NCBI RefSeq assembly: GCF_001577755.1
Contig: NZ_CP010776.1
Location: 310,001 to 374,000 of the forward strand
Direction of reading: 5' to 3'
From: Rufibacter sp. DG15C
GTDB lineage: Bacteria; Bacteroidota; Bacteroidia; Cytophagales; Hymenobacteraceae
DNA: 64,000 nucleotides
The notes under the pieces are model-generated. The model saw nothing but the letters and a program-made list of their open reading frames with translations. It made no database searches and was not told the origin of the DNA. Of this stretch, positions 1-64,000 are shown piece after piece. The position numbers and the translations under genes were made by a program. The first letter of the stretch is position 1. Every line of letters begins with the position of its first letter.

Positions 1-214
1 GCTCAAAGAACAGAAGCTGCACACCAAAGACTTCTCCCCGGAGTTTCCTTTAGAATGGATGCACAAGGACCTGCATCTGGCCAGCGTGACGGCCTATGAA
101 CAGGGCGTGGCCTTGCCCGCTTTGCAAACCGTGAAAGAACTGTATGCCCAAGCCAAACAAGATGGCTATGCAGACCAGGATTTTTCTTCTATCTACGGCT
201 TCTTACAACCATAA
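1..214 (+). CDS. NAD(P)-dependent 3-hydroxyisobutyrate dehydrogenase-like protein, C-terminal fragment
   Basis: Only the last 70 codons lie in the window, reading from base 2 to the TAA at 212-214. The tail contains MHKDLHLASVTAYEQG, the alpha-helical dimerisation domain seen in 6-phosphogluconate / 3-hydroxyisobutyrate dehydrogenase family enzymes, where the lysine in the KDL stretch is usually conserved. The NAD-binding Rossmann half is outside the window, so the substrate cannot be judged. The gene ends seven bases before a GGCC palindrome that it shares with the convergent protease gene. Confidence 0.7.
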   Translation, partial: LKEQKLHTKDFSPEFPLEWMHKDLHLASVTAYEQGVALPALQTVKELYAQAKQDGYADQDFSSIYGFLQP

Positions 215-220
215 ATTATC

Positions 221-264
221 CTTCGTTTTTGGCCTGTTTTCCAGATTACAGGCCAAAAGCGAAG
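221..264. repeat. GGCC palindrome, copy 1
   Basis: The core is flanked by complementary CTTCG and CGAAG outer arms, with small mismatches in the inner stem. It lies in the tail-to-tail gap, six bases after one stop codon and six before the other. Confidence 0.85.
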
Positions 265-270
265 AAGGCT

Positions 271-1512
271 TTATATAACGTCACTTAATCGCAAAGTAGT
301 TTTAACGGTGGCTCCATTTCGTTTCACTTCTACCTTAAGTTTGCGACCAGGCTTGCTTTGAAATAAGTGTAAGATTTCCTCTAGTGTTTTAGTAGAACAA
401 TTAACTCCATCAATATTTAACAAGGCATCCCCTTTTAGAATACCCGCTCTTTGACCTGGAGAGTTGGCCAACACATCTGAGATGGTATAGAATTTAAGCC
501 CAGGAATGGGGGTCACAATCTCAAGGCCGCTTAGATTGAAATAAAATGGCGCGCTATATTTATGATTACGCTTCAAGAACATCTGCCCGTTCTGGTAATC
601 AAAAACCACTCTAAACCGTTGTAAAATGTCTGCCCCTAGATTCCCGTTTCGGTTTTTAAGGTTAAGTGCGTGTTGAATAAAAACGGAATCGGGAAAAGAG
701 ACCGGTGGCCTATTTAGCACATAATCTCCTAACTGTAGAGTTTCAATTCTGCCTATTTGCCCATGGATTTCGCCATTTAACCCGCGACCTAGGAAAGCTT
801 CAATGTGGTTTTTGGGTAATTGCATGGTTGGGATTGTGGGCAAATATAAAAGCATGGTTGTGCTTAACCCACTGTCTATTACCAGCCTTATTGGGTGTTT
901 GGCACCATCTTCAGAACTTATTACCGCTTCCACGTAAGGTTTAGAATCTTCAATTGTAAGAGGGATACAGCTGGATTTCTTAAGGCGTCTCTGGGGATAT
1001 TTGCCTTTTTTATAAAGGATTAACACCTTTTGTTCATAGTCAATCTCTACTATAAAATTCTTGAACAGCGTATATCCAATAATTCCATGAACTTCTATGC
1101 CAAGACGGGTAGATAGATTGAAGATGTTCTCCATGAGCACCAACATCTGCTGGCCTCTTGCCTCTATACCAGAAAAATGGATCCGATTGCCAGAGGTGCT
1201 TAATGCCTTTATACCTACCCCCTTTCCAAAACCTCTTAAATCAAGGGGTCTTACATTATTTAACTCTATTGAGTCCCGTCGCCCTAGCTCTGTAATAAGC
1301 GTTGTTTCCACGCCTGTATCTACAATGTAATTGAGGGGTTTAGAGCTATTAATGTTTACTGGAATAACGATTAGGTTATGCACCAGCTTAAATGGGATTT
1401 TCACAGAGTTCCTATGCTTCGGGAACTTGAACTCCTCCACCTCTACCTGTTGGGCAAACAGCAGCGGACTTGCCACAAGAAAGCATAAAGTCAGGAAATG
1501 ACGCAACTGCAT
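271..1512 (-). CDS. Secreted retropepsin-like aspartyl protease with C-terminal PDZ domain
   Basis: Probable periplasmic or cell-surface aspartic protease. Two catalytic-type motifs are visible, YIVDTGVETTLI near residue 65 and LVIDSGLSTTML near residue 210, giving the two-lobed arrangement of a single-chain pepsin-like enzyme. The last 80 or so residues form a PDZ domain (GLKFYTISDVLANSPGQRAG, then a KGDALLNIDG turn). The N-terminus is a signal peptide ending near LLFAQQ. I start at the ATG at 1512; a TTG twelve bases upstream would only add MSLL. The second motif is DSG rather than DTG, which is common in this family. Physiological substrate unknown. It is transcribed alone towards copy 1 of the palindrome. 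Confidence 0.85.
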   Translation of the reverse strand: MQLRHFLTLCFLVASPLLFAQQVEVEEFKFPKHRNSVKIPFKLVHNLIVIPVNINSSKPLNYIVDTGVETTLITELGRRDSIELNNVRPLDLRGFGKGVGIKALSTSGNRIHFSGIEARGQQMLVLMENIFNLSTRLGIEVHGIIGYTLFKNFIVEIDYEQKVLILYKKGKYPQRRLKKSSCIPLTIEDSKPYVEAVISSEDGAKHPIRLVIDSGLSTTMLLYLPTIPTMQLPKNHIEAFLGRGLNGEIHGQIGRIETLQLGDYVLNRPPVSFPDSVFIQHALNLKNRNGNLGADILQRFRVVFDYQNGQMFLKRNHKYSAPFYFNLSGLEIVTPIPGLKFYTISDVLANSPGQRAGILKGDALLNIDGVNCSTKTLEEILHLFQSKPGRKLKVEVKRNGATVKTTLRLSDVI

Positions 1513-1690
1513 GAGTAAGGACAATTTTAGCTTGTAAGGCAGTACCAGTTGGTAGGTCTAGTAATATAATCAACTTCTGCTTAATTACATATATGTCTTG
1601 CTATATTTATAAAAGAAGTTTTTCTTTTTGGCTTACAGGCATGTCTTATATTTAACAACAATGCGCTTCTTCCTTTGGCGGCGGCAAGGC

Positions 1691-1728
1691 TGTTTTTGGC
1701 CTGTTTTCTGGAAATCAGGCCAAAAACA
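1691..1728. repeat. GGCC palindrome, copy 2
   Basis: Core with one unpaired position: the left arm has TGTTTTC and the right arm GAAATCA. It is unusual in lying between two divergently transcribed genes rather than after a stop codon. Confidence 0.8.
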
Positions 1729-1792
1729 AAGGCCACAGCAAGTAGTGAAGGACATCTTTTGCTAACTTGCTGTTTTTAAAGCATTCTTGCCC

Positions 1793-2290
1793 ATGAGCGC
1801 CTCCATTTACCAACAGTTACTTTCTCAGGTTTTCTCTGAAGAGACAGCCTCTTTGCAACAAAGAATCTCTCCCTTGTACCAAGAGCTGGAAGACGCTTTG
1901 CAACAGGCGCGCCCGGGCAAACTAAGCCAGGAGCTGGTGAGTTTCAGTTTTGAGCGCTTGCGGTTGGGCATTGGCATTACCTTGTTGCAATTGCTCACCG
2001 ATCTGGGCGGCGATGAGGACAGTTCTGAGGTGCGTGATTTGTTGCAGGATGCCTTGGAGGCCGCCAGTGTGCATGAGATTGACAAGCGCATCCAGAAGAA
2101 AGGCCACCTGTTTGAAGAACTCTACACAGACTTGTATGTGAACGCCGAGGCCGAACATGTGCTGGCTCTGTTTGAGCGCACGCTGGAGTCTTCGTCTAAA
2201 GAAGAGACAGATGAGGTCTTGGAAGAAGCCCTGGAGCTGGCCCATGACCTTGAAATACAACCCGGCGGTGACGAGGACGATTTAGCTTAA
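1793..2290 (+). CDS. Conserved acidic hypothetical protein
   Basis: 165-residue protein, strongly acidic and predicted helical, with no signal peptide or membrane segment. I recognise no domain. The C-terminus is a run of Glu and Asp ending in PGGDEDDLA. The ATG at 1793 is preferred over a TTG two codons earlier. It is followed after 23 bases by the DUF2721 membrane protein, so the two are probably co-transcribed. Real coding sequence is supported by length and uninterrupted frame, not by a recognised family. Confidence 0.75.
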   Translation: MSASIYQQLLSQVFSEETASLQQRISPLYQELEDALQQARPGKLSQELVSFSFERLRLGIGITLLQLLTDLGGDEDSSEVRDLLQDALEAASVHEIDKRIQKKGHLFEELYTDLYVNAEAEHVLALFERTLESSSKEETDEVLEEALELAHDLEIQPGGDEDDLA

Positions 2291-2313
2291 TTGATTCTTT
2301 CCAGCGTTTTGCC

Positions 2314-2739
2314 ATGGAAATCACCTTAACCACGCCTGCCCTGCTCTTTCCGGCGCTCTCTTTATTACTTTTGGCATTTACCAATCGGTTTATGTCGTTG
2401 GCTAAGCTCATCCGGGATTTAAAGCACAGATACCAGACCTCACATAGCCAGTTGGTGTTTGGTCAGATACAGAACCTGCGCAAGCGCCTGATCCTCATTA
2501 GAAACATGCAGGCGGTGGGCATTGGCAGTATGTTCTCCTGCGTGTTGTGCATGTTCAGTCTGTACAAAGGCTGGCAGATGGTAGGCGAAATCATCTTCGG
2601 GATGAGCTTGGTGCTATTGATGATCTCCATGGCCATCTCCCTCTGGGAAATCCAGATTTCTGTCAAAGCCTTGGAACTGGAGTTGAGCGACCTGGAGCAG
2701 GAAGAAGCCGAGGCTCCCTTAATCTTCCCTAAAAACTAA
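2314..2739 (+). CDS. DUF2721 family membrane protein
   Basis: 141 residues with an N-terminal hydrophobic helix (TTPALLFPALSLLLLAFTNR), a basic cytosolic stretch containing LIRDL and RKRL, then two closely spaced membrane helices and an acidic tail. The order and the opening motif match the DUF2721 family, whose function is not established. It sits between an acidic hypothetical gene and queA on the same strand, so a shared transcript is likely. Confidence 0.8.
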   Translation: MEITLTTPALLFPALSLLLLAFTNRFMSLAKLIRDLKHRYQTSHSQLVFGQIQNLRKRLILIRNMQAVGIGSMFSCVLCMFSLYKGWQMVGEIIFGMSLVLLMISMAISLWEIQISVKALELELSDLEQEEAEAPLIFPKN

Positions 2740-2796
2740 CCTCCCGGCAGCTACCTTTACCTTCTTTATTTTTAGTACCAATCGTATTTATATTTC

Positions 2797-4029
2797 ATGA
2801 GTGCATCCCATCCCCGGCAGATTTCCATCGCTGATTATACCTATGACCTTCCTGAGGAGCGTATTGCCCAGTTTCCCTTAGAGGTACGGGACCAGTCGCG
2901 TCTTTTGGTGTACCAGCAGGGCCGCATGGCAGATGCGCACTTCACAGACTTGGCCAACGCCCTGCCGCCGCATTCTCTCTTAGTGTTCAACAACACCAAA
3001 GTGGTGCAGGCACGGCTTCGTTTCCAGAAGGTCACGGGTGGCATTATAGAGCTCTTCTGCCTGGAGCCTTTAGAACCCATCCGGGAAGTACAGCAAGCCA
3101 TGCAACAAACCCAGTCTGTTGTCTGGAAATGTCTGGTGGGCAACAACAAGCGCTGGCGCGAAGGCCGCCTAGAAATGCCCTTGGGTCCCAATCCAGAAGA
3201 CGGGATTCTATTTGCTGAGCGCCTGGCCCCCGCCGAGGAAGGCTATGCCATTCGGTTCTCTTGGACGCCGGCAGAGCGCACTTTTGCTGAGGTTCTGGAA
3301 ATTGCCGGTCTCTTGCCTTTGCCGCCCTACATGAACCGAGACGCCGCGCCAGAGGACCAGAACCGCTACCAAACCATCTACGCTGATGCCGCGGGCGCCG
3401 TGGCTGCCCCCACCGCCGGTCTGCATTTCACACCGCGTGTGCTGGAGCAACTGAACCAGAAGAAACACCAGGCGGCGTTTGTCACTTTGCACGTGGGTGC
3501 CGGCACGTTCAAGCCGGTCAAGTCTGAGGTAATGGAGCACCATTACATGCACCCAGAACAGCTATCAGTTAGCCGCGAGACGGTGGAGCAGTTGCTCCGG
3601 CACTTGGGCCAGCCTATCATTCCGGTGGGCACTACCTCTATGCGTACTTTAGAGAGTTTATATTGGTTGGGCGTTGGGCTGTCTATGGGTTCTTTGCCAA
3701 CAGAAGATGATCAACTCTTAGTGCCCCAATGGCTGCCATATGACCAACGCACGTCGCTGTCAGTGCAGGAGGCACTGGAAAGCATCTTGACTTATCTGAA
3801 CCAGCAGGGCTTGTCGCATTTGCAGGCCACTACGCGCATTCTCATTGCCCCGGGCTACCAGTTCAAGCTTTGCAACGGCATTATCACCAATTTTCATCAG
3901 CCAAACAGTACGTTGCTCTTGTTGGTAGCGGCCATGATTGGGCCGTCTTGGCAGAAGGTGTACCGGCACGCTCTGGCCAACAACTACCGCTTCTTGAGCT
4001 ACGGCGACAGCTCCTTGCTCCTACCTTAA
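2797..4029 (+). CDS. queA: S-adenosylmethionine:tRNA ribosyltransferase-isomerase
   Basis: QueA transfers and isomerises the ribosyl part of S-adenosylmethionine onto 7-aminomethyl-7-deazaguanine in tRNA, making epoxyqueuosine in the cytosol. Recognisable family motifs are YDLPEERIAQFPLEVRDQSR at the N-terminus, LLVFNNTKVVQARL, the DAAGAVAAPTAGLHFT block around residue 200, GAGTFKPVKSEVMEHHYMH, and the terminal SYGDSSLLLP. The protein is 410 aa, long for a family usually near 350, with extra sequence around residues 95-150. A queD-type gene is also present at 52.7 kb, so at least two steps of queuosine synthesis are encoded in this window, though not together. Confidence 0.95.
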   Translation: MSASHPRQISIADYTYDLPEERIAQFPLEVRDQSRLLVYQQGRMADAHFTDLANALPPHSLLVFNNTKVVQARLRFQKVTGGIIELFCLEPLEPIREVQQAMQQTQSVVWKCLVGNNKRWREGRLEMPLGPNPEDGILFAERLAPAEEGYAIRFSWTPAERTFAEVLEIAGLLPLPPYMNRDAAPEDQNRYQTIYADAAGAVAAPTAGLHFTPRVLEQLNQKKHQAAFVTLHVGAGTFKPVKSEVMEHHYMHPEQLSVSRETVEQLLRHLGQPIIPVGTTSMRTLESLYWLGVGLSMGSLPTEDDQLLVPQWLPYDQRTSLSVQEALESILTYLNQQGLSHLQATTRILIAPGYQFKLCNGIITNFHQPNSTLLLLVAAMIGPSWQKVYRHALANNYRFLSYGDSSLLLP

Positions 4030-4038
4030 GGTGTGCTT

Positions 4039-4076
4039 CGTTTTTGGGTTGTTTTATGGAAAACAGGCCAAAAACG
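4039..4076. repeat. GGCC palindrome, copy 3
   Basis: Left arm decayed (TTTTTGGGTTGTTTT) while the right arm is intact (AAAACAGGCCAAAAACG). It begins nine bases after the queA stop codon. Confidence 0.8.
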
Positions 4077-4170
4077 CCATGATGTCTTGATGGGGCTTGG
4101 TTAATTTTTCTATTCTGAGTAAGTTCCCATACGCAACTAACCTAACCAACCTAAACCCTATCTGTCATCT

Positions 4171-5136
4171 ATGGCAAACTATTACCCTTCAGAAAAAAAC
4201 ATTGACCTGGAGTTCAAAGGCAAAGGCTCCCAATTATTTGAGATTCAGCTAGCCAACTGGGTCCTGACTGCGCTAACACTCGGCTTGTACTACCCTTGGG
4301 CCAAGGCCAACGTCTTGCGCTACACGTATGCCAAAACCAAGCTCGCTGGCAGTTCCTTCGCGTTTCATGGCACGGGCAAGGAAATGTTCTTGGGCTATAT
4401 CAAAGTGATTGCCCTAATAGCAATCTTTTATGGCTCCATTCTCTACGCGACCATCACAGAAAATCCAGAATGGCTGACCTATACCATGCTGGTCTATGCG
4501 GTGGCTATCTTCTTATTGGTGCCAATGGCCATTCATGGCCGTATGCGCTACCGCATGTCTCGTACGTCTTGGAGAGGGATCCACTTTGGCTACCGCGGAA
4601 GCTTGAAAGAACTTTCCTTGTTGTTTTACCGGGATGTTTTCTTGACCATCATCACCTTTGGATTGTACCGTGCCTGGCTTGAAGTGAACCTGCGCCAATA
4701 CATTGTGCAGAACCTGAGAATGGGCAATGTGCAGTTTCATTTTAGAGGCACCGGCGCCGAGCTTTTCATCCTGCACCTGAAAGGCACCATTCTAACTTTT
4801 ATGACCCTGGGCATCTACCTGTTCTGGTACATGCGTGACTTGCACATCTTCTACCTCAACAACATGATGATTGAGCAGAACGGCAAGTACATTAACCTTG
4901 ATTCTACCGTGACAGGTTTTGGCTACTTCAGGTTACTCATGGGCAATCTGTTCATAGTGCTGTTCACCTTAGGGTTGGGCTCTCCTTGGGCTACCATCAG
5001 GACGCTTAAGTTCATCATCAACAACACAGACATCATGGGTGACTTTGACCCAGACAACTTGGTGCAGACCGAAGACGAGTACAAAGACGCCGTGATGGAA
5101 GACATGTCAGAAATGCTGGACATAGGCTGGGTATAA
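4171..5136 (+). CDS. YjgN family (DUF898) inner membrane protein
   Basis: 321 residues with about six to eight membrane helices and repeated internal units of the form TLGLYYPWAKANVLRY / TFGLYRAWLEVNLRQY / TLGIYLFWYMRD, each followed by a FHGTG or FRGTG turn. These repeats are diagnostic of the YjgN/DUF898 family, whose biochemical role is not known. The M48 protease gene starts only 13 bases downstream, so they form a tight operon, a pairing I believe recurs in other bacteria. The start follows directly on a long non-coding stretch with no alternative ATG. Confidence 0.88.
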   Translation: MANYYPSEKNIDLEFKGKGSQLFEIQLANWVLTALTLGLYYPWAKANVLRYTYAKTKLAGSSFAFHGTGKEMFLGYIKVIALIAIFYGSILYATITENPEWLTYTMLVYAVAIFLLVPMAIHGRMRYRMSRTSWRGIHFGYRGSLKELSLLFYRDVFLTIITFGLYRAWLEVNLRQYIVQNLRMGNVQFHFRGTGAELFILHLKGTILTFMTLGIYLFWYMRDLHIFYLNNMMIEQNGKYINLDSTVTGFGYFRLLMGNLFIVLFTLGLGSPWATIRTLKFIINNTDIMGDFDPDNLVQTEDEYKDAVMEDMSEMLDIGWV

Positions 5137-5149
5137 GCAAGCGTTCTCC

Positions 5150-6247
5150 ATGACTTCTTATACAGGCACCTATTATGACGGTCGTTCCTCGCAAGGGAAA
5201 ACCGTAGACGTTCATTTGCAACCACAGGGCTTGGCGCTGTCCTTTTCTCCCTTGACGGGCGAAGAGGACGCGCCTTCTCCTTTGTTTTGGGAAGCCTCCC
5301 TCATCAAACCCAACGCCTATAGAGATGGGGCCAAAACTGTGCTCAGGTATGGAGATTTCCCGGCCCAGTCCCTAGAGGTGGTTTCCCCAGATTTTGCCGA
5401 GGCCATCAAAAACGCGTACCCAGAGGCCATCTTCCACCGAAACGCTCAACCCGTTCCCAAAGGTCATAGGCCGGGGCTTTATGCGCTGGCTTTGCTGTTC
5501 TTGGCGGGTTTAGCCGCCTGTTATTTTTGGCTGTTACCCGCCGCTGCTGACTTTTTATCCAGGCAGATGCCGGTGGCTACAGAAATCACTTTAGGCGAAA
5601 AGATTTACGCCCAGCTGGTTGACAAGGAAGAAGTTGACACCGTCAGGACCCAGCATGCCCAACGGTTCTTAAAACAGCTTTCCATCACATCTGAGTACCC
5701 GTTGGCCATCACGGTGGTGCAGGACAAGACCGTGAATGCGTTTGCCTTGCCTGGTGGCCACATGGTCATCTTCACCGGATTACTGGACCAATTGCAAACG
5801 CCAGAAGAGTTGGCGGCCTTGCTGGGACATGAGTACGCACACGTGCAAGAGCGCCACACGTTACGTTCCATGGCTCGTCAATTGTCTACGTATGTCTTCT
5901 TATCCCTCTTGCTAAATGACGTGGCGGGTTTGTCTGGCCTTATTCTAGAAAACGCCGACAAACTCAATGCCCTCCACTATAGCCGGAGTTTGGAGCAAGA
6001 GGCAGATACTCAAGGATTTTTCTTGTTAAAGGCGAATAAACTAGACCCCAAAGGCATGCAAAGGCTGTTTGAACGCCTGCAAAAGGCCGCTCCTTCTTCC
6101 TCAGAAGTGCCTACCTTAGTTAGCTCGCATCCGCTCACCTCAGAACGGCTGAAGCATTTGAATACCTTAATAAAAGCCAACCCTTATGCTGTAAAGCCTG
6201 CCTCCAGTAACTTACAGCAAGCATGGCGCTTACTGAAAAAGCAATAG
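5150..6247 (+). CDS. M48 family zinc metalloprotease, membrane-anchored
   Basis: 365 residues. The first ~105 form a beta-rich soluble domain, followed by one membrane helix (about 108-133) and an extracytoplasmic M48 peptidase domain. The zinc site is HEYAH at residues 227-231, with the third ligand in the EQEAD motif near residue 282. VNAFALPGGHMVIFTGLL is the usual substrate-groove strand of this family. M48 enzymes of this class act in envelope protein quality control (BepA and LoiP types). Co-transcription with the YjgN gene suggests protease and membrane protein work together; that is inference. Confidence 0.9.
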   Translation: MTSYTGTYYDGRSSQGKTVDVHLQPQGLALSFSPLTGEEDAPSPLFWEASLIKPNAYRDGAKTVLRYGDFPAQSLEVVSPDFAEAIKNAYPEAIFHRNAQPVPKGHRPGLYALALLFLAGLAACYFWLLPAAADFLSRQMPVATEITLGEKIYAQLVDKEEVDTVRTQHAQRFLKQLSITSEYPLAITVVQDKTVNAFALPGGHMVIFTGLLDQLQTPEELAALLGHEYAHVQERHTLRSMARQLSTYVFLSLLLNDVAGLSGLILENADKLNALHYSRSLEQEADTQGFFLLKANKLDPKGMQRLFERLQKAAPSSSEVPTLVSSHPLTSERLKHLNTLIKANPYAVKPASSNLQQAWRLLKKQ

Positions 6248-6299
6248 GCACAAAATGAAGTTACATTAGGCATTCAAGTGCATACGTTGAAAACAAACT

Positions 6300-6340
6300 G
6301 ACAAAAAAAGAGGAGGCTAAAAGCCTCCTCTTTTTTTGTC
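6300..6340. terminator. Bidirectional intrinsic terminator
   Basis: Perfect 19-bp stem with an AAA loop; the stem reads AGAGGAGGCT near the loop and runs of seven A or T form its base, giving a U-tract to transcripts from either side. It serves the M48 gene and the convergent susD-like gene. It lacks the GGCC core used at most other convergent gaps here. Confidence 0.9.
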
Positions 6341-6356
6341 TATGACAATCCATTGA

Positions 6357-7733
6357 TTAATAGCCCGGGTTTTGGGCTCCTAGGTTAGGATTGGTCTCAA
6401 ATTGTTGGAATGGCAATGGCCAAAGATTACGGAAGGTGTTATCTGGCGCAGTGGCGGTAGCTGGGCAGAAATTCAAAACTGCACAGGTCTGGCCAAAACG
6501 TTTTAAGTCCATGAACCTGAGCCCTTCAAACGCAAACTCCAAACGGCGCTGTAATAAGATTTCTGTCAAGGCGGCTGCGTTAGAAGTAGGAACCACACTT
6601 CCCAGACCCGCTCTGTTACGAATCTCGTTGATGTCACTGATCACTTGAAGGGATGGTGGAGCACCAGCAGCCCCTAACCGAGCGTTGGCTTCAGCCCTAA
6701 TCAAGTACATTTCAGCTAAACGCAGGATAACCACATTGTCACTGCCATTTACCACGTCATCATACTTAATCACTCTTCTGCGCGTGCCTTGTTGAACGGT
6801 AGTCTCTGCAAACCTTTCACCTCCATCACTGGAGAGCAGGTTAAAGAGTCCTGCAGAAACGTAGAATTTTTGGCCGGGTACTGCTGGGTTTGAAGAGCTA
6901 GCCAAGGCGTTTTGGTCATCCTCGTTAAAGGCCAACTCAAAAATAGACTCACTAGACGCATTGTCTGTCCCAGAGCCGTTAAAGACGTCGCCAAAGTTTT
7001 CTTCTAAACTAAAGGGGCCATTGTCAATAACCTCTGATGCCTTGTCACGGGCTTGGGCATAGTTGCCTTGCTGCAGGTATACTCTAGCCAAGAGCGCGGT
7101 AGCGGCCCATCCTGAGGCGCTGAAAACATCGTCATCATCTCCCACCAGTTTGGTTTCTGCCGTAGTCAAATCAGTGATTATCTGGGTGTACACTTCAGCC
7201 TCTGTACTTCTGCCTTGGCTTTGCACACCAGCTACATCAACGGTAGGCTTGGTGACAATGGGTACGCCGCCAAAAACTTTCACCAGATCAAAATAAGCAA
7301 GGCCTCTCAAGAAATGAGCTTCGCCCACAATTCTATCCTTTTCCTCCTGCTCAATATTGGCCAAAGCCCCTACTTCTTGTATCACCAGGTTGGCTCTACC
7401 AATGGCTGTGTAGATGGTAGCCCACGTATTAGCAATCTGCAGGTTGGTAGGATTAATATTACGATTGGCTACTTCTCTGTGGGTGGTAAAAGTACCTGTA
7501 AACGTCAGGTTGTCTGCATACAGATCTTGGTAATACAGGTAAGACAACCCATAATAATCACCTGCTTGAAAGGCGCTGTATACCCCCTGCAAGGCTCTGT
7601 CTGCTGACCTGGCATCTGTGATGGCGCCCTCAAACTCTATGCTGGAGGTAGGCTCTACGTCCAGCACATCTTGGCAGGAAGAGAATACGCTCAAACCTGC
7701 ACTTATAAAAAGTATATAAAGTCTCTTTTTCAT
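6357..7733 (-). CDS. RagB/SusD family outer-membrane nutrient-binding lipoprotein
   Basis: 458-residue SusD-type surface lipoprotein that caps a SusC channel and captures oligosaccharide or peptide ligands. The signal peptide ends in a lipobox with Cys20 (FSSC followed by QDVLDVEPT, a typical SusD opening). Tetratricopeptide-like helices follow (EEKDRIVGEAHFLRGLAYFD; ALLARVYLQQGNYAQARDKA), and the C-terminal RRLEFAFEGLRFMDLKRFG and NPNLGAQNPGY motifs are standard for the family. It lies nine bases after the SusC gene and is transcribed with it. No glycosidase, sigma/anti-sigma pair or hybrid sensor is adjacent, so the ligand cannot be inferred. Confidence 0.95.
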   Translation of the reverse strand: MKKRLYILFISAGLSVFSSCQDVLDVEPTSSIEFEGAITDARSADRALQGVYSAFQAGDYYGLSYLYYQDLYADNLTFTGTFTTHREVANRNINPTNLQIANTWATIYTAIGRANLVIQEVGALANIEQEEKDRIVGEAHFLRGLAYFDLVKVFGGVPIVTKPTVDVAGVQSQGRSTEAEVYTQIITDLTTAETKLVGDDDDVFSASGWAATALLARVYLQQGNYAQARDKASEVIDNGPFSLEENFGDVFNGSGTDNASSESIFELAFNEDDQNALASSSNPAVPGQKFYVSAGLFNLLSSDGGERFAETTVQQGTRRRVIKYDDVVNGSDNVVILRLAEMYLIRAEANARLGAAGAPPSLQVISDINEIRNRAGLGSVVPTSNAAALTEILLQRRLEFAFEGLRFMDLKRFGQTCAVLNFCPATATAPDNTFRNLWPLPFQQFETNPNLGAQNPGY

Positions 7734-7742
7734 GTCTGAAAA

Positions 7743-10700
7743 TTAAAGTCCGATGTTAACACCAAACGTGAAGGTTCTTGATTGCGGAAAGGTGTAAAAG
7801 TCTACCCCTATGGTGGTGTTAGAAGTACCAGCAAAGTTCACTTCTGGGTCAAAGCCTGGATAGTCTGTAAAGGTTATCAAGTTTTGAGCCTGAGCAAAAA
7901 TACGGACGCTGCGTATTTTTGCTCTTTGCGTTAAGGTACCCGGCAAGGTGTAGCCCAGCATTAGGTTCTTTAGGCGGGCGTAAGAACCATCATAGATGAA
8001 TCTATCCTGGTTGCTACGGTTGTTGCCGTTCTCATCTAAGTAGGTGGCACGTGGCGTGTTGGTCACATCTCCTTCTTTCTTCCACCGGTCCAGCACAATG
8101 TCACGCATGTTGTCATCATACGCGCCTAAGTGCTGCTGGTACTGCATTGCTGGGTTAGCAATGTCATTGCCCACAGAGAACTGGAAGAAAGCAGTGAGGT
8201 CAAGCCCTTTGTAACTAAAGGTGTTGGTTAAACCTCCTACAAAATCAGGCTGGGCATTCCCCAAGATGGTTAAGTCATCATCTGTGATTTCACCATCTTC
8301 ATTGATGTCAACAAAGTTTACATCACCAGCTTGCGTATCAATGTTATCATCTCCATTGGCATCTACGTACCGGCCGGCATCAATCACTTGTTGGGTGGTG
8401 GAGAAAATACCATTGGTTTTAAAGCCATAGAAAGTACCAATTGGTTCACCTTCGCGCAGCACTAAGGAGTTCCCGCCAAACCCGTAGAAAATGTCCTGTC
8501 CTTGGTACAACTCCAATACTTTGTTGCGGTTAAATGACAGATTAAAGTCTGTGTTCCAGGTAAAGCCCTTGTTGTCTGAAGTGAAGTTGACGGTGCTTAA
8601 TGTAAACTCAAGACCTTTATTTTCTACACTCCCAATGTTAGAAGAATAGCTTCTCAGACCATTTTGGGTAGGAATAGGTCGGTTATACAACAAATCATCT
8701 GTGGTCTTAATGTAATAGTCTATGGCAAGGTTGACTCTATTGCTGAACAAGCCTAAGTCAGCACCAATGTTAAACTGCTTGGTTTCTTCCCATTTCAAGT
8801 CTGGGTTTTCTATTTGAGAAAAGGCAATACCCGGTCTGTTGGCATAACCACCAGCGCCAAATAAACCAAGGAAGGTAAAATCACCAATTTCCTGGTTACC
8901 TGTAATACCGTAGCTGGCGCGTAGTTTCAACTCACTGAGAGCTGCCACCTCAGGCATAAAGCTTTCTTCTAAGACCCTCCAACCTACAGACACAGATGGG
9001 AAGTAACCATACCGGTTGTTCTCACCAAAACGGGTTGAACCGTCTGCTCTAAAGTTTAAGCCCAGCAAGTATCTGTCTGAGATATTGAAGTTGGCTCTAC
9101 CAAAGTAAGACAGCAATGCATACGGGGTAATGGAGTTGGACCCGCTGTTTACACTTGTAGCACTGCTTAGGTAGCGGAACCTCTCACTTGGGAAGCCTTG
9201 ACCTGTTACAAAGGTTCTGTCTATGTCATTCTCCTCTGCAGAAGTACCTGCCAGTAAATTCACATAACTGTTGGTGCCAAAGTCCCAGCGGTAATCTGCC
9301 GTGGCTTCTAGCAAGCGCTTACTCACCAATGTAGTGGTTTTAGTGGCAGAACCCTGGGTGGCAATCCCTACGCTACCCGGAAAGTTATCACCAGTATAGC
9401 TACGCTCAGAGAGGTTCAATACGTCTGCTCCCGCTTTCAAATTCAGGTTCAGTTTGGGAAGGATGGTGTATCTGGCTGAGATGTTTCCTATAGCGCGTAA
9501 GTTCTTGCTCTCATTGTCATTCTCCCTACCTTCTGCCACCGGGTTGGTATAAAAGTAGTTTGGGTATGTATATGTGCCATCTTCATAATACACCGGGAAC
9601 ACCGGCGAAGCCGCCAAAGAGTTGGCAAACGGCCCAATAACCGTGTTGTCACTGACAATGCGTTGGTTCTCAGAAAGGCTTAACTGTACCCCAGCAGAAA
9701 AAGAAAGCTTGTCACTGTAAGAGTGATCCAAATTTAAACGGCCGCTGTACCTTTCATATCCACTGCCTATGATAATACCTTTCTGGTCAAAGTAATTACC
9801 AGACACATAGTACCGGGTTTTGGCATCCCCACCGCTGGCAGAAAGTTCATAATTACTAATGCGGGCATCCTTCACGGTTACTTGATCCATCCAGTCAGTA
9901 TCCACACCTTCTGGATCAAAGTCAAACCCACCGTAATAGAAATTGCCGAAATCTGTAGCGGTCCAAGGGTCATCTTCTCCCAGGTAACCGTCATTGATAA
10001 AGGCTTCGCGCATTACTTGTAAGTAATCTGCTGCATTCAAATAGCTAGGCTTCTTCCACATGTTCTGGATACCAGTGTAGGCATTCAGGTTAATGGTGGT
10101 TTTATTGGCCTTACCGCGTTTGGTAGTAATCAAGATAACCCCATTGGCCGCTCTTGAACCGTAGATGGCTGCTGCAGAAGCATCCTTCAAGATGTCCATA
10201 GACTCAATGTCTGAGGGGCTTAAATCTGAGAGCGCATTGATGGACTGACCCCCAAAATCCAACTGAGAATAGTCACCCGTGGTCATAGGCACGCCGTCAA
10301 TCACATACAATGGTTGGTTACTGGCAGAGATGGAACTGGAGCCACGTACGCGCACGGTTACCCCGCCCCCAGGTGTACCAGAGTTCTGCGAAATTTGCAC
10401 CCCCGCGGCACGGCCTTGCAAAGCTTGGTCTACGCCAGCTACGGGTACGTTCTCAATAGCGGCGGCGGTTACTTGGGTAGTAGCTCCCGTCACCTCGCGG
10501 CGCTCCTGCGTACCATAACCAATCACCACCACTTCATTTAAACTTCTGGAGCCCTCAGCTAAGGTAACGTCTAGGTTAGATCCACTACCAGCGGTTACTT
10601 CTCTGGTGTTGAAACCCAGGTAACTGAACACCAAAACCGGAGTACCGGATACACTCAAGGTATACCGGCCGTCTGCGTCTGTACTGGTACCATTGGTAGT

Positions 10701-10850
10701 ACCTTTCACCACCACACTCACACCCGGAAGAGCCGAACCGTCTGCCGAGGAGGTTACCCTGCCCGAGATGGTTCTGTCCTGCGCCATGGCGCTAAAACTT
10801 AGCATGTTGATGAAGACAAGTAAAATGAGCAAAAGTCTTTTCATATACAT
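7743..10850 (-). CDS. SusC/RagA family TonB-linked outer-membrane transporter
   Basis: 1035 residues. The order is signal peptide (cleavage after AMAQ), an N-terminal carboxypeptidase-D-like beta-sandwich (ISGRVTSSADGSALPGVSVV), a TonB box region with LNEVVVIGYGTQ, a plug domain (VDQALQGRAAGVQISQNSG; SSISASNQPLYVIDGVP; ILKDASAAAIYGSRAANG), and a 22-strand barrel ending in FTFGVNIGL. It forms the TonB-dependent channel for the SusD partner immediately downstream. ATG at 10850 and ATG at 10844 are both possible starts. Length and domain order are complete, so the gene looks intact. Confidence 0.96.
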   Translation of the reverse strand: MYMKRLLLILLVFINMLSFSAMAQDRTISGRVTSSADGSALPGVSVVVKGTTNGTSTDADGRYTLSVSGTPVLVFSYLGFNTREVTAGSGSNLDVTLAEGSRSLNEVVVIGYGTQERREVTGATTQVTAAAIENVPVAGVDQALQGRAAGVQISQNSGTPGGGVTVRVRGSSSISASNQPLYVIDGVPMTTGDYSQLDFGGQSINALSDLSPSDIESMDILKDASAAAIYGSRAANGVILITTKRGKANKTTINLNAYTGIQNMWKKPSYLNAADYLQVMREAFINDGYLGEDDPWTATDFGNFYYGGFDFDPEGVDTDWMDQVTVKDARISNYELSASGGDAKTRYYVSGNYFDQKGIIIGSGYERYSGRLNLDHSYSDKLSFSAGVQLSLSENQRIVSDNTVIGPFANSLAASPVFPVYYEDGTYTYPNYFYTNPVAEGRENDNESKNLRAIGNISARYTILPKLNLNLKAGADVLNLSERSYTGDNFPGSVGIATQGSATKTTTLVSKRLLEATADYRWDFGTNSYVNLLAGTSAEENDIDRTFVTGQGFPSERFRYLSSATSVNSGSNSITPYALLSYFGRANFNISDRYLLGLNFRADGSTRFGENNRYGYFPSVSVGWRVLEESFMPEVAALSELKLRASYGITGNQEIGDFTFLGLFGAGGYANRPGIAFSQIENPDLKWEETKQFNIGADLGLFSNRVNLAIDYYIKTTDDLLYNRPIPTQNGLRSYSSNIGSVENKGLEFTLSTVNFTSDNKGFTWNTDFNLSFNRNKVLELYQGQDIFYGFGGNSLVLREGEPIGTFYGFKTNGIFSTTQQVIDAGRYVDANGDDNIDTQAGDVNFVDINEDGEITDDDLTILGNAQPDFVGGLTNTFSYKGLDLTAFFQFSVGNDIANPAMQYQQHLGAYDDNMRDIVLDRWKKEGDVTNTPRATYLDENGNNRSNQDRFIYDGSYARLKNLMLGYTLPGTLTQRAKIRSVRIFAQAQNLITFTDYPGFDPEVNFAGTSNTTIGVDFYTFPQSRTFTFGVNIGL

Positions 10851-11166
10851 TTGTTAGAGTTGGTAATTTATTTTCAAATCAAATGATCACAAGAGAGATG
10901 ATCGCTAGCTCATCTCTATACATCAATAAAAGTCTTGCTCCTTGGCAGTGCTTTTATTCATCATATCACATGTACGTATATAGATATAAAGCAGGGTTTA
11001 ATTTTTTCATATATTTTTCTTACTAAAATTCTATTTAACCGTAATCTTTAGGTTATGTTTAGCTAAGCGACACTTTTCTCTTCCTTTAGCTTGATAGCAC
11101 ATGACCTAGTCTTTTCTAGCCATTTTGCCTAATATTACAGGACCAATTACTTCACTTATAAGACAT
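10851..11166. other. Divergent intergenic region between susC-like and DUF2911 genes
   Basis: 316 bases with no gene. The susC side holds two hairpins in what would be its 5' leader: an 8-bp stem at 10894-10917 (AGAGATGA ... TCATCTCT) and a 7-bp stem at 10926-10957 (ATAAAAG ... CTTTTAT). I see no exact TAnnTTTG promoter match on either strand and no GGCC palindrome. Confidence 0.5.
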
Positions 11167-12039
11167 ATGAAAAAACAGATTCAATTTACCTATGCCTTGG
11201 TTTGCGCCTTGGCCATGATCTTGATGGGCACAGAAGTCTCTGCCCAGATTAAAATGCCGGCCGCCAGCCCAGCCGCCACCGTGAAACAAACAGTGGGCTT
11301 AGGCGAAGTGACCGTGGAGTATTCTAGACCCAGCATGAAAGGCCGCAAGGTGTTTGGGGATCTTGCTCCGTATGGCAAACTTTGGAGAACAGGCGCCAAC
11401 GCCTCAACCAAAATCACCTTCTCTGAGGAAGTAATGCTGGAAGGCAACAAGGTACCAGCCGGACAATACGCCTTGTACACTATTCCGGGTGAAAAAGAAT
11501 GGACTGTAGTGATCCACAAAAACCTAAAACACTGGGGAGATGGTGGCCCTGACTACAAACAAGAAGAGGACTTGGTACGTTTTAAAGTGAACGCCAAAGA
11601 ACTGGATGACAAAGTAGAGACCTTCACCATTGGCTTCAATGACATTACCAACAACGGCGCCACCCTGCAGATCATGTGGGACAAGACGCTGGTACCGGTA
11701 AAAATCACCACAGACGTGGACTCCAAAGTGATGGCCCAAATCCAGGAGAAAGTCATCAACGGCACCGATGTGAAGCCCGCCATGTACGCCGCCGCGGCCA
11801 ACTACTACGCAGACAACAACAAGGACCTGAAGCAGGCCCTGGCCTGGATGCAGAAGGCCAACGCCACCAACCCATTGTTCTACAACATGCACTACCAGGC
11901 CAAAATGCAGGTGAAGTTGAAGGACTACAAAGGCGCCAGAGCCACTGCCGAGAAGTCTTTGGAGATGTCTAAGCAAGCCAAAAACGCTGACTACGTGGCC
12001 TTGAACGAGAAGCTCTTAGCCGAGATCAAAAACAAATAA
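11167..12039 (+). CDS. Secreted DUF2911 domain protein
   Basis: 290 residues with a signal peptide (cleavage after EVSAQ). The DUF2911 domain follows, recognisable by VEYSRPSMKGRKVFG, APYGKLWRTGANASTKITFS, VPAGQYALYTIPG and the WG-containing turn before DYKQEEDLVRF. The last ~90 residues are helical repeats resembling tetratricopeptide units. The family is common in Bacteroidota and its function is unknown. I start at ATG 11167, which gives a normal signal peptide; a TTG upstream would prefix a non-signal sequence. It ends one base before palindrome copy 4. Confidence 0.88.
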   Translation: MKKQIQFTYALVCALAMILMGTEVSAQIKMPAASPAATVKQTVGLGEVTVEYSRPSMKGRKVFGDLAPYGKLWRTGANASTKITFSEEVMLEGNKVPAGQYALYTIPGEKEWTVVIHKNLKHWGDGGPDYKQEEDLVRFKVNAKELDDKVETFTIGFNDITNNGATLQIMWDKTLVPVKITTDVDSKVMAQIQEKVINGTDVKPAMYAAAANYYADNNKDLKQALAWMQKANATNPLFYNMHYQAKMQVKLKDYKGARATAEKSLEMSKQAKNADYVALNEKLLAEIKNK

Positions 12040-12076
12040 CGTTTTGGCCTCTTTTGGCTAAAACAAGCCAAAAACG
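12040..12076. repeat. GGCC palindrome, copy 4
   Basis: Degenerate core (CGTTTTGGCCTCTTTTGGC on the left) lying directly after the DUF2911 stop codon. It shares its last two bases with the stem of the next hairpin. Confidence 0.8.
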
Positions 12077-12112
12077 AAGCCCCGCCAGATGTTCTGGCGG
12101 GGCTTCGTTTTT
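12075..12112. terminator. Intrinsic terminator after the DUF2911 gene
   Basis: Perfect 15-bp stem CGAAGCCCCGCCAGA with a TGT loop, followed by five T. The downstream end reads CGTTTTT, the same as the border of the GGCC core. It can stop + strand transcripts; on the other strand the run of A from copy 4 would give a U-tract as well. Confidence 0.9.
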
Positions 12113-12136
12113 AGAAAGAGTTTATAAATGTTAGGC

Positions 12137-13840
12137 TTATTCCCCTATCAAGGTTTCCTGTTTGGGCAGCAGCGGCTGCAGCAGATAGGCAATTCCAATC
12201 ACCAGACCGCAGCCAATAAGGTTATACCAGAGATAAGCGATCTCCGTGGTATAGTACAGCGTAAAGATGATCCCCTGCGTAAGCACCGCCGACCAGAACA
12301 CTGCATTCCCGCGCAGAGATTTGCAGTAGAAGGCCGCCAGAAAGACCCCCAAGATAGTACCGTAAAAGAGCGAGCCCAGAATGTTCACCGCCTGTATCAG
12401 GTTCTCCAACTGCGAGGCAAACAACGCAAACAAAATGGACACCGCCCCCCAGCCAATGGTCAGCCACCTTGACGCACTCATGTAATGCGCCTCTGAGGCG
12501 TTCTTCACAATAGAGCGCTTGTACACGTCTACCACCGTGGTGGAGGCCAAAGAACTAAACGCCGAGGCCGTGCTGGACATGGCCGCGCACAAAACCACTG
12601 CCAGCAATAAGCCAATCAAACCCTGGGGCAACTGCTGCGTCACGAACGTGAGAAACACGTAGTCCGTGTCCTTCACCTCCACGCCCACGTTCTGCTGGTT
12701 GACCAACGCATTCGCCTCTTTGCGGAGGGCCTTGCGCTTTTCCTCGGCGGCTTGGGCCTGTAGGGCGGCTTTTTCCACGCCTTCGGGATTATTTGCCTGG
12801 TGGGCGGCTACCAAGGCAAGGGCCGCTGCGCGCTTTTGGGTGAAGGCGGCGGTGCCTTCGGTTTCCAGTTTCTGCCACTCACCCGCCTGCGCCGAGGCCG
12901 TTACCTTATCCACCTGCTGCTGGTTGAAGTACAAAGGCGGCTGGTAGAACTGGTAGAATACAAACACCATCACCCCCACCATCAGAATCAGAAACTGCAT
13001 GGGCACCTTCACCAGTCCGTTCATGAGCAATCCCAACCGGCTCTGTGCGATGGTTTCGCCGCCCAGGTACCGGCCCACTTGTGACTGGTCTGTCCCGAAG
13101 TACGAGAGCGCTAAGAAGAACCCGCCTATCAGACCCGACCAGAGGTTATAGCGGTCATTGGGGTTAAAGCTCAGGTCCACCAGGTTCATCTTTCCCAGCT
13201 TACCGGCCACCACCAAGGCATCAGAGAAGCCCACCTGTGCCGGCAACAGCCGCACCACCACAATGGCCGCTACCAGCATGCCGCCCAGCATCACCGTCAT
13301 CTGCAAACGCTGGGTTTGGCTCACGGCTTTGGAGCCGCCCACCACCGTGTAGAACGTCACCACCACACCAATGAACAGAATGGTATAGGTCAGGTTCCAG
13401 CCCAGAATAGCCGATAAAATAATGGCCGGCGCATAAATGGTAATGCCCGTAGAAAGGCCGCGCTGCAACAGAAACAAAAAGGCGGCCAGAGAACGCGTCT
13501 TCAGGTCAAAACGGCCCTCCAGGTACTCATAGGCGGTGTAGACTTTCAGGCGGTAATAAATAGGAATGGCCGTGGCCGACAATACCACCATGGCCAGCGG
13601 CAATCCGAAGTAGAATTGAATGAACCGCATGCCGTCCTCAAACGCCTGACCCGGCGTGGAGAGAAACGTGATGGCGCTGGCCTGCGTGGCCATGATGGAC
13701 AAGCCCATCATCCACCAGCGCTCGGTGTTGTCCGCCTTCAGGAACGTAGACATGTGGCTGGTCTTGCGGGTCTTCCAGACGCCGTACAACACTATAAACG
13801 CAATGGTGCCTACCAGTACGGCCCAATCCAGGTAACTCAT
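12137..13840 (-). CDS. Sodium:solute symporter (SSS family)
   Basis: 567 residues with about 13 membrane helices of the SSS/SLC5 fold; ITFLSTPGQAFEDG, GGSKAVSQTQRLQM and AMSSTASAFSSLASTTVVDVYKR are family motifs. A soluble helical insertion rich in Ala, Gln and Lys occupies roughly residues 306-390 between two membrane helices. I use ATG 13840, because its first bases overlap the stop codon of the 41-aa gene at 13837-13962 in an ATGA arrangement; a longer frame would only read back through that gene. The PIG-L gene lies upstream on the same strand, so a deacetylated sugar or amide product could be the substrate, which is inference. Confidence 0.92.
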   Translation of the reverse strand: MSYLDWAVLVGTIAFIVLYGVWKTRKTSHMSTFLKADNTERWWMMGLSIMATQASAITFLSTPGQAFEDGMRFIQFYFGLPLAMVVLSATAIPIYYRLKVYTAYEYLEGRFDLKTRSLAAFLFLLQRGLSTGITIYAPAIILSAILGWNLTYTILFIGVVVTFYTVVGGSKAVSQTQRLQMTVMLGGMLVAAIVVVRLLPAQVGFSDALVVAGKLGKMNLVDLSFNPNDRYNLWSGLIGGFFLALSYFGTDQSQVGRYLGGETIAQSRLGLLMNGLVKVPMQFLILMVGVMVFVFYQFYQPPLYFNQQQVDKVTASAQAGEWQKLETEGTAAFTQKRAAALALVAAHQANNPEGVEKAALQAQAAEEKRKALRKEANALVNQQNVGVEVKDTDYVFLTFVTQQLPQGLIGLLLAVVLCAAMSSTASAFSSLASTTVVDVYKRSIVKNASEAHYMSASRWLTIGWGAVSILFALFASQLENLIQAVNILGSLFYGTILGVFLAAFYCKSLRGNAVFWSAVLTQGIIFTLYYTTEIAYLWYNLIGCGLVIGIAYLLQPLLPKQETLIGE

Positions 13841-13962
13841 TGGTAAGCCTCCGTCATCAGGTAGAACAACACAATCAAAAATGCCAACACGCCCAGCACC
13901 AGCCAATACATGCCTTTCCAGGTTTTAAAGAACGGCGGCGGGTCAATATCTCCTTTGTTCAT
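13837..13962 (-). CDS. 41-aa single-helix membrane protein, coupled to the symporter
   Basis: Small gene opening with MNKGDIDPPPFFKTWKG, followed by one strong membrane helix (MYWLVLGVLAFLIVLFYLM) and ending TEAYQ. Its TGA overlaps the ATG of the symporter by four bases, so translation is probably coupled. The positive, proline-containing N-terminus before the helix suggests a cytosolic N-terminus. I think it is a small accessory subunit of the transporter, as several sodium:solute symporters have a short one- or two-helix partner encoded just upstream; the function is inferred from position. It is easy to miss because of its length. Confidence 0.72.
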   Translation of the reverse strand: MNKGDIDPPPFFKTWKGMYWLVLGVLAFLIVLFYLMTEAYQ

Positions 13963-14004
13963 TTGCGGTGGTTGTTGGTTGCTGATTGTTGATTGCTATG
14001 CATT

Positions 14005-14042
14005 CGTTTTTGGCCTGATTTCCGGAAAACAGGCCAAAAACG
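14005..14042. repeat. GGCC palindrome, copy 5
   Basis: Left arm has TGATTTC and right arm GAAAACA, one unpaired position. It ends two bases from the stop codon of the PIG-L gene and separates that gene from the symporter pair. Confidence 0.85.
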
Positions 14043-14044
14043 GA

Positions 14045-16534
14045 TTAGTTGCCCAAGGACAAGATATTCACAAAGAGGCGGTATGCGCCGGGCACACCGG
14101 CCGGTAATTCCCTAAAGAAGGAGTAACCGGTGTAGACGAAGTGCCCCTCGCCGTACTTGGCTACCAATAAGCCGCTGTCTTTGGGGCTCTCACCCGGGTC
14201 GTTGCTGGAGATGATGGCTTCGTATTCTGGCGCCCACTGGCTCGGGAAATACAAGCCGCGCTCCTGCACCCAGCCGGCAAAATCCTTTTCGGTGATTTTG
14301 TTGGGTGTGTTGAGAACGGGATGGTTGGGCTTCAGGAACTTGACCGGCGCGTCCTCCACGGTCACTCGGTCTGAGGAAAGCTTGAGCGAGTAAGGCCCCA
14401 GTTTGTCGGTGACCAGGCCGTTGCTCACGTTGTACTGCACAACCAGAGTTCCGCCTTGGCGCACATACTCCATCAACTGCGGCTGCTGAAACCGAAGACG
14501 GTCCAAGGTATTGTAGGCCCGGACGCCCGTCACCACCGCATCATACTTTTGCAGGTTGGCGGCAGACAGATCCTCTACGCGCAGTACGTCTACGTTGTAG
14601 CCTATCTGCTGCAAGCTGGCCGGCACCTCGTCTCCTGCGCCCATCAAATAGCCAATGCGCTGGCCATTGCGCTTCAGGTCCAGTTTGACTGCTTTTGAAA
14701 CCGCCTCTGGGAACAAGGTCTGCGTGGGAATGTGGTTGTAGGCAATGGTCTTGAGGCCTTGGGTGTAGGTTTTGCCCTGCACCGTGACGGCCGCGCCAAT
14801 GATGCTTTCGGTTTGGGATGCCCCCGGAACCACCTGGAACGTGAACTGCTGTTCTTCACCTTTCTGGCTAAGTTTCACGGGGAAAGAGGCCGGGCTGGCT
14901 TTCCATCCCTGGGGTAATCTTAAAGTCAGTTGACCATCCAAATTATTGTCCCCGGCGCGCACTTTCACGGTCACGGGTTTAGAAGTTGCATCGGCAAAGA
15001 CGTAGACCTTCTCTGTGAGGTTGGCGAAGACTGGCGGCGTGATTTCAAACGGACGGTACTGTTCGCCTTCCACGGGGTCTGTGCGCTTGTAGACCACGGG
15101 CACGGTAAACGCGAAGGGCAGGCCCTGTACCGTCAAATGGATTTTTACCTGCGCGGCGGCAGGGTTTTCTGGTAAGCCAATCAACGCGGCGTCTTCTACT
15201 TTGAACATGCCGGTAGTGCCTGGCGTCTGCAACCAGTAAGGCTGAGAGTAAGCCATGGTGTTGGGCAAAGTGACATTGGTTCTGGCCATCCAGGGCTTAC
15301 TGATCGCTAGCGGTTGTTGCACCGTGGTGTCTTTCTGCCCGAACAGGTATTCCACCTTGGTCAAGGTCACCTGAACGGAAGAACGGTTCACGGCTTCTAC
15401 CTGCACGCTTACCTGGTCGCCGGGCACGGCGGTGTAGTCTCTCGCTGAAGCCTCCAGGTACAATCCCAGACAGGCTTTGATGACGTTGGCCAGTTCCTGC
15501 TGCTTTACTTCTTTATAGGGGTTGGCCGGAAGTTTGTCCAAGGCCGTTTTCGCTTTTAGTAAGGTGGGCACTATGGCCGACGGCTGGGCAGGGTTGTATT
15601 GTTTAAGCGCGTCTTGCAGAAGTTTGGAAACAGATTCGCCGCCTTTCACGCGGGCCCAGGAAGTGTTCACGCCTTCCAGCAAATCAGTCTTGGCAGGTTC
15701 GCCTTTCAGGAATTCAAAGTACTCAATGGCCTCTCCCCGGCTTCCGCTGCTGCCAAAGCCCTGGCTTTTATGCATGCTGCGACTCTCAGCGGCCACTTCA
15801 TTGTAAGACTTGCCCAGCAGCGGATTGTACACGCCGGTCTCTACCTTGAGCTTGTTGCTGTCGTCAAACTTCTGGCCCTGGGCTACAAAAAAGCTGGAGG
15901 TGTTCCAAAAGACGCGCTTCACTTGCCATGGCTCTACGGTTTTCAATTGCTCCGGAAAGCGTTTGGGGTCTGCGGCGGCGGTGAAGGCCTCCAGGGCAAT
16001 CATAGCCGAGGCCGTATGGTGTCCGTGCGTGTTGCCGGGCTCCGGAGAGAAGCGCGTCACAATCACATCTGGCCTGAACTTTCTAATCACCCAAACGGCG
16101 TCTGCCAGCACCTGATCGCGGTCCCAGATGGTAAACGTTTCTGCCGGGTTCTTAGAAAACCCGAAGTCGTTGGCGCGGGTAAAGAACTGCTCTCCACCAT
16201 CCAGGCGGCGGGCCTGCAACAGTTCCTGCGTCCTGATGAGGCCCAGTTCTTCGCGTATTTCGTGGCCAATCAGGTTTTGTCCGCCGTCCCCGCGCGTGAG
16301 CGACAGGTAGCCGGCGCGCAGTTTTCGCTCATTGGCCAGGTAGGCAATTAGGCGGGTGTTTTCATCGTCTGGGTGCGCGGCTAGGTAGAGTACACTACCC
16401 AGCACGTTCAGTTTTTCAAGGGCCAGCCGTATGTCGGCAGCATTGGGTTTCTTGGGGGCCTGGGCCTGCACGGGTGGGGCAAACGCCACCCAGGCAGACA
16501 AGCAGGCACCTAGTATCACACGAAAAGAGGTCAT
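14045..16534 (-). CDS. Secreted PIG-L family deacetylase, large form
   Basis: 829 residues, far longer than a bare PIG-L/LmbE enzyme (about 230). After a signal peptide (cleavage after PVQAQ) comes the zinc-dependent deacetylase domain: AAHPDDENTRLIAYLA at about 52-67 and GNTHGHHTAS near 175 are the metal-binding motifs. A long central region with beta-sandwich character follows, then a C-terminal domain of Rossmann or glutamine-amidotransferase type (KYDAVVTGVRAYNTLDRLR; QGGTLVVQYNV). It probably removes N-acetyl groups from sugars outside the cytoplasm. The sodium:solute symporter and its small partner lie downstream on the same strand. Substrate unknown. Confidence 0.9.
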   Translation of the reverse strand: MTSFRVILGACLSAWVAFAPPVQAQAPKKPNAADIRLALEKLNVLGSVLYLAAHPDDENTRLIAYLANERKLRAGYLSLTRGDGGQNLIGHEIREELGLIRTQELLQARRLDGGEQFFTRANDFGFSKNPAETFTIWDRDQVLADAVWVIRKFRPDVIVTRFSPEPGNTHGHHTASAMIALEAFTAAADPKRFPEQLKTVEPWQVKRVFWNTSSFFVAQGQKFDDSNKLKVETGVYNPLLGKSYNEVAAESRSMHKSQGFGSSGSRGEAIEYFEFLKGEPAKTDLLEGVNTSWARVKGGESVSKLLQDALKQYNPAQPSAIVPTLLKAKTALDKLPANPYKEVKQQELANVIKACLGLYLEASARDYTAVPGDQVSVQVEAVNRSSVQVTLTKVEYLFGQKDTTVQQPLAISKPWMARTNVTLPNTMAYSQPYWLQTPGTTGMFKVEDAALIGLPENPAAAQVKIHLTVQGLPFAFTVPVVYKRTDPVEGEQYRPFEITPPVFANLTEKVYVFADATSKPVTVKVRAGDNNLDGQLTLRLPQGWKASPASFPVKLSQKGEEQQFTFQVVPGASQTESIIGAAVTVQGKTYTQGLKTIAYNHIPTQTLFPEAVSKAVKLDLKRNGQRIGYLMGAGDEVPASLQQIGYNVDVLRVEDLSAANLQKYDAVVTGVRAYNTLDRLRFQQPQLMEYVRQGGTLVVQYNVSNGLVTDKLGPYSLKLSSDRVTVEDAPVKFLKPNHPVLNTPNKITEKDFAGWVQERGLYFPSQWAPEYEAIISSNDPGESPKDSGLLVAKYGEGHFVYTGYSFFRELPAGVPGAYRLFVNILSLGN

Positions 16535-16722
16535 GGAAATAGCAAGAAGTAAGAGCCGACAATCCCTTTTGCCGCGCCCGTTCTACGTAACGGTAAAGCT
16601 ATTCAATTTTATATCAATCGCCACAGGCTAGGCTTGCGCAAACACCGTAAAAAGGCTTTCATAACTTTTTAAGCCTTTCTTTAGTTAAGAGAACTTGAAA
16701 CTGCACGTTAAACCATATCCCT

Positions 16723-17010
16723 ATGAAAAAGTTATTTGCAATACTCTGCCTGGCAGGCACTACCAACTTCTTAGCCACTTCCTGCGACTCTAACACGGGT
16801 GGTACCACCACCACGGCTACCCAAGACTCTGAACACATGGACGGCGCCCAGGCAGATGCCGTGAACACCGTTCCCAATGACACCACTGGCACCGCGGCCA
16901 CAGAGAAAACCCAGAAAAACGTGGGCAATTCTGAAACGCGCGGCGAAACCAACACTTCTAAATCTTCTACCACCAAGAACGTGACCGTGGGCAAAGACTC
17001 AGTTCAATAA
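16723..17010 (+). CDS. Small low-complexity lipoprotein
   Basis: 95 residues. A lipoprotein signal peptide with Cys21 (LATSC) is followed by a disordered Thr, Ser, Asn and Lys-rich chain without hydrophobic or structural segments. No recognised family. Such short polar lipoproteins are frequent in Bacteroidota envelopes; role unknown. The gene stands alone and ends 17 bases before an unusually perfect GGCC palindrome. Confidence 0.75.
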   Translation: MKKLFAILCLAGTTNFLATSCDSNTGGTTTTATQDSEHMDGAQADAVNTVPNDTTGTAATEKTQKNVGNSETRGETNTSKSSTTKNVTVGKDSVQ

Positions 17011-17027
17011 GAAGGACTTAGTTTACA

Positions 17028-17085
17028 GCAAAGCGCCCGTTTTTGGCCTGATTTCTAGAAATCAGGCCAAAAACGGGCGCTTTGC
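17028..17085. repeat. GGCC palindrome, copy 6 (58-bp perfect palindrome)
   Basis: The longest and cleanest copy: every base of the 58 pairs, with CTAG at the centre. The inner arms carry TGATTT and AAATCA, a matched change from the common TGTTTT and AAAACA. The outer arms GCAAAGCGCC and GGCGCTTTGC are unique to this copy. It sits in a tail-to-tail gap. Confidence 0.95.
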
Positions 17086-17101
17086 TTTTATGAGGTTAGA
17101 A

Positions 17102-17809
17102 TTATTTCTTTTGAGCGGGTTTGGTGGCGTTTCTGGCTTTCTGCTTTTCCTTGAACTCCTGGCCGCCACGCCAGGTGTAGAACTCCCCTACCAACGACCT
17201 GATTTTGATCTCGTCCAGAGTGGTCAGCTGGTTTTCAACGGCGGCTTTGCGTTTGCCCAGATTCTGCAAGATGTATTCGGCGTAGTCCCAGTCCCGGGGA
17301 ATCCATGTTTGGCGTTTGGCCCGCACGTTCTGCAGAAAGAAAATGTAGGCTTCGCGCATCTGCACGGCTTTGATGGTTTGCACGTTGCTGAACTTGCCCA
17401 ACAACTCCTTTTCGCGGCGGCGCACTTCTTCTGCCTCCAGCGGAATCTCATCATAGGACGGCCGGTTTTCCATCTCATGAAACGTGGCCTTCAAGTCCAG
17501 AAAATCCCGCTTGGAGCTCTCTGACAACGTTTGAAAGCTGCTCTCTATCTTGTCTGCCTGTCTAGCGAAATCACTTTTGATACTGGGCCACTCGGCGCGC
17601 GAGGTGGTGGCTACCTTGTCTTTCTGCACACGCATCCATTCTTTGAACTGCTTCAATTCCTGCTCGGCGGCTGATTCCTGACCGGCTTCTTTCTTTACTT
17701 CCTGACTGGTTTCTGACTTCACTTCCTGTGCGAGGGCGGTCAATTGGGTGACACCTGTAAAGGCCATTGCCAAGCCAAAGGTTTTCCAAGTCATCATCGG
17801 GTTTTTCAT
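17102..17809 (-). CDS. Secreted helical protein, 'DWDY' family member 1
   Basis: 235 residues with a signal peptide ending near LTALAQE and then a charged, mostly helical chain. It is clearly related to the lipoprotein at 26313-26990: both have a coiled N-terminal half with a repeated helix pattern, then a YxxFxxNVR segment (YIFFLQNVRAKR here), then a W four residues before DWDY, then a Leu-rich helix. No named domain recognised. ATG 17809 is chosen because a promoter-like TATATTTG lies just upstream at 17833-17840; longer frames start before that element. Confidence 0.8.
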   Translation of the reverse strand: MKNPMMTWKTFGLAMAFTGVTQLTALAQEVKSETSQEVKKEAGQESAAEQELKQFKEWMRVQKDKVATTSRAEWPSIKSDFARQADKIESSFQTLSESSKRDFLDLKATFHEMENRPSYDEIPLEAEEVRRREKELLGKFSNVQTIKAVQMREAYIFFLQNVRAKRQTWIPRDWDYAEYILQNLGKRKAAVENQLTTLDEIKIRSLVGEFYTWRGGQEFKEKQKARNATKPAQKK

Positions 17810-17832
17810 AGAATGGGGACTGTTGTGCATCT

Positions 17833-17840
17833 CAAATATA
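17833..17840 (-). promoter_or_regulatory. Candidate -7 element TATATTTG
   Basis: Exact match to the Bacteroidota TAnnTTTG element, 23 bases before the ATG at 17809. A TTG lies upstream, but the spacing (23) is longer than usual, so only the -7 part is well supported. Confidence 0.45.
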
Positions 17841-17972
17841 CAGATTTCTAAAAACCACCTCCGCAAAAAGCTAGCCAAGGATTAGTGACTGGAGAGTAAA
17901 GTATAATAATTATTGACCAGTGATTAATAGAATCTGCAAACAGAGTCCATCCTGGAGGCAATTGTCATGTAC

Positions 17973-18071
17973 CTTTCTGTCATCCTGAAAGGATCTTGTG
18001 GGCAAGCTGTAAGAACTTATTATTAAACGCCAATCTAGTTCGCCACCAAGATTCTTTCAGGATGACAAAAG
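17973..18071. mobile_element. MITE-like imperfect inverted repeat
   Basis: Two arms of about 28 bp in inverted orientation, left containing GTCATCCTGAAAGGATCTTG and right GATTCTTTCAGGATGAC, separated by about 40 bases without coding potential. This fits a miniature inverted-repeat element or a long hairpin. No flanking target duplication is obvious, and no second copy lies in the window. Confidence 0.5.
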
Positions 18072-18111
18072 AAAAAAAGTAGATAGAACAGAGAAACAAT
18101 CCATTACTATG

Positions 18112-18149
18112 CGTTTCTGGTCTATTTCCCTGAAAACAGGCCAAAAACG
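18112..18149. repeat. GGCC palindrome, copy 7
   Basis: The half next to the OmpA-type gene is intact (GAAAACAGGCCAAAAACG); the other half is decayed (CGTTTCTGGTCTATTTCC). On the minus strand the intact CGTTTTTGG directly follows the GC-rich hairpin at 18150-18186 and would supply its U-tract. Confidence 0.8.
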
Positions 18150-18186
18150 AACAGGCCCGCGTCAGATAAACTGACACGGGCCTGTT
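18150..18186 (-). terminator. Intrinsic terminator of the OmpA-type gene
   Basis: Stem AACAGGCCCG plus GTCAG with one mismatch and a five-base loop. The following bases on the minus strand are CGTTTTTGG from palindrome copy 7. Confidence 0.85.
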
Positions 18187-18234
18187 TTAGTATTTCTCAA
18201 TTGTTTCAACTCAAGATCACAAGCTTGGTGTTGC

Positions 18235-19080
18235 TTAGTTCTGCTCCAGAATCTGAAAGAGTTCGTCTAGCTTAGGAGTGAGGATGATCTCGGTGCGGCG
18301 GTTCTTTTGGCGGGCGTCTGCCGAAGTTCCTGGGTCTACCGGCACGTATTTAGAACGGCCCGATGGCGTCACGCGCTGCGGGGCAACACCGGCGTCCGTG
18401 AGAATGCGGGTAATTTCTGTGGCGCGCATCACGCTCAGGTCCCAGTTGTCTTGCATGCCGGCGGTACCTTTGGCGATGGGAACATCATCCGTATGGCCTT
18501 CTACCACCACGTTCACATCTGGCTGGTTCTGCAACACACTGGCCAGTTTTTTTAGGGCTTCTTGTCCCTTGGCGTCTACTTTGGTAGAGCCAGATTTAAA
18601 CAGCAATTGGTTGGATAGAGACACGTACACCTTGCCGTTGCGTACGTCAATGGTCAGGTCAGAGGCTTTGAAACCTAGCAGGGCGTCACCAACGGTTTTG
18701 CGCAGGGCGTTCACCGCACGGTCCTTTTCTGCCAGGATGCGTTCCATCTCTTTCAGGCGGGCTTCGCGGGCTTGCAAATCTGTGGTGAGTTGGTTGACTT
18801 GTTCGCTTTTATTGCTGAGGTTGGTGCGCAGCGAAGCTTCTGTAGAGGCTTTCTCTTTGGCTAAGTCCTCTTTTTCTTGGGTAAGGCGGTCACGGTCTTC
18901 GCGTAGTTTAGCGCGCTCGCTTTCCAGTTCTAGTTTCTGGCGGTTCAATTCATCCTGCAATACTACCAGTGAGCGGTTCTCTGCCAAGGCGGCCTCGTAC
19001 TTTTTGGTAGATACGCAAGAACTCATGAAGCCCAAGGCTAGAATAGCAGACAAGGCAGGCGTTATGATTGATTTTTTCAT
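18235..19080 (-). CDS. OmpA family peptidoglycan-binding lipoprotein
   Basis: 281 residues. The lipoprotein signal peptide ends at Cys22 (FMSSC). Residues ~30-125 form a long charged coiled coil, and the C-terminal ~130 residues are an OmpA/MotB domain with VEGHTDDVPI, NWDLSVMRATEITRIL and ADARQKNRRTEIIL, the motifs that hold diaminopimelate of peptidoglycan. It probably tethers the outer membrane to the wall through the coiled-coil spacer. ATG 19080 is preferred, since it gives a proper lipoprotein signal; a frame extending 13 codons further does not. It has its own terminator. Confidence 0.93.
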   Translation of the reverse strand: MKKSIITPALSAILALGFMSSCVSTKKYEAALAENRSLVVLQDELNRQKLELESERAKLREDRDRLTQEKEDLAKEKASTEASLRTNLSNKSEQVNQLTTDLQAREARLKEMERILAEKDRAVNALRKTVGDALLGFKASDLTIDVRNGKVYVSLSNQLLFKSGSTKVDAKGQEALKKLASVLQNQPDVNVVVEGHTDDVPIAKGTAGMQDNWDLSVMRATEITRILTDAGVAPQRVTPSGRSKYVPVDPGTSADARQKNRRTEIILTPKLDELFQILEQN

Positions 19081-19220
19081 AGTAAGGATACTTGTTATTA
19101 GAGTCCGTAAAAGACGCAATAATTTTTAGTACCCTTACGCAAGGAAGTGCGCAGAAGTTGAAAAGCCGGCTTCGGTCACGGGTAGGATTTATTTTGGCAT
19201 TAGGTAGGGCAATGGAATTA

Positions 19221-19538
19221 CTACTCTTCTTGTGGCGCAGAAGTAACCAGTTCTGTCTGGCCCAGAAACTCCTTGATGGTCTGTGAAGCCTGTTCAATGC
19301 CCTCTGCACTTTCTAACACCAAGCCGTCGCTGCGCAACTGTTCTAATTGTTGCGAGGTGGTTTCTACCAGTTTGAGGTACTTGGTCTTGCAGCGCATGGA
19401 AATCTCATGCAGGTAAATGCGGGCGTCTGCCAAATAAGAGGCCAGTTGCTGGGCGTTTGCCTGTTCCTCTACCTGTAGCTGTTCCAGTTGGTCAGAGATT
19501 ACCTTTAGTCGTTCAATCTGTAACGCACATGCTTTCAT
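19221..19538 (-). CDS. Coiled-coil hypothetical protein
   Basis: 105 residues, almost entirely helical with heptad-like Leu and Gln spacing (LKVISDQLEQLQVEEQANAQ), no signal peptide or membrane segment. No family recognised. It lies 140 bases upstream of the OmpA-type gene on the same strand and may share its transcript. Two internal cysteines are present at CALQ and RCKT. Confidence 0.65.
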   Translation of the reverse strand: MKACALQIERLKVISDQLEQLQVEEQANAQQLASYLADARIYLHEISMRCKTKYLKLVETTSQQLEQLRSDGLVLESAEGIEQASQTIKEFLGQTELVTSAPQEE

Positions 19539-19664
19539 AGGTCCAAATTTTAAGTAGATGTACTATACGTAGTTATCGCAAAAAACAGACCATTATTGTC
19601 TTCTCATTTTAAAGTCAGCCGAAAAGGAAAATGGGATAGACGCAGGCACTTTGCCCAAAAAGAC

Positions 19665-19672
19665 TATCTTTG
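19665..19672 (+). promoter_or_regulatory. Candidate -7 element TATCTTTG
   Basis: Exact TAnnTTTG match 97 bases before the CDGSH gene. No TTG at the expected upstream distance, so support is partial. Confidence 0.35.
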
Positions 19673-19769
19673 AAACGAGGCAAAGTCTCTTTGAGCGCCG
19701 CAGGCTGGGTAATTACCTTTTACTCATTCCACCTTTGCCTCGTTTTAGCCCTATTTTTTCCAAAACAGC

Positions 19770-19991
19770 ATGAAAACAAAAATTACCGTGAACAGCAACG
19801 GCTCTCTAAAAGTAGAGGGCGATTTTATAGTAGTAGACGCGCAAGGCAACGAGTATAACCTGCAGGGCCGCGAAGTAGTGTCTTTCTGCCGCTGCGGCCT
19901 GTCTAGCAATAAACCCTTCTGCGACGGCGCCCACAAAGGCCATTTTGAGCACAACGCCGTGGCCTTTGACCTGCCGCCAAGAAAGGTCTAA
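19770..19991 (+). CDS. CDGSH iron-sulfur domain protein
   Basis: 73 residues with the mitoNEET-type cluster motif CRCGLSSNKPFCDGAH (three Cys and one His ligate a 2Fe-2S cluster). The family takes part in redox sensing or cluster transfer; bacterial roles are poorly defined. Soluble, single domain, no targeting signal. The gene stands alone between the coiled-coil gene (divergent) and the APC permease, from which it is separated by an AT-rich repetitive gap. Confidence 0.93.
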   Translation: MKTKITVNSNGSLKVEGDFIVVDAQGNEYNLQGREVVSFCRCGLSSNKPFCDGAHKGHFEHNAVAFDLPPRKV

Positions 19992-20047
19992 CTAGTCGCG
20001 AGTGATGAATTTTGCCATGATTGTTGATTGCTAATTGTCAACTATTG

Positions 20048-20101
20048 ATTAATCATTGGTCATTACTCATTATTCAATATTTTATTAATCATTGGTCATT
20101 A
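20048..20101. repeat. AT-rich direct repeat, two 18-bp units
   Basis: ATTAATCATTGGTCATTA occurs at 20048-20065 and again at 20084-20101, a 36-base period. An inverted relative (TTGACCAGTGATTAAT) lies at 17913-17928. Probably low-complexity intergenic DNA rather than a protein-binding array, but the unit is precise. Confidence 0.6.
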
Positions 20102-20126
20102 ATCATTCTTCATTCCCAAAGGGTGT

Positions 20127-21593
20127 ATGTCTGAAACTTCTACAGGGTTTAAGCGCGAAATAAAGCTGTTTGATGCCGTCATGTTGGTGGCGGGTTCTAT
20201 GATTGGCTCCGGTATTTTCATTGTGAGCGCAGATATTGCCCGCTCCGTGGGGAGTGCCGGCTACTTGCTTCTGGTTTGGGGCCTCACGGGGTTGATGACC
20301 CTGGCGGGCGCGCTCAGCTACGGCGAGCTGACCAGCCTCATGCCCAGAGCCGGGGGCCAGTATGTCTACCTCCGCGAATCTTATGGGCCCATGGTGGCGT
20401 TCTTGTATGGCTGGACGCTGTTTCTGGTAATCCAGAGCGGAACCATTGCGGCGGTGGCCGTGGCATTTGCGCGTTTTACCGGCGTGCTGTTCCCGGTCAT
20501 CTCAGAGGACAACATCCTATTGGATCTAGGCTTCCTGAAGTTCACGACGGTGCAGTTGCTGGCCATTGGCTCCATTATCCTGCTTACGCTCATCAACCAG
20601 CAGGGTGTCAAGAATGGCAAGTTTATCCAGAACATCTTCGGGAGTACTAAAATCATCGCCCTGTTCGCTCTGATCGGGTTTGGCTTACTGCTGGGCACCA
20701 ACGCCGAGGTCATTGAACTCAACTTCACCGACATGTGGAATGCCCAGACGGTAACCACTGAGCCGGTTTCGGGTACGCCGTTTAGGGCGCCCTTGCACGG
20801 ATGGGCTTTGATGGTGGGCATCGGGACGGCCATGATCGGTTCGCTCTTCTCTTCAGACGCCTGGAACAACATTGGCTTCTCTGGCGATGAGATTGTGAAC
20901 CCCAAGCGCACCATTGTCTTGAGCATGGCCATTGGTACCGCCATTGTGACGGTGCTCTACATTCTCATCAACGTGGTGTACTTGACTATTCTTCCCTTGG
21001 AAGGCTACAAGGCCGGCGCGGATGTGATGGCCCGTGGCATTCAGTTCGCCAGCAATGACCGGGTAGCCACTGCCGTGGCCGAAGTCATTGGAGGCTCAAC
21101 CGCTACCATTGCCATTGCCGTTTTGATTATGATTTCTACGTTTGGCTGTAACAACGGTGTGATTCTATCGGCGCCGCGCGTGTACTACGCCATGGCGAAG
21201 GATGGCTTGTTCTTCACCAACATGGCCCGCCTGAACAAGAACAGCGTGCCGGGCGTGGCCTTGACCTTCCAGTGTGTTTGGGCCAGCATCCTGTGCCTCT
21301 CTGGAAAGTACGGCGATTTGCTGGACTACGTGATTTTTGCAGTGCTTCTGTTCTACATCCTGACCATTGCCGGTATCTTTATTTTGCGCCGCACCATGCC
21401 AGATGCGCCAAGACCGTACAAAGCCATTGGGTACCCGGTGCTACCGGCCTTGTACATTGCTATGGCCTCGTTTATCTGTATCATTCTTTTGATTTATAAG
21501 CCTGCCTACTCTTGGCCTGGTTTGATCTTAGTGGGCATTGGCATTCCGGTGTACTATTTCTTCAAGAACAAATTCCAGAAGATAGAGGATTAA
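20127..21593 (+). CDS. APC family amino acid permease
   Basis: 488 residues and about 12 membrane helices. The opening KREIKLFDAVMLVAGSMIGSGIFIV contains the GSGIF substrate-binding turn of helix 1, and GALSYGELTSLMPRAGGQYVYLRE is the helix 2-3 signature of APC transporters. The protein should exchange or import amino acids across the inner membrane; specificity is not visible. The start follows an AT-rich repetitive tract, and palindrome copy 8 lies 21 bases after the stop. Confidence 0.92.
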   Translation: MSETSTGFKREIKLFDAVMLVAGSMIGSGIFIVSADIARSVGSAGYLLLVWGLTGLMTLAGALSYGELTSLMPRAGGQYVYLRESYGPMVAFLYGWTLFLVIQSGTIAAVAVAFARFTGVLFPVISEDNILLDLGFLKFTTVQLLAIGSIILLTLINQQGVKNGKFIQNIFGSTKIIALFALIGFGLLLGTNAEVIELNFTDMWNAQTVTTEPVSGTPFRAPLHGWALMVGIGTAMIGSLFSSDAWNNIGFSGDEIVNPKRTIVLSMAIGTAIVTVLYILINVVYLTILPLEGYKAGADVMARGIQFASNDRVATAVAEVIGGSTATIAIAVLIMISTFGCNNGVILSAPRVYYAMAKDGLFFTNMARLNKNSVPGVALTFQCVWASILCLSGKYGDLLDYVIFAVLLFYILTIAGIFILRRTMPDAPRPYKAIGYPVLPALYIAMASFICIILLIYKPAYSWPGLILVGIGIPVYYFFKNKFQKIED

Positions 21594-21614
21594 CCAGTAG
21601 TTGATTTTCTTACA

Positions 21615-21670
21615 ATCGCCCTTCGTTTTTGGCCTGTTTTACACGAAACAGGCCAAAAACGAAGGGCGAT
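21615..21670. repeat. GGCC palindrome, copy 8
   Basis: Perfect 25-bp stem with a TACACG loop. Outer arms ATCGCCCTTCG and CGAAGGGCGAT extend the pairing well beyond the core and are unique to this copy. Confidence 0.93.
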
Positions 21671-21767
21671 TTCTTTTCAGCCCATGCTTCAGGAAGAAGC
21701 TAACGTGATCGCTAGCAAACTTTCACTATTTTAGACAGTCCAAACCTACTCTACAAACAACCTCTAT

Positions 21768-23057
21768 ATGAAGAAACACTTTTACGCAGTAGCTACCATG
21801 GCTTTGCTGGCGTTCTCTGTCTCGCACACCATGGCTCAGAAAACGTACCTGCACTGCGGTAGATTGATAGACGGCCTCAGTGACAAAGCCCAAACGGAGA
21901 TGACGGTCATTGTAAACGGCAACCAGATTGTCTCTGTAGAAAAAGGCTATACCAACCCAGAGGCGGGCGCCAAGGTCATCGACCTGAAAAACAAGACCGT
22001 CTTGCCCGGCTTCATGGACATGCACGTGCACTTTGAAAGCGAGACCAGCCCCAACCAATACGCCGAAAAGCTTTCTCTCAACCCCGGCACCACGGCCTTT
22101 AGAGCGGGCAACTACGCAGAGAAAACGTTGATGGCTGGCTTTACCACCGTGCGGGACCTGGGAGGAAGCGGCATCAACATCCAGTTACGAAACGCCATTA
22201 ACCAGGGTCTCATGCGCGGACCCAGAATGTACGTGGTGGGTAAGGCCATCTCGGGGACGGGCGGACACATGGACCCCACCAACGGCTACCGCCAGGATTT
22301 AATTGGCGATCCGGGTCCGGCTGAAGGCGTGGCCAACGGTGTGGAGGAGTGTAGAAAAGCCGTACGGCACCAATACAAAAACGGCGCGGACCTGATCAAG
22401 ATTGCGGCTACGGGCGGCGTGCTGAGCGTGGCCAAAGACGGCTCCGGACCACAGTACACCGAGGAAGAAATCAAGGCCATTGTAGAAACCGCCCGGGATT
22501 TGGGCATGAAGGTGGCGGTGCACGCCCACGGCGCCGAGGGCATGAAACGGGCCATTCGGGCGGGGGTCACCTCTATTGAGCACGGCACACTCATGGACGA
22601 GGAAACCATGAAGCTCATGAAGAAGAACGGCACTTGGTACGTGCCCACCATCACCGCCGGCAAGTCGGTCGCCGATTCGGCTAAGATTCCCAATTACTAT
22701 CCGCCGCTGGTTACGCCCAAAGCCCTGGCCATTGGACCGCAGTTGCAAAACACCTTTAGCAAAGCCTATAAATCTGGGGTGAAGATTGCGTTTGGGACAG
22801 ACGCAGGCGTGTTTATGCACGGCAAGAACGCCAAGGAGTTTGAGTACATGGTAGAGGCCGGCATGCCCGCCATGGAAGCCATCAAAGCCGCCACCGTGCA
22901 CGCGGCAGAATTGGTGGGCGCGACAGATAAGCTGGGCTCACTTCAGAAAGGTAAATTAGCCGACATCATTGCCGTGGACGGAGATCCTTTGCAGAACATC
23001 AAAACCTTGCAACAGGTGGCCTTTGTCATGAAGGACGGAAAAGTGTACAAGCAATAG
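21768..23057 (+). CDS. Secreted amidohydrolase (imidazolonepropionase/Xaa-Pro dipeptidase-like)
   Basis: 429 residues with a signal peptide (cleavage after HTMAQ), so it acts in the periplasm or outside. The metal-dependent amidohydrolase fold is shown by the MHVHFES motif (His86 and His88), a lysine-bearing strand ADLIKIAATGG, HAHGAEG, SIEHGT and the late aspartate in GTDAGV. Sequence style matches the PepQ-like amidohydrolase group that cleaves Xaa-Pro dipeptides or related amides, though substrate assignment from sequence alone is weak. Palindrome copy 8 separates it from the permease upstream. Confidence 0.9.
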   Translation: MKKHFYAVATMALLAFSVSHTMAQKTYLHCGRLIDGLSDKAQTEMTVIVNGNQIVSVEKGYTNPEAGAKVIDLKNKTVLPGFMDMHVHFESETSPNQYAEKLSLNPGTTAFRAGNYAEKTLMAGFTTVRDLGGSGINIQLRNAINQGLMRGPRMYVVGKAISGTGGHMDPTNGYRQDLIGDPGPAEGVANGVEECRKAVRHQYKNGADLIKIAATGGVLSVAKDGSGPQYTEEEIKAIVETARDLGMKVAVHAHGAEGMKRAIRAGVTSIEHGTLMDEETMKLMKKNGTWYVPTITAGKSVADSAKIPNYYPPLVTPKALAIGPQLQNTFSKAYKSGVKIAFGTDAGVFMHGKNAKEFEYMVEAGMPAMEAIKAATVHAAELVGATDKLGSLQKGKLADIIAVDGDPLQNIKTLQQVAFVMKDGKVYKQ

Positions 23058-23122
23058 ACCACGGTTTGAACCGTTAGAGGAAATATTCAGAAAAAACGGG
23101 AAGTGAGTAAGGCCTTTTGGCT

Positions 23123-23130
23123 TACCTTTG
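23123..23130 (+). promoter_or_regulatory. Candidate -7 element TACCTTTG
   Basis: Exact TAnnTTTG match 27 bases before ATG 23158, giving a short leader. It excludes the earlier in-frame TTG at 23128, which would overlap the promoter. Confidence 0.45.
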
Positions 23131-23157
23131 CCCTCTCTTAACTGCGTAACATTTAGT

Positions 23158-23712
23158 ATGAAAAGATTATTCCTTTTGGGTGCTTTCGCCCTTTTAAGTG
23201 TAGTTGGCGCCCAGGCACAGACTAGTTTTGGTTTAAAAGTAGGCTTGAACGTGGCCAACATTGGCGGCGATGCTAGAAACACAGACCCACGCACGGGCGT
23301 GCACGCTGGCTTCTTTGCCACGGCTCCCATCTCTGAGCGTTTTGCCATACAGCCAGAATTACTTTACTCTCAGCAGGGTTTCAAAAACGATGACTTCACC
23401 TACACTTACCATTACTTGAACATTCCCTTAATCTTCAAGGGCACCATTTCTGGCGGTTTCCATTTACAGGTGGGTCCACAATTTGGTATTCTGTTAGACG
23501 CAAAGCGCAAACGTGGGAACATCACAGAAGATCTTTCAGACAATTTGAACAAGTATGACGGAGCATTAGCCTTGGGATTGGGTTATGATGTATCTAGATT
23601 ACAGATTTCGGCTAGGTACAACCTAGGGTTATCTGATGTAAATGATGGCAATGAAAAAGGAGCCACGTACCCTAACAATGTCTTCCAGGTATCTGTAGGC
23701 GTGAAGCTGTAG
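23158..23712 (+). CDS. Outer-membrane beta-barrel protein
   Basis: 184 residues: signal peptide (cleavage after AQAQT), then alternating strands typical of the eight-stranded OMP_b-brl family (SFGLKVGLNVANIGG at the start, NNVFQVSVGVKL at the end). The terminal strand has the alternating hydrophobic pattern needed for barrel assembly. Specific role unknown. The promoter-like TACCTTTG supports the ATG at 23158. Confidence 0.88.
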   Translation: MKRLFLLGAFALLSVVGAQAQTSFGLKVGLNVANIGGDARNTDPRTGVHAGFFATAPISERFAIQPELLYSQQGFKNDDFTYTYHYLNIPLIFKGTISGGFHLQVGPQFGILLDAKRKRGNITEDLSDNLNKYDGALALGLGYDVSRLQISARYNLGLSDVNDGNEKGATYPNNVFQVSVGVKL

Positions 23713-23732
23713 TCATTTTTGGCCTGTTTTTC
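23713..23732. repeat. GGCC palindrome, copy 9 (left half only)
   Basis: TCATTTTTGGCCTGTTTTTC matches the left arm of the core, but the right arm is missing and replaced by an ordinary terminator hairpin. It looks like a decayed or replaced copy. Confidence 0.65.
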
Positions 23733-23734
23733 TC

Positions 23735-23767
23735 AAAAGCCTCGAAAACCATTCGGGGCTTTTTTTA
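23735..23767 (+). terminator. Intrinsic terminator of the beta-barrel gene
   Basis: Stem AAGCCTCGAA pairing with TTCGGGGCTT (one G-T pair), followed by seven T. Confidence 0.85.
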
Positions 23768-23904
23768 TTTATTACCTCGAGTGATTTTTAAATAAAAGCA
23801 GAGGGCCTTTAAATGGTGGCTTGTGCTGCGCAGCTTTTAAGTTTAAGCGGTAAATTGCCACTGCAGGAATTAATTCAAAATCATTACCCATCACGCTTTA
23901 ACCT

Positions 23905-24423
23905 ATGTCAGTTCACCCTACCGACAGTGCTGCCGTCTCCATAGAAGTAACCCAGGACGCGCAGGCCATCCATCACTTGGCGCACCAAACCTGGACGCCT
24001 ACCTACCAAGACATTCTGGCCCCTGAACAAATCCAGTACATGCTGGACCGGTTCTACACCCCGGCCTCGCTCCTGGAGCAGATGGAGGAAGGACAGACGT
24101 TTCTGTTGTTGAAGAACCAGGGAGAACCGGCTGCCTTCGCGTCATTTTCCTTACTGTACCCAGAAGAGAAGATTTACAAGTTGAACAAGCTCTACATCCA
24201 TCCGGCGCAACAGGGCAAAGGCTTTGGCAGGATGCTGCTGGAGGAGATTGTGCGCCGCCTTCAGCCACTAGGCGCCATGGCCCTGGACCTGAATGTGCAC
24301 CGCGAGAATCCCGCCAAGAACTTCTACCAGAAACACGGCTTCCAGATTCATGAAACCTTGGACATTCCGCTGGGACCATATACCTTGAATGATTACATCA
24401 TGCGGAAACCGCTGAGCACTTAA
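23905..24423 (+). CDS. GNAT family N-acetyltransferase
   Basis: 172 residues. Acetyl-CoA binding motif A is visible as LNKLYIHPAQQGKGFGRMLL (QxxGxG pyrophosphate loop QQGKGFG), followed by NVHRENPAKNFYQKHGF, the usual motif B. A cytosolic enzyme that acetylates an amine of unknown identity. The gene lies 42 bases before the phospholipase-like gene on the same strand. Confidence 0.92.
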   Translation: MSVHPTDSAAVSIEVTQDAQAIHHLAHQTWTPTYQDILAPEQIQYMLDRFYTPASLLEQMEEGQTFLLLKNQGEPAAFASFSLLYPEEKIYKLNKLYIHPAQQGKGFGRMLLEEIVRRLQPLGAMALDLNVHRENPAKNFYQKHGFQIHETLDIPLGPYTLNDYIMRKPLST

Positions 24424-24465
24424 GATTTTCCATTCACCAAAGCATACACATCCAGATACGCTTAA

Positions 24466-25458
24466 ATGATCTATAAAATGCGTAAACTCTCTTTAACCAT
24501 CTGCTTGGTGCTGGCCTGTTCTGCCGTGAGCATGGGCTGGGGCTTCTTCGGGCACAAGGTCATCCAGCAGCTGGCCATCTATGGGTTGCCTAAAGATATG
24601 CAGGCCTTCTACCACCGCCACATGCGGTACCTGGTAGACGCCTCCGTACGGCCTGATGAGCGCCGCAACACAGACTCTACAGAGGCTCCGCGCCATTTCA
24701 TAGACGTGGACTACTACGGTCCAAACGCCGTAAATGAGATGCCCGAAGGCTGGGCGGCGGCTTCTGCTAAATATCCCGTGGACACGCTGACCAAATACGG
24801 CTTGGTGCCGTGGCATGTGGTGGTCATGCAGAAGCATTTAACCAGGGCTTTTCAGCAGAAGAACGTGGACAGTATTCTGTATTACTCGGCAGATATGGGT
24901 CACTACATCCAGGACGCGCACGTGCCCTTGCACACCACCCTCAACTATGACGGACAGCTCACCGGCCAGCACGGGCTGCACAGCCTCTGGGAGTCCAAGC
25001 TACCCGAACAAAGCCTGAAGGGCTATTCCTTGAAACACCCACAAGCCAAATACCTGGCTAACCCGGAGCATGAAATCTGGGAGGTGATCCGGGCCTCGCA
25101 CAAAGATTTGCCCCACATGCTGGCACTGGAGAAAGAGGTGAGCAAGAACTTCACGGACCAGACCAAGTTTGTCACCACGGAACGCAACGGCAGAACGCGC
25201 AAAACCTACTCAGACGCCTTCGCCAAGGCCTACCAGCAGGCGCTGGGCACTACGGTAGAGAAGCGCATGCAGGCGGCAGCGCAGATGACGGGCAGCTTCT
25301 GGTTTACCTGCTGGGTAGACGGCGGAAGGCCTGATTTGGAGAAGCTGCTTTCTGCGCCGCGCACCAAAGAAGAAATCAAACAGTTCAAGCTCGAAAGGAA
25401 AGCCTGGAAGAAAGGCCAACTGGCAGAAAAAGATTTACTGCTCACCAAAAGCCGCTAA
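24466..25458 (+). CDS. Secreted zinc-dependent phospholipase C / S1-P1 nuclease-like protein
   Basis: 330 residues. A signal peptide is followed by mature WGFFGHKVIQQLA; a tryptophan at the mature N-terminus followed by GxxH is the zinc-binding start shared by bacterial phospholipase C and S1/P1 nucleases. Further likely ligands are in RHFIDVDYY, YYSADMGHYIQDAHVPLHTT and GQHGLHSLWES. It would cleave phosphodiesters outside the cytoplasm; lipid versus nucleic acid substrate cannot be settled by eye. ATG 24466 and ATG 24478 are both possible starts; the second gives a neater signal peptide. Confidence 0.85.
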   Translation: MIYKMRKLSLTICLVLACSAVSMGWGFFGHKVIQQLAIYGLPKDMQAFYHRHMRYLVDASVRPDERRNTDSTEAPRHFIDVDYYGPNAVNEMPEGWAAASAKYPVDTLTKYGLVPWHVVVMQKHLTRAFQQKNVDSILYYSADMGHYIQDAHVPLHTTLNYDGQLTGQHGLHSLWESKLPEQSLKGYSLKHPQAKYLANPEHEIWEVIRASHKDLPHMLALEKEVSKNFTDQTKFVTTERNGRTRKTYSDAFAKAYQQALGTTVEKRMQAAAQMTGSFWFTCWVDGGRPDLEKLLSAPRTKEEIKQFKLERKAWKKGQLAEKDLLLTKSR

Positions 25459-25471
25459 TCCTTTCTGACGT

Positions 25472-25531
25472 AAAATGGGAGGCGTTTTTGGCCTGTTTCT
25501 AAGAAAACAAGCAAAAAACGCCTCCCATTTT
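25472..25531. repeat. GGCC palindrome, copy 10
   Basis: 18-bp outer stem (AAAATGGGAGGCGTTTTT and its complement) enclosing a slightly imperfect core, and followed by more T. With these extended arms and the trailing T-run it would work as an intrinsic terminator for the + strand gene ending 13 bases before. Confidence 0.92.
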
Positions 25532-25578
25532 TTATGCCTAATCGCCTTTGCACCTGATGATAATCAGCGTGAATCCTG

Positions 25579-25586
25579 TACTTTTG
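25579..25586 (+). promoter_or_regulatory. Candidate -7 element TACTTTTG
   Basis: Exact TAnnTTTG match 31 bases before the deoxynucleoside kinase start. No well-placed TTG upstream. Confidence 0.45.
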
Positions 25587-25617
25587 TCCTCCTCATTTAT
25601 TAAGCACCCACAGTATC

Positions 25618-26232
25618 ATGCATATTGCCATCGTCGGTAACATAGGAGCCGGCAAAACCACTCTGGCCACTAAGTTAGCCCAGCACTTTCAATGGGAAGT
25701 TTTCCTGGAAGCCGTAGATGACAACCCCTATTTGAAGGACTTCTATGAGGATATGCCGCGTTGGGCATTCCACCTGCAGGTCTTCTTTTTGAACAGTCGC
25801 TTTAACCAGGTGCTGCAGATCAATGACCGCAAGAACGGCGTGGTACAGGACCGTACCATTTATGAGGACGCTTACATCTTCGCCAAGAACCTACACCAGT
25901 CTGGCATGATGAGCGAGCGCGACTACCAGAACTACTTCAATCTGTTCCAGTCCATGACCAAGATGGTGAAGGCCCCAGACCTGTTGGTGTACCTGAAGGC
26001 CGACTTGCCTAAGCTCATTGGTCAGATACAGAAGCGCGCCCGTGACTACGAGGAGAACATTGCCCTCTCCTACCTCAAGAACCTAAACGAGCACTACGAC
26101 CAGTGGATTAGCGGATACACCGCGGGAAAATTGTTAGTGGTAGACGTCAACAACATGGACTTTGTGCAGAACCCAGAAGACTTGGGCGCCATCATTGAGC
26201 GCATCAACATTGAGCTGTTCGGGTTGTTTTAA
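25618..26232 (+). CDS. Deoxynucleoside kinase
   Basis: 204 residues, cytosolic. P-loop GNIGAGKTT at residues 7-15, the catalytic/base-holding LEAVDDNPYL segment, VVQDRTIYEDAYIFA (DRT where many members have DRS), and a lid region with QKRARDYEENIALSYL. These match the dNK/dGK family that phosphorylates deoxyribonucleosides for salvage. Base preference is not clear from sequence. Confidence 0.93.
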   Translation: MHIAIVGNIGAGKTTLATKLAQHFQWEVFLEAVDDNPYLKDFYEDMPRWAFHLQVFFLNSRFNQVLQINDRKNGVVQDRTIYEDAYIFAKNLHQSGMMSERDYQNYFNLFQSMTKMVKAPDLLVYLKADLPKLIGQIQKRARDYEENIALSYLKNLNEHYDQWISGYTAGKLLVVDVNNMDFVQNPEDLGAIIERINIELFGLF

Positions 26233-26312
26233 CCGGTAGACGCTTACAAGTATAGAGATTTCTTTATCTTTCGGGCCGGGATTGCGTATGTACCAAAAAA
26301 ATGATTGGTCAT

Positions 26313-26990
26313 ATGAAATCCCGGTTTTCTTTTTCCCTGCTGCCCATTATGGCCGCAGGATTCCTATGTTTTGGCACCAGCTGCAACAAGACCACTTCTG
26401 AGACGGAGGCCGATGCCCGCAGAACCACCAACAAAGCAGAGCAGGAATTAGCTGAGCTGCGCGAGTGGGCCAAGGACAAAGCCAAGGACGTAGACAGCAC
26501 CGCAGAGCGCAAAGGCCCTCAGGTAAAGGAGGAATTCAAACAGCGCTCCGCTGAACTGGAAGCCAACCTGGACAGCCTGTCAGAAGAGTCTAAAGAGGAA
26601 TACAAAGAGCTCAAACGCCGATTTGAGAACTGGCAGTCCCAGAACAAACAGCGCAGTGACATGCCCTTGCAGCCTGAAAAGCTGGACAGCATCACCGCGT
26701 TGCTGTTAGGATCAAGTGCCGCGCTGGACATCACCTGGATTCCCACGCAGGTGCGCAGCAAATATGAGACGTTCACCAAAAACGTACGCCAGCACCAATC
26801 TTCCTGGACGGCCTCAGACTGGGACTATGTAGACGCCGTCTACAGAGAGATGAATATCAAGAAAGACCCTTTGGAAGACAACCTAAGCCCCGCTGATAGA
26901 CTCAGGATAAAAGGATTGCAAGCTGAATACCTTGCCCTGGAAGCCAAAAAAGACGCGAAGGATTTACACCAGCAGATAAAAGACAATTAA
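26313..26990 (+). CDS. Helical lipoprotein, 'DWDY' family member 2
   Basis: 225 residues. Lipoprotein signal with Cys24 (FGTSC), then a very charged helical chain. It parallels the secreted protein at 17102-17809: WAKDKAKDVDS against WMRVQKDKVAT, LDSLSEESKEEYKELKRRF against FQTLSESSKRDFLDLKATF, FTKNVRQHQSSW against FLQNVRAKRQTW, then DWDY in both, and a final LSPADRLRIKGLQAEY helix. I recognise no named domain. ATG 26313 is used, because it gives the lipobox; a start four codons earlier is possible. It ends six bases before palindrome copy 11. Confidence 0.82.
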   Translation: MKSRFSFSLLPIMAAGFLCFGTSCNKTTSETEADARRTTNKAEQELAELREWAKDKAKDVDSTAERKGPQVKEEFKQRSAELEANLDSLSEESKEEYKELKRRFENWQSQNKQRSDMPLQPEKLDSITALLLGSSAALDITWIPTQVRSKYETFTKNVRQHQSSWTASDWDYVDAVYREMNIKKDPLEDNLSPADRLRIKGLQAEYLALEAKKDAKDLHQQIKDN

Positions 26991-26996
26991 AAGAAA

Positions 26997-27040
26997 AACC
27001 GTTTTTGGCCTGTTTCTTTTAAAACAGGCCAAAAACGGTT
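26997..27040. repeat. GGCC palindrome, copy 11
   Basis: 19-bp stem with outer arms AACCG and CGGTT around the core, in a tail-to-tail gap, four bases from the stop codon of the convergent gene. Confidence 0.92.
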
Positions 27041-27044
27041 CCTA

Positions 27045-27521
27045 TCAACCAGCCTTGTGCACTTTGTCTTTCTGTTTTGGTTCTTGGGTTGCACTGGATG
27101 AGTCCTGAGGAGCATCTGCTGGTCTATGTAACCATTTTTCGGCTTGCTCCAGGTCCCAAAATAAGGCGGCTTCACAGTGCTCACTAAACCGCTCTATCAT
27201 ATCTTTAGCCGAGGCCACCTGCTGAAAATCTGGTGACAGCACGTGGGCAAACCGTCTTAAGCCCAATTGCACCGCTTCTGGTAGCCACTCATACTCCAAC
27301 CAATTATTAGCGTCCTCCCAATCACCGGTTACATGGCTTTTGTCATTGAGCAGTTTGCCACATTTCCATTTCTCCTGCAAGCCCAGATAGGCTTTGGCCG
27401 CCATCAAGACATCCTCGGCGTTCATGTGGCCAGTCCATTTGACAATAACTTCATCTTTCTCTTCATCAAAGAAGATAGTGATGTGCGCATGCGCATGTGA
27501 AAGATGCCAGGTAGATTCCAT
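27045..27521 (-). CDS. STAS/SpoIIAA-like protein A
   Basis: 158 residues, no signal peptide. The pattern of an opening strand, a W-x-G turn (VKWTGHMN), a helix, a central KLLNDKSHVTGDW strand-loop, W...EWLP helix start and a final helix ending AEKWL is shared with the proteins at 29431-29856 and 35368-35766. This resembles the alternating strand-helix layout of SpoIIAA/STAS-like domains, although no phosphorylatable serine can be assigned. The last 25 residues are a polar tail absent from the other two. Function unknown; in related families such proteins act as small regulatory partners. Confidence 0.72.
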   Translation of the reverse strand: MESTWHLSHAHAHITIFFDEEKDEVIVKWTGHMNAEDVLMAAKAYLGLQEKWKCGKLLNDKSHVTGDWEDANNWLEYEWLPEAVQLGLRRFAHVLSPDFQQVASAKDMIERFSEHCEAALFWDLEQAEKWLHRPADAPQDSSSATQEPKQKDKVHKAG

Positions 27522-27677
27522 AGATAACGCTGTTTTAGGTCTTCGGTAAATTGGACAAGTAACAGAAGCGTTGAATTGAAAGGAGTTGTCTTTAGAATTG
27601 TACGCTGGCAGGGCCTTGAATGTTAGTGGTTTTCCGTATTTACGTTACGTATAAACACGTATGCCTTACGTATTTCG

Positions 27678-29054
27678 CTATTTTCCTTTGCCTGTTTCTG
27701 TAGGTTCTGCCAAGACCCAACCAGTAGCGCCTCCAGAAACTTTCACCAGCCAATAGTCGGTCTCTTTTGCCAATACCTGCACGCTGGTGTCTGCCGGAAG
27801 CGTGCGTTTAGCCGCCGCCTGGGCATGAGACGTCTCTAATAGGTCAGCGGTCTGCCGCAGGCGCAGAGTGTGCAGCGGCTTATCTAAGGGCTCTAACAAG
27901 AAGGCAGCCATAAACCCCTGCTGGCCGTTGGGCAGTTGCACCCGGTACCAGTCTGCGGTGCCGGCCAGCACTTGCACGGGCAGGTGCTTCTCTAAGGTAG
28001 TAAGCACGGTGGCTTTGCTGCTGGGAGACTGGCGCACAGAGGCCTTGTCTTTGCTCACGCGAGTCCAAGCGCCAATCTGTTCTTCGTTTACTTTTAAAGG
28101 GGCTGGCTTTTCTTTGTTCTTGAACACATAAGGAAAGGGATCAACCGCTCCGCGGCCATATTTGTAGATACCGAAGTGAAGGTGCGGCGCCGTGGTTTTA
28201 GCGTTGCCGGTATTGCCCATTAAACCCAAGGTGTCTCCAATAGAAACGCGCTGCCCGGGCTGTACCAACTGGCTGTCTAAGTGTGCGTAGTACAGACTTT
28301 GATTACGACCAGGGTCTTGCAGCCAGACTACCTTCCCACCAATGGGCGTGGTGCTCACCCTAGACACTACCCCCTCCGCAGAAGCAATGATGGGCGTGTT
28401 TCTGGCTGCGAAGATGTCTATGCCTTCGTGTTTGCGGGCACCCGCATCTCTATCCTGCCCCCAGAAACTCTGAATGGACCGTCCGTCTTTGCCCTGCACC
28501 GGGAACGCTAGCACGGGTTGTGTCTCAATAGTGACGGTGTACTGCCCGCTGCGCAGCAATTCTGGTTGCAACCGGACTACATGGGGCAAATCTTCCTCTA
28601 CCTCATATTCCAGTTCCTGTGAGGTAGAATCTGCGTGGGCTACCTGCTTCGGCTCTGTTGGGTTATCTGGATTAGACTCAAACAAGTCCAGAAATACCCT
28701 TGGAACGTCGGTGCCTTTGGTCTGCACTTTCACAGACACCTTCTGGCCTTCTTTGACCGTGAATTGATACCCCGCCGCTATGGGTTTGTCTACTGGAAAG
28801 TAGCCTGTTTCTTTAAAAGGTAGTGTGATAGGTACCGGGTTTTCCAAGGCTTTGGTGCCAGCCGTCAGCCACTGTTGACCCAAGGCAGTCTTGTCCAGCT
28901 TGGCCTCTTCTAAGCCTTTTTGGTAGCGCTCATAGGGCGTATGCTTCTTAAAAACACCGCGTAACGCCTTTTGGGGGCTACAAGCTTGTGCACACAGCAA
29001 GGCCAGCCAGAAGATGTATTGATAATGCTTGCGAAAGAGGAAGGTACGGCTCAT
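27678..29054 (-). CDS. M23 family peptidoglycan endopeptidase lipoprotein with SH3-like domains
   Basis: 458 residues. Lipoprotein signal with the lipid-bearing Cys after LLCAQA. A beta-rich N-terminal region precedes the LytM/M23 domain, recognisable by KHEGIDIFAARNTPIIAS (HxxxD), YYAHLD and the APHLHFGIYK zinc motif. Two SH3-like segments follow (RQSPSSKATVLTTLEKHLPV; AAKRTLPADTSVQVLAKETD). It likely cuts cross-bridges in the wall from the inner face of the outer membrane. A terminator for the upstream gene lies just before its start. Confidence 0.93.
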   Translation of the reverse strand: MSRTFLFRKHYQYIFWLALLCAQACSPQKALRGVFKKHTPYERYQKGLEEAKLDKTALGQQWLTAGTKALENPVPITLPFKETGYFPVDKPIAAGYQFTVKEGQKVSVKVQTKGTDVPRVFLDLFESNPDNPTEPKQVAHADSTSQELEYEVEEDLPHVVRLQPELLRSGQYTVTIETQPVLAFPVQGKDGRSIQSFWGQDRDAGARKHEGIDIFAARNTPIIASAEGVVSRVSTTPIGGKVVWLQDPGRNQSLYYAHLDSQLVQPGQRVSIGDTLGLMGNTGNAKTTAPHLHFGIYKYGRGAVDPFPYVFKNKEKPAPLKVNEEQIGAWTRVSKDKASVRQSPSSKATVLTTLEKHLPVQVLAGTADWYRVQLPNGQQGFMAAFLLEPLDKPLHTLRLRQTADLLETSHAQAAAKRTLPADTSVQVLAKETDYWLVKVSGGATGWVLAEPTETGKGK

Positions 29055-29064
29055 ACGTTATGTC

Positions 29065-29112
29065 AAAAAAATACCCGTCACCCGGGCTGTATATAACGCA
29101 GGGTAACGGGTA
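29065..29112 (-). terminator. Intrinsic terminator after the 29156-29413 gene
   Basis: On the minus strand, a 12-bp stem TACCCGTTACCC with one G-T pair, followed by seven T. It separates the gene at 29156-29413 from the M23 gene that follows. Confidence 0.85.
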
Positions 29113-29155
29113 AAATGTACGAGCCTCCTGAAGTTTTGGCTTCAGGTACAGGCAG

Positions 29156-29413
29156 TTACTCTTCTTCTATGCGGCGGTGCGGGTGTTGGTAGCCCAGTGC
29201 CTCCTGCTCAGAAATCTCCTCATATTGGTCCAGCATCAGGTGCAGGGTGCCCGAGTTGGTTCCTTTTACAAACGCGCCTTCTGGGGTGCGGTAAATGGCG
29301 TAGTTGTGCAACCCAAATGGGTACAGATTGTTGCTTCTAATCTCTTTGGCCAGGGTAAGGTCATGCTCCCCGCCGTTAGACGTTTGAACTATGTATAACG
29401 TATGCTGTGTCAT
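29156..29413 (-). CDS. Small hypothetical protein
   Basis: 85 residues, soluble, no recognised family. It begins MTQHTLYIVQTSNGGEHDLT and ends in a basic-acidic tail HRRIEEE. ATG 29413 is preferred; a longer frame would read into the end of the upstream STAS-like gene. The 17-base gap to that gene suggests co-transcription, and a good terminator follows. Confidence 0.7.
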   Translation of the reverse strand: MTQHTLYIVQTSNGGEHDLTLAKEIRSNNLYPFGLHNYAIYRTPEGAFVKGTNSGTLHLMLDQYEEISEQEALGYQHPHRRIEEE

Positions 29414-29430
29414 GTGCAAATCAAGATAAA

Positions 29431-29856
29431 CTATTTTACAAGAACCCCAGACGGTTGCAAGAAAAGCCATTGCTTGGCTTCTACCAGGTTGGGGAATTGA
29501 CAGTAGTCACAGATGCCTTTGCCATTGGACATGTCCTCAATTGATTTCATGGCCAGTCTGGTAAAAGTGCTCTCTGGCACCACCACTGCAATATACAGAT
29601 AATTGTTAGGAGCCAGTTCTGCCAGTCTTGGAATAATAAGATTGGCCATCCAGCGCTGGTCCTCAGGTGATACCAGGCCTAGGTGTAGCACATCCAGGTT
29701 GACGCGCTGGGTAGAATACTCCCGCATGGTTTGCAAAAGCCGCTGGTTTGCTTCCCTGAATTCCTCAGAGGTGCCCTTGCGCAGAAACCGGAGAAACACA
29801 CCCTGCAACAACTCATCATACCCGGTGATGGCGTACTCTGTTCTGGTGTGAATCAT
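29431..29856 (-). CDS. STAS/SpoIIAA-like protein B
   Basis: 141 residues, no signal peptide. It shares the strand-helix order and landmarks of the proteins at 27045-27521 and 35368-35766, with FLRKGT in place of the W-x-G turn, LDVLHLGLVSPEDQRW in the central position and EAKQWLF at the end. It is the most divergent of the three. Function unknown; likely co-transcribed with the small gene at 29156-29413. Confidence 0.7.
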   Translation of the reverse strand: MIHTRTEYAITGYDELLQGVFLRFLRKGTSEEFREANQRLLQTMREYSTQRVNLDVLHLGLVSPEDQRWMANLIIPRLAELAPNNYLYIAVVVPESTFTRLAMKSIEDMSNGKGICDYCQFPNLVEAKQWLFLQPSGVLVK

Positions 29857-29958
29857 AGGGGTGTAAGCGAAATTTAAGTAAGTGAATGCTTTAAAAAACT
29901 ACTAACGGAGTACTATTTCCCATGTTTCTTGGTCACTTTTAAAAGAAACTAAGCCACT

Positions 29959-29996
29959 CGTTTTCGGGCTGATTTCTGGAAAATAGGGCAAAAACG
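29959..29996. repeat. GGCC palindrome, copy 12
   Basis: Degenerate in both arms (CGTTTTCGGGCTGATTTC and GAAAATAGGGCAAAAACG). It ends three bases from the MOSC stop codon. Confidence 0.75.
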
Positions 29997-29999
29997 GAA

Positions 30000-30827
30000 T
30001 TAGGCTTCGTCTACATTACCGGCTTCCATGACCTGGATCTTGTCGCCTACGTTGATGGTGCCGGTAGAAAGGCCAATCAGGTTCATGCCAAACAGAACGC
30101 TGTTGCCTTGCTTACGGTAGGTGGCCAAGGTTCTAAGCGGCTCCTGGCTGGTAGTGGCGGTGAACTGGTCAATGGTAGTGACGTTGCAGCGGCCGCAGGG
30201 CTTGGCGCCGTAAAACAGGACATCGCCTATTTTAAAGGTCTTCCATTTCTCCTCGTCATAGGGCAGACCGCCGGTGAACACAAACGTGGGCCTGAACCGG
30301 TTCATGGGCACAGGTTGCTCTAAACGGCTGTTCAAATCATTCAAAGACTCCTGGCCAATGATCAGGAATGGATAGCCATCGGCAAAACTCACTTTCTCAT
30401 TGTGCTTGGCGTAGTTGGGGTCAATGAGCCTGATTGAATTTTCGGGCATATAAACCAAGCGGCAGTCAATGCCCAGGGCCTCGGTAAACCAGGCGTTGGC
30501 TTCTGAGCTTACCACATAGGCAAAGCAAATGTCATCCCAGACGGTTACCAGCAGAGAACGAGTGCTGTTCGTTTCTAAGGGCACGCGCAAGGGCGACAGG
30601 TTTTTGGTACGGTGCGTGACTTCCAAGTGGTCTGCGTGCAAGGCTACGTCCAGCAAAGCCATCTCAGCCAACTTGCGCTGAGTCAAAAACATGCCACTCT
30701 CATCTATCAACATCCAGCGCCGGTCATACTGCAGGCCGCGCTCTTCTACCTGGGCAGACGTGAGCGAAATGCCGCCTAAAGACTTGATGGGATAAATGTT
30801 GATTTCTGAGAGTACCAAGTGTGACAT
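30000..30827 (-). CDS. MOSC domain protein (mARC/YcbX-like)
   Basis: 275 residues, cytosolic. An N-terminal MOSC_N beta-barrel (INIYPIKSLGGISLTSAQVE; YDRRWMLIDESGMFLTQRK) precedes the MOSC domain with FYGAKPCGRCNVTTID, whose cysteine ligates molybdenum cofactor in the family. These enzymes reduce N-hydroxylated compounds. No electron-donor domain is fused, unlike some relatives, so a separate partner would be required. It stands alone on the minus strand. Confidence 0.92.
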   Translation of the reverse strand: MSHLVLSEINIYPIKSLGGISLTSAQVEERGLQYDRRWMLIDESGMFLTQRKLAEMALLDVALHADHLEVTHRTKNLSPLRVPLETNSTRSLLVTVWDDICFAYVVSSEANAWFTEALGIDCRLVYMPENSIRLIDPNYAKHNEKVSFADGYPFLIIGQESLNDLNSRLEQPVPMNRFRPTFVFTGGLPYDEEKWKTFKIGDVLFYGAKPCGRCNVTTIDQFTATTSQEPLRTLATYRKQGNSVLFGMNLIGLSTGTINVGDKIQVMEAGNVDEA

Positions 30828-30984
30828 AAAGTATATGTGCTGTGACGTGCCAAAGCTCCTAAAAGATAAAGGTAGGAATGATTCTTAAAACGCACAGACA
30901 CTATATAAGGATTTGCACTTTTGCAACAATTTATCTTCACTAAAACCTATATTTAGCAACTTTGGTAATTTTTTTAGCAGACAA

Positions 30985-31014
30985 TTGACCGCAAAGACAA
31001 AAAGCGTAATTTTA
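30985..31014 (+). promoter_or_regulatory. Candidate promoter of xseA
   Basis: TTG at 30985-30987, 19 bases, then TAATTTTA at 31007-31014, which matches TAnnTTTG except for the last base. Transcription would start near 31021, so translation should begin at ATG 31044 rather than the TTG at 31020. Confidence 0.55.
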
Positions 31015-31043
31015 GGAGATTGAAAATAAGAGGAGCGCACGGA

Positions 31044-32624
31044 ATGGGGACATATTTTCAGAGTTACCGCGAGGAGATTTCGCTGACGGTTAGCACTAAC
31101 CGCCCGCTCACCTTGTATGAGTTCAACCACCGCCTGCGCGAAGAAATTGAGAATGCCCTGCCCCACCGGTATTGGATTATAGCTGAAATCTCTGAGGCCC
31201 GCGTGCACCACGGCAGCGGCCACTGCTACCTCACCCTCACTGACAAAGAACCCGGCTCCAAAGGCACCCTCACGGCCCAGGCCAGAGCCACCATCTGGAA
31301 GCGCCAATACCAGGAGATTGCCACTTATTTTGAAGAACAGACCGGTCATCCGCTAAAGGCCGGGCTTAAAATCCTGTTCAACGCCAGCCCGCGGTTCCAT
31401 GAGCTGTACGGGTTCAGTTTGGACATCCATGACATTGACCCCACCTACACCCTTGGGGATTTAGCGCGCCAACGCCAGGAAACCATTCTTCGCTTGCAAC
31501 AGGAAGGATTGCTGGACTTAAACCGAAAGCAAATCTTGCCCGAAGTTCCGCAACGGTTGGCCATCATCTCTTCGCCTACCGCAGCGGGCTATCAGGATTT
31601 TGTGGTGCAGTTGGAGAACAACCCGTTTGGATATGCGTTCAAACTCACCTTGTTTGAAGCCAGCGTGCAAGGTGCTGAGGCCGTAGCCTCTATCAAAACC
31701 GCTCTAAACCGCGTGGCCCTACAAAGACCCGCCTTTGACGCGGTGGTAATCATTAGAGGTGGAGGTTCTCAGACAGATTTGCTGTGCTTTGACCGCTATG
31801 AACTGGCGGCTACCGTGGCCCAGATGCCTCTGCCAGTTTTAACGGGCATTGGGCATGAGCGCGATGAGTCCATCACGGATTTAGTGGCGCATACACCTTT
31901 GAAAACCCCTACCGCCGTAGCGGCTTATCTAGTGGACCGTTGTAATGAGTTTGAGGCCAAAGTAGAAACCATCTTCTTGCAGATCCGCGAGTCGGCGACG
32001 GCGTTGGCCGTTATAGAGGAACGCCGCGTAGCCCAATTGACCAATCAACTGCAACAACGCACCACCAGCTTTTTACAGACGCGCCAGTTCCAGTTGGAGT
32101 GCCAGACACGCACGCTCTCAGACAAGCCTAAAACGTATCTCACACATGAGCAAAAGCATGTCATGTGTGAAGAGTTGCGCCTCACCCATTCTGTAGAACA
32201 ATTACTAAGAGCCAAGGAAGCCAAACAACACCAGTACATCCAGACCCTGGAGCATGAGAGCACGCAGAAGGTAACCGCTGGCCAGCGCAAGCTCACGCAC
32301 GTGGAGCACTGCGTACAACATACCGCTGAGCAGAGGGTACAGAAAGCCAAGCTCACGTTCCAGAAAAACCAGCAGCGGTTACTGTACGGGGCCAAAGATC
32401 ATCTACAGACCAAAAGCCACCAACTGCAGCTAGTGGCCATGGACATACGGTCTCATGACCCCGAGGTGATGCTAATGCGCGGCTACACGCTCACCTACGT
32501 CAACGGCAAACTGCTTAGGTCCATAGAGCAACTCACACCCGGCGATGAACTGAAAACTAGACTTCTGGTTGGCTCCGTCACCAGCACTGTCACCAACATT
32601 CAAGAACCAGACCTTTTTATTTAA
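31044..32624 (+). CDS. xseA: Exodeoxyribonuclease VII large subunit
   Basis: 526 residues, larger than the usual 400-450. The N-terminal OB-fold (PHRYWIIAEISEARVHHGSG) is followed by the catalytic domain with RLAIISSPTAAGYQDFV, VVIIRGGGSQTDL and TGIGHERDESITDLVAHTPLKTPTAVAAYL, all standard for XseA. A long Gln-rich coiled coil fills residues ~300-460 and accounts for the extra length; this is the part that wraps with XseB. The enzyme degrades single-stranded DNA. The small subunit gene follows, but after an unusual 119-base gap. Confidence 0.95.
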   Translation: MGTYFQSYREEISLTVSTNRPLTLYEFNHRLREEIENALPHRYWIIAEISEARVHHGSGHCYLTLTDKEPGSKGTLTAQARATIWKRQYQEIATYFEEQTGHPLKAGLKILFNASPRFHELYGFSLDIHDIDPTYTLGDLARQRQETILRLQQEGLLDLNRKQILPEVPQRLAIISSPTAAGYQDFVVQLENNPFGYAFKLTLFEASVQGAEAVASIKTALNRVALQRPAFDAVVIIRGGGSQTDLLCFDRYELAATVAQMPLPVLTGIGHERDESITDLVAHTPLKTPTAVAAYLVDRCNEFEAKVETIFLQIRESATALAVIEERRVAQLTNQLQQRTTSFLQTRQFQLECQTRTLSDKPKTYLTHEQKHVMCEELRLTHSVEQLLRAKEAKQHQYIQTLEHESTQKVTAGQRKLTHVEHCVQHTAEQRVQKAKLTFQKNQQRLLYGAKDHLQTKSHQLQLVAMDIRSHDPEVMLMRGYTLTYVNGKLLRSIEQLTPGDELKTRLLVGSVTSTVTNIQEPDLFI

Positions 32625-32743
32625 GAATTAATAATTAGTAATTAATAATGCCCCAGGCACTAAGATTTAGAAACCTGCCTAGCATTTTGATTATCAACTA
32701 CAATTCTTAATTATTAATTAATAATTAGTAATTACAAAAAGCC
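32625..32743. repeat. AT-rich repeat-bounded insert between xseA and xseB
   Basis: ATTAATAATTAGTAATTA occurs at 32628-32645 and again at 32717-32734, bounding about 70 bases of non-coding DNA. It separates two genes normally adjacent. No hairpin with U-tract is seen, so read-through is possible. Confidence 0.65.
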
Positions 32744-32956
32744 ATGAGCACCTTAACGTATAAGCAAGCCACCCAAGAACTAGAGGCCATTTTGAAGGCC
32801 ATTGAAAACGATGATGTAGACGTGGATGAACTGACCCAAAAGGTACAGCGCTCCTCAGAACTCATCAAGCTGTGCAAACAGAAACTGCGCACCGCCGAAG
32901 ACGCCATCAACCAGGTCTTCAAAGACATCAACTGCGAAACCCCAGAGACAGAGTAA
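32744..32956 (+). CDS. xseB: Exodeoxyribonuclease VII small subunit
   Basis: 70 residues, two helices. TYKQATQELEAILKAIEND and DVDELTQKVQRSSELIKLC are the family signatures; several small subunits bind each large subunit. Cytosolic. It directly precedes palindrome copy 13 and a strong bidirectional terminator. Confidence 0.93.
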   Translation: MSTLTYKQATQELEAILKAIENDDVDVDELTQKVQRSSELIKLCKQKLRTAEDAINQVFKDINCETPETE

Positions 32957-32959
32957 ACT

Positions 32960-32997
32960 CGTTTTTGGCCTGTTTCTGGTAAAACAGCCCAAAAACG
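32960..32997. repeat. GGCC palindrome, copy 13
   Basis: Core with one mismatch in the right arm (AAAACAGCCC). It begins three bases after the xseB stop codon and touches the terminator that follows. Confidence 0.88.
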
Positions 32998-33031
32998 AAA
33001 AAGGGTAGCCATTTGCATGGCTACCCTTTTT
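32998..33031. terminator. Bidirectional intrinsic terminator
   Basis: Perfect 15-bp stem AAAAAGGGTAGCCAT with a TTGC loop; the A and T runs at its base serve both xseB and the convergent subtilase. Confidence 0.92.
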
Positions 33032-33047
33032 CAATGGTGATGGCAGA

Positions 33048-34262
33048 CTAGATGTGAATGATCGGGTCTGCTTTTCCGTCTGGGTCACCTTGAACGTAGC
33101 CGCTAATGGTAGGTCTGCCTGCTTTCAACAACATGACCCCAGCTGCGTGCGGCGTAGCCATGGATGTGCCACTGATGGTGTTATAGGCGCCGCCTTTCCA
33201 GGTAGATTTAATGCTTACGCCAGGCGCGCACCAGTCTACATGAGAACCATAGTTAGAAAACGACGCCCACAGGTCTGAGCTGTTCATGGCCGAGATAGTG
33301 TAGATGTTGGCACCTTCGGCGCGGGCGGGTGAGTGGTTGTTGGCGTCATCAGACTCATTGCCGGCAGCCAGGCAGAAGATAACCCCGCCCTTGGCGGCAT
33401 TCACCACGGCATTGTCTAGGGTGGTAGAAACTCCTCCGCCCAGGCTCATGTTGGCCACTTCACCGGTTTTACCCACAGAGGCCACATAGTCAATACCGGC
33501 AATCACGCCAGACGTAGACCCGCTGCCTCTGGAATTCAACACCTTCACAGCCACCACGGTAGCGTTGTAGGCCACACCAATCACGCCAATGGTATTGTTT
33601 TTTGCGGCAATGGTACCTGCCACGTGTGAACCGTGCCCGTTGCCATCATCTGCGCTGCTTGCGTCTGTGCCAGAAGTAATAAAGGTGCGGCTACGAGTCA
33701 CGTCTACATTCAAGTCTGGGTGGTCCAGGTCAATACCCGTGTCAATTACCCACGCTACTTTGCCAGTACCATCCCCAAAGCCTACTCTGGTAATGCCGTA
33801 TGGCGTGGTTTGAGCGGGCTGGGCTGTACCGCCACCGCCCGGTTTGCCCAGACTAATGATTTTATCTTGCTCAATATAGGCTACCCGTGGGTCACGGCGC
33901 AGTTTCTCAACATCGGCTTCTGTGAGGTCAGCAGAGAAGCCTTCCAAAACTTTGCCATAGGCGTGGCCCAGAGCATTTTCAGAAATTCCGCGTTCCCGCA
34001 AGATTTGCTTGCCCTGGCTGCGCATCTGGTTCTGGCGTTGGCCGTAGGTGGCCTGCGCAGGAAGGCTGCGGGTATTGTCTTTCTTTAACACCACAATGTA
34101 TTTGCCGGCAATAGGCGCTCCTTGGACAGAGGCTTCAGCGGTTATGTCTGTGGCGGGGGACACTACCTCTTCAGTGCTTTCGCAGCTTTGAAATGTGAAG
34201 GCAAGCACTGCGGCACCAAGCAGATACTTGGCAGGTGACACGGTTGTGAAGTTCTTTTTCAT
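33048..34262 (-). CDS. S8 family subtilisin-like protease, lipoprotein with inhibitor I9 propeptide
   Basis: 404 residues. The signal peptide ends in a lipobox (TFQSC, Cys27), so the pro-enzyme is probably membrane-anchored. Residues ~52-138 are an I9-type propeptide (IAGKYIVVLKKD; VEKLRRDPRVAYIEQDK). The catalytic triad is Asp174 (VIDTGIDLDHPD), His210 (GNGHGSHVAGT) and Ser367 (SGTSMATPHAAG), with the oxyanion Asn in AAGNESD. The C-terminus is short, without a sorting domain. After self-cleavage the mature enzyme would be released or remain at the surface. Substrate unknown. Confidence 0.94.
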   Translation of the reverse strand: MKKNFTTVSPAKYLLGAAVLAFTFQSCESTEEVVSPATDITAEASVQGAPIAGKYIVVLKKDNTRSLPAQATYGQRQNQMRSQGKQILRERGISENALGHAYGKVLEGFSADLTEADVEKLRRDPRVAYIEQDKIISLGKPGGGGTAQPAQTTPYGITRVGFGDGTGKVAWVIDTGIDLDHPDLNVDVTRSRTFITSGTDASSADDGNGHGSHVAGTIAAKNNTIGVIGVAYNATVVAVKVLNSRGSGSTSGVIAGIDYVASVGKTGEVANMSLGGGVSTTLDNAVVNAAKGGVIFCLAAGNESDDANNHSPARAEGANIYTISAMNSSDLWASFSNYGSHVDWCAPGVSIKSTWKGGAYNTISGTSMATPHAAGVMLLKAGRPTISGYVQGDPDGKADPIIHI

Positions 34263-34527
34263 ACTGAGAAGTGTTTGTTTGAAAGATGGTTGTTGAAAAG
34301 TCTTCGCACTTGGTTAAATGCATTACCAATCTAGGGAAAACATAATTCAAATGATACTCCAAAAGCATGTATCTTTAAATTATTTACCTCGTATACAAGC
34401 AGTTATGAACTTACACCTCCTATTTTCAAGCCTTCCATAGTCGCTTTATTCCCTCCCTATAGGCTTGTCTAAGACCGCCGCAATCGCTAGTTTTGGTCAT
34501 CACCCTTGACCGGATTCATTCAACCCT

Positions 34528-35283
34528 ATGCGTCTTCCTCTTTCTAGGTTATACATCCTATTGCCGGTAACTATTGCCTACCTCTTTGCTTTTTCTGCCT
34601 GCCAGCAAAAAGCTCCAGAGAAGCCAGCGCCAGTCAAAGCTGAGCCCTTCACCCCTACCCTGCTCACCCAAGAAACCGTGGTGGACTCCTTAACCGCGTA
34701 TGGCCAGGCACATCCCCATGACACGCTGGTGCTCATTAGCACCTCTAAAGGCGACATTAAAGTACGCTTGTTCAAAGACACGCCCCTGCACCGCGCCAAC
34801 TTTGTGCGGTTGGCCAATTATGGCTTCTTTGACAAGACGGTCTTCTTTAGGGTAGAGAAAGACTTTATGATACAGGGTGGCAGGACAGACGAACCCAACA
34901 TGAAGATTGGCATGTACAACATTCCCCAGGAGATACGCCCGCACTATTACCATAAGCGCGGCATGGTGGGCATGGCCCGTTACGGCGACAAGGAGAACCC
35001 AGAACGCATGTCCTCTCCCCGTGACTTCTACATTGTCCAGGGGCACCCACTTTCTCCAGAAGAGCTGGCCGCCAACATCCAGGAGTTTAAACTGAACCTC
35101 ACGCCCGCCCAAAAGAAAATCTACCAAACCCAAGGCGGAGCTCCCAACCTAGACCAGCAGTACACCATCATTGGCGAAGTTCTGGAAGGGATGTCCGTGA
35201 TAGACAGCATTGCCGCCGTGCCGGTAGACCCACAGAAATGGCCATTGAAGGACGTCACCATGAAGGTGCGGGTGATTAAATAG
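34528..35283 (+). CDS. Cyclophilin-type peptidyl-prolyl isomerase lipoprotein
   Basis: 251 residues. Lipoprotein signal with Cys after AFSA, then a Pro-Ala linker and a cyclophilin domain (STSKGDIKVRLFKDTPLHRANFVRLANYGFFDKTVFFRVEKDFMIQGG). The VGMARYGD and FYIVQG strands and the late YTIIGEVLEGMSVID match. An insertion around residues 170-205 (SPEELAANIQEFKLNLTPAQ) is longer than in cytosolic cyclophilins. It helps fold envelope proteins. Confidence 0.93.
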   Translation: MRLPLSRLYILLPVTIAYLFAFSACQQKAPEKPAPVKAEPFTPTLLTQETVVDSLTAYGQAHPHDTLVLISTSKGDIKVRLFKDTPLHRANFVRLANYGFFDKTVFFRVEKDFMIQGGRTDEPNMKIGMYNIPQEIRPHYYHKRGMVGMARYGDKENPERMSSPRDFYIVQGHPLSPEELAANIQEFKLNLTPAQKKIYQTQGGAPNLDQQYTIIGEVLEGMSVIDSIAAVPVDPQKWPLKDVTMKVRVIK

Positions 35284-35367
35284 AAAAGTAACGTTTGCCT
35301 CCTTGTCTTGTCCTAAGGAATCTAGCCCCTCGCCAGCCCTAAAATCATTGTTTTTAGAACCCTACGC

Positions 35368-35766
35368 ATGAAGCACATCCACCTCCTTTCAACCGATTTT
35401 CTAAACCTAGAATACAATGCTGTGGATGATATTCTCATCAGTACCTGGAAAGGCAACTTGTCTAATGCGGAGATAAAGCAGGGCTATGAGAGCATCAGCC
35501 TGCATTTAAAAAAGAACTTCTGCCACAAGCTTTTAGACAACCACAAAGACGTGCGCGGCCTTTGGGCAGAACTGGCCGATTGGGTAGCCTTGGACTGGTA
35601 TCCCCGGGCCAAAGCTGCAGGTTTGGAATACCATGCTTGCATCTACTCCACCAACACGTTTAGCCACCTATCCACTGAGAAAGCCATTGAGATGATGCAA
35701 CAAACGGGCATTGCCCAAGGTTTTGAAGACGCTACCGCCGCAGAAAATTGGTTGAAGTCTTTTTAA
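35368..35766 (+). CDS. STAS/SpoIIAA-like protein C
   Basis: 132 residues, soluble. It aligns through its length with the protein at 27045-27521: STWKGNLS for KWTGHM, KLLDNHKDVRGLW for KLLNDKSHVTGDW, WVALDWYPRAKAAGL for WLEYEWLPEAVQLGL, and AAENWL for AEKWL. The third relative is at 29431-29856. The position 8 kb away on the opposite strand argues for an old duplication. Function unknown. It converges on the M13 gene across a terminator and palindrome copy 14. Confidence 0.75.
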   Translation: MKHIHLLSTDFLNLEYNAVDDILISTWKGNLSNAEIKQGYESISLHLKKNFCHKLLDNHKDVRGLWAELADWVALDWYPRAKAAGLEYHACIYSTNTFSHLSTEKAIEMMQQTGIAQGFEDATAAENWLKSF

Positions 35767-35799
35767 GAAAGTAGCTGAACTGCAAACAATAGACATCAT

Positions 35800-35833
35800 A
35801 AAAAACGCCTCTCATTGCTGGGAGGCGTTTTTT
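35800..35833. terminator. Bidirectional intrinsic terminator
   Basis: 12-bp stem AAAAAACGCCTC with its complement and a 10-base loop. Its right end CGTTTTTT is shared with palindrome copy 14. Confidence 0.88.
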
Positions 35834-35862
35834 GCTTGTTTTCTGGAAATCAGGCCAAAACG
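35826..35862. repeat. GGCC palindrome, copy 14
   Basis: Left arm altered (CGTTTTTTGCTTGTTTTC), right arm near-intact. It overlaps the neighbouring terminator by eight bases and ends two bases from the stop codon of the M13 gene. Confidence 0.8.
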
Positions 35863-35864
35863 GC

Positions 35865-37970
35865 TTACCAGATGTGCACGCGTTCTGCTTCGGGGCGGTA
35901 CATTTTGTTGCCCGGCCCGCAGTTAAAGGCTTTGTAGAACTGTGGCATGTTGGACAGAGGGCCGTTGATTCTGAAAGAAGCCGGTGAGTGCGGGTCTGTC
36001 TGTACTTGCTGGCGCAGGAAGCTCTCCGTGGCGTTGGTTCTCCAGATTTGGGCCCAGGCCAGGAAGAAGCGCTGCTCTTGCGTGAAACCGTCAATCTTGC
36101 CCACGTTTTTGCTGGCGATGGCTTTCTGCAAGGCGGTGAAGGCAATGTTCAGGCCACCAATATCGGCTATGTTTTCGCCCATGGTCAGTTTGCCGTTCAC
36201 AAAGACGCTGTCCAGTGGTTGCATGGCGCTGTATTGACGGTCTACCATGTCGGTGCGTTCTTTGAATTTGGTTTTGTCTTCAGCGGTCCACCAGTCACGC
36301 AGGTTGCCTTGTGGGTCATATTGGCTGCCCTGGTCATCAAAACCGTGCGTGAGCTCATGGCCAATCACGGCGCCCATTCCTCCGTAGTTCACGGCGTCAT
36401 CTGCCTTGGGATCAAAGAAGGGTGGTTGCAGAATTCCGGCCGGAAACACGATCTCGTTCATGCTGGGGTTGTAGTAGGCATTCACGGTGGGCGGCGTCAT
36501 GCCCCATTCCATACGGTCTACCGGCTTGCCCAACTTGGCCGTGTTTTCATTAAAGCGCCACTGGTTGGCGTTCATCACGTTGCGCACATAAGAAGTACGG
36601 TCCACGTTCAGGCCTTTGTAGTCTTTCCATTTGTCTGGATACCCAATCTTCACGGCAAAGGCATTGAGCTTGTTCATGGCCTGGGTTTTGGTGGTTTCGC
36701 TCATCCAGTCCAGGTTTTTCACGTGCTCCTGAAAAGCAGCCTGCAGGTTTTTGACCATCTCCAGGGCTTTGGCCTTGGCTTCGGGGCTGAACGTCTTGTC
36801 TACGTAGGCTTGCCCCAGGGCTTCGCCGATGTTCCGGTCCGTGACGCCCAACACCCGTTTCCAGCGGGGTTGCATGGTTTTAGCGCCACTTAAGAACTTA
36901 CTGTAGAAATTGAAGTTCTCCTGCACAAAGGCTTGCGGCAAGTAGGCGGCATAGCTACGAGCCAAGTTCCAACGCAAGTAGTTTTTCCAATCTGCCATAG
37001 GCACTGCCGTGAGCATGGCACTGGCTTCTTTAAAGAAATCTGGCTGCGCTACAATTACTTCCTGGGCACTGCCTACGCCTAGGTTCTTAAGCAACGTAGA
37101 CCAGTTGAAGTTGGGCGCCAGGCTTTGCAGCTGCGCCATCGTCATTTTGTTGTAAGTGGCATGCGGATCACGCTGCTGCACGCGGGTCATGGACGCTTTG
37201 GCCATCCTGGTTTCCATGGCCATGATGGTGGCTGCATTCTTGGCGGCGATGGCTGGGTTGTCGCCCATCATCTGCAGCATGTTGGCTACGTGCTTCTGGT
37301 ACTCGTCCCTAATGTTCTTGGAGCGGGCGTCTGTGTTGAGGTAATAGTCTCGGTCTGGCAAGCCCAAGCCGCCCTGGTACAGGTTGACCACGTTCTGGGT
37401 GCTGTTCTTGTCATCCTGCCCCACACCCATGCTGAACAAACCACCCGTTCCAATGGTCTTAAGGTAGGCAATGGTCTGCATAAGCGTTGCCTTGTCCTTG
37501 ATGCCGTTGATGCGGGTTAGCTCGGTTCTGAGTGGCGAAAGACCGGCTTTCTCAATGGCGGCAGAGTCCATGCCGGCGGCGTAGAAATCACCTACCAGTT
37601 GTAGGCTAGAGCCTTTGGCAGCGTTGGTGCTGGCCACCGCCTCATTGACCACCGCGCGCAAGGCGGCGTTGTTGTGGTCTGCCAATTCATTGAAACTCCC
37701 CCAGCGGCTTTCTGAAGAAGGAATGGGATTGTTCTTGAGCCATCCGCCGTTGGCGTATTGGTTAAAATCCTCGCAGGGAGAGATGGACCGGTCCAGGTTT
37801 TCCATCTTCAGGCCAATACCCGGTACACTGGCCTCTTGCTGCGTAGTGGCGGTGGTTTCTACGGTGTCTGCCGTGGTGGCCGTCTGGGCCACCGTTGCCG
37901 GTTTGCTGCAACCTGCCGCCATGACACCCGCAAGGGCGCTGGCCAGCCATACCATGTCTGTTTTTTTCAT
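35865..37970 (-). CDS. M13 family zinc metallopeptidase (neprilysin-like) lipoprotein
   Basis: 701 residues. Signal peptide with lipobox Cys (MAAGCSKP). The mature N-terminus has the usual SPCEDFNQYANGGWLKNNPI motif. The zinc site is VIGHELTHGFDDQG (HExxH) with the third ligand in GENIADIGGLNIAF; NAYYNPSMNEIVFPAGILQPP and the terminal RVHIW are also standard. Full length, so likely active. It cleaves small extracellular peptides; a nutritional or envelope role is inferred. The gene is separated from the YihY gene upstream by palindrome copy 15 and a weak hairpin. Confidence 0.95.
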   Translation of the reverse strand: MKKTDMVWLASALAGVMAAGCSKPATVAQTATTADTVETTATTQQEASVPGIGLKMENLDRSISPCEDFNQYANGGWLKNNPIPSSESRWGSFNELADHNNAALRAVVNEAVASTNAAKGSSLQLVGDFYAAGMDSAAIEKAGLSPLRTELTRINGIKDKATLMQTIAYLKTIGTGGLFSMGVGQDDKNSTQNVVNLYQGGLGLPDRDYYLNTDARSKNIRDEYQKHVANMLQMMGDNPAIAAKNAATIMAMETRMAKASMTRVQQRDPHATYNKMTMAQLQSLAPNFNWSTLLKNLGVGSAQEVIVAQPDFFKEASAMLTAVPMADWKNYLRWNLARSYAAYLPQAFVQENFNFYSKFLSGAKTMQPRWKRVLGVTDRNIGEALGQAYVDKTFSPEAKAKALEMVKNLQAAFQEHVKNLDWMSETTKTQAMNKLNAFAVKIGYPDKWKDYKGLNVDRTSYVRNVMNANQWRFNENTAKLGKPVDRMEWGMTPPTVNAYYNPSMNEIVFPAGILQPPFFDPKADDAVNYGGMGAVIGHELTHGFDDQGSQYDPQGNLRDWWTAEDKTKFKERTDMVDRQYSAMQPLDSVFVNGKLTMGENIADIGGLNIAFTALQKAIASKNVGKIDGFTQEQRFFLAWAQIWRTNATESFLRQQVQTDPHSPASFRINGPLSNMPQFYKAFNCGPGNKMYRPEAERVHIW

Positions 37971-37995
37971 ATGAATAGGATGTTAAGCATGAAAG

Positions 37996-38014
37996 AAAAA
38001 CGGGCGTCTCCCGT
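37996..38014 (-). terminator. Weak terminator-like hairpin upstream of the M13 gene
   Basis: Minus strand ACGGG, loop AGACG, CCCGT, then five T. The stem is only five pairs. It could stop transcripts passing beyond the YihY gene. Confidence 0.4.
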
Positions 38015-38069
38015 CAATATGATTTCTAACCCCAGTATACGATGCTGGGACAGGGAGGTGTTATGGCTT

Positions 38070-38107
38070 CGTTTTTGGCCTGATTTCCAGAAAACAGCCC
38101 TAAAACG
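38070..38107. repeat. GGCC palindrome, copy 15 (contains a stop codon)
   Basis: Core with one difference per arm (TGATTTC; AAAACAGCCCTAAAAC). The TAG of the YihY gene, at 38100-38102, lies inside it, so the repeat encodes the last residues of the protein. Confidence 0.85.
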
Positions 38108-39038
38108 GCGCATGATCTGTTTCACGCACCTCGTAAAACGTGGCAAAGTGCTTGGGGAAGAACGGTAGTTGCTCTGCCTGGGCATACACCTTGGTAAAAG
38201 CCGCCCCGAAGAACAAGATCATGGCTGAGTAGAAGATGAACAGCAGTAGCACCACCACAGATCCCGAGGTTGAATACAAAGACCCCAAACCGCTTTTCAC
38301 CAAGACCTGCACCAGGATCAGTTTTCCTATCAAGAAAAGCAAAGCCGTGATAGCAGCCCCTACCCACAAGGCGCGTTTGTCTATGTGCGCATAAGGCAGG
38401 AACTTAAAGATGATGGCAAACCACATAGTCTCCACCACCAAACCTACCAGCCGGTTGGCCAGTTGCACAAGGTGCAGCTGAAAATGAGCATCCCAGAGTA
38501 CATAATGGTCATTGATAAACGTAAAGGTGGCATCCATGAACAGCGTACCCAAGAACAGGATACCGCTGGAAAAAATGATCAGCAACGCCCTGAACCGGTT
38601 ACGCACTGCTCCTCTCAAATGGCGCTGGCCCTTGGCGCGCACGCTCCATAGTTGATTGATGGAATTCTGCACCACCCCAAAGAGCGTAGTGGCCACAAAG
38701 GTCAGGAACAGGAAACTGAAGGCCGCTGCCCAACCATTGCCTTGCAGGTTTAAGAAGTTAATCAAGATGAGCTCTACCTGGCTGGCCACGTTTTCGCCCA
38801 CCACATCAGTCATTTTGTGAAACAGCTCCCCGGTAATCAACGCATTCGTGAAGAGCATGCCCAGCACCGAAATAAGCAGAATCAAAATAGGCGGCAGCGC
38901 AAACAACGTGAAGAACGCCGTAGAAGAAGCCAACCGCAACGGGTCATTTTGCCGGAACAACACAAAGGCTTCTTTTAAAAGCTTGAGAAAGGCCTGAATT
39001 CTTTGTAGCAACGTGGGCGATGGTAAACGTGTAATCAT
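38100..39038 (-). CDS. YihY/BrkB family membrane protein, paralogue 1
   Basis: 312 residues with about six membrane helices. LASSTAFFTLFALPPILILLISV is the first helix pair typical of YihY, and the loop NQLWSVRAKGQRHLRGAVRNR and the final helix with FGAAFTKVYAQ match the family. Early claims of RNase BN identity for this family were not borne out; the function is open. The C-terminal residues and stop codon come from palindrome copy 15. A second YihY gene lies at 61193-62122. Confidence 0.9.
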   Translation of the reverse strand: MITRLPSPTLLQRIQAFLKLLKEAFVLFRQNDPLRLASSTAFFTLFALPPILILLISVLGMLFTNALITGELFHKMTDVVGENVASQVELILINFLNLQGNGWAAAFSFLFLTFVATTLFGVVQNSINQLWSVRAKGQRHLRGAVRNRFRALLIIFSSGILFLGTLFMDATFTFINDHYVLWDAHFQLHLVQLANRLVGLVVETMWFAIIFKFLPYAHIDKRALWVGAAITALLFLIGKLILVQVLVKSGLGSLYSTSGSVVVLLLFIFYSAMILFFGAAFTKVYAQAEQLPFFPKHFATFYEVRETDHAPF

Positions 39039-39057
39039 TTGGGGGCAATACGTAAGC

Positions 39058-39101
39058 AGCCGTTTTTAGGCTAATTTCTGGAAAAGAGGTCAAAAACGGC
39101 T
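39058..39101. repeat. GGCC palindrome, copy 16 (overlaps a stop codon)
   Basis: Outer arms AGCCG and CGGCT pair, but the core is much altered (TTTTTAGGCTAATTTC; GAAAAGAGGTCAAAAA). It overlaps the stop codon of the 39100-40146 gene by two bases. Confidence 0.75.
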
Positions 39102-40146
39102 ACCGGTGGCGGGCCATGACTTTTAGTTGCAACCGCACAATGTCGCCCATGGATTTACAATTCAGAAAGGCATCATTTTGATGGTGCTTGGCCAGCTCAG
39201 AGCGGAGTTGCGCTACCTTTTCTGGCGTGGAGATGGTGTCTTGTCGCATGCAGTCAATGAGATCCTTGAGACGGTAGCGGTCAGAGCGGAGGCGTCTAAA
39301 GAGCAGTGTCCGCTCCTCGTTCTGGTACTGTTTGATGGTCTCGGCGGGAAGCCATTCGGTGCAGAGAGCCACAATGGGGTTGTTTTCCTTGAAGAACTGC
39401 GGCAGGTACATGGTCTTGCGGCCTTCGTAGCACTCCTGGTCAAAGTCAATGGGCCGCACGCGGTACTGCTCTTCCTCAAAGTCTGGCGTGATGTCAATAA
39501 CATAATTATAGGAGCGCATATCGCCTAAAAGCACGGAGAAACACCGCTCATTGAACTTCACAAATTCCTTGGCAATGCGCACCTTGTTGAGCGTAGGCCG
39601 GTCCAGGTAATGCTTGATGAACTCGTCTCCTGGAATGCCGGCAATGTGCTCTTCAATCAAAGAATCACCGTGCACCAGGTAGCTGATGCGGTTAGGCGAC
39701 AAGATGTGCTCCAGTTCCAAGCCATACACCCGTGAGGCATCTGCCTTCTTGAAGTAGAAGTAGTCAAAGTTGTCATTGAGCAGGTTCACTACCCGTATCC
39801 TGAACGGGTTGGAGTTCCCGAAGGAACAGTAGTCCACCCGCTCTACAGACAGGTGCTCCATGACGCTTTCATCCCCGTCGGTTTTGAGCTGCACGTAGAT
39901 GCGCGTGAGGCCGTCAAAGATTTCCTGCATCTGACCCTGGTCATAAATCACAGATTCCCAGAGCGTGTCATGACCATGCCGGTCATACAACGGGTACGAC
40001 TCAACGTAGCGCAGCATGTCCTGGTAGGTGACGGGCAAGGGAGCTTCGCGGTCATACTCGCGCAGGTATTTGCGCAAGCGTTCCTGGATGGGGTAGAAAT
40101 GCTTTTTCTTGGAGATGTTGTTGAGGTTGTTGCTATCTACTTCCAT
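39100..40146 (-). CDS. Conserved hypothetical protein with kinase-like motifs
   Basis: 348 residues, soluble, no recognised family. Two adjacent motifs recall the catalytic core of the protein kinase/aminoglycoside phosphotransferase fold: LLGDMRSYNYVID, with D-x4-N spacing as in a catalytic loop, and about 20 residues later RPIDFDQ, placed like a metal-binding DFG. A glycine-rich ATP loop is not evident, so this is only a suggestion. ATG 40146 is used; a TTG start 11 codons upstream would overlap the alkyltransferase-like gene. The two genes are five bases apart and form an operon. Confidence 0.75.
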   Translation of the reverse strand: MEVDSNNLNNISKKKHFYPIQERLRKYLREYDREAPLPVTYQDMLRYVESYPLYDRHGHDTLWESVIYDQGQMQEIFDGLTRIYVQLKTDGDESVMEHLSVERVDYCSFGNSNPFRIRVVNLLNDNFDYFYFKKADASRVYGLELEHILSPNRISYLVHGDSLIEEHIAGIPGDEFIKHYLDRPTLNKVRIAKEFVKFNERCFSVLLGDMRSYNYVIDITPDFEEEQYRVRPIDFDQECYEGRKTMYLPQFFKENNPIVALCTEWLPAETIKQYQNEERTLLFRRLRSDRYRLKDLIDCMRQDTISTPEKVAQLRSELAKHHQNDAFLNCKSMGDIVRLQLKVMARHR

Positions 40147-40151
40147 ATAGG

Positions 40152-40502
40152 TTACAGCAGTTCTTTGGCTGGGTCCCAAAATCGCGTGACAAAGTCCACC
40201 ACCTGGTCGTCTTTCACCTGTACGCCCTCCTTTTCCAGACTTTCCTGCATGCCGTTGGGATTGTCAAAATGTTGCTTGCCGGTGAGCATGCCGTTGCGGT
40301 TGACCACGCGGTAGGCTGGTATGCCGTGCTGGACATGCGAGGCAATCAAGGCCCAGCCCACCATTCTGGCAGATCCCTTTGCACCTAGGTAGGCGGCTAT
40401 GGCCCCGTAAGAGGTGACACGGCCCACCGGAATGAGCTTGACCACTTCATACACATCCTGAAAAAAATTGGCTTTGCGCTGGGCAGCGTCTGTAACTGGC
40501 AT
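40152..40502 (-). CDS. Alkyltransferase-like protein (MGMT family, no active-site Cys)
   Basis: 116 residues. The helix-turn-helix and DNA-binding region of O6-alkylguanine transferases is present (IPVGRVTSYGAIAAYLGAKG; SARMVGWAL), but the PCHRV active-site motif reads PAYRVV, so the methyl-accepting cysteine is replaced by Ala. Such ATL proteins bind and flag alkylated guanine for nucleotide excision repair. Cytosolic. It is first in an operon with the kinase-like unknown. Confidence 0.9.
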   Translation of the reverse strand: MPVTDAAQRKANFFQDVYEVVKLIPVGRVTSYGAIAAYLGAKGSARMVGWALIASHVQHGIPAYRVVNRNGMLTGKQHFDNPNGMQESLEKEGVQVKDDQVVDFVTRFWDPAKELL

Positions 40503-40961
40503 AGTTTGACTGTTTGAGGCCTAAGTACGTAAATTTCAAGACACAGGGGAACAGGAATAATTTATTTGCCCGGTTAAACCTTGTGCCGCAATAGTTGTCT
40601 ATACATTAATCGGGAGCTAGACACAATAAATTGCTTAGCAGCCGTTGAAACGTAGGGTACCATGTGACCTGCGTTTCCATTTAAACGCATATAGCCCCCA
40701 TTTTTGCGCTATGAATAAGATAGTTCTTTCCATTACCCTTTGCCCAGAGAGGCTCTTTTCTACGCCGAGGCAGGACACCCTACCTATTTTCCTCTTTTCT
40801 TTGCACGGCTTTGGTTTTAAAAATCGCCATTCACAAAAGAGGAACCTTTGCCATTTTTCTTAATGTTGCAGTCTATTCCCTGGATTAGAATCATTTAACC
40901 ACACACCTATACAACCTCAAAGCTCCGTCTTTGACCTACCTATCACACTCTTTATTAGTAT
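40503..40961. other. Divergent intergenic region upstream of the RND operon
   Basis: 459 bases with no convincing gene. It contains pyrimidine-rich stretches. I see no exact TAnnTTTG with a good TTG partner and no GGCC palindrome. Operators for the RND efflux operon would be expected here but none could be identified by eye. Confidence 0.5.
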
Positions 40962-42083
40962 ATGAAAATCAAACACATTGTCTACACGCTTTTAATTCTA
41001 GGTTTTGGAGCCTTGGTGTATTATCGGATTTCGGCAAACAAAGAATTAGCAGCGGCAGGCGGCCCTGGCGGTGGCGGCGGTAAACCCGGCGCCGGTGGTC
41101 CTGGTGGCGGAAAAGGCGGTCCCGGTGGTGGAGGTGGTATGCCCATGCGCGTGAGCGGGGTAGTGGTGACTCCCAAAGAATTTGCCAACTCCCTCTCGGT
41201 GACAGGTTCTATTGAAGCCAATGAGCAGATAGAAATAAGAGGCCAGGTATCTGGACTAGTGCGCAGCATCTCGTTCACAGAAGGCAGCAACGTAAGCAAA
41301 GGACAGACCTTGGTGAAGATTGATGATTCTGAACTGCGTGCCCAATTGGCCCAGGCCCAAACCAGACGTACCCTCACGGCAGAGAATGAGCGCCGAGCCC
41401 GTTTATTGCTAGAGAAAGAAGCCATCAGCCGTGAAGAATATGACGTAGCCCGCGCCGATTTACGCACAGCCCAAGCCCAGATTCAATTGATTCAGGCCCA
41501 GATTGCCAAAACCACCATCAAAGCACCGTTCTCCGGCAAGGTAGGTTTACGGTCCATTTCGGTAGGTTCATTCTTGTCGCCAGAAACAGTGGTAGCCAAT
41601 TTAATGAGCACCAACCCTGTCAAGATCACATTTGCAGTGCCAGAGAAGTATTCCAACTCCGTGAAGACCAATACCCAGATTCAATTCACGGTAGCGGGCT
41701 CTAATGAGAAATATACCGCCACGGTCTACGCCATTGAGCCCGGCATTGAGGCTGCCACCCGCACCTTGCAATTGCGCGCCAGAGCCAACAATCCTAGCGG
41801 CGAGCTGCGTCCCGGCTCTTTTGCCAACGTACAATTGCCCTTAACTACCATTCCAGACGCTATTCTTATCCCTACAGAAGCAGTAGTACCGGTGCAGAAT
41901 GGTAAAAAAGTGTTTGTCTCTGAAGGCGGCAAAGCCAAAGAAGTGATGATTGAGACCTCTACCCGTACAGAAAAAGACCTACTGGTGACCTCTGGTTTGA
42001 CCGCAGGTGATACTGTGTTGACCACTGGTGTAATGTCATTGAAAGCTGGAAGCCCCGTGCGCGTGGCCATTGGCAAGAACTAA
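40962..42083 (+). CDS. RND efflux periplasmic adaptor protein
   Basis: 373 residues. A single N-terminal membrane helix is followed by an extreme glycine-rich linker (residues 33-59, mostly Gly with Pro and Lys). Then comes the adaptor core: lipoyl-like half motif (GSIEANEQIEIRGQVSGLV), a coiled-coil hairpin (about 110-165), the second lipoyl half (IKAPFSGKVGLRSISVGSFL) and beta-barrel plus membrane-proximal domains. It links the inner membrane pump to the TolC partner; all three genes are in order here with gaps of 18 and 22 bases. The pump substrate is unknown, but the HAE1 class suggests hydrophobic and amphiphilic compounds. Confidence 0.94.
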   Translation: MKIKHIVYTLLILGFGALVYYRISANKELAAAGGPGGGGGKPGAGGPGGGKGGPGGGGGMPMRVSGVVVTPKEFANSLSVTGSIEANEQIEIRGQVSGLVRSISFTEGSNVSKGQTLVKIDDSELRAQLAQAQTRRTLTAENERRARLLLEKEAISREEYDVARADLRTAQAQIQLIQAQIAKTTIKAPFSGKVGLRSISVGSFLSPETVVANLMSTNPVKITFAVPEKYSNSVKTNTQIQFTVAGSNEKYTATVYAIEPGIEAATRTLQLRARANNPSGELRPGSFANVQLPLTTIPDAILIPTEAVVPVQNGKKVFVSEGGKAKEVMIETSTRTEKDLLVTSGLTAGDTVLTTGVMSLKAGSPVRVAIGKN

Positions 42084-42101
42084 AAGACTGAAGATTAGCA
42101 T

Positions 42102-45100
42102 ATGAGTTTATCCACCACCAGTATAAAGCGGCCGGTTTTTACCATCGTGCTCAACTTGCTCCTCATGTTGTTTGGGGTGATTGGGTACACGTTTTTGGGC
42201 GTACGCGAGTACCCGTCCATTGACCCGGCCATTGTCTCTGTGAGCACCAGCTACTCTGGCGCCAACTCAGACATCATAGAATCCCAGATCACCGAGCCGC
42301 TGGAGAAAGCCATTAACTCCATTGATGGTATCAGGAACATCTCTTCTTCCAGTAACCAAGGTAGAAGCAACATCAACATTGAGTTCAACCTGGAGAAAAA
42401 CCTGGAAGAGGCCGCCAATGACGTGCGGGACAAAGTCTCCCAGGCGGTAAGAAGCCTGCCCGAGGATATTGACTCCCCTCCAGTGGTTTCCAAAGCCGAT
42501 GCGGACTCTGAGCCTATCATCACCATGACGGTGCGCAGTGCCACCCGTGACGCCTTGCAACTGTCAGATTTTGCCGAGAACGTAATATCACAGCGCCTAC
42601 AGACCATACCAGGGGTGAGTAGCGTGCAGATCTGGGGACAAAAACGCTACGCCATGCGCTTGTGGCTGGACCCTATGAAGCTGGCCTCTTATGGCTTAAC
42701 GGTGTCTGATGTACGCACGGCCCTCAACCGCCAGAATGTAGAGTTGCCTACAGGTAAAGTGTCTGGTAGCAACACAGAATTAACGGTCAGAACGCTAGGC
42801 AACCTGTCTAACCAAGAGCAGTTCAACAACTTGATCATCTCATCGGCGGGTGGCAGCATCACGCGTTTCAGTGACATTGGCCGCGCCGAGTTAGGTCCAG
42901 AGAACTTAGAGACAAAGATGACCGAGTCGGGCACGCCTATGGTGGGGATGGCCATTGTGCCGCAACCGGGTACCAACTACTTAGAGATTGCCGGCAACTT
43001 CTATGACCAGTTTGAAAAGCTAAAAACCGAGCTACCTAAGGATATTCAGCTGGATATTGTGATGGACAACACCGTGTTCATCAAGAAATCTGTAACTGAG
43101 GTGGCAGAGACCATCTTAATTGCCTTGGTGCTGGTGATCCTGATCATCTACCTGTTCTTTAGAGACTGGGGCATTGCATTCCGTCCGTTGATTGATATTC
43201 CGGTGTCTTTGATTGCCACGTTCTTTATCATGTACCTGGCCGGCTTCTCCATCAATGTGTTGACCTTGCTGGCCATTGTACTGGCTACCGGTCTGGTAGT
43301 GGATGACGGTATTGTGGTAACTGAGAACATCTACAAAAAAGTAGAAGAAGGCATGTCGCCTATTGAAGCCGCTATTAAAGGCTCCAATGAGATTTTCATG
43401 GCCGTTATCTCCATTTCCATCACGTTGGCGGCCGTATTCTTACCCGTTATTTTCTTGGAAGGCTTCGTGGGCCGACTGTTCAGGGAGTTTGGAGTGGTGA
43501 TTGGTGCGGCGGTGTTGATCTCGGCGTTCGTGTCTTTGACCTTGACGCCAATGCTGAATGCCTATTTGATGAAAGGCGGCGAGCAGAAGAAGTCTAAGTT
43601 CTACAACTGGACCGAACCCATGTTCCAACGCATGAACTCAGGCTACGCCGAGGCGCTGGAAGGCTTCATGAAACGTAAGTGGTTGAGCTTCCCGATCATC
43701 TTCGCCTGTTTAGGTTTGATCGTGTTGTTCTACAATGTGCTGCAAAAGGAAACCGCGCCGTATGATGACCGAAGCATGCTGCGCGTCTCAGCCACGGCGC
43801 CCGAAGGCGCTTCTTATGAATACATGGACCGCTTCATGACGGAGCTGTCTGCCTTGGTGGATGACTCCATCCCAGAGAAACAAGTCAATTTGGTGATTAC
43901 CTCTCCTGGTTTTGGTGGTTCTGGTTCTGTCAACAGCGGTATGATGCGTTTGGCCTTGAAACAGCCAGAAGACCGCAAGCGCTCCCAAAAAGAGATTGCC
44001 GACCACCTCACCAAACTGACCAAAAAATATCCAGAGGCCCGTACCAACGTGATTCAGCAGCCTACCATTTCTGTGAACAGACGAGGGGGGCAGCCCATCC
44101 AATACATCATTCAGGCGCCTAACTTTGAGAAGCTGCAAGAGAAAATTCCGCAGTTTATGGATGCCGTGAGCCAGGACCCAACCTTTACACAGGCTGACGT
44201 GAACCTCAAGTTCAACAAGCCTGAGATTAACATCACCATTGACCGCGAGAAGGCGCAAAGCTTAGGCATTTCTGTCATTGACGTAGCCCAGACCCTGCAA
44301 TTGTCTTTGAGCGGTCAGCGGTTTGGCTACTTCTTGATGAACGGACGTCAGTATCAGGTCATGGGTCAGTTTGACCGTCAAGACCGCGATGACCCCATGG
44401 ACTTGACCTCCTTATTTGTGCGTAGTTCTACCGGCCAATTAATCCAGTTAGATAACTTGGTGACCATGGAAGAGCGTAGCAGTCCGCCGCAATTGTACCA
44501 TAACAACCGCTATCTGTCGGCTACCGTGTCGGCGGGTCTGGCGCCGGGTAAAAGCATTGGCGATGGTATTGAGGCCATGGACGCCATCAAAGAGAAAGTC
44601 TTGGATGAAACCTTCTCCACTGACTTAGGCGGTGAGTCCCGTGACTTCGTGGAAAGTGGTTCCAATACTACGTTTGCCTTCGGGTTGGCCTTGCTGTTAA
44701 TCTACTTGATTTTGGCTGCGCAGTTTGAAAGCTTCATTGATCCGTTCATTATCATCTTGACGGTTCCTATGGCGGTGGCCGGGGCTATGTTGTCCTTGTG
44801 GTTGTTTGGCCAGACCTGGAACATCTTCAGCCAGATTGGGACCATCATGCTCATAGGCTTGGTGACCAAGAACGGTATCTTGATTGTGGAATTTGCCAAC
44901 CAACTCAGGGAGGAAGGCAAGCCGAAGATGGAAGCCATTCTGGAAGCCTCTGAAGCCCGCCTTCGTCCTATCCTAATGACCAGTTTGGCCATTGCCTTGG
45001 GTGCCTTGCCTATTGCCATGGCCATGGGCGCCGCGGCGCAAAGCCGTATGGGCATGGGGATTGTGATTGTGGGTGGTACCATCTTCTCTTTGGTACTGAC

Positions 45101-45203
45101 TTTGTTCATTATTCCGGCCATCTACGCCATGTGGTCTAAAGAACGCAAGCACCACCCAGAGTTTGATCATATTGAAGAATATGAGAAAGCGGTCGCCCAT
45201 TAA
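42102..45203 (+). CDS. RND efflux transporter permease (HAE1 family)
   Basis: 1033 residues, 12 membrane helices with two large periplasmic loops. Helix 4 carries the proton-relay pair in ATGLVVDDGIVVTENI, and FPVIF/EGFVGRLFREF, LTPMLNAYLM and the second-half LVTKNGILIVEFANQLREEG motif are characteristic. It is the proton-driven pump of the tripartite system with its adaptor 18 bases upstream and TolC 22 bases downstream. Confidence 0.96.
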   Translation: MSLSTTSIKRPVFTIVLNLLLMLFGVIGYTFLGVREYPSIDPAIVSVSTSYSGANSDIIESQITEPLEKAINSIDGIRNISSSSNQGRSNINIEFNLEKNLEEAANDVRDKVSQAVRSLPEDIDSPPVVSKADADSEPIITMTVRSATRDALQLSDFAENVISQRLQTIPGVSSVQIWGQKRYAMRLWLDPMKLASYGLTVSDVRTALNRQNVELPTGKVSGSNTELTVRTLGNLSNQEQFNNLIISSAGGSITRFSDIGRAELGPENLETKMTESGTPMVGMAIVPQPGTNYLEIAGNFYDQFEKLKTELPKDIQLDIVMDNTVFIKKSVTEVAETILIALVLVILIIYLFFRDWGIAFRPLIDIPVSLIATFFIMYLAGFSINVLTLLAIVLATGLVVDDGIVVTENIYKKVEEGMSPIEAAIKGSNEIFMAVISISITLAAVFLPVIFLEGFVGRLFREFGVVIGAAVLISAFVSLTLTPMLNAYLMKGGEQKKSKFYNWTEPMFQRMNSGYAEALEGFMKRKWLSFPIIFACLGLIVLFYNVLQKETAPYDDRSMLRVSATAPEGASYEYMDRFMTELSALVDDSIPEKQVNLVITSPGFGGSGSVNSGMMRLALKQPEDRKRSQKEIADHLTKLTKKYPEARTNVIQQPTISVNRRGGQPIQYIIQAPNFEKLQEKIPQFMDAVSQDPTFTQADVNLKFNKPEINITIDREKAQSLGISVIDVAQTLQLSLSGQRFGYFLMNGRQYQVMGQFDRQDRDDPMDLTSLFVRSSTGQLIQLDNLVTMEERSSPPQLYHNNRYLSATVSAGLAPGKSIGDGIEAMDAIKEKVLDETFSTDLGGESRDFVESGSNTTFAFGLALLLIYLILAAQFESFIDPFIIILTVPMAVAGAMLSLWLFGQTWNIFSQIGTIMLIGLVTKNGILIVEFANQLREEGKPKMEAILEASEARLRPILMTSLAIALGALPIAMAMGAAAQSRMGMGIVIVGGTIFSLVLTLFIIPAIYAMWSKERKHHPEFDHIEEYEKAVAH

Positions 45204-45225
45204 TTGTTGCATGATATTTCACTCA

Positions 45226-46545
45226 ATGAGACTATATAAAAAAGGTGCTTTCACGCTTGCCCTGCTTCTCAGTTTTCTGGGGGCGGGACAAGCCAAAGCC
45301 CAAGAACTCCTCACGCTGGAAGAAGCCGTTAAAATTGCCTTAGAGCGCAACTTCAACATCAAGCTTTCTACCAATGACATACAGATTGCCAAAAACAACG
45401 TAACCCGCGGCAATGCCGGCATGTTGCCAGCGGTAAATGCCACCGTTACCAATAACAACACCATCCAAAATAGTACCCAAACTCGGTCAGACGGGCAGGT
45501 GAACGAAGTAAGCTGGGGCCAGGGCTCTACCTTGAACTATGGCGTGGGCTTGAATTGGACCGTGTTTGACGGCTTTGCCATGTTTGCGCGCTATGAGCAG
45601 TTGCAAGAACTCCAGAAGCTCGGCGAAGCCAATTTTCAACAGACGGTCCTAACCACGGTGGGCGATGTCATGGGCACTTATTTTGAACTGGCTCAACAGC
45701 AAGCCCAGTTGCAGGCCTATGACACGGCAATTGTCATCTCCAGACTACGCGTAGAAACCGCCCGTAACCGTTTTGAGATCGGGAAAGCTGCAAGACTTGA
45801 ATTGTTAAACGCTCAGGTTGATTTCAACACGGACACTACCAACCTCTTGCGTCAGCAGGACTTGTACAGAAGCACCCAGATACGGTTGAACCAGATCATG
45901 GCCCGGGATGTGAACACTACGTTTAGGGTGGCTGACAACTTCAACATTGACAGTCAACTAACCTTGGGCCAGCTGGCAGGGTTAGCCGAACAACAGAACC
46001 CGTCCGTGAAAGCGGCCATCTTGAACAGACGCATAGCTGAACTAGAAGCCAAGCAAGTTCAGGCGGCACGTTTGCCTACCATTAACCTTAACTCGGGTTA
46101 CAATTTTAACCGGAACAGGTCAGCCCTTGGTTTTAGCACCTTGTCTACCGGCAATGGCTTGAACTATGGAGTATCTGCCTCTGTACCTATTTTTAACGGG
46201 TTTAACCAGCGCCGGAACGAGCAGAACGCGAACATCCTTATCAACAGCGCGCAACTACAGGTAGAGCAAATCAACCAGCAGGTCACCGCGCAACTGGCGG
46301 CCGCCTACCAAACGTACCTGACCAACTTAACTCTGGTGCGCCTGGAGGAAAATAACCGCCGCATTGCCCGCCAGAACCTGGACATCACCCTAGAGAAGTA
46401 CCGTTTGGGAAGCATCACCACGGTAGAAGTTAGAGAGGCCCAGCTCAACTATGTGAATGCCACCGTGCGCTTCAGCAATGCCCAATACCAAGCCAAGCTA
46501 GGCGAAATTGGCCTGAAGGAAATTGCCGGCAACTTGACTTTGTAG
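45226..46545 (+). CDS. TolC family outer-membrane efflux channel
   Basis: 439 residues. Signal peptide ending near AKAQE, then two TolC repeat halves (LTLEEAVKIALERNFNIKLS; LGQLAGLAEQQNPSVKAAIL), with long helices and the closing LEKYRLGSITTVEVREAQLNYV motif. I take ATG 45226; upstream ATGs at 45163 and 45211 would lie in or close to the permease end and give no signal peptide at the N-terminus. It completes the RND operon, which ends at palindrome copy 17. Confidence 0.94.
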   Translation: MRLYKKGAFTLALLLSFLGAGQAKAQELLTLEEAVKIALERNFNIKLSTNDIQIAKNNVTRGNAGMLPAVNATVTNNNTIQNSTQTRSDGQVNEVSWGQGSTLNYGVGLNWTVFDGFAMFARYEQLQELQKLGEANFQQTVLTTVGDVMGTYFELAQQQAQLQAYDTAIVISRLRVETARNRFEIGKAARLELLNAQVDFNTDTTNLLRQQDLYRSTQIRLNQIMARDVNTTFRVADNFNIDSQLTLGQLAGLAEQQNPSVKAAILNRRIAELEAKQVQAARLPTINLNSGYNFNRNRSALGFSTLSTGNGLNYGVSASVPIFNGFNQRRNEQNANILINSAQLQVEQINQQVTAQLAAAYQTYLTNLTLVRLEENNRRIARQNLDITLEKYRLGSITTVEVREAQLNYVNATVRFSNAQYQAKLGEIGLKEIAGNLTL

Positions 46546-46566
46546 AGTAGAAATTTTCTCTCTTTT

Positions 46567-46620
46567 GTAAAAAGCGTTTTTGGCCTGTTTTCTAGAAAAC
46601 AGGCCAAAAACGCTTTTTAC
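46567..46620. repeat. GGCC palindrome, copy 17 (54-bp perfect palindrome)
   Basis: All 54 bases pair. The centre is CTAG and the outer arms GTAAAAAGCG and CGCTTTTTAC are unique to this copy. It begins 21 bases after the TolC stop codon. Confidence 0.95.
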
Positions 46621-46753
46621 TTTTACCAGGTTAAGTAACGCTTTGGCGGCTCAAGCTGCTATACATCAAATACTAGCGCCACATATTCGTTGCAAACCTG
46701 TATCTTTATCCTTGGTATATCCCCGCTATCCTTCATACCATCAATTCATTGCA

Positions 46754-49306
46754 TTGAAATCTCTACGCGTTTCAACAGTACTCTTCCTGCTTTCCTTTTT
46801 GCTTTTCTCACAGGTAGCGCGGGCGCAGGAAGATTGCAACCTACCCAATAGCATTCCTTTTTCTACCAACAGCAAAAGTCTCACCATGTGGAACGGTGAG
46901 CAGTACGTGCCGCTGTTCATTAAAGGCGTGAATTTGGGCGTGGCCGTACCCGGTACCTACCCTAGTGAGTTGGCCGCAACGCGTGCGCAGTATGGCCGCT
47001 GGTTTAAGATGATACAGGAGGCAGGGTTTAACACCATCAGGCTGTACACCTTGCATCATCCGCGGTTCTATGAGGTGCTGGACTCATTTAACACCGCCAA
47101 TCCGCAGCGTCCCCTGTTCTTCTTCCAAGGCATCTGGCTAGAAGAGGAGATTCCTAATTATGACGAGGACCTGTATTCTCTGACGCCCTATTTTGACAAA
47201 GAGATTGAAGAAGACGTGGACTGCGTGCACGGCAACCGCACCATTGCTCCCCGGTTAGGGAAAGCGCATGGTGTTTACAAAACAGACGCCTCTAAATGGC
47301 TGATGGGCTACATCATAGGACGTGAAGTACACCCCGGCGAGGTCCTGCATACCAATGAGAAACATGCCCAAGACACCCAGTACCAAGGCCGTTTCCTGTC
47401 CATCCAAAACACCAGACCCACCGAGGCCTGGATGACCAAGCGCCTGGACAATGTTCTGGCCCGGGAACAGGATCTCTACAAAACCCAACACCCGGTAAGC
47501 TTCTCCAGTTGGCCCACGCTAGACCCCATGAAGCATCCCCAGGAAGCCAACCAGTATGAAGATGCGGCAGCCGTAGACCTGTCCACTATTGACATTTCTA
47601 AGGCCAAGGCCGGTTATTTCGCTAGTTACCATGCTTATCCGTATTACCCAGATTTTGTAAGCAAGGACCCTGCCTATGGAGGTTCCAAAGACTATCTGGG
47701 CCAGAACTCTTACGTGGGCTACCTCTCCGATCTCAAGAAGCACTACAAGAACATCCCCCTAATCATTGCCGAGTATGGCGTGCCGTCCAGCTGGGGCGTG
47801 GCGCATTACGCACAAAGCGGCATGAACCACGGGGGCTTTGATGAACAAGCCCAAGGCGAAAGTAACTTGCGTCTTTTACAGAACATGGAGCAGACCAACC
47901 TGGGCGGCGGCATGCAATTCTCTTGGATAGATGAATGGTTCAAACGCACCTGGATCACAGATGAGATGGACTTTGACATCAACCGAAGAATCCTCTGGCA
48001 CAATGTAACCTCCGCTGAACAAAACTTCGGGTTGGTGGGGTTTAAAAAGCCGGGGCCCGCTGTACGGCCTTGGACAAGCTTCTGTGCCACCTGCCCGGCA
48101 CCTTCACTAGACGCTGGCGCAGACTATACCTTTTTTAACTTACGCCTGAACACCGGCCAACCGCTGGGCCTCATGGACACCGTCTGGGTGGCCCTGGATA
48201 CGTATGACGCCAACCTAGGCGAATCTCAACTACCTAATGGCAAAACCCTTACCAACAGATCTGAATTCCTGTTGATGATCACTCAATACAAAGCAGAGTT
48301 GTATGTGACGGAAGCCTATGACCTGTTCGGGATTTGGCACAACACGGCCACGCCTGAGCAATTGTTCAGGTCTACGGCCACAGACGGCAAGCCCTGGAAA
48401 CTGGTGAGATGGCGCAATAATACTGGGGAGCAGGAAGTGCAGTTCATTGGAGATTTGCGCGTGAACCGCTTGGGCCTGCCGGGTACCAGCATGGACGCCG
48501 TCATTTTAAACGAGAGTTCTATTGACATCAAGCTTCCCTGGACGCTCATCAACTTTACAGACCCCAGCACCTTGACCGTGATGCATGATGACCGCTCAAC
48601 CCGGGGCCGCGAGGTGCGCGTTTCTGATGGGATTTCGGCTTCCGTTTTCTATAAAGGCAGTATGCATACCACTCCATCCAGATTTACCTGGGAGCCTTGG
48701 AACCACACCCTAGACGTACAGGAGTACACCAAAGCCTCTTATGAGATAGCCAAGAAGAACCTGCGTAATCTGCCCGGCAACCCCATTGCCCGCTGCGACC
48801 GTTACATAGTGCAAGCCAATAAAATAAACCAAGTATTGACCAACCAAGGCGTCCTCAAAAACGACTTGGCCTTGGATGGTGGCAACCTGGAGGCAGTACT
48901 TGAAAAATCTCCCGCCACCGGGCAACTAATCCTCTTCAGTGACGGTGGTTTCACCTACGTGCCCGAAGAAGGCAAGACCGGGCCCGTCTCTTTCATCTAC
49001 AAAGTAATTTCGGGGGCTTATGCTTCTGTGCCCGTGACCGTAGAATTATCTGTGGAAGGCGATTTAAGCGGAGATGGCTTCTCTAAAGTCTATCCTAACC
49101 CAACTTCAGGGGACGTAAGCATAGAAGCCAGAACCGTGGTAGACAAGTTGGAGATTTATACCGCAACTGGTCAATTGGTCAGCAGCTTCCAGATCAAGGC
49201 CAAAGCCACCAAAATAAACTTAGACACCCTGGCCGCCGGACTATATGTGGTCAAGCTATACTCAGGCAAAGAAGTAGTGACCAAGAAACTGGTCATTCAG
49301 AACTAA
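46754..49306 (+). CDS. Secreted TIM-barrel glycoside hydrolase-like protein with T9SS sorting domain
   Basis: About 850 residues. No ATG precedes the mature sequence; the TTG at 46754 gives a good signal peptide (KSLRVSTVLFLLSFLLF, then ARAQE), so I use it. The frame can be extended back into palindrome copy 17, but that part is not protein-like. Residues ~50-430 look like a GH5-type barrel (FKMIQEAGFNTIRLYTLHHP; a strand LIIAEYGVPSSWG with a candidate catalytic Glu near 339). A beta-domain follows, then a cadherin/Ig-like unit (KNDLALDGGN ... SPATGQ; about 670-765), and a C-terminal type IX sorting domain (VYPNPTSGDVSIEA to KKLVIQN). Substrate unknown. Confidence 0.85.
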   Translation: MKSLRVSTVLFLLSFLLFSQVARAQEDCNLPNSIPFSTNSKSLTMWNGEQYVPLFIKGVNLGVAVPGTYPSELAATRAQYGRWFKMIQEAGFNTIRLYTLHHPRFYEVLDSFNTANPQRPLFFFQGIWLEEEIPNYDEDLYSLTPYFDKEIEEDVDCVHGNRTIAPRLGKAHGVYKTDASKWLMGYIIGREVHPGEVLHTNEKHAQDTQYQGRFLSIQNTRPTEAWMTKRLDNVLAREQDLYKTQHPVSFSSWPTLDPMKHPQEANQYEDAAAVDLSTIDISKAKAGYFASYHAYPYYPDFVSKDPAYGGSKDYLGQNSYVGYLSDLKKHYKNIPLIIAEYGVPSSWGVAHYAQSGMNHGGFDEQAQGESNLRLLQNMEQTNLGGGMQFSWIDEWFKRTWITDEMDFDINRRILWHNVTSAEQNFGLVGFKKPGPAVRPWTSFCATCPAPSLDAGADYTFFNLRLNTGQPLGLMDTVWVALDTYDANLGESQLPNGKTLTNRSEFLLMITQYKAELYVTEAYDLFGIWHNTATPEQLFRSTATDGKPWKLVRWRNNTGEQEVQFIGDLRVNRLGLPGTSMDAVILNESSIDIKLPWTLINFTDPSTLTVMHDDRSTRGREVRVSDGISASVFYKGSMHTTPSRFTWEPWNHTLDVQEYTKASYEIAKKNLRNLPGNPIARCDRYIVQANKINQVLTNQGVLKNDLALDGGNLEAVLEKSPATGQLILFSDGGFTYVPEEGKTGPVSFIYKVISGAYASVPVTVELSVEGDLSGDGFSKVYPNPTSGDVSIEARTVVDKLEIYTATGQLVSSFQIKAKATKINLDTLAAGLYVVKLYSGKEVVTKKLVIQN

Positions 49307-49319
49307 TCGAATTCTGCGT

Positions 49320-49357
49320 CGTTTTTGGCCTGTTTTCCAGAAAACAGGCCAAAAACA
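49320..49357. repeat. GGCC palindrome, copy 18
   Basis: Full core with an exact 16-bp stem (GTTTTTGGCCTGTTTT) between the T9SS gene and the convergent thioesterase. A separate terminator follows 10 bases on. Confidence 0.92.
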
Positions 49358-49367
49358 GAAATCCAAC

Positions 49368-49402
49368 AAAAAAGCACCTGACAATCCAACAGGTGCTTTT
49401 TT
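49368..49402. terminator. Bidirectional intrinsic terminator
   Basis: 13-bp stem AAAAAAGCACCTG with its complement and a nine-base loop, with T-runs for both strands. Confidence 0.9.
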
Positions 49403-49409
49403 TATGGGC

Positions 49410-49922
49410 TTAGGCTACTGGTTGGTGCTGGGCCCGCAGTTGCTTGACACGGTCCTCAAAAAGGTCTGGCGTTTCTTCTTTGTAGACTACTTCTTCAAAC
49501 AGTTGCATTAGTTCTGGCTCATGGGTGGCCCTAGCGGTTTTGCGCACGTCTATGTACACAAACTTGGTCCAAAGCACGGCCTTCAGTTTTTCTTTCTTCT
49601 CGTCCAGCATCACGTGCTCTACCAACATGCTGGTATCCGTCACCCGTATGATGCTGGTCTGGATTGTCACCAATTCCCGCACCACGGCCGGTTGCAGGTA
49701 CACTATCTGGTTCTGGCCCACCACCCAGGCTCTCCCAGTCTTCCGGAAAAAGGCGTGAATGTCCAGGCCATAGGCTTCTTCTACCTGGTCCTCGCGCGCG
49801 TTCTGGAAGTAGTTGAGAAAGGCGCTGTTATTGAGGTGCCCAAATGGATCACAGTGGTCAAACCGAATGCGGGTCTGGCTTTCTAGGAGGACGGGTCTGG
49901 GGGACGTGGTTTCTTTTATCAT
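49410..49922 (-). CDS. Acyl-CoA thioesterase, hotdog fold (paralogue 1)
   Basis: 170 residues. The 4-hydroxybenzoyl-CoA thioesterase signature IRFDHCDPFGHLNNSAFLNYF holds the catalytic Asp, and VGQNQIVYLQPAVVRELVTIQTS is the following strand pair. It hydrolyses acyl-CoA in the cytosol. It starts 34 bases after the TetR-type regulator and is probably under its control. Confidence 0.9.
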   Translation of the reverse strand: MIKETTSPRPVLLESQTRIRFDHCDPFGHLNNSAFLNYFQNAREDQVEEAYGLDIHAFFRKTGRAWVVGQNQIVYLQPAVVRELVTIQTSIIRVTDTSMLVEHVMLDEKKEKLKAVLWTKFVYIDVRKTARATHEPELMQLFEEVVYKEETPDLFEDRVKQLRAQHQPVA

Positions 49923-49956
49923 AGTGTTAGCAGTTTATCTTGAATTAATTTCTTCG

Positions 49957-50568
49957 TTAAAAATCTCCTAGCTCTTGTTGTAGCCAGCGCTCCAATTGAA
50001 GCAATACTGTTTGAAGTGGCTTAGAGTCATTGTAGGCTTTGCCCAGCAGAATGGCGCCCTCTACCGTGGCCACAAAAAAGGTGGCCATCTCATTTGCGTT
50101 AGCCGATGCCTTGAAATGCCCCTGCTCTTTGCCCAGTTCCAACAGTTTGTAAATGCCTTTGTGCAAGCGGTTGAGTACTACCAGTACCCGTGCATGCAGG
50201 GCTGGCTGGTTGTCATCAGCTTCTACTATGGTGTTGAGCACAGGGCAGCCGCCCGCCAGTACGGGTTTGGTGAGGTAGGTATGGTAAAACTGCAAGAGTG
50301 CCCGTAGTCTTTGGCCGGCATGTTCAAACGGAGCCATGGCCTCTCCTACTTTGTCAATCAAGACCTGCGCGGCATATTCAAAAGCCTCCACGGCCAACTC
50401 TTCTTTACTAGAAAAATGCCCATACAGACAGCCTTTGGTGACGCCAGTCGCCTCCATCAAATCTTGGTAGGACGTCCCCGCGAAGCCTTTTACATTAAAC
50501 AATTCGGCCGCCTGCGCAATGATGCGCTGACGCGTTTGTTCGGCTTTAGGAGTTAGTGGCGCTTTCAT
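49957..50568 (-). CDS. TetR/AcrR family transcriptional regulator
   Basis: 203 residues. N-terminal TetR helix-turn-helix (TRQRIIAQAAELFNVKGFAG; YQDLMEATGVTKGCLYGHF), followed by a helical ligand domain with Cys in AGGCPVLNTI. It likely represses itself and the adjacent thioesterase; a matching palindromic operator lies 11 bases before the start. ATG 50568 is preferred over an upstream start that would lie beyond that operator. Confidence 0.93.
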   Translation of the reverse strand: MKAPLTPKAEQTRQRIIAQAAELFNVKGFAGTSYQDLMEATGVTKGCLYGHFSSKEELAVEAFEYAAQVLIDKVGEAMAPFEHAGQRLRALLQFYHTYLTKPVLAGGCPVLNTIVEADDNQPALHARVLVVLNRLHKGIYKLLELGKEQGHFKASANANEMATFFVATVEGAILLGKAYNDSKPLQTVLLQLERWLQQELGDF

Positions 50569-50578
50569 GAATGCAAAA

Positions 50579-50594
50579 TAAACCAATCGGTATA
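50579..50594. promoter_or_regulatory. Candidate TetR operator
   Basis: TAAACCAATCGGTATA is palindromic in 12 of 16 positions, of form TAnACCnATnGGTnTA, the layout bound by many TetR proteins. It lies 10 bases upstream of the TetR ATG, suggesting self-repression. Confidence 0.6.
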
Positions 50595-50656
50595 TTTTAT
50601 CCAAATTTATTTTCTAAGCTCAAATTCTGGCAGGAACGCTAGACTTGCCCAATAGG

Positions 50657-50694
50657 CGTTTTTGGCATATTTTCTGGAAAACAAGCCAAAAACG
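50657..50694. repeat. GGCC palindrome, copy 19
   Basis: Core with minor change (TGGCATATTTTC on the left, GAAAACAAGCCAA on the right). It lies between divergent genes, one of three copies in such a location. Confidence 0.8.
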
Positions 50695-50885
50695 GTTGGC
50701 GGGTGTACAGTACTTCCTTTGAGATTCTGGGTGGTTCACATGTATGCTGCATATAAAATCTGCCGTCTATTGCAATGACCAGCATCACCTCACCCGTCAT
50801 CTCTGCTCATCTAATTCTGACGATACACATGGGTACCTTGCAGGCAGCATTTCAGCTATTTGAACCACTTATTGCCTACTTTATC

Positions 50886-52700
50886 ATGATTGCCACTTCT
50901 TCGCCGCACTCCTTCCATATCCCGGTCATGGGATTGGCCTTCTCCATTGACTCTCCTTTAAAAGTGGCCCGCTATGGCATCTCGTCGGTGCTGTCGTTGG
51001 CAGATGATAAACTCCTGGAGGACATGCGGCAATACTATGCGGCGCTCTACCAGAAGCCGTACGCGCCCATCTCTGAGAAGCAGGAAGACTACCGCGCCCA
51101 ACGGGTGACCGCTTATCTGAATCTAGTGGATGCACTGGTGCAGGATCAGTTGGAAAAAGTGAAGCAAGAAGAGTTTGCGCCCGGCACGCAGCTGACCAAG
51201 TATTTTGAGCTGCTGCCAGATGCCTCTGCCTTGCGCGTGTTATACCAACAGATGCTCCAGACCACAGATGAGCCGTACCGTCAGTTCTTGCAAGACCAAC
51301 TGCGCGAGGCGCTGGTGCCCGGCAGCATTGACGTGAACATCATGACCAAGGTGGACAAGACCAATTATGCGCCAGACGGAACGGCCCTGCCATCTGAATA
51401 TTCAGATGCGCTAGCGGCTTTGCGCGGGTATGCCCAGAGTACGGTGCGCTCTTCTATTGTTTTCTCGGCGGGCATGAACCCCAGGCTGTTCAGTTACCTG
51501 GAGCAGTTCCCATGTTTTTTACCAGACGCCGAGGGGCAGTTTGAAAAGCAGGTAATTATCAAGGTGAGCGATTACCGGTCGGCGGCGGTGCAGGGTAAGA
51601 TATTGGCCAAGAAAGGTGTTTGGGTGTCTGAGTTCAGGATTGAGTCTGGCTTGAATTGCGGGGGCCACGCCTTCGCGACGGATGGATTACTGCTGGGACC
51701 AATTCTGGAGGAGTTCAAAACCAATAGAAGCTCCTTGCAGGCCGAGCTCTGGACCATGTGCCAACAAGCGCTTGGCAACAAAGGGATTGCATTCACAAGT
51801 GCCGCGCCACAGCAAAGAATCACGGTGCAGGGCGGCATCGGGACGGCGGCAGAGCATAGCTTCCTGTTAGAACATTACGGCCTGAACGCGACGGGCTGGG
51901 GAACGCCTTTCCTGCTGGTCCCCGAAGCTAGCACCGTAGATGCCACCACCTTGACGCAACTGGCCCAAGCCCGCGCCGAGGATTTGTACCTAAGCCCCAT
52001 CTCACCGCTGGGCGTACCCTTCAATGCTTTGCGTGGCACCACCAGCGAGCAACTCACCCATGCCCGTATTGACAAAGACAAACCAGGCAGTCCCTGCATC
52101 AAGAAACACCTGGTCTCCAACACTGAATTCGGCGAGGAGCCACTGTGCACGGCCTCTAGAAAATACCAGCGTCGCAAACTAGAACAACTGGCCCAACAAG
52201 AACTCACTCCTGCCAAGTTTGAGCTTGAGAAGGGTAAAGTCTTGGCCAAAGAATGTCTATGCGAAGGCCTGGCCAACACGGCTTCTCTGCTCTATAACCT
52301 GGGTAAGAAGGCCATCAACAAACCTGTGGCCATTTGCCCGGGTCCTAATCTGGCTTTCTTCTCGGGCATCTTCAAACTACAGGAAATGGTGGACCATATC
52401 TACGGCAGGTTTAACGCACTTAACCAAGCGTACCGGCCGCACATGTTCATCAATGAACTCAAACTGTACATTGACTTCTGGAAAAATAAAAAGGCCGAGC
52501 AACTGGAATCCTTAACCGACAAGCAGGAAAAGTACCTGCAGACCTTCTGGCAGAACCTGCAGCAAGGCATTCATTACTACAAGCAACTGCTGCCTAGCCT
52601 GTTCACTTCTGAGGAACTGGAGCGCCGCGTGGTGATGCTGGAAGAGCTCCTAGAAGCCGAAGACCAATTACTACAGGCCGCCTTGGTGCGCGTACATTAG
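50886..52700 (+). CDS. Conserved protein of unknown function, FMN-type TIM-barrel-like, with Cys motifs
   Basis: 604 residues from ATG 50886 (or 641 from ATG 50775, whose extra part is oddly hydrophobic and unlike the rest). The layout recalls nitronate monooxygenase or IMP dehydrogenase-type barrels: HIPVMGLAFSIDSPLKVAR at the start, SGLNCGGHAFATDG in the middle, and VQGGIGTAAEHSFLLEHYGL followed by GWGTPFLL, like a GGI phosphate-binding loop. Further cysteines occur at GSPCIKKHLVSN, EEPLCTASRK, KECLCEGLANT and VAICPGPN. No known family recognised with confidence. The stop codon is followed directly by the ATG of queD, so the two are co-translated and may act together. Confidence 0.72.
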   Translation: MIATSSPHSFHIPVMGLAFSIDSPLKVARYGISSVLSLADDKLLEDMRQYYAALYQKPYAPISEKQEDYRAQRVTAYLNLVDALVQDQLEKVKQEEFAPGTQLTKYFELLPDASALRVLYQQMLQTTDEPYRQFLQDQLREALVPGSIDVNIMTKVDKTNYAPDGTALPSEYSDALAALRGYAQSTVRSSIVFSAGMNPRLFSYLEQFPCFLPDAEGQFEKQVIIKVSDYRSAAVQGKILAKKGVWVSEFRIESGLNCGGHAFATDGLLLGPILEEFKTNRSSLQAELWTMCQQALGNKGIAFTSAAPQQRITVQGGIGTAAEHSFLLEHYGLNATGWGTPFLLVPEASTVDATTLTQLAQARAEDLYLSPISPLGVPFNALRGTTSEQLTHARIDKDKPGSPCIKKHLVSNTEFGEEPLCTASRKYQRRKLEQLAQQELTPAKFELEKGKVLAKECLCEGLANTASLLYNLGKKAINKPVAICPGPNLAFFSGIFKLQEMVDHIYGRFNALNQAYRPHMFINELKLYIDFWKNKKAEQLESLTDKQEKYLQTFWQNLQQGIHYYKQLLPSLFTSEELERRVVMLEELLEAEDQLLQAALVRVH

Positions 52701-53156
52701 ATGAGCAGCATCCTCATTAGACTAACCCGCCGCTTTACTTTTGAAGCTGCCCATGCTTTAGATCATTATGACGGCGCTTGCCGGCATATTCACGGCCACT
52801 CCTATAAATTAGAAGTGACTGTTTTGGGAAAGCCCTTGCAAGACGAGGAGCATCCAAAAGACGGCATGGTCCTGGACTTCGGGGAGTTAAAGAAATTGGT
52901 CTCTAGCTATGTGCTGCAAGACTTTGACCATGCCTTGATATTACAAAAAGACAGTGACCTCGCGCTAATTGAGCTGCTACAGGTGCAAGGCCACAAACTG
53001 CTGCTCACCGCATGGCAACCCACCTGTGAGAACATGCTGCTGCACATAAAAGACCAGCTTCAGCCGCAGTTGCCTGAGCATGTTACTTTGCATAGCCTTA
53101 AACTTTGGGAGACGGAGAATGCCTACGGCGAATGGCACGCGGCAGACAATGCATAG
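52701..53156 (+). CDS. queD: 6-carboxytetrahydropterin synthase, QueD type
   Basis: 151 residues. Contains FEAAHAL (His18) and CRHIHGHS, the CxxxHGH motif (Cys27, His31, His33) that separates QueD from true 6-pyruvoyltetrahydropterin synthase, and the late ETENAYGEW glutamate. Zinc is held by the three histidines. It converts dihydroneopterin triphosphate to 6-carboxytetrahydropterin in deazaguanine synthesis. It starts with the base after the preceding stop codon. Use in another pterin pathway is possible, since no queC or queE gene is seen near it. Confidence 0.88.
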   Translation: MSSILIRLTRRFTFEAAHALDHYDGACRHIHGHSYKLEVTVLGKPLQDEEHPKDGMVLDFGELKKLVSSYVLQDFDHALILQKDSDLALIELLQVQGHKLLLTAWQPTCENMLLHIKDQLQPQLPEHVTLHSLKLWETENAYGEWHAADNA

Positions 53157-53171
53157 CTTAATATGCGCTAT

Positions 53172-53211
53172 CCGTTTTTAGGCTGTTTTCCAGAAAACAG
53201 CCTAAAAACGG
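53172..53211. repeat. GGCC palindrome, copy 20 (compensated variant)
   Basis: 19-bp perfect stem with the core changed to TAGGCTG on the left and CAGCCTA on the right, so both arms vary in step. Tail-to-tail gap between queD and a response regulator. Confidence 0.93.
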
Positions 53212-53248
53212 CCTGCGCTTGGTGTATGAACAGCGTTTGAGGTTCTAC

Positions 53249-53650
53249 TTACTTCCTGTAGCCCTCGGCGTGTTCCGCCATAATCACTTGGATGTCTTCT
53301 GGCCCAATAGGCTTGTGTAACAGGTCTGCCACCAGGGGGTAGTCCTTGATGCGCTTGGTGTCTGTGAAATCCAGGGAAGAGGTGAGAATATAGATCCGGC
53401 AGGTGTTCAGGAGCTGGTTCTCATACGGCTTGATGGTATCCAGGAACTCCCAACCGTTCATGCCGGGCATGTTCAAATCCAGAAAAATGACTTGGGGGCT
53501 TTCCTTTATACCAGTTGCACCTACCAGTTTATCCAGAGCGTCTTCAGCGGAATGGAAGGTTTGGATGTCCTCAGAAAAATTTTCCAGGCGCAGGGTTTGG
53601 GCAGTAATGAAAATACTGATGTGGTCATCGTCAATTAAGTACGTCTTCAT
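53249..53650 (-). CDS. Single-domain response regulator, pair 1
   Basis: 133 residues, receiver domain only. Acidic pair IDDD near residue 7, phospho-acceptor Asp58 in FLDLNMPGMNGWEF, Thr in ILTSS and Lys in HKP. No output domain, so it works through protein contact. It lies six bases after the PAS histidine kinase and is clearly related to the regulator at 58565-58948. Confidence 0.93.
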   Translation of the reverse strand: MKTYLIDDDHISIFITAQTLRLENFSEDIQTFHSAEDALDKLVGATGIKESPQVIFLDLNMPGMNGWEFLDTIKPYENQLLNTCRIYILTSSLDFTDTKRIKDYPLVADLLHKPIGPEDIQVIMAEHAEGYRK

Positions 53651-53656
53651 GCCCCG

Positions 53657-54826
53657 TTAATCAAGATGTAACGTGAAGGTGGTACCCACATTTAACTCAC
53701 TGTCAATATCAATGGTGCCGCCCAAAGACTCTACGTGCGTTTTCACCAGGAAAAGACCTATGCCCCGGCCCTCAATGTTTCTATGAAAGCGCTTGTACAG
53801 GGTAAAGACGTCCTCCCGCACTTTGTTCAGGTCCATGCCAGAACCGTTGTCTGAAAAATTAAACAAAGTACCGCCCGCAGGCGTGGCACTGCACTGAATA
53901 GAAACCTGCAAAGCGCGCTCCTTTGACCGGTACTTGATGGCGTTTGACAATAAATTATAGACAATGCTGTAGAGGTAGGCCTTTTTGGCGGGCAGCGTAT
54001 AGTCTTTGGGTATCTGCACCTCTATGGTGCCGCCGCAGTTTTGCAGCGACTCCTGTAAACTGGAGATAACCTGTTGGCATACATCGCCTAGCCGCACCGG
54101 TTCTTTTTCAACGGTGTCTTGGTTGTCCCTTATAGAGAGAATGAGGTTGACGTCTTTGATGATGGTGTCCAACTGAAACACAGAAGCTCGTACCTGGCTT
54201 AATAGAGGGTCAAAACCGGCATCTTCCTTCTTTAACCGGGTCAGCAGGTTAGAAAGCCCCAAGGCGTTGGCCACCGGCGCCCGCAGGTTGTGCGAGACAA
54301 TGTAGGTAAACTGCTGCAAATCACGGGTCTGCCGGTAAAGGTCTTCGGTGAGTTTGACCAAAGCCAACTCCTCTTTCTTTTTGGAGGTGATGTCCCGCAC
54401 AGAGACTACGTACTGCTCTACCAGTCCTTCAGAGTCTAGTACAGGAGAAACTTCCAAGGCCCACCAAGCGGTCTGTTGGCTATTTACTGCCACCGGTATG
54501 TCTACCGCAACTGGTTTTGCTAAGTGTATCTGGTCCTTAAGGCTTTGCGCCTCTTCCTGGTCTACGCCTGCACGCACCAACAATCCAAAGAAGCCTTGTC
54601 CGATTGCCCGAGGAAGGTCAAGTTGGGTTAGTTGCAAGAATCCTTCATTGGCCCATTGCACACGCAACTCTGTGCTTAATAGCGCCAGGCCCTGTCCTAG
54701 GTGCGCTGCTACCAGAGCGGCTGGCCCTAAAGAGACTGCCATTTTTGGCACCAGGGCTTCTGGAGGTATGATTTGAAAGGAAGAATCATGAGAAATTGAG
54801 ATTGGGGGATTTTTCTGCAATGTCAT
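53657..54826 (-). CDS. PAS domain sensor histidine kinase, pair 1
   Basis: 389 residues, no membrane helices, so probably a cytosolic sensor. One PAS domain (about 40-145) precedes the phospho-acceptor His179 in IVSHNLRAPVANALGLSNLL, an unusual SHNLRAP box, and an ATP-binding domain with NLLSNAIKYRS, DNGSGMD and GRGIGLFLVKTHVES. Its kinase half is closely similar to that of the protein at 56348-58558. The response regulator follows directly. The signal is unknown. Confidence 0.93.
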   Translation of the reverse strand: MTLQKNPPISISHDSSFQIIPPEALVPKMAVSLGPAALVAAHLGQGLALLSTELRVQWANEGFLQLTQLDLPRAIGQGFFGLLVRAGVDQEEAQSLKDQIHLAKPVAVDIPVAVNSQQTAWWALEVSPVLDSEGLVEQYVVSVRDITSKKKEELALVKLTEDLYRQTRDLQQFTYIVSHNLRAPVANALGLSNLLTRLKKEDAGFDPLLSQVRASVFQLDTIIKDVNLILSIRDNQDTVEKEPVRLGDVCQQVISSLQESLQNCGGTIEVQIPKDYTLPAKKAYLYSIVYNLLSNAIKYRSKERALQVSIQCSATPAGGTLFNFSDNGSGMDLNKVREDVFTLYKRFHRNIEGRGIGLFLVKTHVESLGGTIDIDSELNVGTTFTLHLD

Positions 54827-55800
54827 AAAGGTGTTTTACCTGCTTACTTCTTGCCATGGTATCTGATTTGCCAATAGCCACAGATAAGATATTACCCTAT
54901 GTTGTAGCCCTAAAAACAAATCACATTCTGCTCTGCGCAAACTAAGCGCAGCAGGTAACCAAGGGAAGGTCAAGAATGAAAAGCCCTAGCTTAGAAGTTA
55001 AATGAAACCACAGAAAATTGGTCTGCCTGGACTAGACATTTCTCCGTCATTCTCACTACTTCAACGCATGGTAGGCTTACCATGTAAGCATGTCGTTAAT
55101 GTATAACCAAAGCTATTTATGAAAATTTAATTTTTATAACAACCCGCCTCGGGCATTTCAGATATAATTACAAAATTTAACTATTAAAATCCACCAAACT
55201 AGCCATTAAAGGCTCATTCTTAATTAACTTAAGTCATATGAACACAATCCTATACTTGTACTTTCCCAATTATTTATTTTCAGAAGGGAGTTTAAATCAT
55301 AAGTGGCTCAGCAAGACAGAGCTATTTTAAATCTATTTAATTGATAACTGCAAAATCCTAAATTACTGTTTACCTAAGCAGACAAATAACTAAACAGAGA
55401 ACAAATCCATTAAAAGGTACTTTTCCATTTTTAGGCTACTTTCCATAAAACAGACCAAAAACAATTACCTCCTGATTATTCCTCAGACAAAATATAACTT
55501 AAAATTAACACCCACCTCTCAATCATTCAATTACCCGCCTTAAACCCTTCTATACTATATTTACAGCAGACGTTTTAATTCTCTGTATTTAAAAGAATTG
55601 CATTTAAGGACTTTATATGTTTAGAGTTTACATAAATAGCAGTTCCGGTTTTCAAATATGAACTTATATAGGTAGTTTTACCTTTCCCCTCAATAGTTAA
55701 TCAGGTAATAAGTGGTTTACGCCCTTCTCTCATAAAGCCAGTATGCAATTTCCTGGCTATTGAGGAGCATGAAAGCCACTTTTGAAGTTGGAAAATACCC
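54827..55800. other. Long AT-rich intergenic region between the two kinase loci
   Basis: 974 bases without a convincing gene. It holds a bulged hairpin at 54928-54954 (CTGCT ... GCGCAGCAG), a 7-bp hairpin at 55067-55084 (CATGGTA ... TACCATG) and a decayed GGCC palindrome (copy 21). I saw no tRNA or known riboswitch. Base composition is visibly more AT-rich than the flanks. Confidence 0.6.
55426..55463. repeat. GGCC palindrome, copy 21 (decayed)
   Basis: Left arm TTTTTAGGCTACTTTCC and right arm AAAACAGACCAAAAAC, several mismatches. It is far from any stop codon. Confidence 0.6.
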
Positions 55801-56100
55801 GTGGACGCAGAATATTTACTTGAGGCCTTGTACCAGTTGTTTTCTGAGTTTTGTGAGGCGTATGATGCCACGCATTATCCGGTCACCGACTTGGAGCTGT
55901 ATGTAGAGGAGTCTGCCACGCTACTGGAGAACTGGCTTGTGCTCAAACCCCAAGACACCAAACTCACCCGCCGTACCTGGGCCATCCTTAAACTGGCCTT
56001 ACAACAGGCCAAAAAACTAACTCCTGAGGAAGCCAAAGAGCATTTGTCCAGAGAGGCGAGCGTCACCTTAGAGCTTTTCCTACAACTAAGAAGCACTTGA
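55801..56100 (+). CDS. Orphan small protein between the kinase loci
   Basis: 99 residues, all-helical and acidic, beginning at GTG 55801 as no ATG occurs in frame. No recognised family. VEESATLLENWL and RRTWAILKLALQQAKKL are amphipathic helices. It lies 250 bases upstream of the larger kinase and could be a partner of it, or unrelated. The frame is intact and codon use looks normal, but the support is modest. Confidence 0.6.
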   Translation: MDAEYLLEALYQLFSEFCEAYDATHYPVTDLELYVEESATLLENWLVLKPQDTKLTRRTWAILKLALQQAKKLTPEEAKEHLSREASVTLELFLQLRST

Positions 56101-56347
56101 CCTAAATCTTGGCTATAAACTCATCGTCATCTAAGCATCTTGTTTTTAACAGTTTACAGCGTCAATCACGTATGACAAATTTGTGGCCGTTCTGGAAGTA
56201 ACCAACAGAAGGAATAAATCTTTTCCTGGGCGGGCATAATCTTTCTTGTAGTACCAATTATCTAATAGCTATTCTTTAAATTGGAAATATAATACCCTTT
56301 TATCCTATATTAAATCTAAAATTAAACCCTTGTCTACGTAAACACAG

Positions 56348-58558
56348 ATGAAGATACTTCCCCCAAGTGTTCATTTAGAAAAACTAAGCAGGCATTCCAG
56401 AGACATTCTCTGCACGCTAGACCAGGCGGGCAACATTTACTTTATCAATGAGGCCGTTACGTTCATTTTAGGGTATAGCCCCGAAGAAGTGGTAGGAAAA
56501 TCTAACCGCCATTTTGTGCACCCAGAAGACGTAAAAAGCACAGCCAAAACCATACAGCGCTTTATTGAGGCAGAGCATCCAGAGGCAGTTGAAAATCCTA
56601 TCATTGAAAACCGGTGCGTTCATAAAAATGGACAGGTGATTCCTATGGAATGGACCGCCACCTGGTCACCAGAAGAGAATTTCCTTTTTTGCGTGGGCAG
56701 GGACGTCACCAAGCAAAACCAGGTAAGGCAGGTCTTCCATGAAAAAGTAGAAGTACACCGGGCCCTTGCCCAACAAGGCGCCGACATGCTGGCTTTGTTG
56801 GATAAAGACGCATATTTCACGTACAGTGGCGGGTCTACGGCCAAAGTGTTAGGCTATGCACCCCAAGATCTGGTAGGCAAAAGCGTTTTTGAGATTCTCC
56901 ATGAAGAGGACGCCCAAAGAGCCCAAGAGGTGCTGGAGCAGTTGGCTACTAGCCAAGAGACCATCAAGGTGTCTGACTTGCGCATTAAAACCAGCCAAGG
57001 CGACTATAAATGGCTGGAGACCACTGCCAGCAATCAGTTAGACAATCCGCATGTAAATGGACTGGTCCTTACCTCCAGAGACGTAACGGAGCGGGTGCTG
57101 ACCGGCTTAAAACTACAAGAGCGCGAGCAGCACTTTAGGTCCTTGTTTGAGAACAGCCCAGAACTGATCATCTTTGAAAACCCAGAGGGGGTAATCACAG
57201 ACGCCAACCCTTCGTTCTTGACCTATTTCTCTTTAGAAAGAAGCTCCATCATTGGATATAAACTGGCAAACTTTTTACCGCCCGTGGCTGCGGCCAGCTG
57301 TCAAGCTAAATTTATAGAAGCTCTGTTAGGCAAAACTGTGGCGTTTACGCTAGAGGTAGAGATTGAATCCTTTAGCCCGCGGGTATTTGACGTGACCAAG
57401 ATTCCGGTTGTCAACCAGCAGGTTACTACGGGGGTATACTCCATTCTAAAAGACATCACAGAGCGTGTGCAAGCCAACCATGAACTGGAGCAGTTGTCAT
57501 TAGTTGCCAGCAAGACCAGTAATGGCATTGTCATCATGAACGCACAAGGGCAGATAGAATGGGTCAACAAGGGATTCACCTCCATCAATGGCTACACCTT
57601 GCAAGAAGTGAAGGGGAAACGCCCCAATGACTTTTTACATGGCCCCAACACAGACCCAGAAATGCAAAAGCAGATTACGGCGGGCTACCGGTCTGGTCAG
57701 CCATTCACAGAAGAGGTTTTAAACTACAAGAAAAATGGCGAGGAGTTCTGGGTAAAGATTGATGTCACTCCGGTTAAAAACGAAGAGGGACAAGTCACCA
57801 GTTACATTGCCATCCAGACGGATATTTCTTACCGCAAAGAGGCGGAGAAAGAACAGCTCCTGCTTACCCGTGAGCTCTATGAACAAAACCGAGATTTGCA
57901 GCAGTTCACCTACATTGTCTCGCATAACCTGCGGGCACCCGTGGCCAATGCCTTGGGCCTTTCCAACCTGCTACCGGTAGTAGATAAAGACTCAACCGTC
58001 TACGCTACCTCATTGGCCAACCTGAAGGCCAGCGTTTTGCAGATTGACAGTGTGCTCAGGGACCTTAACCTGATTCTGTCTATAAGAGACCACAGAAATA
58101 CCATTGAAAGGCATAAAGTGAACCTGGCTCAAAAATGCCACCAAACCGTAGAGAGCCTGAAGGAGTCCTTGCAAGCCAGCCATGCCACTTGCTCTTTACA
58201 GGTGCCCGAGGATATTAGTGTGCGCGGCAATGAGGCCTACCTGTATAGCATCTTTTACAACTTGTTGGCCAACTCCATTAAATACCGCTCACCAGACCGG
58301 CCCTTGCACATAGAAGTAAAGGCAGAACAAAATACGGATGGGGGCATCACCGTTTCATTTTCAGACAACGGACTGGGGTTTGACCTACAAAAAGCCGGCA
58401 ACAACGTATTTAAGCTCTACAAAAGATTCCATAAAAACGCTGACGGCAAGGGGATTGGCCTCTTTCTGGTGAAAACGCACGTAGAATCCATGGGGGGCCA
58501 GGTAGAGGTTTACAGCGAAGTAAACAAAGGCACCACCTTTCTCATTTACTTAAAGTAA
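56348..58558 (+). CDS. Multi-PAS sensor histidine kinase, pair 2
   Basis: 736 residues, no membrane helices. Four PAS domains in series (starting near residues 10, 135, 265 and 385; the last has a PAC motif EEFWVKIDVTPVKNEEGQVTSYIAIQTD), then phospho-acceptor His526 in YIVSHNLRAPVANALGLSNL and an ATP-binding domain with NLLANSIKYRS, DNGLGFD and GKGIGLFLVKTHVESMGG. The catalytic part is a near copy of the kinase at 53657-54826; the sensory part is much longer. Response regulator six bases downstream. Confidence 0.94.
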   Translation: MKILPPSVHLEKLSRHSRDILCTLDQAGNIYFINEAVTFILGYSPEEVVGKSNRHFVHPEDVKSTAKTIQRFIEAEHPEAVENPIIENRCVHKNGQVIPMEWTATWSPEENFLFCVGRDVTKQNQVRQVFHEKVEVHRALAQQGADMLALLDKDAYFTYSGGSTAKVLGYAPQDLVGKSVFEILHEEDAQRAQEVLEQLATSQETIKVSDLRIKTSQGDYKWLETTASNQLDNPHVNGLVLTSRDVTERVLTGLKLQEREQHFRSLFENSPELIIFENPEGVITDANPSFLTYFSLERSSIIGYKLANFLPPVAAASCQAKFIEALLGKTVAFTLEVEIESFSPRVFDVTKIPVVNQQVTTGVYSILKDITERVQANHELEQLSLVASKTSNGIVIMNAQGQIEWVNKGFTSINGYTLQEVKGKRPNDFLHGPNTDPEMQKQITAGYRSGQPFTEEVLNYKKNGEEFWVKIDVTPVKNEEGQVTSYIAIQTDISYRKEAEKEQLLLTRELYEQNRDLQQFTYIVSHNLRAPVANALGLSNLLPVVDKDSTVYATSLANLKASVLQIDSVLRDLNLILSIRDHRNTIERHKVNLAQKCHQTVESLKESLQASHATCSLQVPEDISVRGNEAYLYSIFYNLLANSIKYRSPDRPLHIEVKAEQNTDGGITVSFSDNGLGFDLQKAGNNVFKLYKRFHKNADGKGIGLFLVKTHVESMGGQVEVYSEVNKGTTFLIYLK

Positions 58559-58564
58559 CCTGGT

Positions 58565-58948
58565 ATGAAGTTTTGCATCGTGGATGATGATCCTATCAGT
58601 ATTTTTCTGACCCAGCACTTGATTGCAGCAGAAGGCATCACTGACATTGAAACGTTTCAATATGCCGAGGAAGCGGTGCAATCACTGCTCAACCGGCCCG
58701 TGAGCGAGGCCCCAGACGTGCTTCTCCTGGATTTAAACATGCCTGTCATGAGCGGCTGGGAAGTCATAGAAGCACTGGAACCGGTTGGCGAAGAATATCA
58801 CAAACGTTGCAAAATCTATATCTTAACCTCCTCCCTGGATGTGTCTGACTCTGCCAAAGCCGAAGACCACCCGCTAGTCAGTGGGTTTATTTACAAACCC
58901 ATCACCGAGGAAGACATTAAAGTGCTCATTGCCGAGAAGGTAGGATAA
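58565..58948 (+). CDS. Single-domain response regulator, pair 2
   Basis: 127 residues, receiver only. IVDDDPISIF, Asp56 in LLLDLNMPVMSGWEV, ILTSSLD and IYKP are the active-site landmarks. It shares the LTSSLD, DHPLV/DYPLV and closing IAE with the regulator at 53249-53650. A strong hairpin follows the gene. Confidence 0.93.
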   Translation: MKFCIVDDDPISIFLTQHLIAAEGITDIETFQYAEEAVQSLLNRPVSEAPDVLLLDLNMPVMSGWEVIEALEPVGEEYHKRCKIYILTSSLDVSDSAKAEDHPLVSGFIYKPITEEDIKVLIAEKVG

Positions 58949-58983
58949 GGATTCTCACTGCTTCAACAACTACAGTATAGTCA

Positions 58984-59027
58984 CATCAAGCAGAAGAGGC
59001 GCCCCAGAGCGCCTCTTCTGCTTGATG
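58984..59027. other. Strong perfect hairpin without U-tract
   Basis: 19-bp stem CATCAAGCAGAAGAGGCGC with a six-base loop, between the response regulator and the tRNA gene. Neither side has a T-run, so it is not a standard intrinsic terminator; it may protect an RNA 3' end or mark a site for a protein. Confidence 0.75.
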
Positions 59028-59113
59028 GACACCTTTGTATAGGTCACAGGAAGATACTCTTGCTAATAGGCAACTGGTATTCTCAGCCTGGTTCTGAAAA
59101 GTATTAAAAACAA

Positions 59114-59143
59114 GAAAGCCCCGTTGTTTCCAACGAGGCTTTT
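59114..59143 (-). terminator. Terminator hairpin of the tRNA-Ser gene
   Basis: Stem AAAGCCCCGTTG and CAACGAGGCTTT with one mismatch and a TTTC loop, ending in T on the minus strand a few bases beyond the tRNA 3' end. Confidence 0.7.
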
Positions 59144-59147
59144 GTTG

Positions 59148-59232
59148 CAGAGAGAGAGGGATTCGAACCCCCGGACCCGCAAAGGTCAACGGTTTTCAAG
59201 ACCGCCGCATTCGACCACTCTGCCATCTCTCT
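59148..59232 (-). tRNA. tRNA-Ser (anticodon UGA)
   Basis: 85 nt with a 7-bp acceptor stem AGAGAGA/TCTCTCT, a D-arm beginning GCAGAGTGGTCGAATGC, anticodon loop CTTGAAA (anticodon TGA, reads UCA), a long variable arm as in type II serine tRNAs, and the T-loop TTCGAAT. CCA is not encoded. Confidence 0.96.
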
Positions 59233-59241
59233 AAAGTGTTA

Positions 59242-59272
59242 CAAAAGTAAGGGTTGCACAGGTATGAGTCAA
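59242..59272 (-). promoter_or_regulatory. Promoter of tRNA-Ser
   Basis: On the minus strand TTG, 20 bases, then TACTTTTG, an exact Bacteroidota-type pair. Nine bases separate it from the mature tRNA 5' end, as expected for a short leader. Confidence 0.75.
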
Positions 59273-59311
59273 GCCCCGGCCTAAAAAAAACTCACTTTTT
59301 TAAGCAGCATC

Positions 59312-61135
59312 TCACTTTTTTACCTTTATCAACAGTTTCCCCTGCAGTAGATTCAAATGAAATCTGTCCTTCTCTTTCTCGGCTTGCAGGCTGGTTATTT
59401 GCAAAGCCGCCTCTACCCCATTGCTGTTTGCCTTGAAAAACAACTCGTTAGCGGGCAATTGCTTGGGAGTACCATGGGCTTTGGTTTGGTTTCTATGTTT
59501 CTGTACCAAGGTGTCTAAGGCAAATCGCAAGGTCTCCTTCCTGAACTGAACCAACACTTCATTTTTAGGATCTGAGACAATTACTTTAATAGCCTCTGGG
59601 CCAATTTTAAATTCGTCCACCTTTTGTTCTTCCTCAAAAGAATAATCGTCAAGGGTGATCAGGTAATCATATCCATCTATCACTGTTACTTCTGCCTCCT
59701 TAGAATGTAAGACGTAGTACGTAGCATCCAAGGCTTCTGTCGTCTGCGGCATTCGCGTGTAGTCCAGGCCCATTAAGGCCAGCACATCACTAGTATTGGG
59801 CGCTTTTGACCCGAAGTGTGGTTTCTCGGCGAACAACGAGTCTAACGGTGCCCCAAACCAACTTCGCACTGACTCATACTGGTGCATCTCTCCTAAGTAT
59901 TCCACGATAGACGTAATCTCTGCCGCCGCTGTATCTGGAAGGGCCTTTTTTACTTTTTGAATCTGCCCATTCGCCAATAACTGATGCTGGGTCAATAACT
60001 CCTGCAAGCGCCCCGTCTGGCTTCTCTGCGACACGGAGAAAACGCCCCACGGTTCAACGGCCACTAGAAAAGCAAGCGCGCCCAAAGTCATGGGAATGAA
60101 CTTGATGTTCTTCTGCCGGCTGAACAAGAAATACAAAGCCACCGCCAACAACCACAGCGCCAAGACTAAGACGATGTACCGGTTCTCGGTGATGCCATAG
60201 TCGCGCACCCGCCGCCAGATGGCCAACAACAAGAGAATCAGCAAGGGAAACAAGGCACGGTAAAACCATTTGGCGAAGGTGCGTATCCAGCGGTTGCATT
60301 CATCTTCTCTTACAGGATGGATGAGTAGAAGCGAGAAGATACCGGCCGTAGAAAAGCCTAAAACCAGATAACTTACCCAACCGCGCGGCCACTCCCACTG
60401 CACCAGAATCTTACCCATGTAGGCGTACAGAATCACCAGATACAGCGTGACCAGCGGCAAGAGTACAAACTGCGTGAAGAGTTTCAGGCCCTTCGGGTAG
60501 TCTGTCACGTTCTCCAGTTCATTGGGGTTGGGCACTCCGGCCAGGAAAAACCAGGTATTGAAAACGCCTACCATGAAAATCCAGAGCTTGGGATAGATTT
60601 TCTGGTCAATCTTCACGTCAAACAGCTGGTCAAACGCCATGATGGCCAACAGCAAACCCAGAAACAGCACAACCGTGTAAAGCGCCGCCGTGAGCAGGCG
60701 CAGGAAAAGGCTTTTGTTGAACTGCCAGAACCCGTTCTCCACCTTCCAGTTTAGATAGGCGGCAAAGGACGCAGCCAAATGCAAGGCAATCATCCAGAGC
60801 AGGTACCGCATCATTTCTTTGAAGGCAGGTTCCTGAGGCAGAAAAAAGTAATAAGTCACTAACAACAGAACACCCAATGCCACCAATCCCCAACGCAACG
60901 CGGGCTTGTTGCCTTTTCGCTCAGAATAGAGCTCCAGCACAAAAAACAGAATCAATCCCAGCGCCGAAATGATGGCCAGTTTAGGTAGTATGGTTTCCTC
61001 ATTACTGTCCCGTTCAATCATGAGCCACACCACGGTGGTGCCCATCACGGCAGAAAGCAAGGTGAACGGAAAACGAAGGAAGGTCTGGTAGGCGGCTAAG
61101 GCAATTTCTTTGAGGGGCAATCTAGGCAGGGCCAT
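59312..61135 (-). CDS. DUF4153 multi-pass membrane protein
   Basis: 607 residues: about 12 membrane helices in the N-terminal two thirds, then a C-terminal soluble region of some 200 residues (QRSQTGRLQELLTQHQ onwards). The layout and the FNTWFFLAGVPNP and PRGWVSYLVLGFS segments fit DUF4153 proteins of Bacteroidota, function unknown. ATG 61135 is used; a longer frame begins with a TTG inside palindrome copy 22 and adds AYFPEIRAKTD, which is a translation of that repeat. Confidence 0.85.
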   Translation of the reverse strand: MALPRLPLKEIALAAYQTFLRFPFTLLSAVMGTTVVWLMIERDSNEETILPKLAIISALGLILFFVLELYSERKGNKPALRWGLVALGVLLLVTYYFFLPQEPAFKEMMRYLLWMIALHLAASFAAYLNWKVENGFWQFNKSLFLRLLTAALYTVVLFLGLLLAIMAFDQLFDVKIDQKIYPKLWIFMVGVFNTWFFLAGVPNPNELENVTDYPKGLKLFTQFVLLPLVTLYLVILYAYMGKILVQWEWPRGWVSYLVLGFSTAGIFSLLLIHPVREDECNRWIRTFAKWFYRALFPLLILLLLAIWRRVRDYGITENRYIVLVLALWLLAVALYFLFSRQKNIKFIPMTLGALAFLVAVEPWGVFSVSQRSQTGRLQELLTQHQLLANGQIQKVKKALPDTAAAEITSIVEYLGEMHQYESVRSWFGAPLDSLFAEKPHFGSKAPNTSDVLALMGLDYTRMPQTTEALDATYYVLHSKEAEVTVIDGYDYLITLDDYSFEEEQKVDEFKIGPEAIKVIVSDPKNEVLVQFRKETLRFALDTLVQKHRNQTKAHGTPKQLPANELFFKANSNGVEAALQITSLQAEKEKDRFHLNLLQGKLLIKVKK

Positions 61136-61146
61136 GAGCGGGATGT

Positions 61147-61185
61147 CGGTTTTTGCCCTGATTTCAGGAAAATAGGCCAAAAACG
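61147..61185. repeat. GGCC palindrome, copy 22
   Basis: Imperfect core (CGGTTTTTGCCCTGATTTC; GGAAAATAGGCCAAAAACG) ending seven bases from the YihY stop codon and just before the DUF4153 start. Confidence 0.78.
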
Positions 61186-61192
61186 CAAATCC

Positions 61193-62122
61193 TTAGCGCT
61201 TCTCTTTCTCCAGCCGCTTAGTGATGGTGTCAATGCTAATGTTCACCTCAAAGCCCAGAATGAGGATCATGCAGACAAAATCCAGCCAGATCATTAAACC
61301 AATGAGCGCGCCAATAGAGCCGTAGAACTTGTTGTAGGTGTCAAACTTACTGATGTAGAAAGAGAACAGCATGGACACCAGAAAGATGAGGATGGTAGCC
61401 ACCACTGAGCCCGCGCTCACAAACGGCCACTTGTCATGGATGGCCGGCACGTAGTAGTAAATCATGGACGTAGCCAGGAAGAACAGCAGGATCACTGCCA
61501 CGTACTTCAGAATCACGATCAAGGTATACGTAAAGGCCTCTGTCACCACCTCATAAAACACCAGAATGTCCAGAATGTACGTCCCGAAGAAGATGGCACT
61601 AATGCTGATGAGCAAGATGACCGCCAGGGCCACCGTCAGCAACGTGGCAATCAAACGCTTGCGCAGATAGGTCCGGCGCCGGAAGGTTTTGTACTTCTTG
61701 TCAAAGGCGTCCATGAGGCTCATGATGCCATTGGTAGACAAGACCAGCGCAAACAAGAAACCGAAGGACAGCAAGCCGCCCCGCGGGGTGTTCACAATGT
61801 CCTCAATGGTCTCAGCGGCGGCCAGATAAATCTCCTGCGGCATCACGTCCCCCAGAAACTGCAGGATGTCCTGGTCCAGGTGCCCCACCGGAATGTAGGG
61901 AATGAGCGTGAACAGGAAGATGATGGTAGGAAAGATGGCCAGCGTAAAATTGAAGGCCATGTACGACGCGCGCTTGGTCAAAGAGTCCAGCTTGAGCTCA
62001 TCAATCATCACCTTGATGACATGGTAGACGCTTACCCGACCCTCTAAAAAGCGCAGTTGCTTTAAGAAGACGATGAACTTACGGTAAGGCCGTGAGCTGG
62101 TAAAGGTCTGGTAGACGTTCAT
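61193..62122 (-). CDS. YihY/BrkB family membrane protein, paralogue 2
   Basis: 309 residues with about six membrane helices; KRASYMAFNFTLAIFPTIIF, NGIMSLMDAFDKKYKTFRRR and SIGALIGLMIWLDFVCMILILG match the family. It differs considerably from the YihY at 38100-39038. Its ATG overlaps the stop codon of the thioesterase gene by four bases (ATGA), so the two are translationally coupled. Confidence 0.92.
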   Translation of the reverse strand: MNVYQTFTSSRPYRKFIVFLKQLRFLEGRVSVYHVIKVMIDELKLDSLTKRASYMAFNFTLAIFPTIIFLFTLIPYIPVGHLDQDILQFLGDVMPQEIYLAAAETIEDIVNTPRGGLLSFGFLFALVLSTNGIMSLMDAFDKKYKTFRRRTYLRKRLIATLLTVALAVILLISISAIFFGTYILDILVFYEVVTEAFTYTLIVILKYVAVILLFFLATSMIYYYVPAIHDKWPFVSAGSVVATILIFLVSMLFSFYISKFDTYNKFYGSIGALIGLMIWLDFVCMILILGFEVNISIDTITKRLEKEKR

Positions 62123-62532
62123 GCCGTAAAGTAAGAGTCTAGCTTGTCATGAATTCCGTGAGGAATAGCTGTGGGCCGCCCAGACTTCATGTCTACAAAC
62201 ACCATGGTGGTTTCGCCAATGTTGAGGAGCTCCTGAGCCTCATTGTAGACCTCGTACTCAAACTTGATGCGGGTACCTTTGGGTTTCTCCTTTACCAGCA
62301 GTTTAATGGTGAGCATGTCATCATAGCGCGCCGGCCTGATGTACTTGCAGCGCATCTCCAGTACGGGCATCATCACACCTTCGGCCTCCATCTCTTTGTA
62401 ATGGATGCCCAAGCGGCGGAACGTCTCGGTGCGGGCCACCTCATAGTAGGCGCCGTAGTTGCCGTAATAGACATAGCCCATCTGGTCGGTTTCGGCGTAA
62501 CGCACCCTTATCTGTACCTCTGATTCAAACAC
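62119..62532 (-). CDS. Acyl-CoA thioesterase, YbgC/FadM-like (paralogue 2)
   Basis: 137 residues. Hotdog-fold signature VRYAETDQMGYVYYGNYGAYYEVART with the catalytic Asp, then RRLGIHYKEMEAEGVMMPVLEM. Cytosolic hydrolase of acyl-CoA or acyl-ACP thioesters. It overlaps the second YihY gene by four bases. Confidence 0.93.
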   Translation of the reverse strand: MFESEVQIRVRYAETDQMGYVYYGNYGAYYEVARTETFRRLGIHYKEMEAEGVMMPVLEMRCKYIRPARYDDMLTIKLLVKEKPKGTRIKFEYEVYNEAQELLNIGETTMVFVDMKSGRPTAIPHGIHDKLDSYFTA

Positions 62533-62564
62533 GTTCCTGTCTTCTTAAGCGGTGAATACCCTGC

Positions 62565-62602
62565 CGTTTTTAACCTGTTTCTGATAAAACAGCTTAAAAA
62601 CG
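62565..62602. repeat. GGCC palindrome, copy 23
   Basis: Variant with TTTTTAA on the left matched by TTAAAAA on the right, another paired change, and one mismatch. It lies in the probable leader of the thioesterase gene. Confidence 0.8.
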
Positions 62603-62786
62603 ATTTCGGCGTTTACAATAATACTAGAAAGATTGAGAAATGGTGCTACCGCCAAATGAAAGCAGACGTATTGGCCGGAAGTTGTTGGTTTTGACGAGTG
62701 CTGGCCTATAACCTTTCCTGCAGCCGTTCCCAGATTTGGTCATTAAGACGCCGGACCCGTGTGCACAAAAGTATAGGCAAAAAAAA

Positions 62787-62832
62787 CTTCCGTTTTTGGC
62801 CTGATTTCCAGAAGCTAAGCCAAAAACGGAAG
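62787..62832. repeat. GGCC palindrome, copy 24
   Basis: Outer arms CTTCCG and CGGAAG pair; the inner right arm is changed (GAAGCTAAGCC). It ends five bases from the mltG stop codon. Confidence 0.85.
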
Positions 62833-62837
62833 ACAGG

Positions 62838-63926
62838 TTATTTCATAATTTTACGCTGCGTCAAGGCGGCCTGGTAGCGGCGGGCGTTGCGCAAATGCTC
62901 TTCCATGGTGGCGGCAAAGGCGTGGTAGCCCGAGAAATCCTCTTTCGCGCAGAAGTACAGATACTCTGTTTCTTCTGGGTTCAAGACTGCCTCTAGAGAA
63001 GAAATGGCCGGCAGGTTGATTGGTCCCGGAGGCAGGCCTTTGTACATATATGTGTTGTACGGCGAGTCCTTTCTCAAATGCACGTTTAACACGCGGCGTA
63101 TGCTAAAATCACCGTTGGCGTACACAACCGTTGGGTCAGCTTGCAAGGCCATGTTGCGCTCCAAACGGTTCAAGTACACACCCGCAATTTTAGGACGCTC
63201 ATCGGCGTGGATGCTTTGCTCTGCTTGGACAATAGAGGCTAGAATGGAAACCTCGGTTTTAGAAAGGCCCAGGTCTTTGGCTTTGGCTTCGCGGGCCTTG
63301 GTCCAGAAGATATCGTACTCCTTTTTCATGCGCTCCATCATCTCAGGGGCGGGCGTGGTCCAGTACATCTCATAGGTGTTCGGGATGAACATGGTCAGGA
63401 TGGTGGTGGTGTCAAAGCCTAGCTTCTTGGTAAAAGACGGGCTGTTCAACAAAGAGTCAATCTCGGCGGGCGTAGAATTGATGAAGCCGCTCAGCTTTTG
63501 GGCCAGGTCTTTCTTGAGGCGCACGTTGGTATACGTCAGCTTGACCGGGTCTTGGTCACCGGAGCGGAGCTTGGCAATTAAGTGGTAGTTGGTCAAACCG
63601 TTCTTGAGCTCATAGCGGCCGGGCTTCACCAGTTCTGGGTAGTCCATCAGTTTGGCCATAAAGCGCAGGGACAGCTTGTCTATGATTACTTTCTTGGAGT
63701 CAATGGAATCCATGACCTGCTCATAGGTGGCGCCTTTGGGGATGAGCACATACACGGGCTCTCCCTTGTTCTCTACGTTGGGCGTGTAAACAATCTGGTA
63801 CGCGTAGTAAGAGAAGCACACAAACAGGAACATGATCAAGACCAGCGCATATGTCCATTTACTGGTTTTCTTGGGCGTACGTGACCTTCTTGGTCCAGGC
63901 GTAGCGGGCGTATTTAATTCTGACAT
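62838..63926 (-). CDS. mltG: Endolytic murein transglycosylase MltG
   Basis: 362 residues: short cytosolic N-terminus, one membrane helix (about 24-44) and a periplasmic YceG domain. EVSILASIVQAEQ, ADERPKIAGVYLNRLERNMALQADPTVVYANG and PYNTYMYKGLPPGPINLPAISSLEAVLNP are the family blocks. The usual IVEKET-type active-site segment reads IVQAEQ, keeping the second glutamate. It cuts nascent glycan strands during wall synthesis. A TACCTTTG element ends six bases before its ATG, so the transcript may be leaderless. Confidence 0.94.
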   Translation of the reverse strand: MSELNTPATPGPRRSRTPKKTSKWTYALVLIMFLFVCFSYYAYQIVYTPNVENKGEPVYVLIPKGATYEQVMDSIDSKKVIIDKLSLRFMAKLMDYPELVKPGRYELKNGLTNYHLIAKLRSGDQDPVKLTYTNVRLKKDLAQKLSGFINSTPAEIDSLLNSPSFTKKLGFDTTTILTMFIPNTYEMYWTTPAPEMMERMKKEYDIFWTKAREAKAKDLGLSKTEVSILASIVQAEQSIHADERPKIAGVYLNRLERNMALQADPTVVYANGDFSIRRVLNVHLRKDSPYNTYMYKGLPPGPINLPAISSLEAVLNPEETEYLYFCAKEDFSGYHAFAATMEEHLRNARRYQAALTQRKIMK

Positions 63927-63932
63927 AGACTA

Positions 63933-63940
63933 CAAAGGTA
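63933..63940 (-). promoter_or_regulatory. Candidate -7 element of mltG, TACCTTTG
   Basis: Exact TAnnTTTG match. With transcription normally starting about six bases on, the first base of the message would be at or next to the mltG ATG. Confidence 0.45.
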
Positions 63941-64000
63941 CAAATTTAATGAGTGATTGAGAGAGGGATTGAGTGAGAGAATGAAGACAGATTTAAGGCA

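Follow-up and report, generated by a model that had tools for sequence, protein, structure and literature searches.

A genus-restricted 38-bp palindrome kept at fixed intergenic places in Rufibacter: a possible double-stranded DNA site for a putative factor

A 38-bp palindrome recurs between genes throughout the 64-kb stretch of Rufibacter DNA analysed here (the window), and it raises the question of what kind of element it is: an RNA hairpin of gene ends, a mobile or REP-like repeat, a DNA uptake word, or a DNA site read by a protein. The original prediction, drawn from the window alone, had listed readings of these kinds. They are weighed here in the genome that carries the window (G000), in its closest species partner in the gap comparison (G013) and in the rest of the genus.

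Results

Each 38-mer of the whole window was scored against CGTTTTTGGCCTGTTTTCNNGAAAACAGGCCAAAAACG, a copy being any place with at least 24/36 matches. Twenty-five copies were found, 23 with at least 28/36 matches and two with 26/36; no place scores 22–25 and the background tops out at 21. A repeat search of the window returned the palindrome as family D2, with 24 copies. The family originally announced is real, with 25 copies scored where 24 had been claimed and eight of the ten tail-to-tail (convergent) gaps occupied. Of the codirectional gaps that measure 45 bp or more, 12 of 24 also hold a copy, as do four of the nine divergent gaps, where only three had been counted before. By our own gene calls a stop codon lies within 20 nt of 15 of the 25 copies, and the claim that they mark gene ends stands as a preference, not as a rule.

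The convergent copies are at 224–261 (33/36 matches to the consensus, 15/18 positions paired; same order below), 12039–12076 (29/36, 12/18), 17038–17075 (34/36, 18/18), 27000–27037 (33/36, 16/18), 32960–32997 (32/36, 15/18), 35826–35863 (31/36, 13/18), 49320–49357 (35/36, 17/18) and 53173–53210 (32/36, 18/18). The copy at 12039 abuts a stop codon; its counterparts are at distance 0 in G013, G005, G006 and G004, and it is absent in G008 and G003. The stem of the copy at 17038 continues for 11 locus-specific bp, and a counterpart is found in all 13 other species that have an ortholog of gene 16723–17010; in this gap (17010–17102), stems of at least 15 bp are paired in 11 of 14 species, with quite different middles. 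Codirectional copies are at 4039–4076 (33/36, 15/18; stop 9 nt before), 18112–18149 (32/36, 14/18), 21624–21661 (33/36, 16/18; stem longer by 10 bp), 25483–25520 (32/36, 14/18; 11-bp extension and T-tract), 29959–29996 (31/36, 13/18), 39061–39098 (30/36, 13/18), 46575–46612 (perfect, 36/36, 18/18; 8-bp extension), 61148–61185 (32/36, 14/18), 62565–62602 (28/36, 15/18; 59 nt upstream of the start of minus-strand gene 62119–62505) and 62791–62828 (31/36, 14/18). For the copy at 21624, 12 of 15 other species also match the skeleton, pairing being poor in some. The copy at 14005–14042 (35/36, 17/18) is 2 nt past the stop of gene 14045–16534, and in the 13 other species with the ortholog it is 0 nt from the stop in nine, farther away in two and absent in two. 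The copy at 23714–23751 (26/36, 9/18), decayed to its left arm, is 1 nt past a stop, with a G013 copy at equal distance, and the copy at 38070–38107 (33/36, 15/18) overlaps the stop of gene 38100–39038 (−8 in G013 and G006, +14 in G005, absent in G008). In divergent gaps, copies are at 1691–1728 (33/36, 17/18), 19741–19778 (weak, 26/36, 11/18), 50657–50694 (33/36, 16/18) and 55426–55463 (weak, 28/36, 11/18), and for the last three the matching G013 gap also has a copy.

In a 464-kb sample, made of the window and 20 evenly spaced stretches of the same genome, 198 places score at least 22/36, versus six in the reversed sequence and six in a Markov shuffle; 188 were taken as copies, that is about 1,680 per genome by extrapolation. 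Sixteen of the 188 lie within called genes, and a stop codon is within 20 nt of 68 of 167, versus a fraction of 0.11 expected under uniform placement. The palindrome avoids coding DNA and prefers DNA just downstream of stop codons. The preference is not exclusive, as conserved divergent-gap copies exist too. Placement relative to stops, which the original prediction had chosen as a touchstone together with conservation in sister species, is biased towards stops, and it is conserved in the sisters.

The genus-wide skeleton of the palindrome is GTTT-N5-C-N3-TTT with its mirror image. Strict matches to it are present in all 16 Rufibacter genomes (51–1,317 per genome, the lowest clade being G008/G015 with about 50 each); there are eight in 184 other genomes of the family (reversed control two) and one in the order sample, across its 193 genomes outside Rufibacter. 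The loci sampled in other genera have ordinary terminator hairpins and no palindrome family of the Rufibacter type. When gaps of G000 and G013 are matched, 37 have a copy in both, one in G000 only, one in G013 only and 31 in neither, divergent-gap copies being conserved in 6/7. Among 42 orthologous copies of these two genomes, aligned without gaps, identity is 0.83 in the core (0.81 at variable positions, 1.00 at positions 4–6, 16, 23 and 33–35) and 0.44–0.49 in the flanks; in a gapped alignment the core and the 40 nt downstream reach 0.85 and 0.74 over aligned letters, and 0.84 and 0.59 per alignment length. Flank identity with G005, G006 and G012 is 0.25–0.32 (17, 18 and 11 pairs), and invariant positions are 0.94–0.95 identical between distant species, a value that is partly by construction because the skeleton was used to pick the sites. 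The element is kept at orthologous places while the surrounding DNA changes; this is the sequence constraint, independent of flanks, expected of a protein site, although selection by skeleton inflates part of it. Spelling follows the species: copy similarity is 0.608 within species, 0.536 between orthologous copies of different species and 0.518 between random copies of different species, orthologous copies being hardly more similar than random pairs. The differences are sharpest in G000/G013, G005 and G012, other species being mixed, and the dialect is weak or absent in G015, G008, G010, G003, G004, G011 and G014 (within-species similarity 0.39–0.53).

The two arms hardly ever occur apart. 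With at most three mismatches, 280 arms are inside listed copies (including the one-armed copy at 23714) and one is elsewhere; with at most four, 326 are inside and nine outside (reversed control 11). Column counts of aligned copies give symmetric ends, YG...CR, and an information content of 48 bits with peaks 14.5, 7.5 and 4 bp from the dyad and little beyond two bases outside the core; the periodicity of information has most power near 10 bp, as read from a spectrum without significance test. Linkage is seen between adjacent columns (mean z 4.47), and mirror columns covary in G000 (mean z 2.15). Column pairs that are neither are nearly independent, with a mean z of 0.41 in G000, 0.02 in G013, 0.50 in G005, 0.09 in G012, 0.12 in G006 and 0.02 in G001 (shuffled 0.03); z is above 3 in 9.3% of all column pairs, versus 2.0% after shuffling. 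In 106 codirectional copies, 66% of G/C positions and 88% of A/T positions are paired, A/T positions 14 and 17 being exceptional (64/106 and 69/106). G.U and A.C mismatches are in the ratio 135:120 in these copies and 182:162 in a second set, so that wobble is not favoured. At variable positions, arm pairing is above that of re-dealt arms in 16/16 species (z 0.1–5.0), with the largest values in G000 (0.723 versus 0.688) and G014 (0.702 versus 0.506).

At least six T in eight within 22 nt downstream are found in 27% of the 106 codirectional copies (controls: 8% for A downstream, 14% for T upstream, 13% for A upstream) and in 20% of 162 copies of 15 other species; the earlier statement that no U-tract follows the core stem holds for most copies but not for all. 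The stem extends beyond the core in 35/167 copies, 34/147 at gene ends and 1/20 in divergent gaps. A home-made finder (0/270 in shuffled sequence) detects terminator-like hairpins at 24/74 convergent ends with a copy and 10/26 without, and at 25/96 and 11/71 codirectional ends, respectively. A GC-rich hairpin followed by a T-tract does not characterize the family, even if a minority of copies may qualify, and these similar frequencies broadly bear out the original rejection of a plain intrinsic terminator. Folding of six copies gave z from −10.8 to +1.3, perfect copies being stable and the weak copy at 55426 the worst. In an Rfam search of the window one tRNA alone reaches its cut-off.

Discussion

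We give roughly even odds (about 0.5) to the palindrome being a double-stranded DNA site, read whole by a putative Rufibacter-specific dimeric or tetrameric factor at fixed places between genes, which number from hundreds to about two thousand in each genome. This reading is favoured because the arms co-occur, G.U is not favoured, G/C positions pair less than A/T positions and G000 has no Y1/RAYT match. Constraint at orthologous places, the near-independence of columns that are neither adjacent nor mirrored, the restriction to one genus and the dialects speak for it as well. The approximately 10-bp rhythm of conserved A/T steps would then reflect contacts of the putative protein on one helix face, and spelling would drift along with its specificity; least certainly, the bound factor might serve at transcription-unit borders as roadblock, as insulator or as a barrier to supercoiling. 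The fifth of copies (35/167) that lie in longer hairpins, some with a T-tract, may aid intrinsic termination there. In searches with ParB and HU profiles, neither profile discriminates between species. Some observations fit this reading less easily: a pure double-stranded DNA site need not show the pairing excess, the mirror covariation or the stems at 17010–17102, the extended stems (34/147 versus 1/20) point to RNA at some sites, adjacent columns are linked, dialects are faint or missing in several species, and any change in specificity must carry hundreds of sites along.

It is possible, but in our opinion doubtful, that the element is a 3' UTR RNA hairpin that protects or defines mRNA 3' ends, as a terminator or decay barrier, drift being tolerated if pairing stays. 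An RNA role may exist because arm pairing exceeds that of re-dealt arms in all 16 species, and the gene-end enrichment, the compensatory stems at one convergent gap in many species, the stable folds of perfect copies, and the T-rich downstream flanks and extended stems of gene-end copies agree with it. However, hairpin stability is carried by G/C pairs, which are broken here more often than A/T pairs, the strand signature that G.U over A.C would leave is absent, divergent-gap copies are conserved as well, terminators are similarly frequent at gene ends with and without a copy, and a spelling shared across a species is not what selection for pairing alone would produce. The 3'-end protection element of the original prediction has pairing on its side and wobble against it. 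The palindrome resembles the bidirectional intrinsic terminators of Bacteroidota in being an inverted repeat between convergent genes, with extended stems and T-tracts in a minority, but it differs in that its copies form a sequence-specific family, carry a T-run at the 5' foot of the stem and mostly lack a T-tract. It also resembles the 3'-end motif pairs detected statistically in other genomes, spaced palindromic pairs of which some lie between convergent genes, but those described in the passages of PMC5217627 used here have 52–125 copies and other sequences, and a term search of that paper found no Rufibacter.

A REP-like palindrome, mobile or gene-converted, in which a master copy overwrites residents and creates dialects at old places, is unlikely. 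In the sections of PMC3733652 used here, REPs and BIMEs are short extragenic palindromes with up to thousands of copies, for which roles in supercoiling, in termination and in mRNA stability have been proposed. In the loose sense (20–40 bp, more than 100 copies, extragenic) the palindrome is one of them, with 38 bp and 188 copies, and its size, number and 3' location, the concerted dialects of some species and some column linkage in G000 and G005 are REP-like. Y1_Tnp/RAYT-like genes are present in 15/15 other Rufibacter genomes (15/16 overall), but a PF01797 (Y1_Tnp) search of G000 gave no match at E<=0.001, and the flanks of 16 RAYT ORFs (400 nt per side, by eye) hold other repeats; palindrome copies lie within 300 nt on 18/40 sides of 20 of 45 RAYT matches, a raw count without background rate. 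A GTAG-type REP, with a RAYT gene in G000 flanked by the same repeat, is thus not what is seen. The CGTC REPs of Bacteroidetes are, like the palindrome, without dedicated transposase, and its ends starting YGT are reminiscent of the CGTC/TGTC tag, but it lacks the one-sided unpaired tag and tail, its symmetry is two-sided, and its arms are 18 bp, versus stems of 5–13 bp in GTAG and 8–9 bp in CGTC REPs (same sections of PMC3733652); with these symmetric ends and no short stem it does not fit the GTAG or the CGTC super-family. Unlike REPs, it keeps orthologous places across the genus while spelling varies, only one G000-only and one G013-only gap being found among 39 occupied, and little information lies farther than two bases from the core. 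The REP/BIME-like protein site is the nearest of the readings first proposed, minus the tag and the RAYT link, while fixed positions and the weak linkage of columns make a domesticated mobile palindrome less likely. Very improbable, finally, is a putative word for uptake or self-recognition in natural transformation, whose dialects would parallel those of Neisseriaceae. DNA uptake sequences (DUS) are short single words, over-represented alone, whereas lone arms are almost absent here (280:1), which weakens the uptake signal first suggested. Thousands of copies, dialects around an invariant core and inverted pairs near terminators are shared with DUS as treated in the cited parts of PMC3630211, and stable positions and a location in permissive DNA are compatible with such a word; yet intragenic DUS are common there and intragenic palindromes are rare (16/188), the palindrome, known here from sequence, is 38 bp long and mostly intergenic, and 48 bits are far above need.

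Beyond the site itself, we would tentatively consider, while thinking it rather unlikely, that a genus-specific, chromosome-wide DNA-binding protein marks transcription-unit borders at more than 1,000 fixed sites, comparable to the roadblock or insulator factors of eukaryotes, its word having been rewritten in concert more than once within the genus and allowed to decay in the G008/G015 clade. The usual explanations of high-copy bacterial palindromes are REPs driven by a transposase and uptake words; in this case, by contrast, positions are nearly as stable as the neighbouring genes, spelling depends on the species and the search of G000 gave no Y1 transposase. The 16 genomes of one genus make it testable whether more than 1,000 dispersed sites can change sequence together, and which factor reads them; the G008/G015 clade, where each genome has about 50 strict matches, may be a natural loss experiment able to reveal the factor.

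Copy number and position relative to genes

When every 38-mer of the window was scored against the palindrome consensus (36 arm positions), 25 copies with at least 24 matches stood clearly above background; at least one of them (23714–23751) is one-armed. The 464-kb sample of this chromosome (the window and 20 stretches of 20 kb at even intervals, 11% of the genome), from which most counts for this genome, G000, are taken, contains 188 copies, one per 2.5 kb, which extrapolates to about 1,680 per genome. At a looser cut-off of 22, 198 copies were found, vs 6 each for the reversed and a Markov-shuffled sequence. A genome pattern search allowing up to three mismatches gave 486 matches, and its reversed control none. 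Among the matches listed none lay at 0.77–3.0 Mb, yet each of the 20 stretches carries 5 to 11 copies, so the palindrome is not confined to part of the chromosome. Regular spacing was rejected as well, the coefficient of variation (0.75) being like that of a random choice of eligible gaps (0.78, sd 0.05). Other repeats in the window are a 110-nt inverted repeat (54243–54352 and 57863–57972, 82% complementary, 3.5 kb apart) and AT-rich repeats of the ATTAATCATTGGTCATTA type (20038–20109 and 32614–32735), in tandem and dispersed copies.

With genes called by our own heuristic, 167 of the 188 copies lie in gaps whose two neighbours are known, 16 inside called genes and 5 at the ends of stretches. 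Occupancy of gaps of at least 45 bp is 40/53 for convergent, 100/181 for codirectional and 19/54 for divergent neighbours. Copies favour places close to stop codons: 68 of 167 are within 20 nt of one, vs expected fractions of 0.11 if placement were uniform over intergenic DNA and 0.25 if it were confined to the same gaps. For codirectional copies, the median distance is 29.5 nt from the preceding stop and 104.5 nt to the next start. The other 15 Rufibacter species, sampled over 40–160 kb each and counted as matches to the skeleton (the letters fixed genus-wide) with 11 or more of 18 positions paired, show the same order of occupied gaps (65/105, 152/344 and 20/121, respectively), and 81 of their 259 copies are near a stop, vs 0.09 expected.

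Conservation of places

G000 and its closest relative, G013, agree at 101 of 108 orthologous gene ends, and alignments of the 7 discordant ends show that several are mis-paired genes or copies barely below threshold. Whole-gap matching, which we prefer for gain and loss and which takes in gaps with both neighbours matched only, gives 37 gaps occupied in both genomes, 1 only in G000, 1 only in G013 and 31 in neither; divergent gaps behave likewise (6 shared, 1 single). Summed over the 15 species, in a table that a gene enters once per species and thus many times, 222 gene ends are occupied in both genomes, 98 only in G000, 46 only in the other and 225 in neither (214, 84, 43 and 123 when gaps shorter than 60 bp are dropped). 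Taken singly, 9 of 15 species agree with G000 at p<0.05, and 7 of 15 at gaps of at least 60 bp.

In 42 orthologous G000–G013 copies aligned without gaps, the core is 0.83 identical and the flanks 0.44–0.49, with core positions 4–6, 16, 23 and 33–35 at 1.00. This contrast shrinks once gaps are allowed: counted over aligned letters, the core reaches 0.85 and the 40 nt downstream 0.74, and counted over alignment length they stand at 0.84 and 0.59. When the comparison is made with G005, G006 and G012 (17, 18 and 11 pairs), the flanks are close to chance (0.25–0.32) and the invariant positions are 0.94–0.95 identical, partly through the selection of copies by the skeleton.

Distribution among genomes

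An exact palindrome match was found in six contigs of a named genome collection, all Rufibacter, and 14 of 39 relatives match the palindrome, all of this genus and none else. Palindromes sought de novo in orthologous stretches of the 15 sister genomes share a common skeleton with differing spellings. A scan for 14 or more of the 16 fixed letters gave densities of 1.5–5.5 copies per 10 kb in every one of the 16 species, the reversed control yielding 0 or 1 match in each. It gave no copy in L068–L087, one locus from each of 20 genomes representing 16 other genera of the order (20 kb each, except one of 4.6 kb); the palindromes found at those loci are for the most part ordinary bidirectional terminators, hairpins of the A-stem-T form.

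The strict skeleton, YGTTTN5CN3TTTN4AAAN3GN5AAACR, has 51 to 1,317 matches per Rufibacter genome, and with each spacer one base longer only 3 across all 16. Outside the genus, 184 genomes of the same family yielded 8 matches, spread over 6 genomes of a single genus (2 for the reversed control), and the order sample, with 193 genomes other than Rufibacter, yielded 1 (control 2); 16 of these 193 are also among the 184. Absence outside the genus refers to this strict skeleton and to samples of at most 200 genomes per search. The two poorest genomes, G008 and G015 (55 and 51 strict copies, vs 187–1,317 in the other 14), form one clade in a ten-gene tree (midpoint-rooted, support values not shown), and their scarcity possibly reflects loss of a maintaining factor. 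Spread by phages was rejected: a viral collection gave no exact dialect match and 5 contigs with the skeleton.

Spelling dialects

Mean likeness at the 16 variable positions is 0.608 within species, 0.536 for orthologous copies of different species and 0.518 for random between-species pairs (G000–G013 left out). Orthologous copies thereby barely exceed random pairs; 200 permutations gave a mean of 0.516 (sd 0.006, largest 0.539). G000 and G013 have one dialect (orthologs 0.817 vs 0.717). Dialects, the species-specific spellings, are sharp in G012 (0.80), G005 and G013 (0.73) and G000 (0.71), moderate in G006, G001 and G007 (0.64–0.67), and weak or absent (0.39–0.57) in G002, G009, G014, G004, G011, G003, G010, G008 and G015, the last two represented by only 4 and 6 copies, since the whole comparison took in copies with 12 or more of 18 positions paired.

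Apart from adjacent and mirror-image pairs, columns vary nearly independently of each other (mean z 0.41 in G000, 0.02 in G013, 0.50 in G005, 0.09 in G012, 0.12 in G006 and 0.02 in G001; shuffled 0.03), which argues against large subfamilies arising from recent copying. Adjacent columns are linked, and in G000 9.3% of all column pairs exceed z 3, vs 2.0% after shuffling. The remaining route to dialects would be a putative reader whose taste changes.

DNA site or RNA hairpin

We favour the view that the palindrome is a chromosome-wide DNA site for a putative Rufibacter protein, with a probability of about one half. Its information profile (48 bits in total) has maxima 14.5, 7.5 and 4 bp from the dyad, and its power lies mostly near a 10-bp period, a figure given without a significance test; this periodicity may reflect contacts along a single face of the helix. 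The serious rival, which we judge rather unlikely, is an RNA hairpin at gene 3' ends. In its favour, mirror columns covary, and arms agree above re-dealt arms in all 16 species (z from 0.1 in G013 to 4.7 in G014 and 5.0 in G000). All 14 species compared have a copy in the convergent gap at 17010–17102; in 11 of them its stem has 15 or more pairs, with very different middles. Moreover, at least three extra paired bases outside the core are found in 34 of 147 gene-end copies vs 1 of 20 divergent ones (35/167 overall, about 7 expected). However, the sense strand carries G.U and A.C mismatches in nearly equal numbers (135:120, p 0.38; 182:162, p 0.31), and G/C positions, the source of hairpin strength, pair in 66% of cases vs 88% at A/T positions (A/T positions 14 and 17 being exceptions). 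The pairing excess in 16/16 species and the weakness of dialects in about half of them count for the RNA reading and against the DNA reading. Taken together, the data are read here as a probable DNA site that has kept its symmetry and has been drawn into longer hairpins at some gene ends. Use as an uptake word for DNA is very improbable: the dialects and copy number do resemble those of Neisseriaceae uptake words (PMC3630211), but arms are nearly absent outside copies (280 arms with up to three mismatches inside listed copies and 1 elsewhere in 464 kb).

Several known mechanisms were considered and set aside. Replacement of terminators is not supported, as terminator-like hairpins, detected with a strict home-made finder that counts each convergent gap once per gene end, are similarly frequent at gene ends with and without a copy (convergent 24/74 and 10/26, codirectional 25/96 and 11/71). 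Among known RNA families, a tRNA alone passes its cut-off in the window; 24 sub-threshold matches, most of them to microRNA-type hairpins, were put down to chance. Among candidate factors, ParB and HU only were examined and no reader was found; each has one clear gene in all 16 genomes, with no contrast between species (a second, weak HU match exists in G000, G005 and G012).

The palindrome is loosely REP-like. RAYT-like (Y1_Tnp-type transposase) genes occur in 15 of 16 Rufibacter genomes (45 matches), and none was found in G000, where a RAYT/REP driver is not supported; by eye, the flanks of 16 RAYT loci carry repeats of other kinds, though family copies lie near some. The RAYT-like genes of L028–L047 (20 of the 45 matches) are surrounded by unrelated short palindromes such as AATGGGTTGAAACCCATT, GGCGCGGAAGTTACTTCCGTGCC and CGGGGATTTATCAATCCCCG (16 loci by eye), and several such repeat types coexist within the genus. 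At about 7964–8140 of the G013 locus L105, a cluster of GGGGATTACAAATCCCC-type repeats, resembling those beside the L031 RAYT, lies between the stop codon and the conserved palindrome; the matching place in G000 lacks it. According to PMC3733652, the GTAG and CGTC REP super-families have a one-sided tag and a short stem, neither of which is found in the Rufibacter palindrome, and CGTC repeats seem to have no dedicated transposase, so that a missing RAYT alone cannot exclude a REP. A term search of a recent REP survey (PMC12306157) returned neither Rufibacter nor Hymenobacter, and searches of an open-access library gave no description of the family.

In conclusion, the palindrome is real, genus-wide and conserved in its places, and the usual mechanisms do not explain it. 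A role at transcription-unit borders is its likeliest use, still unproven. Tentatively, and with considerable doubt, Rufibacter may possess a genus-specific DNA-binding protein that marks these borders, with a recognition word that would have been rewritten in concert and would have decayed in G008 and G015.
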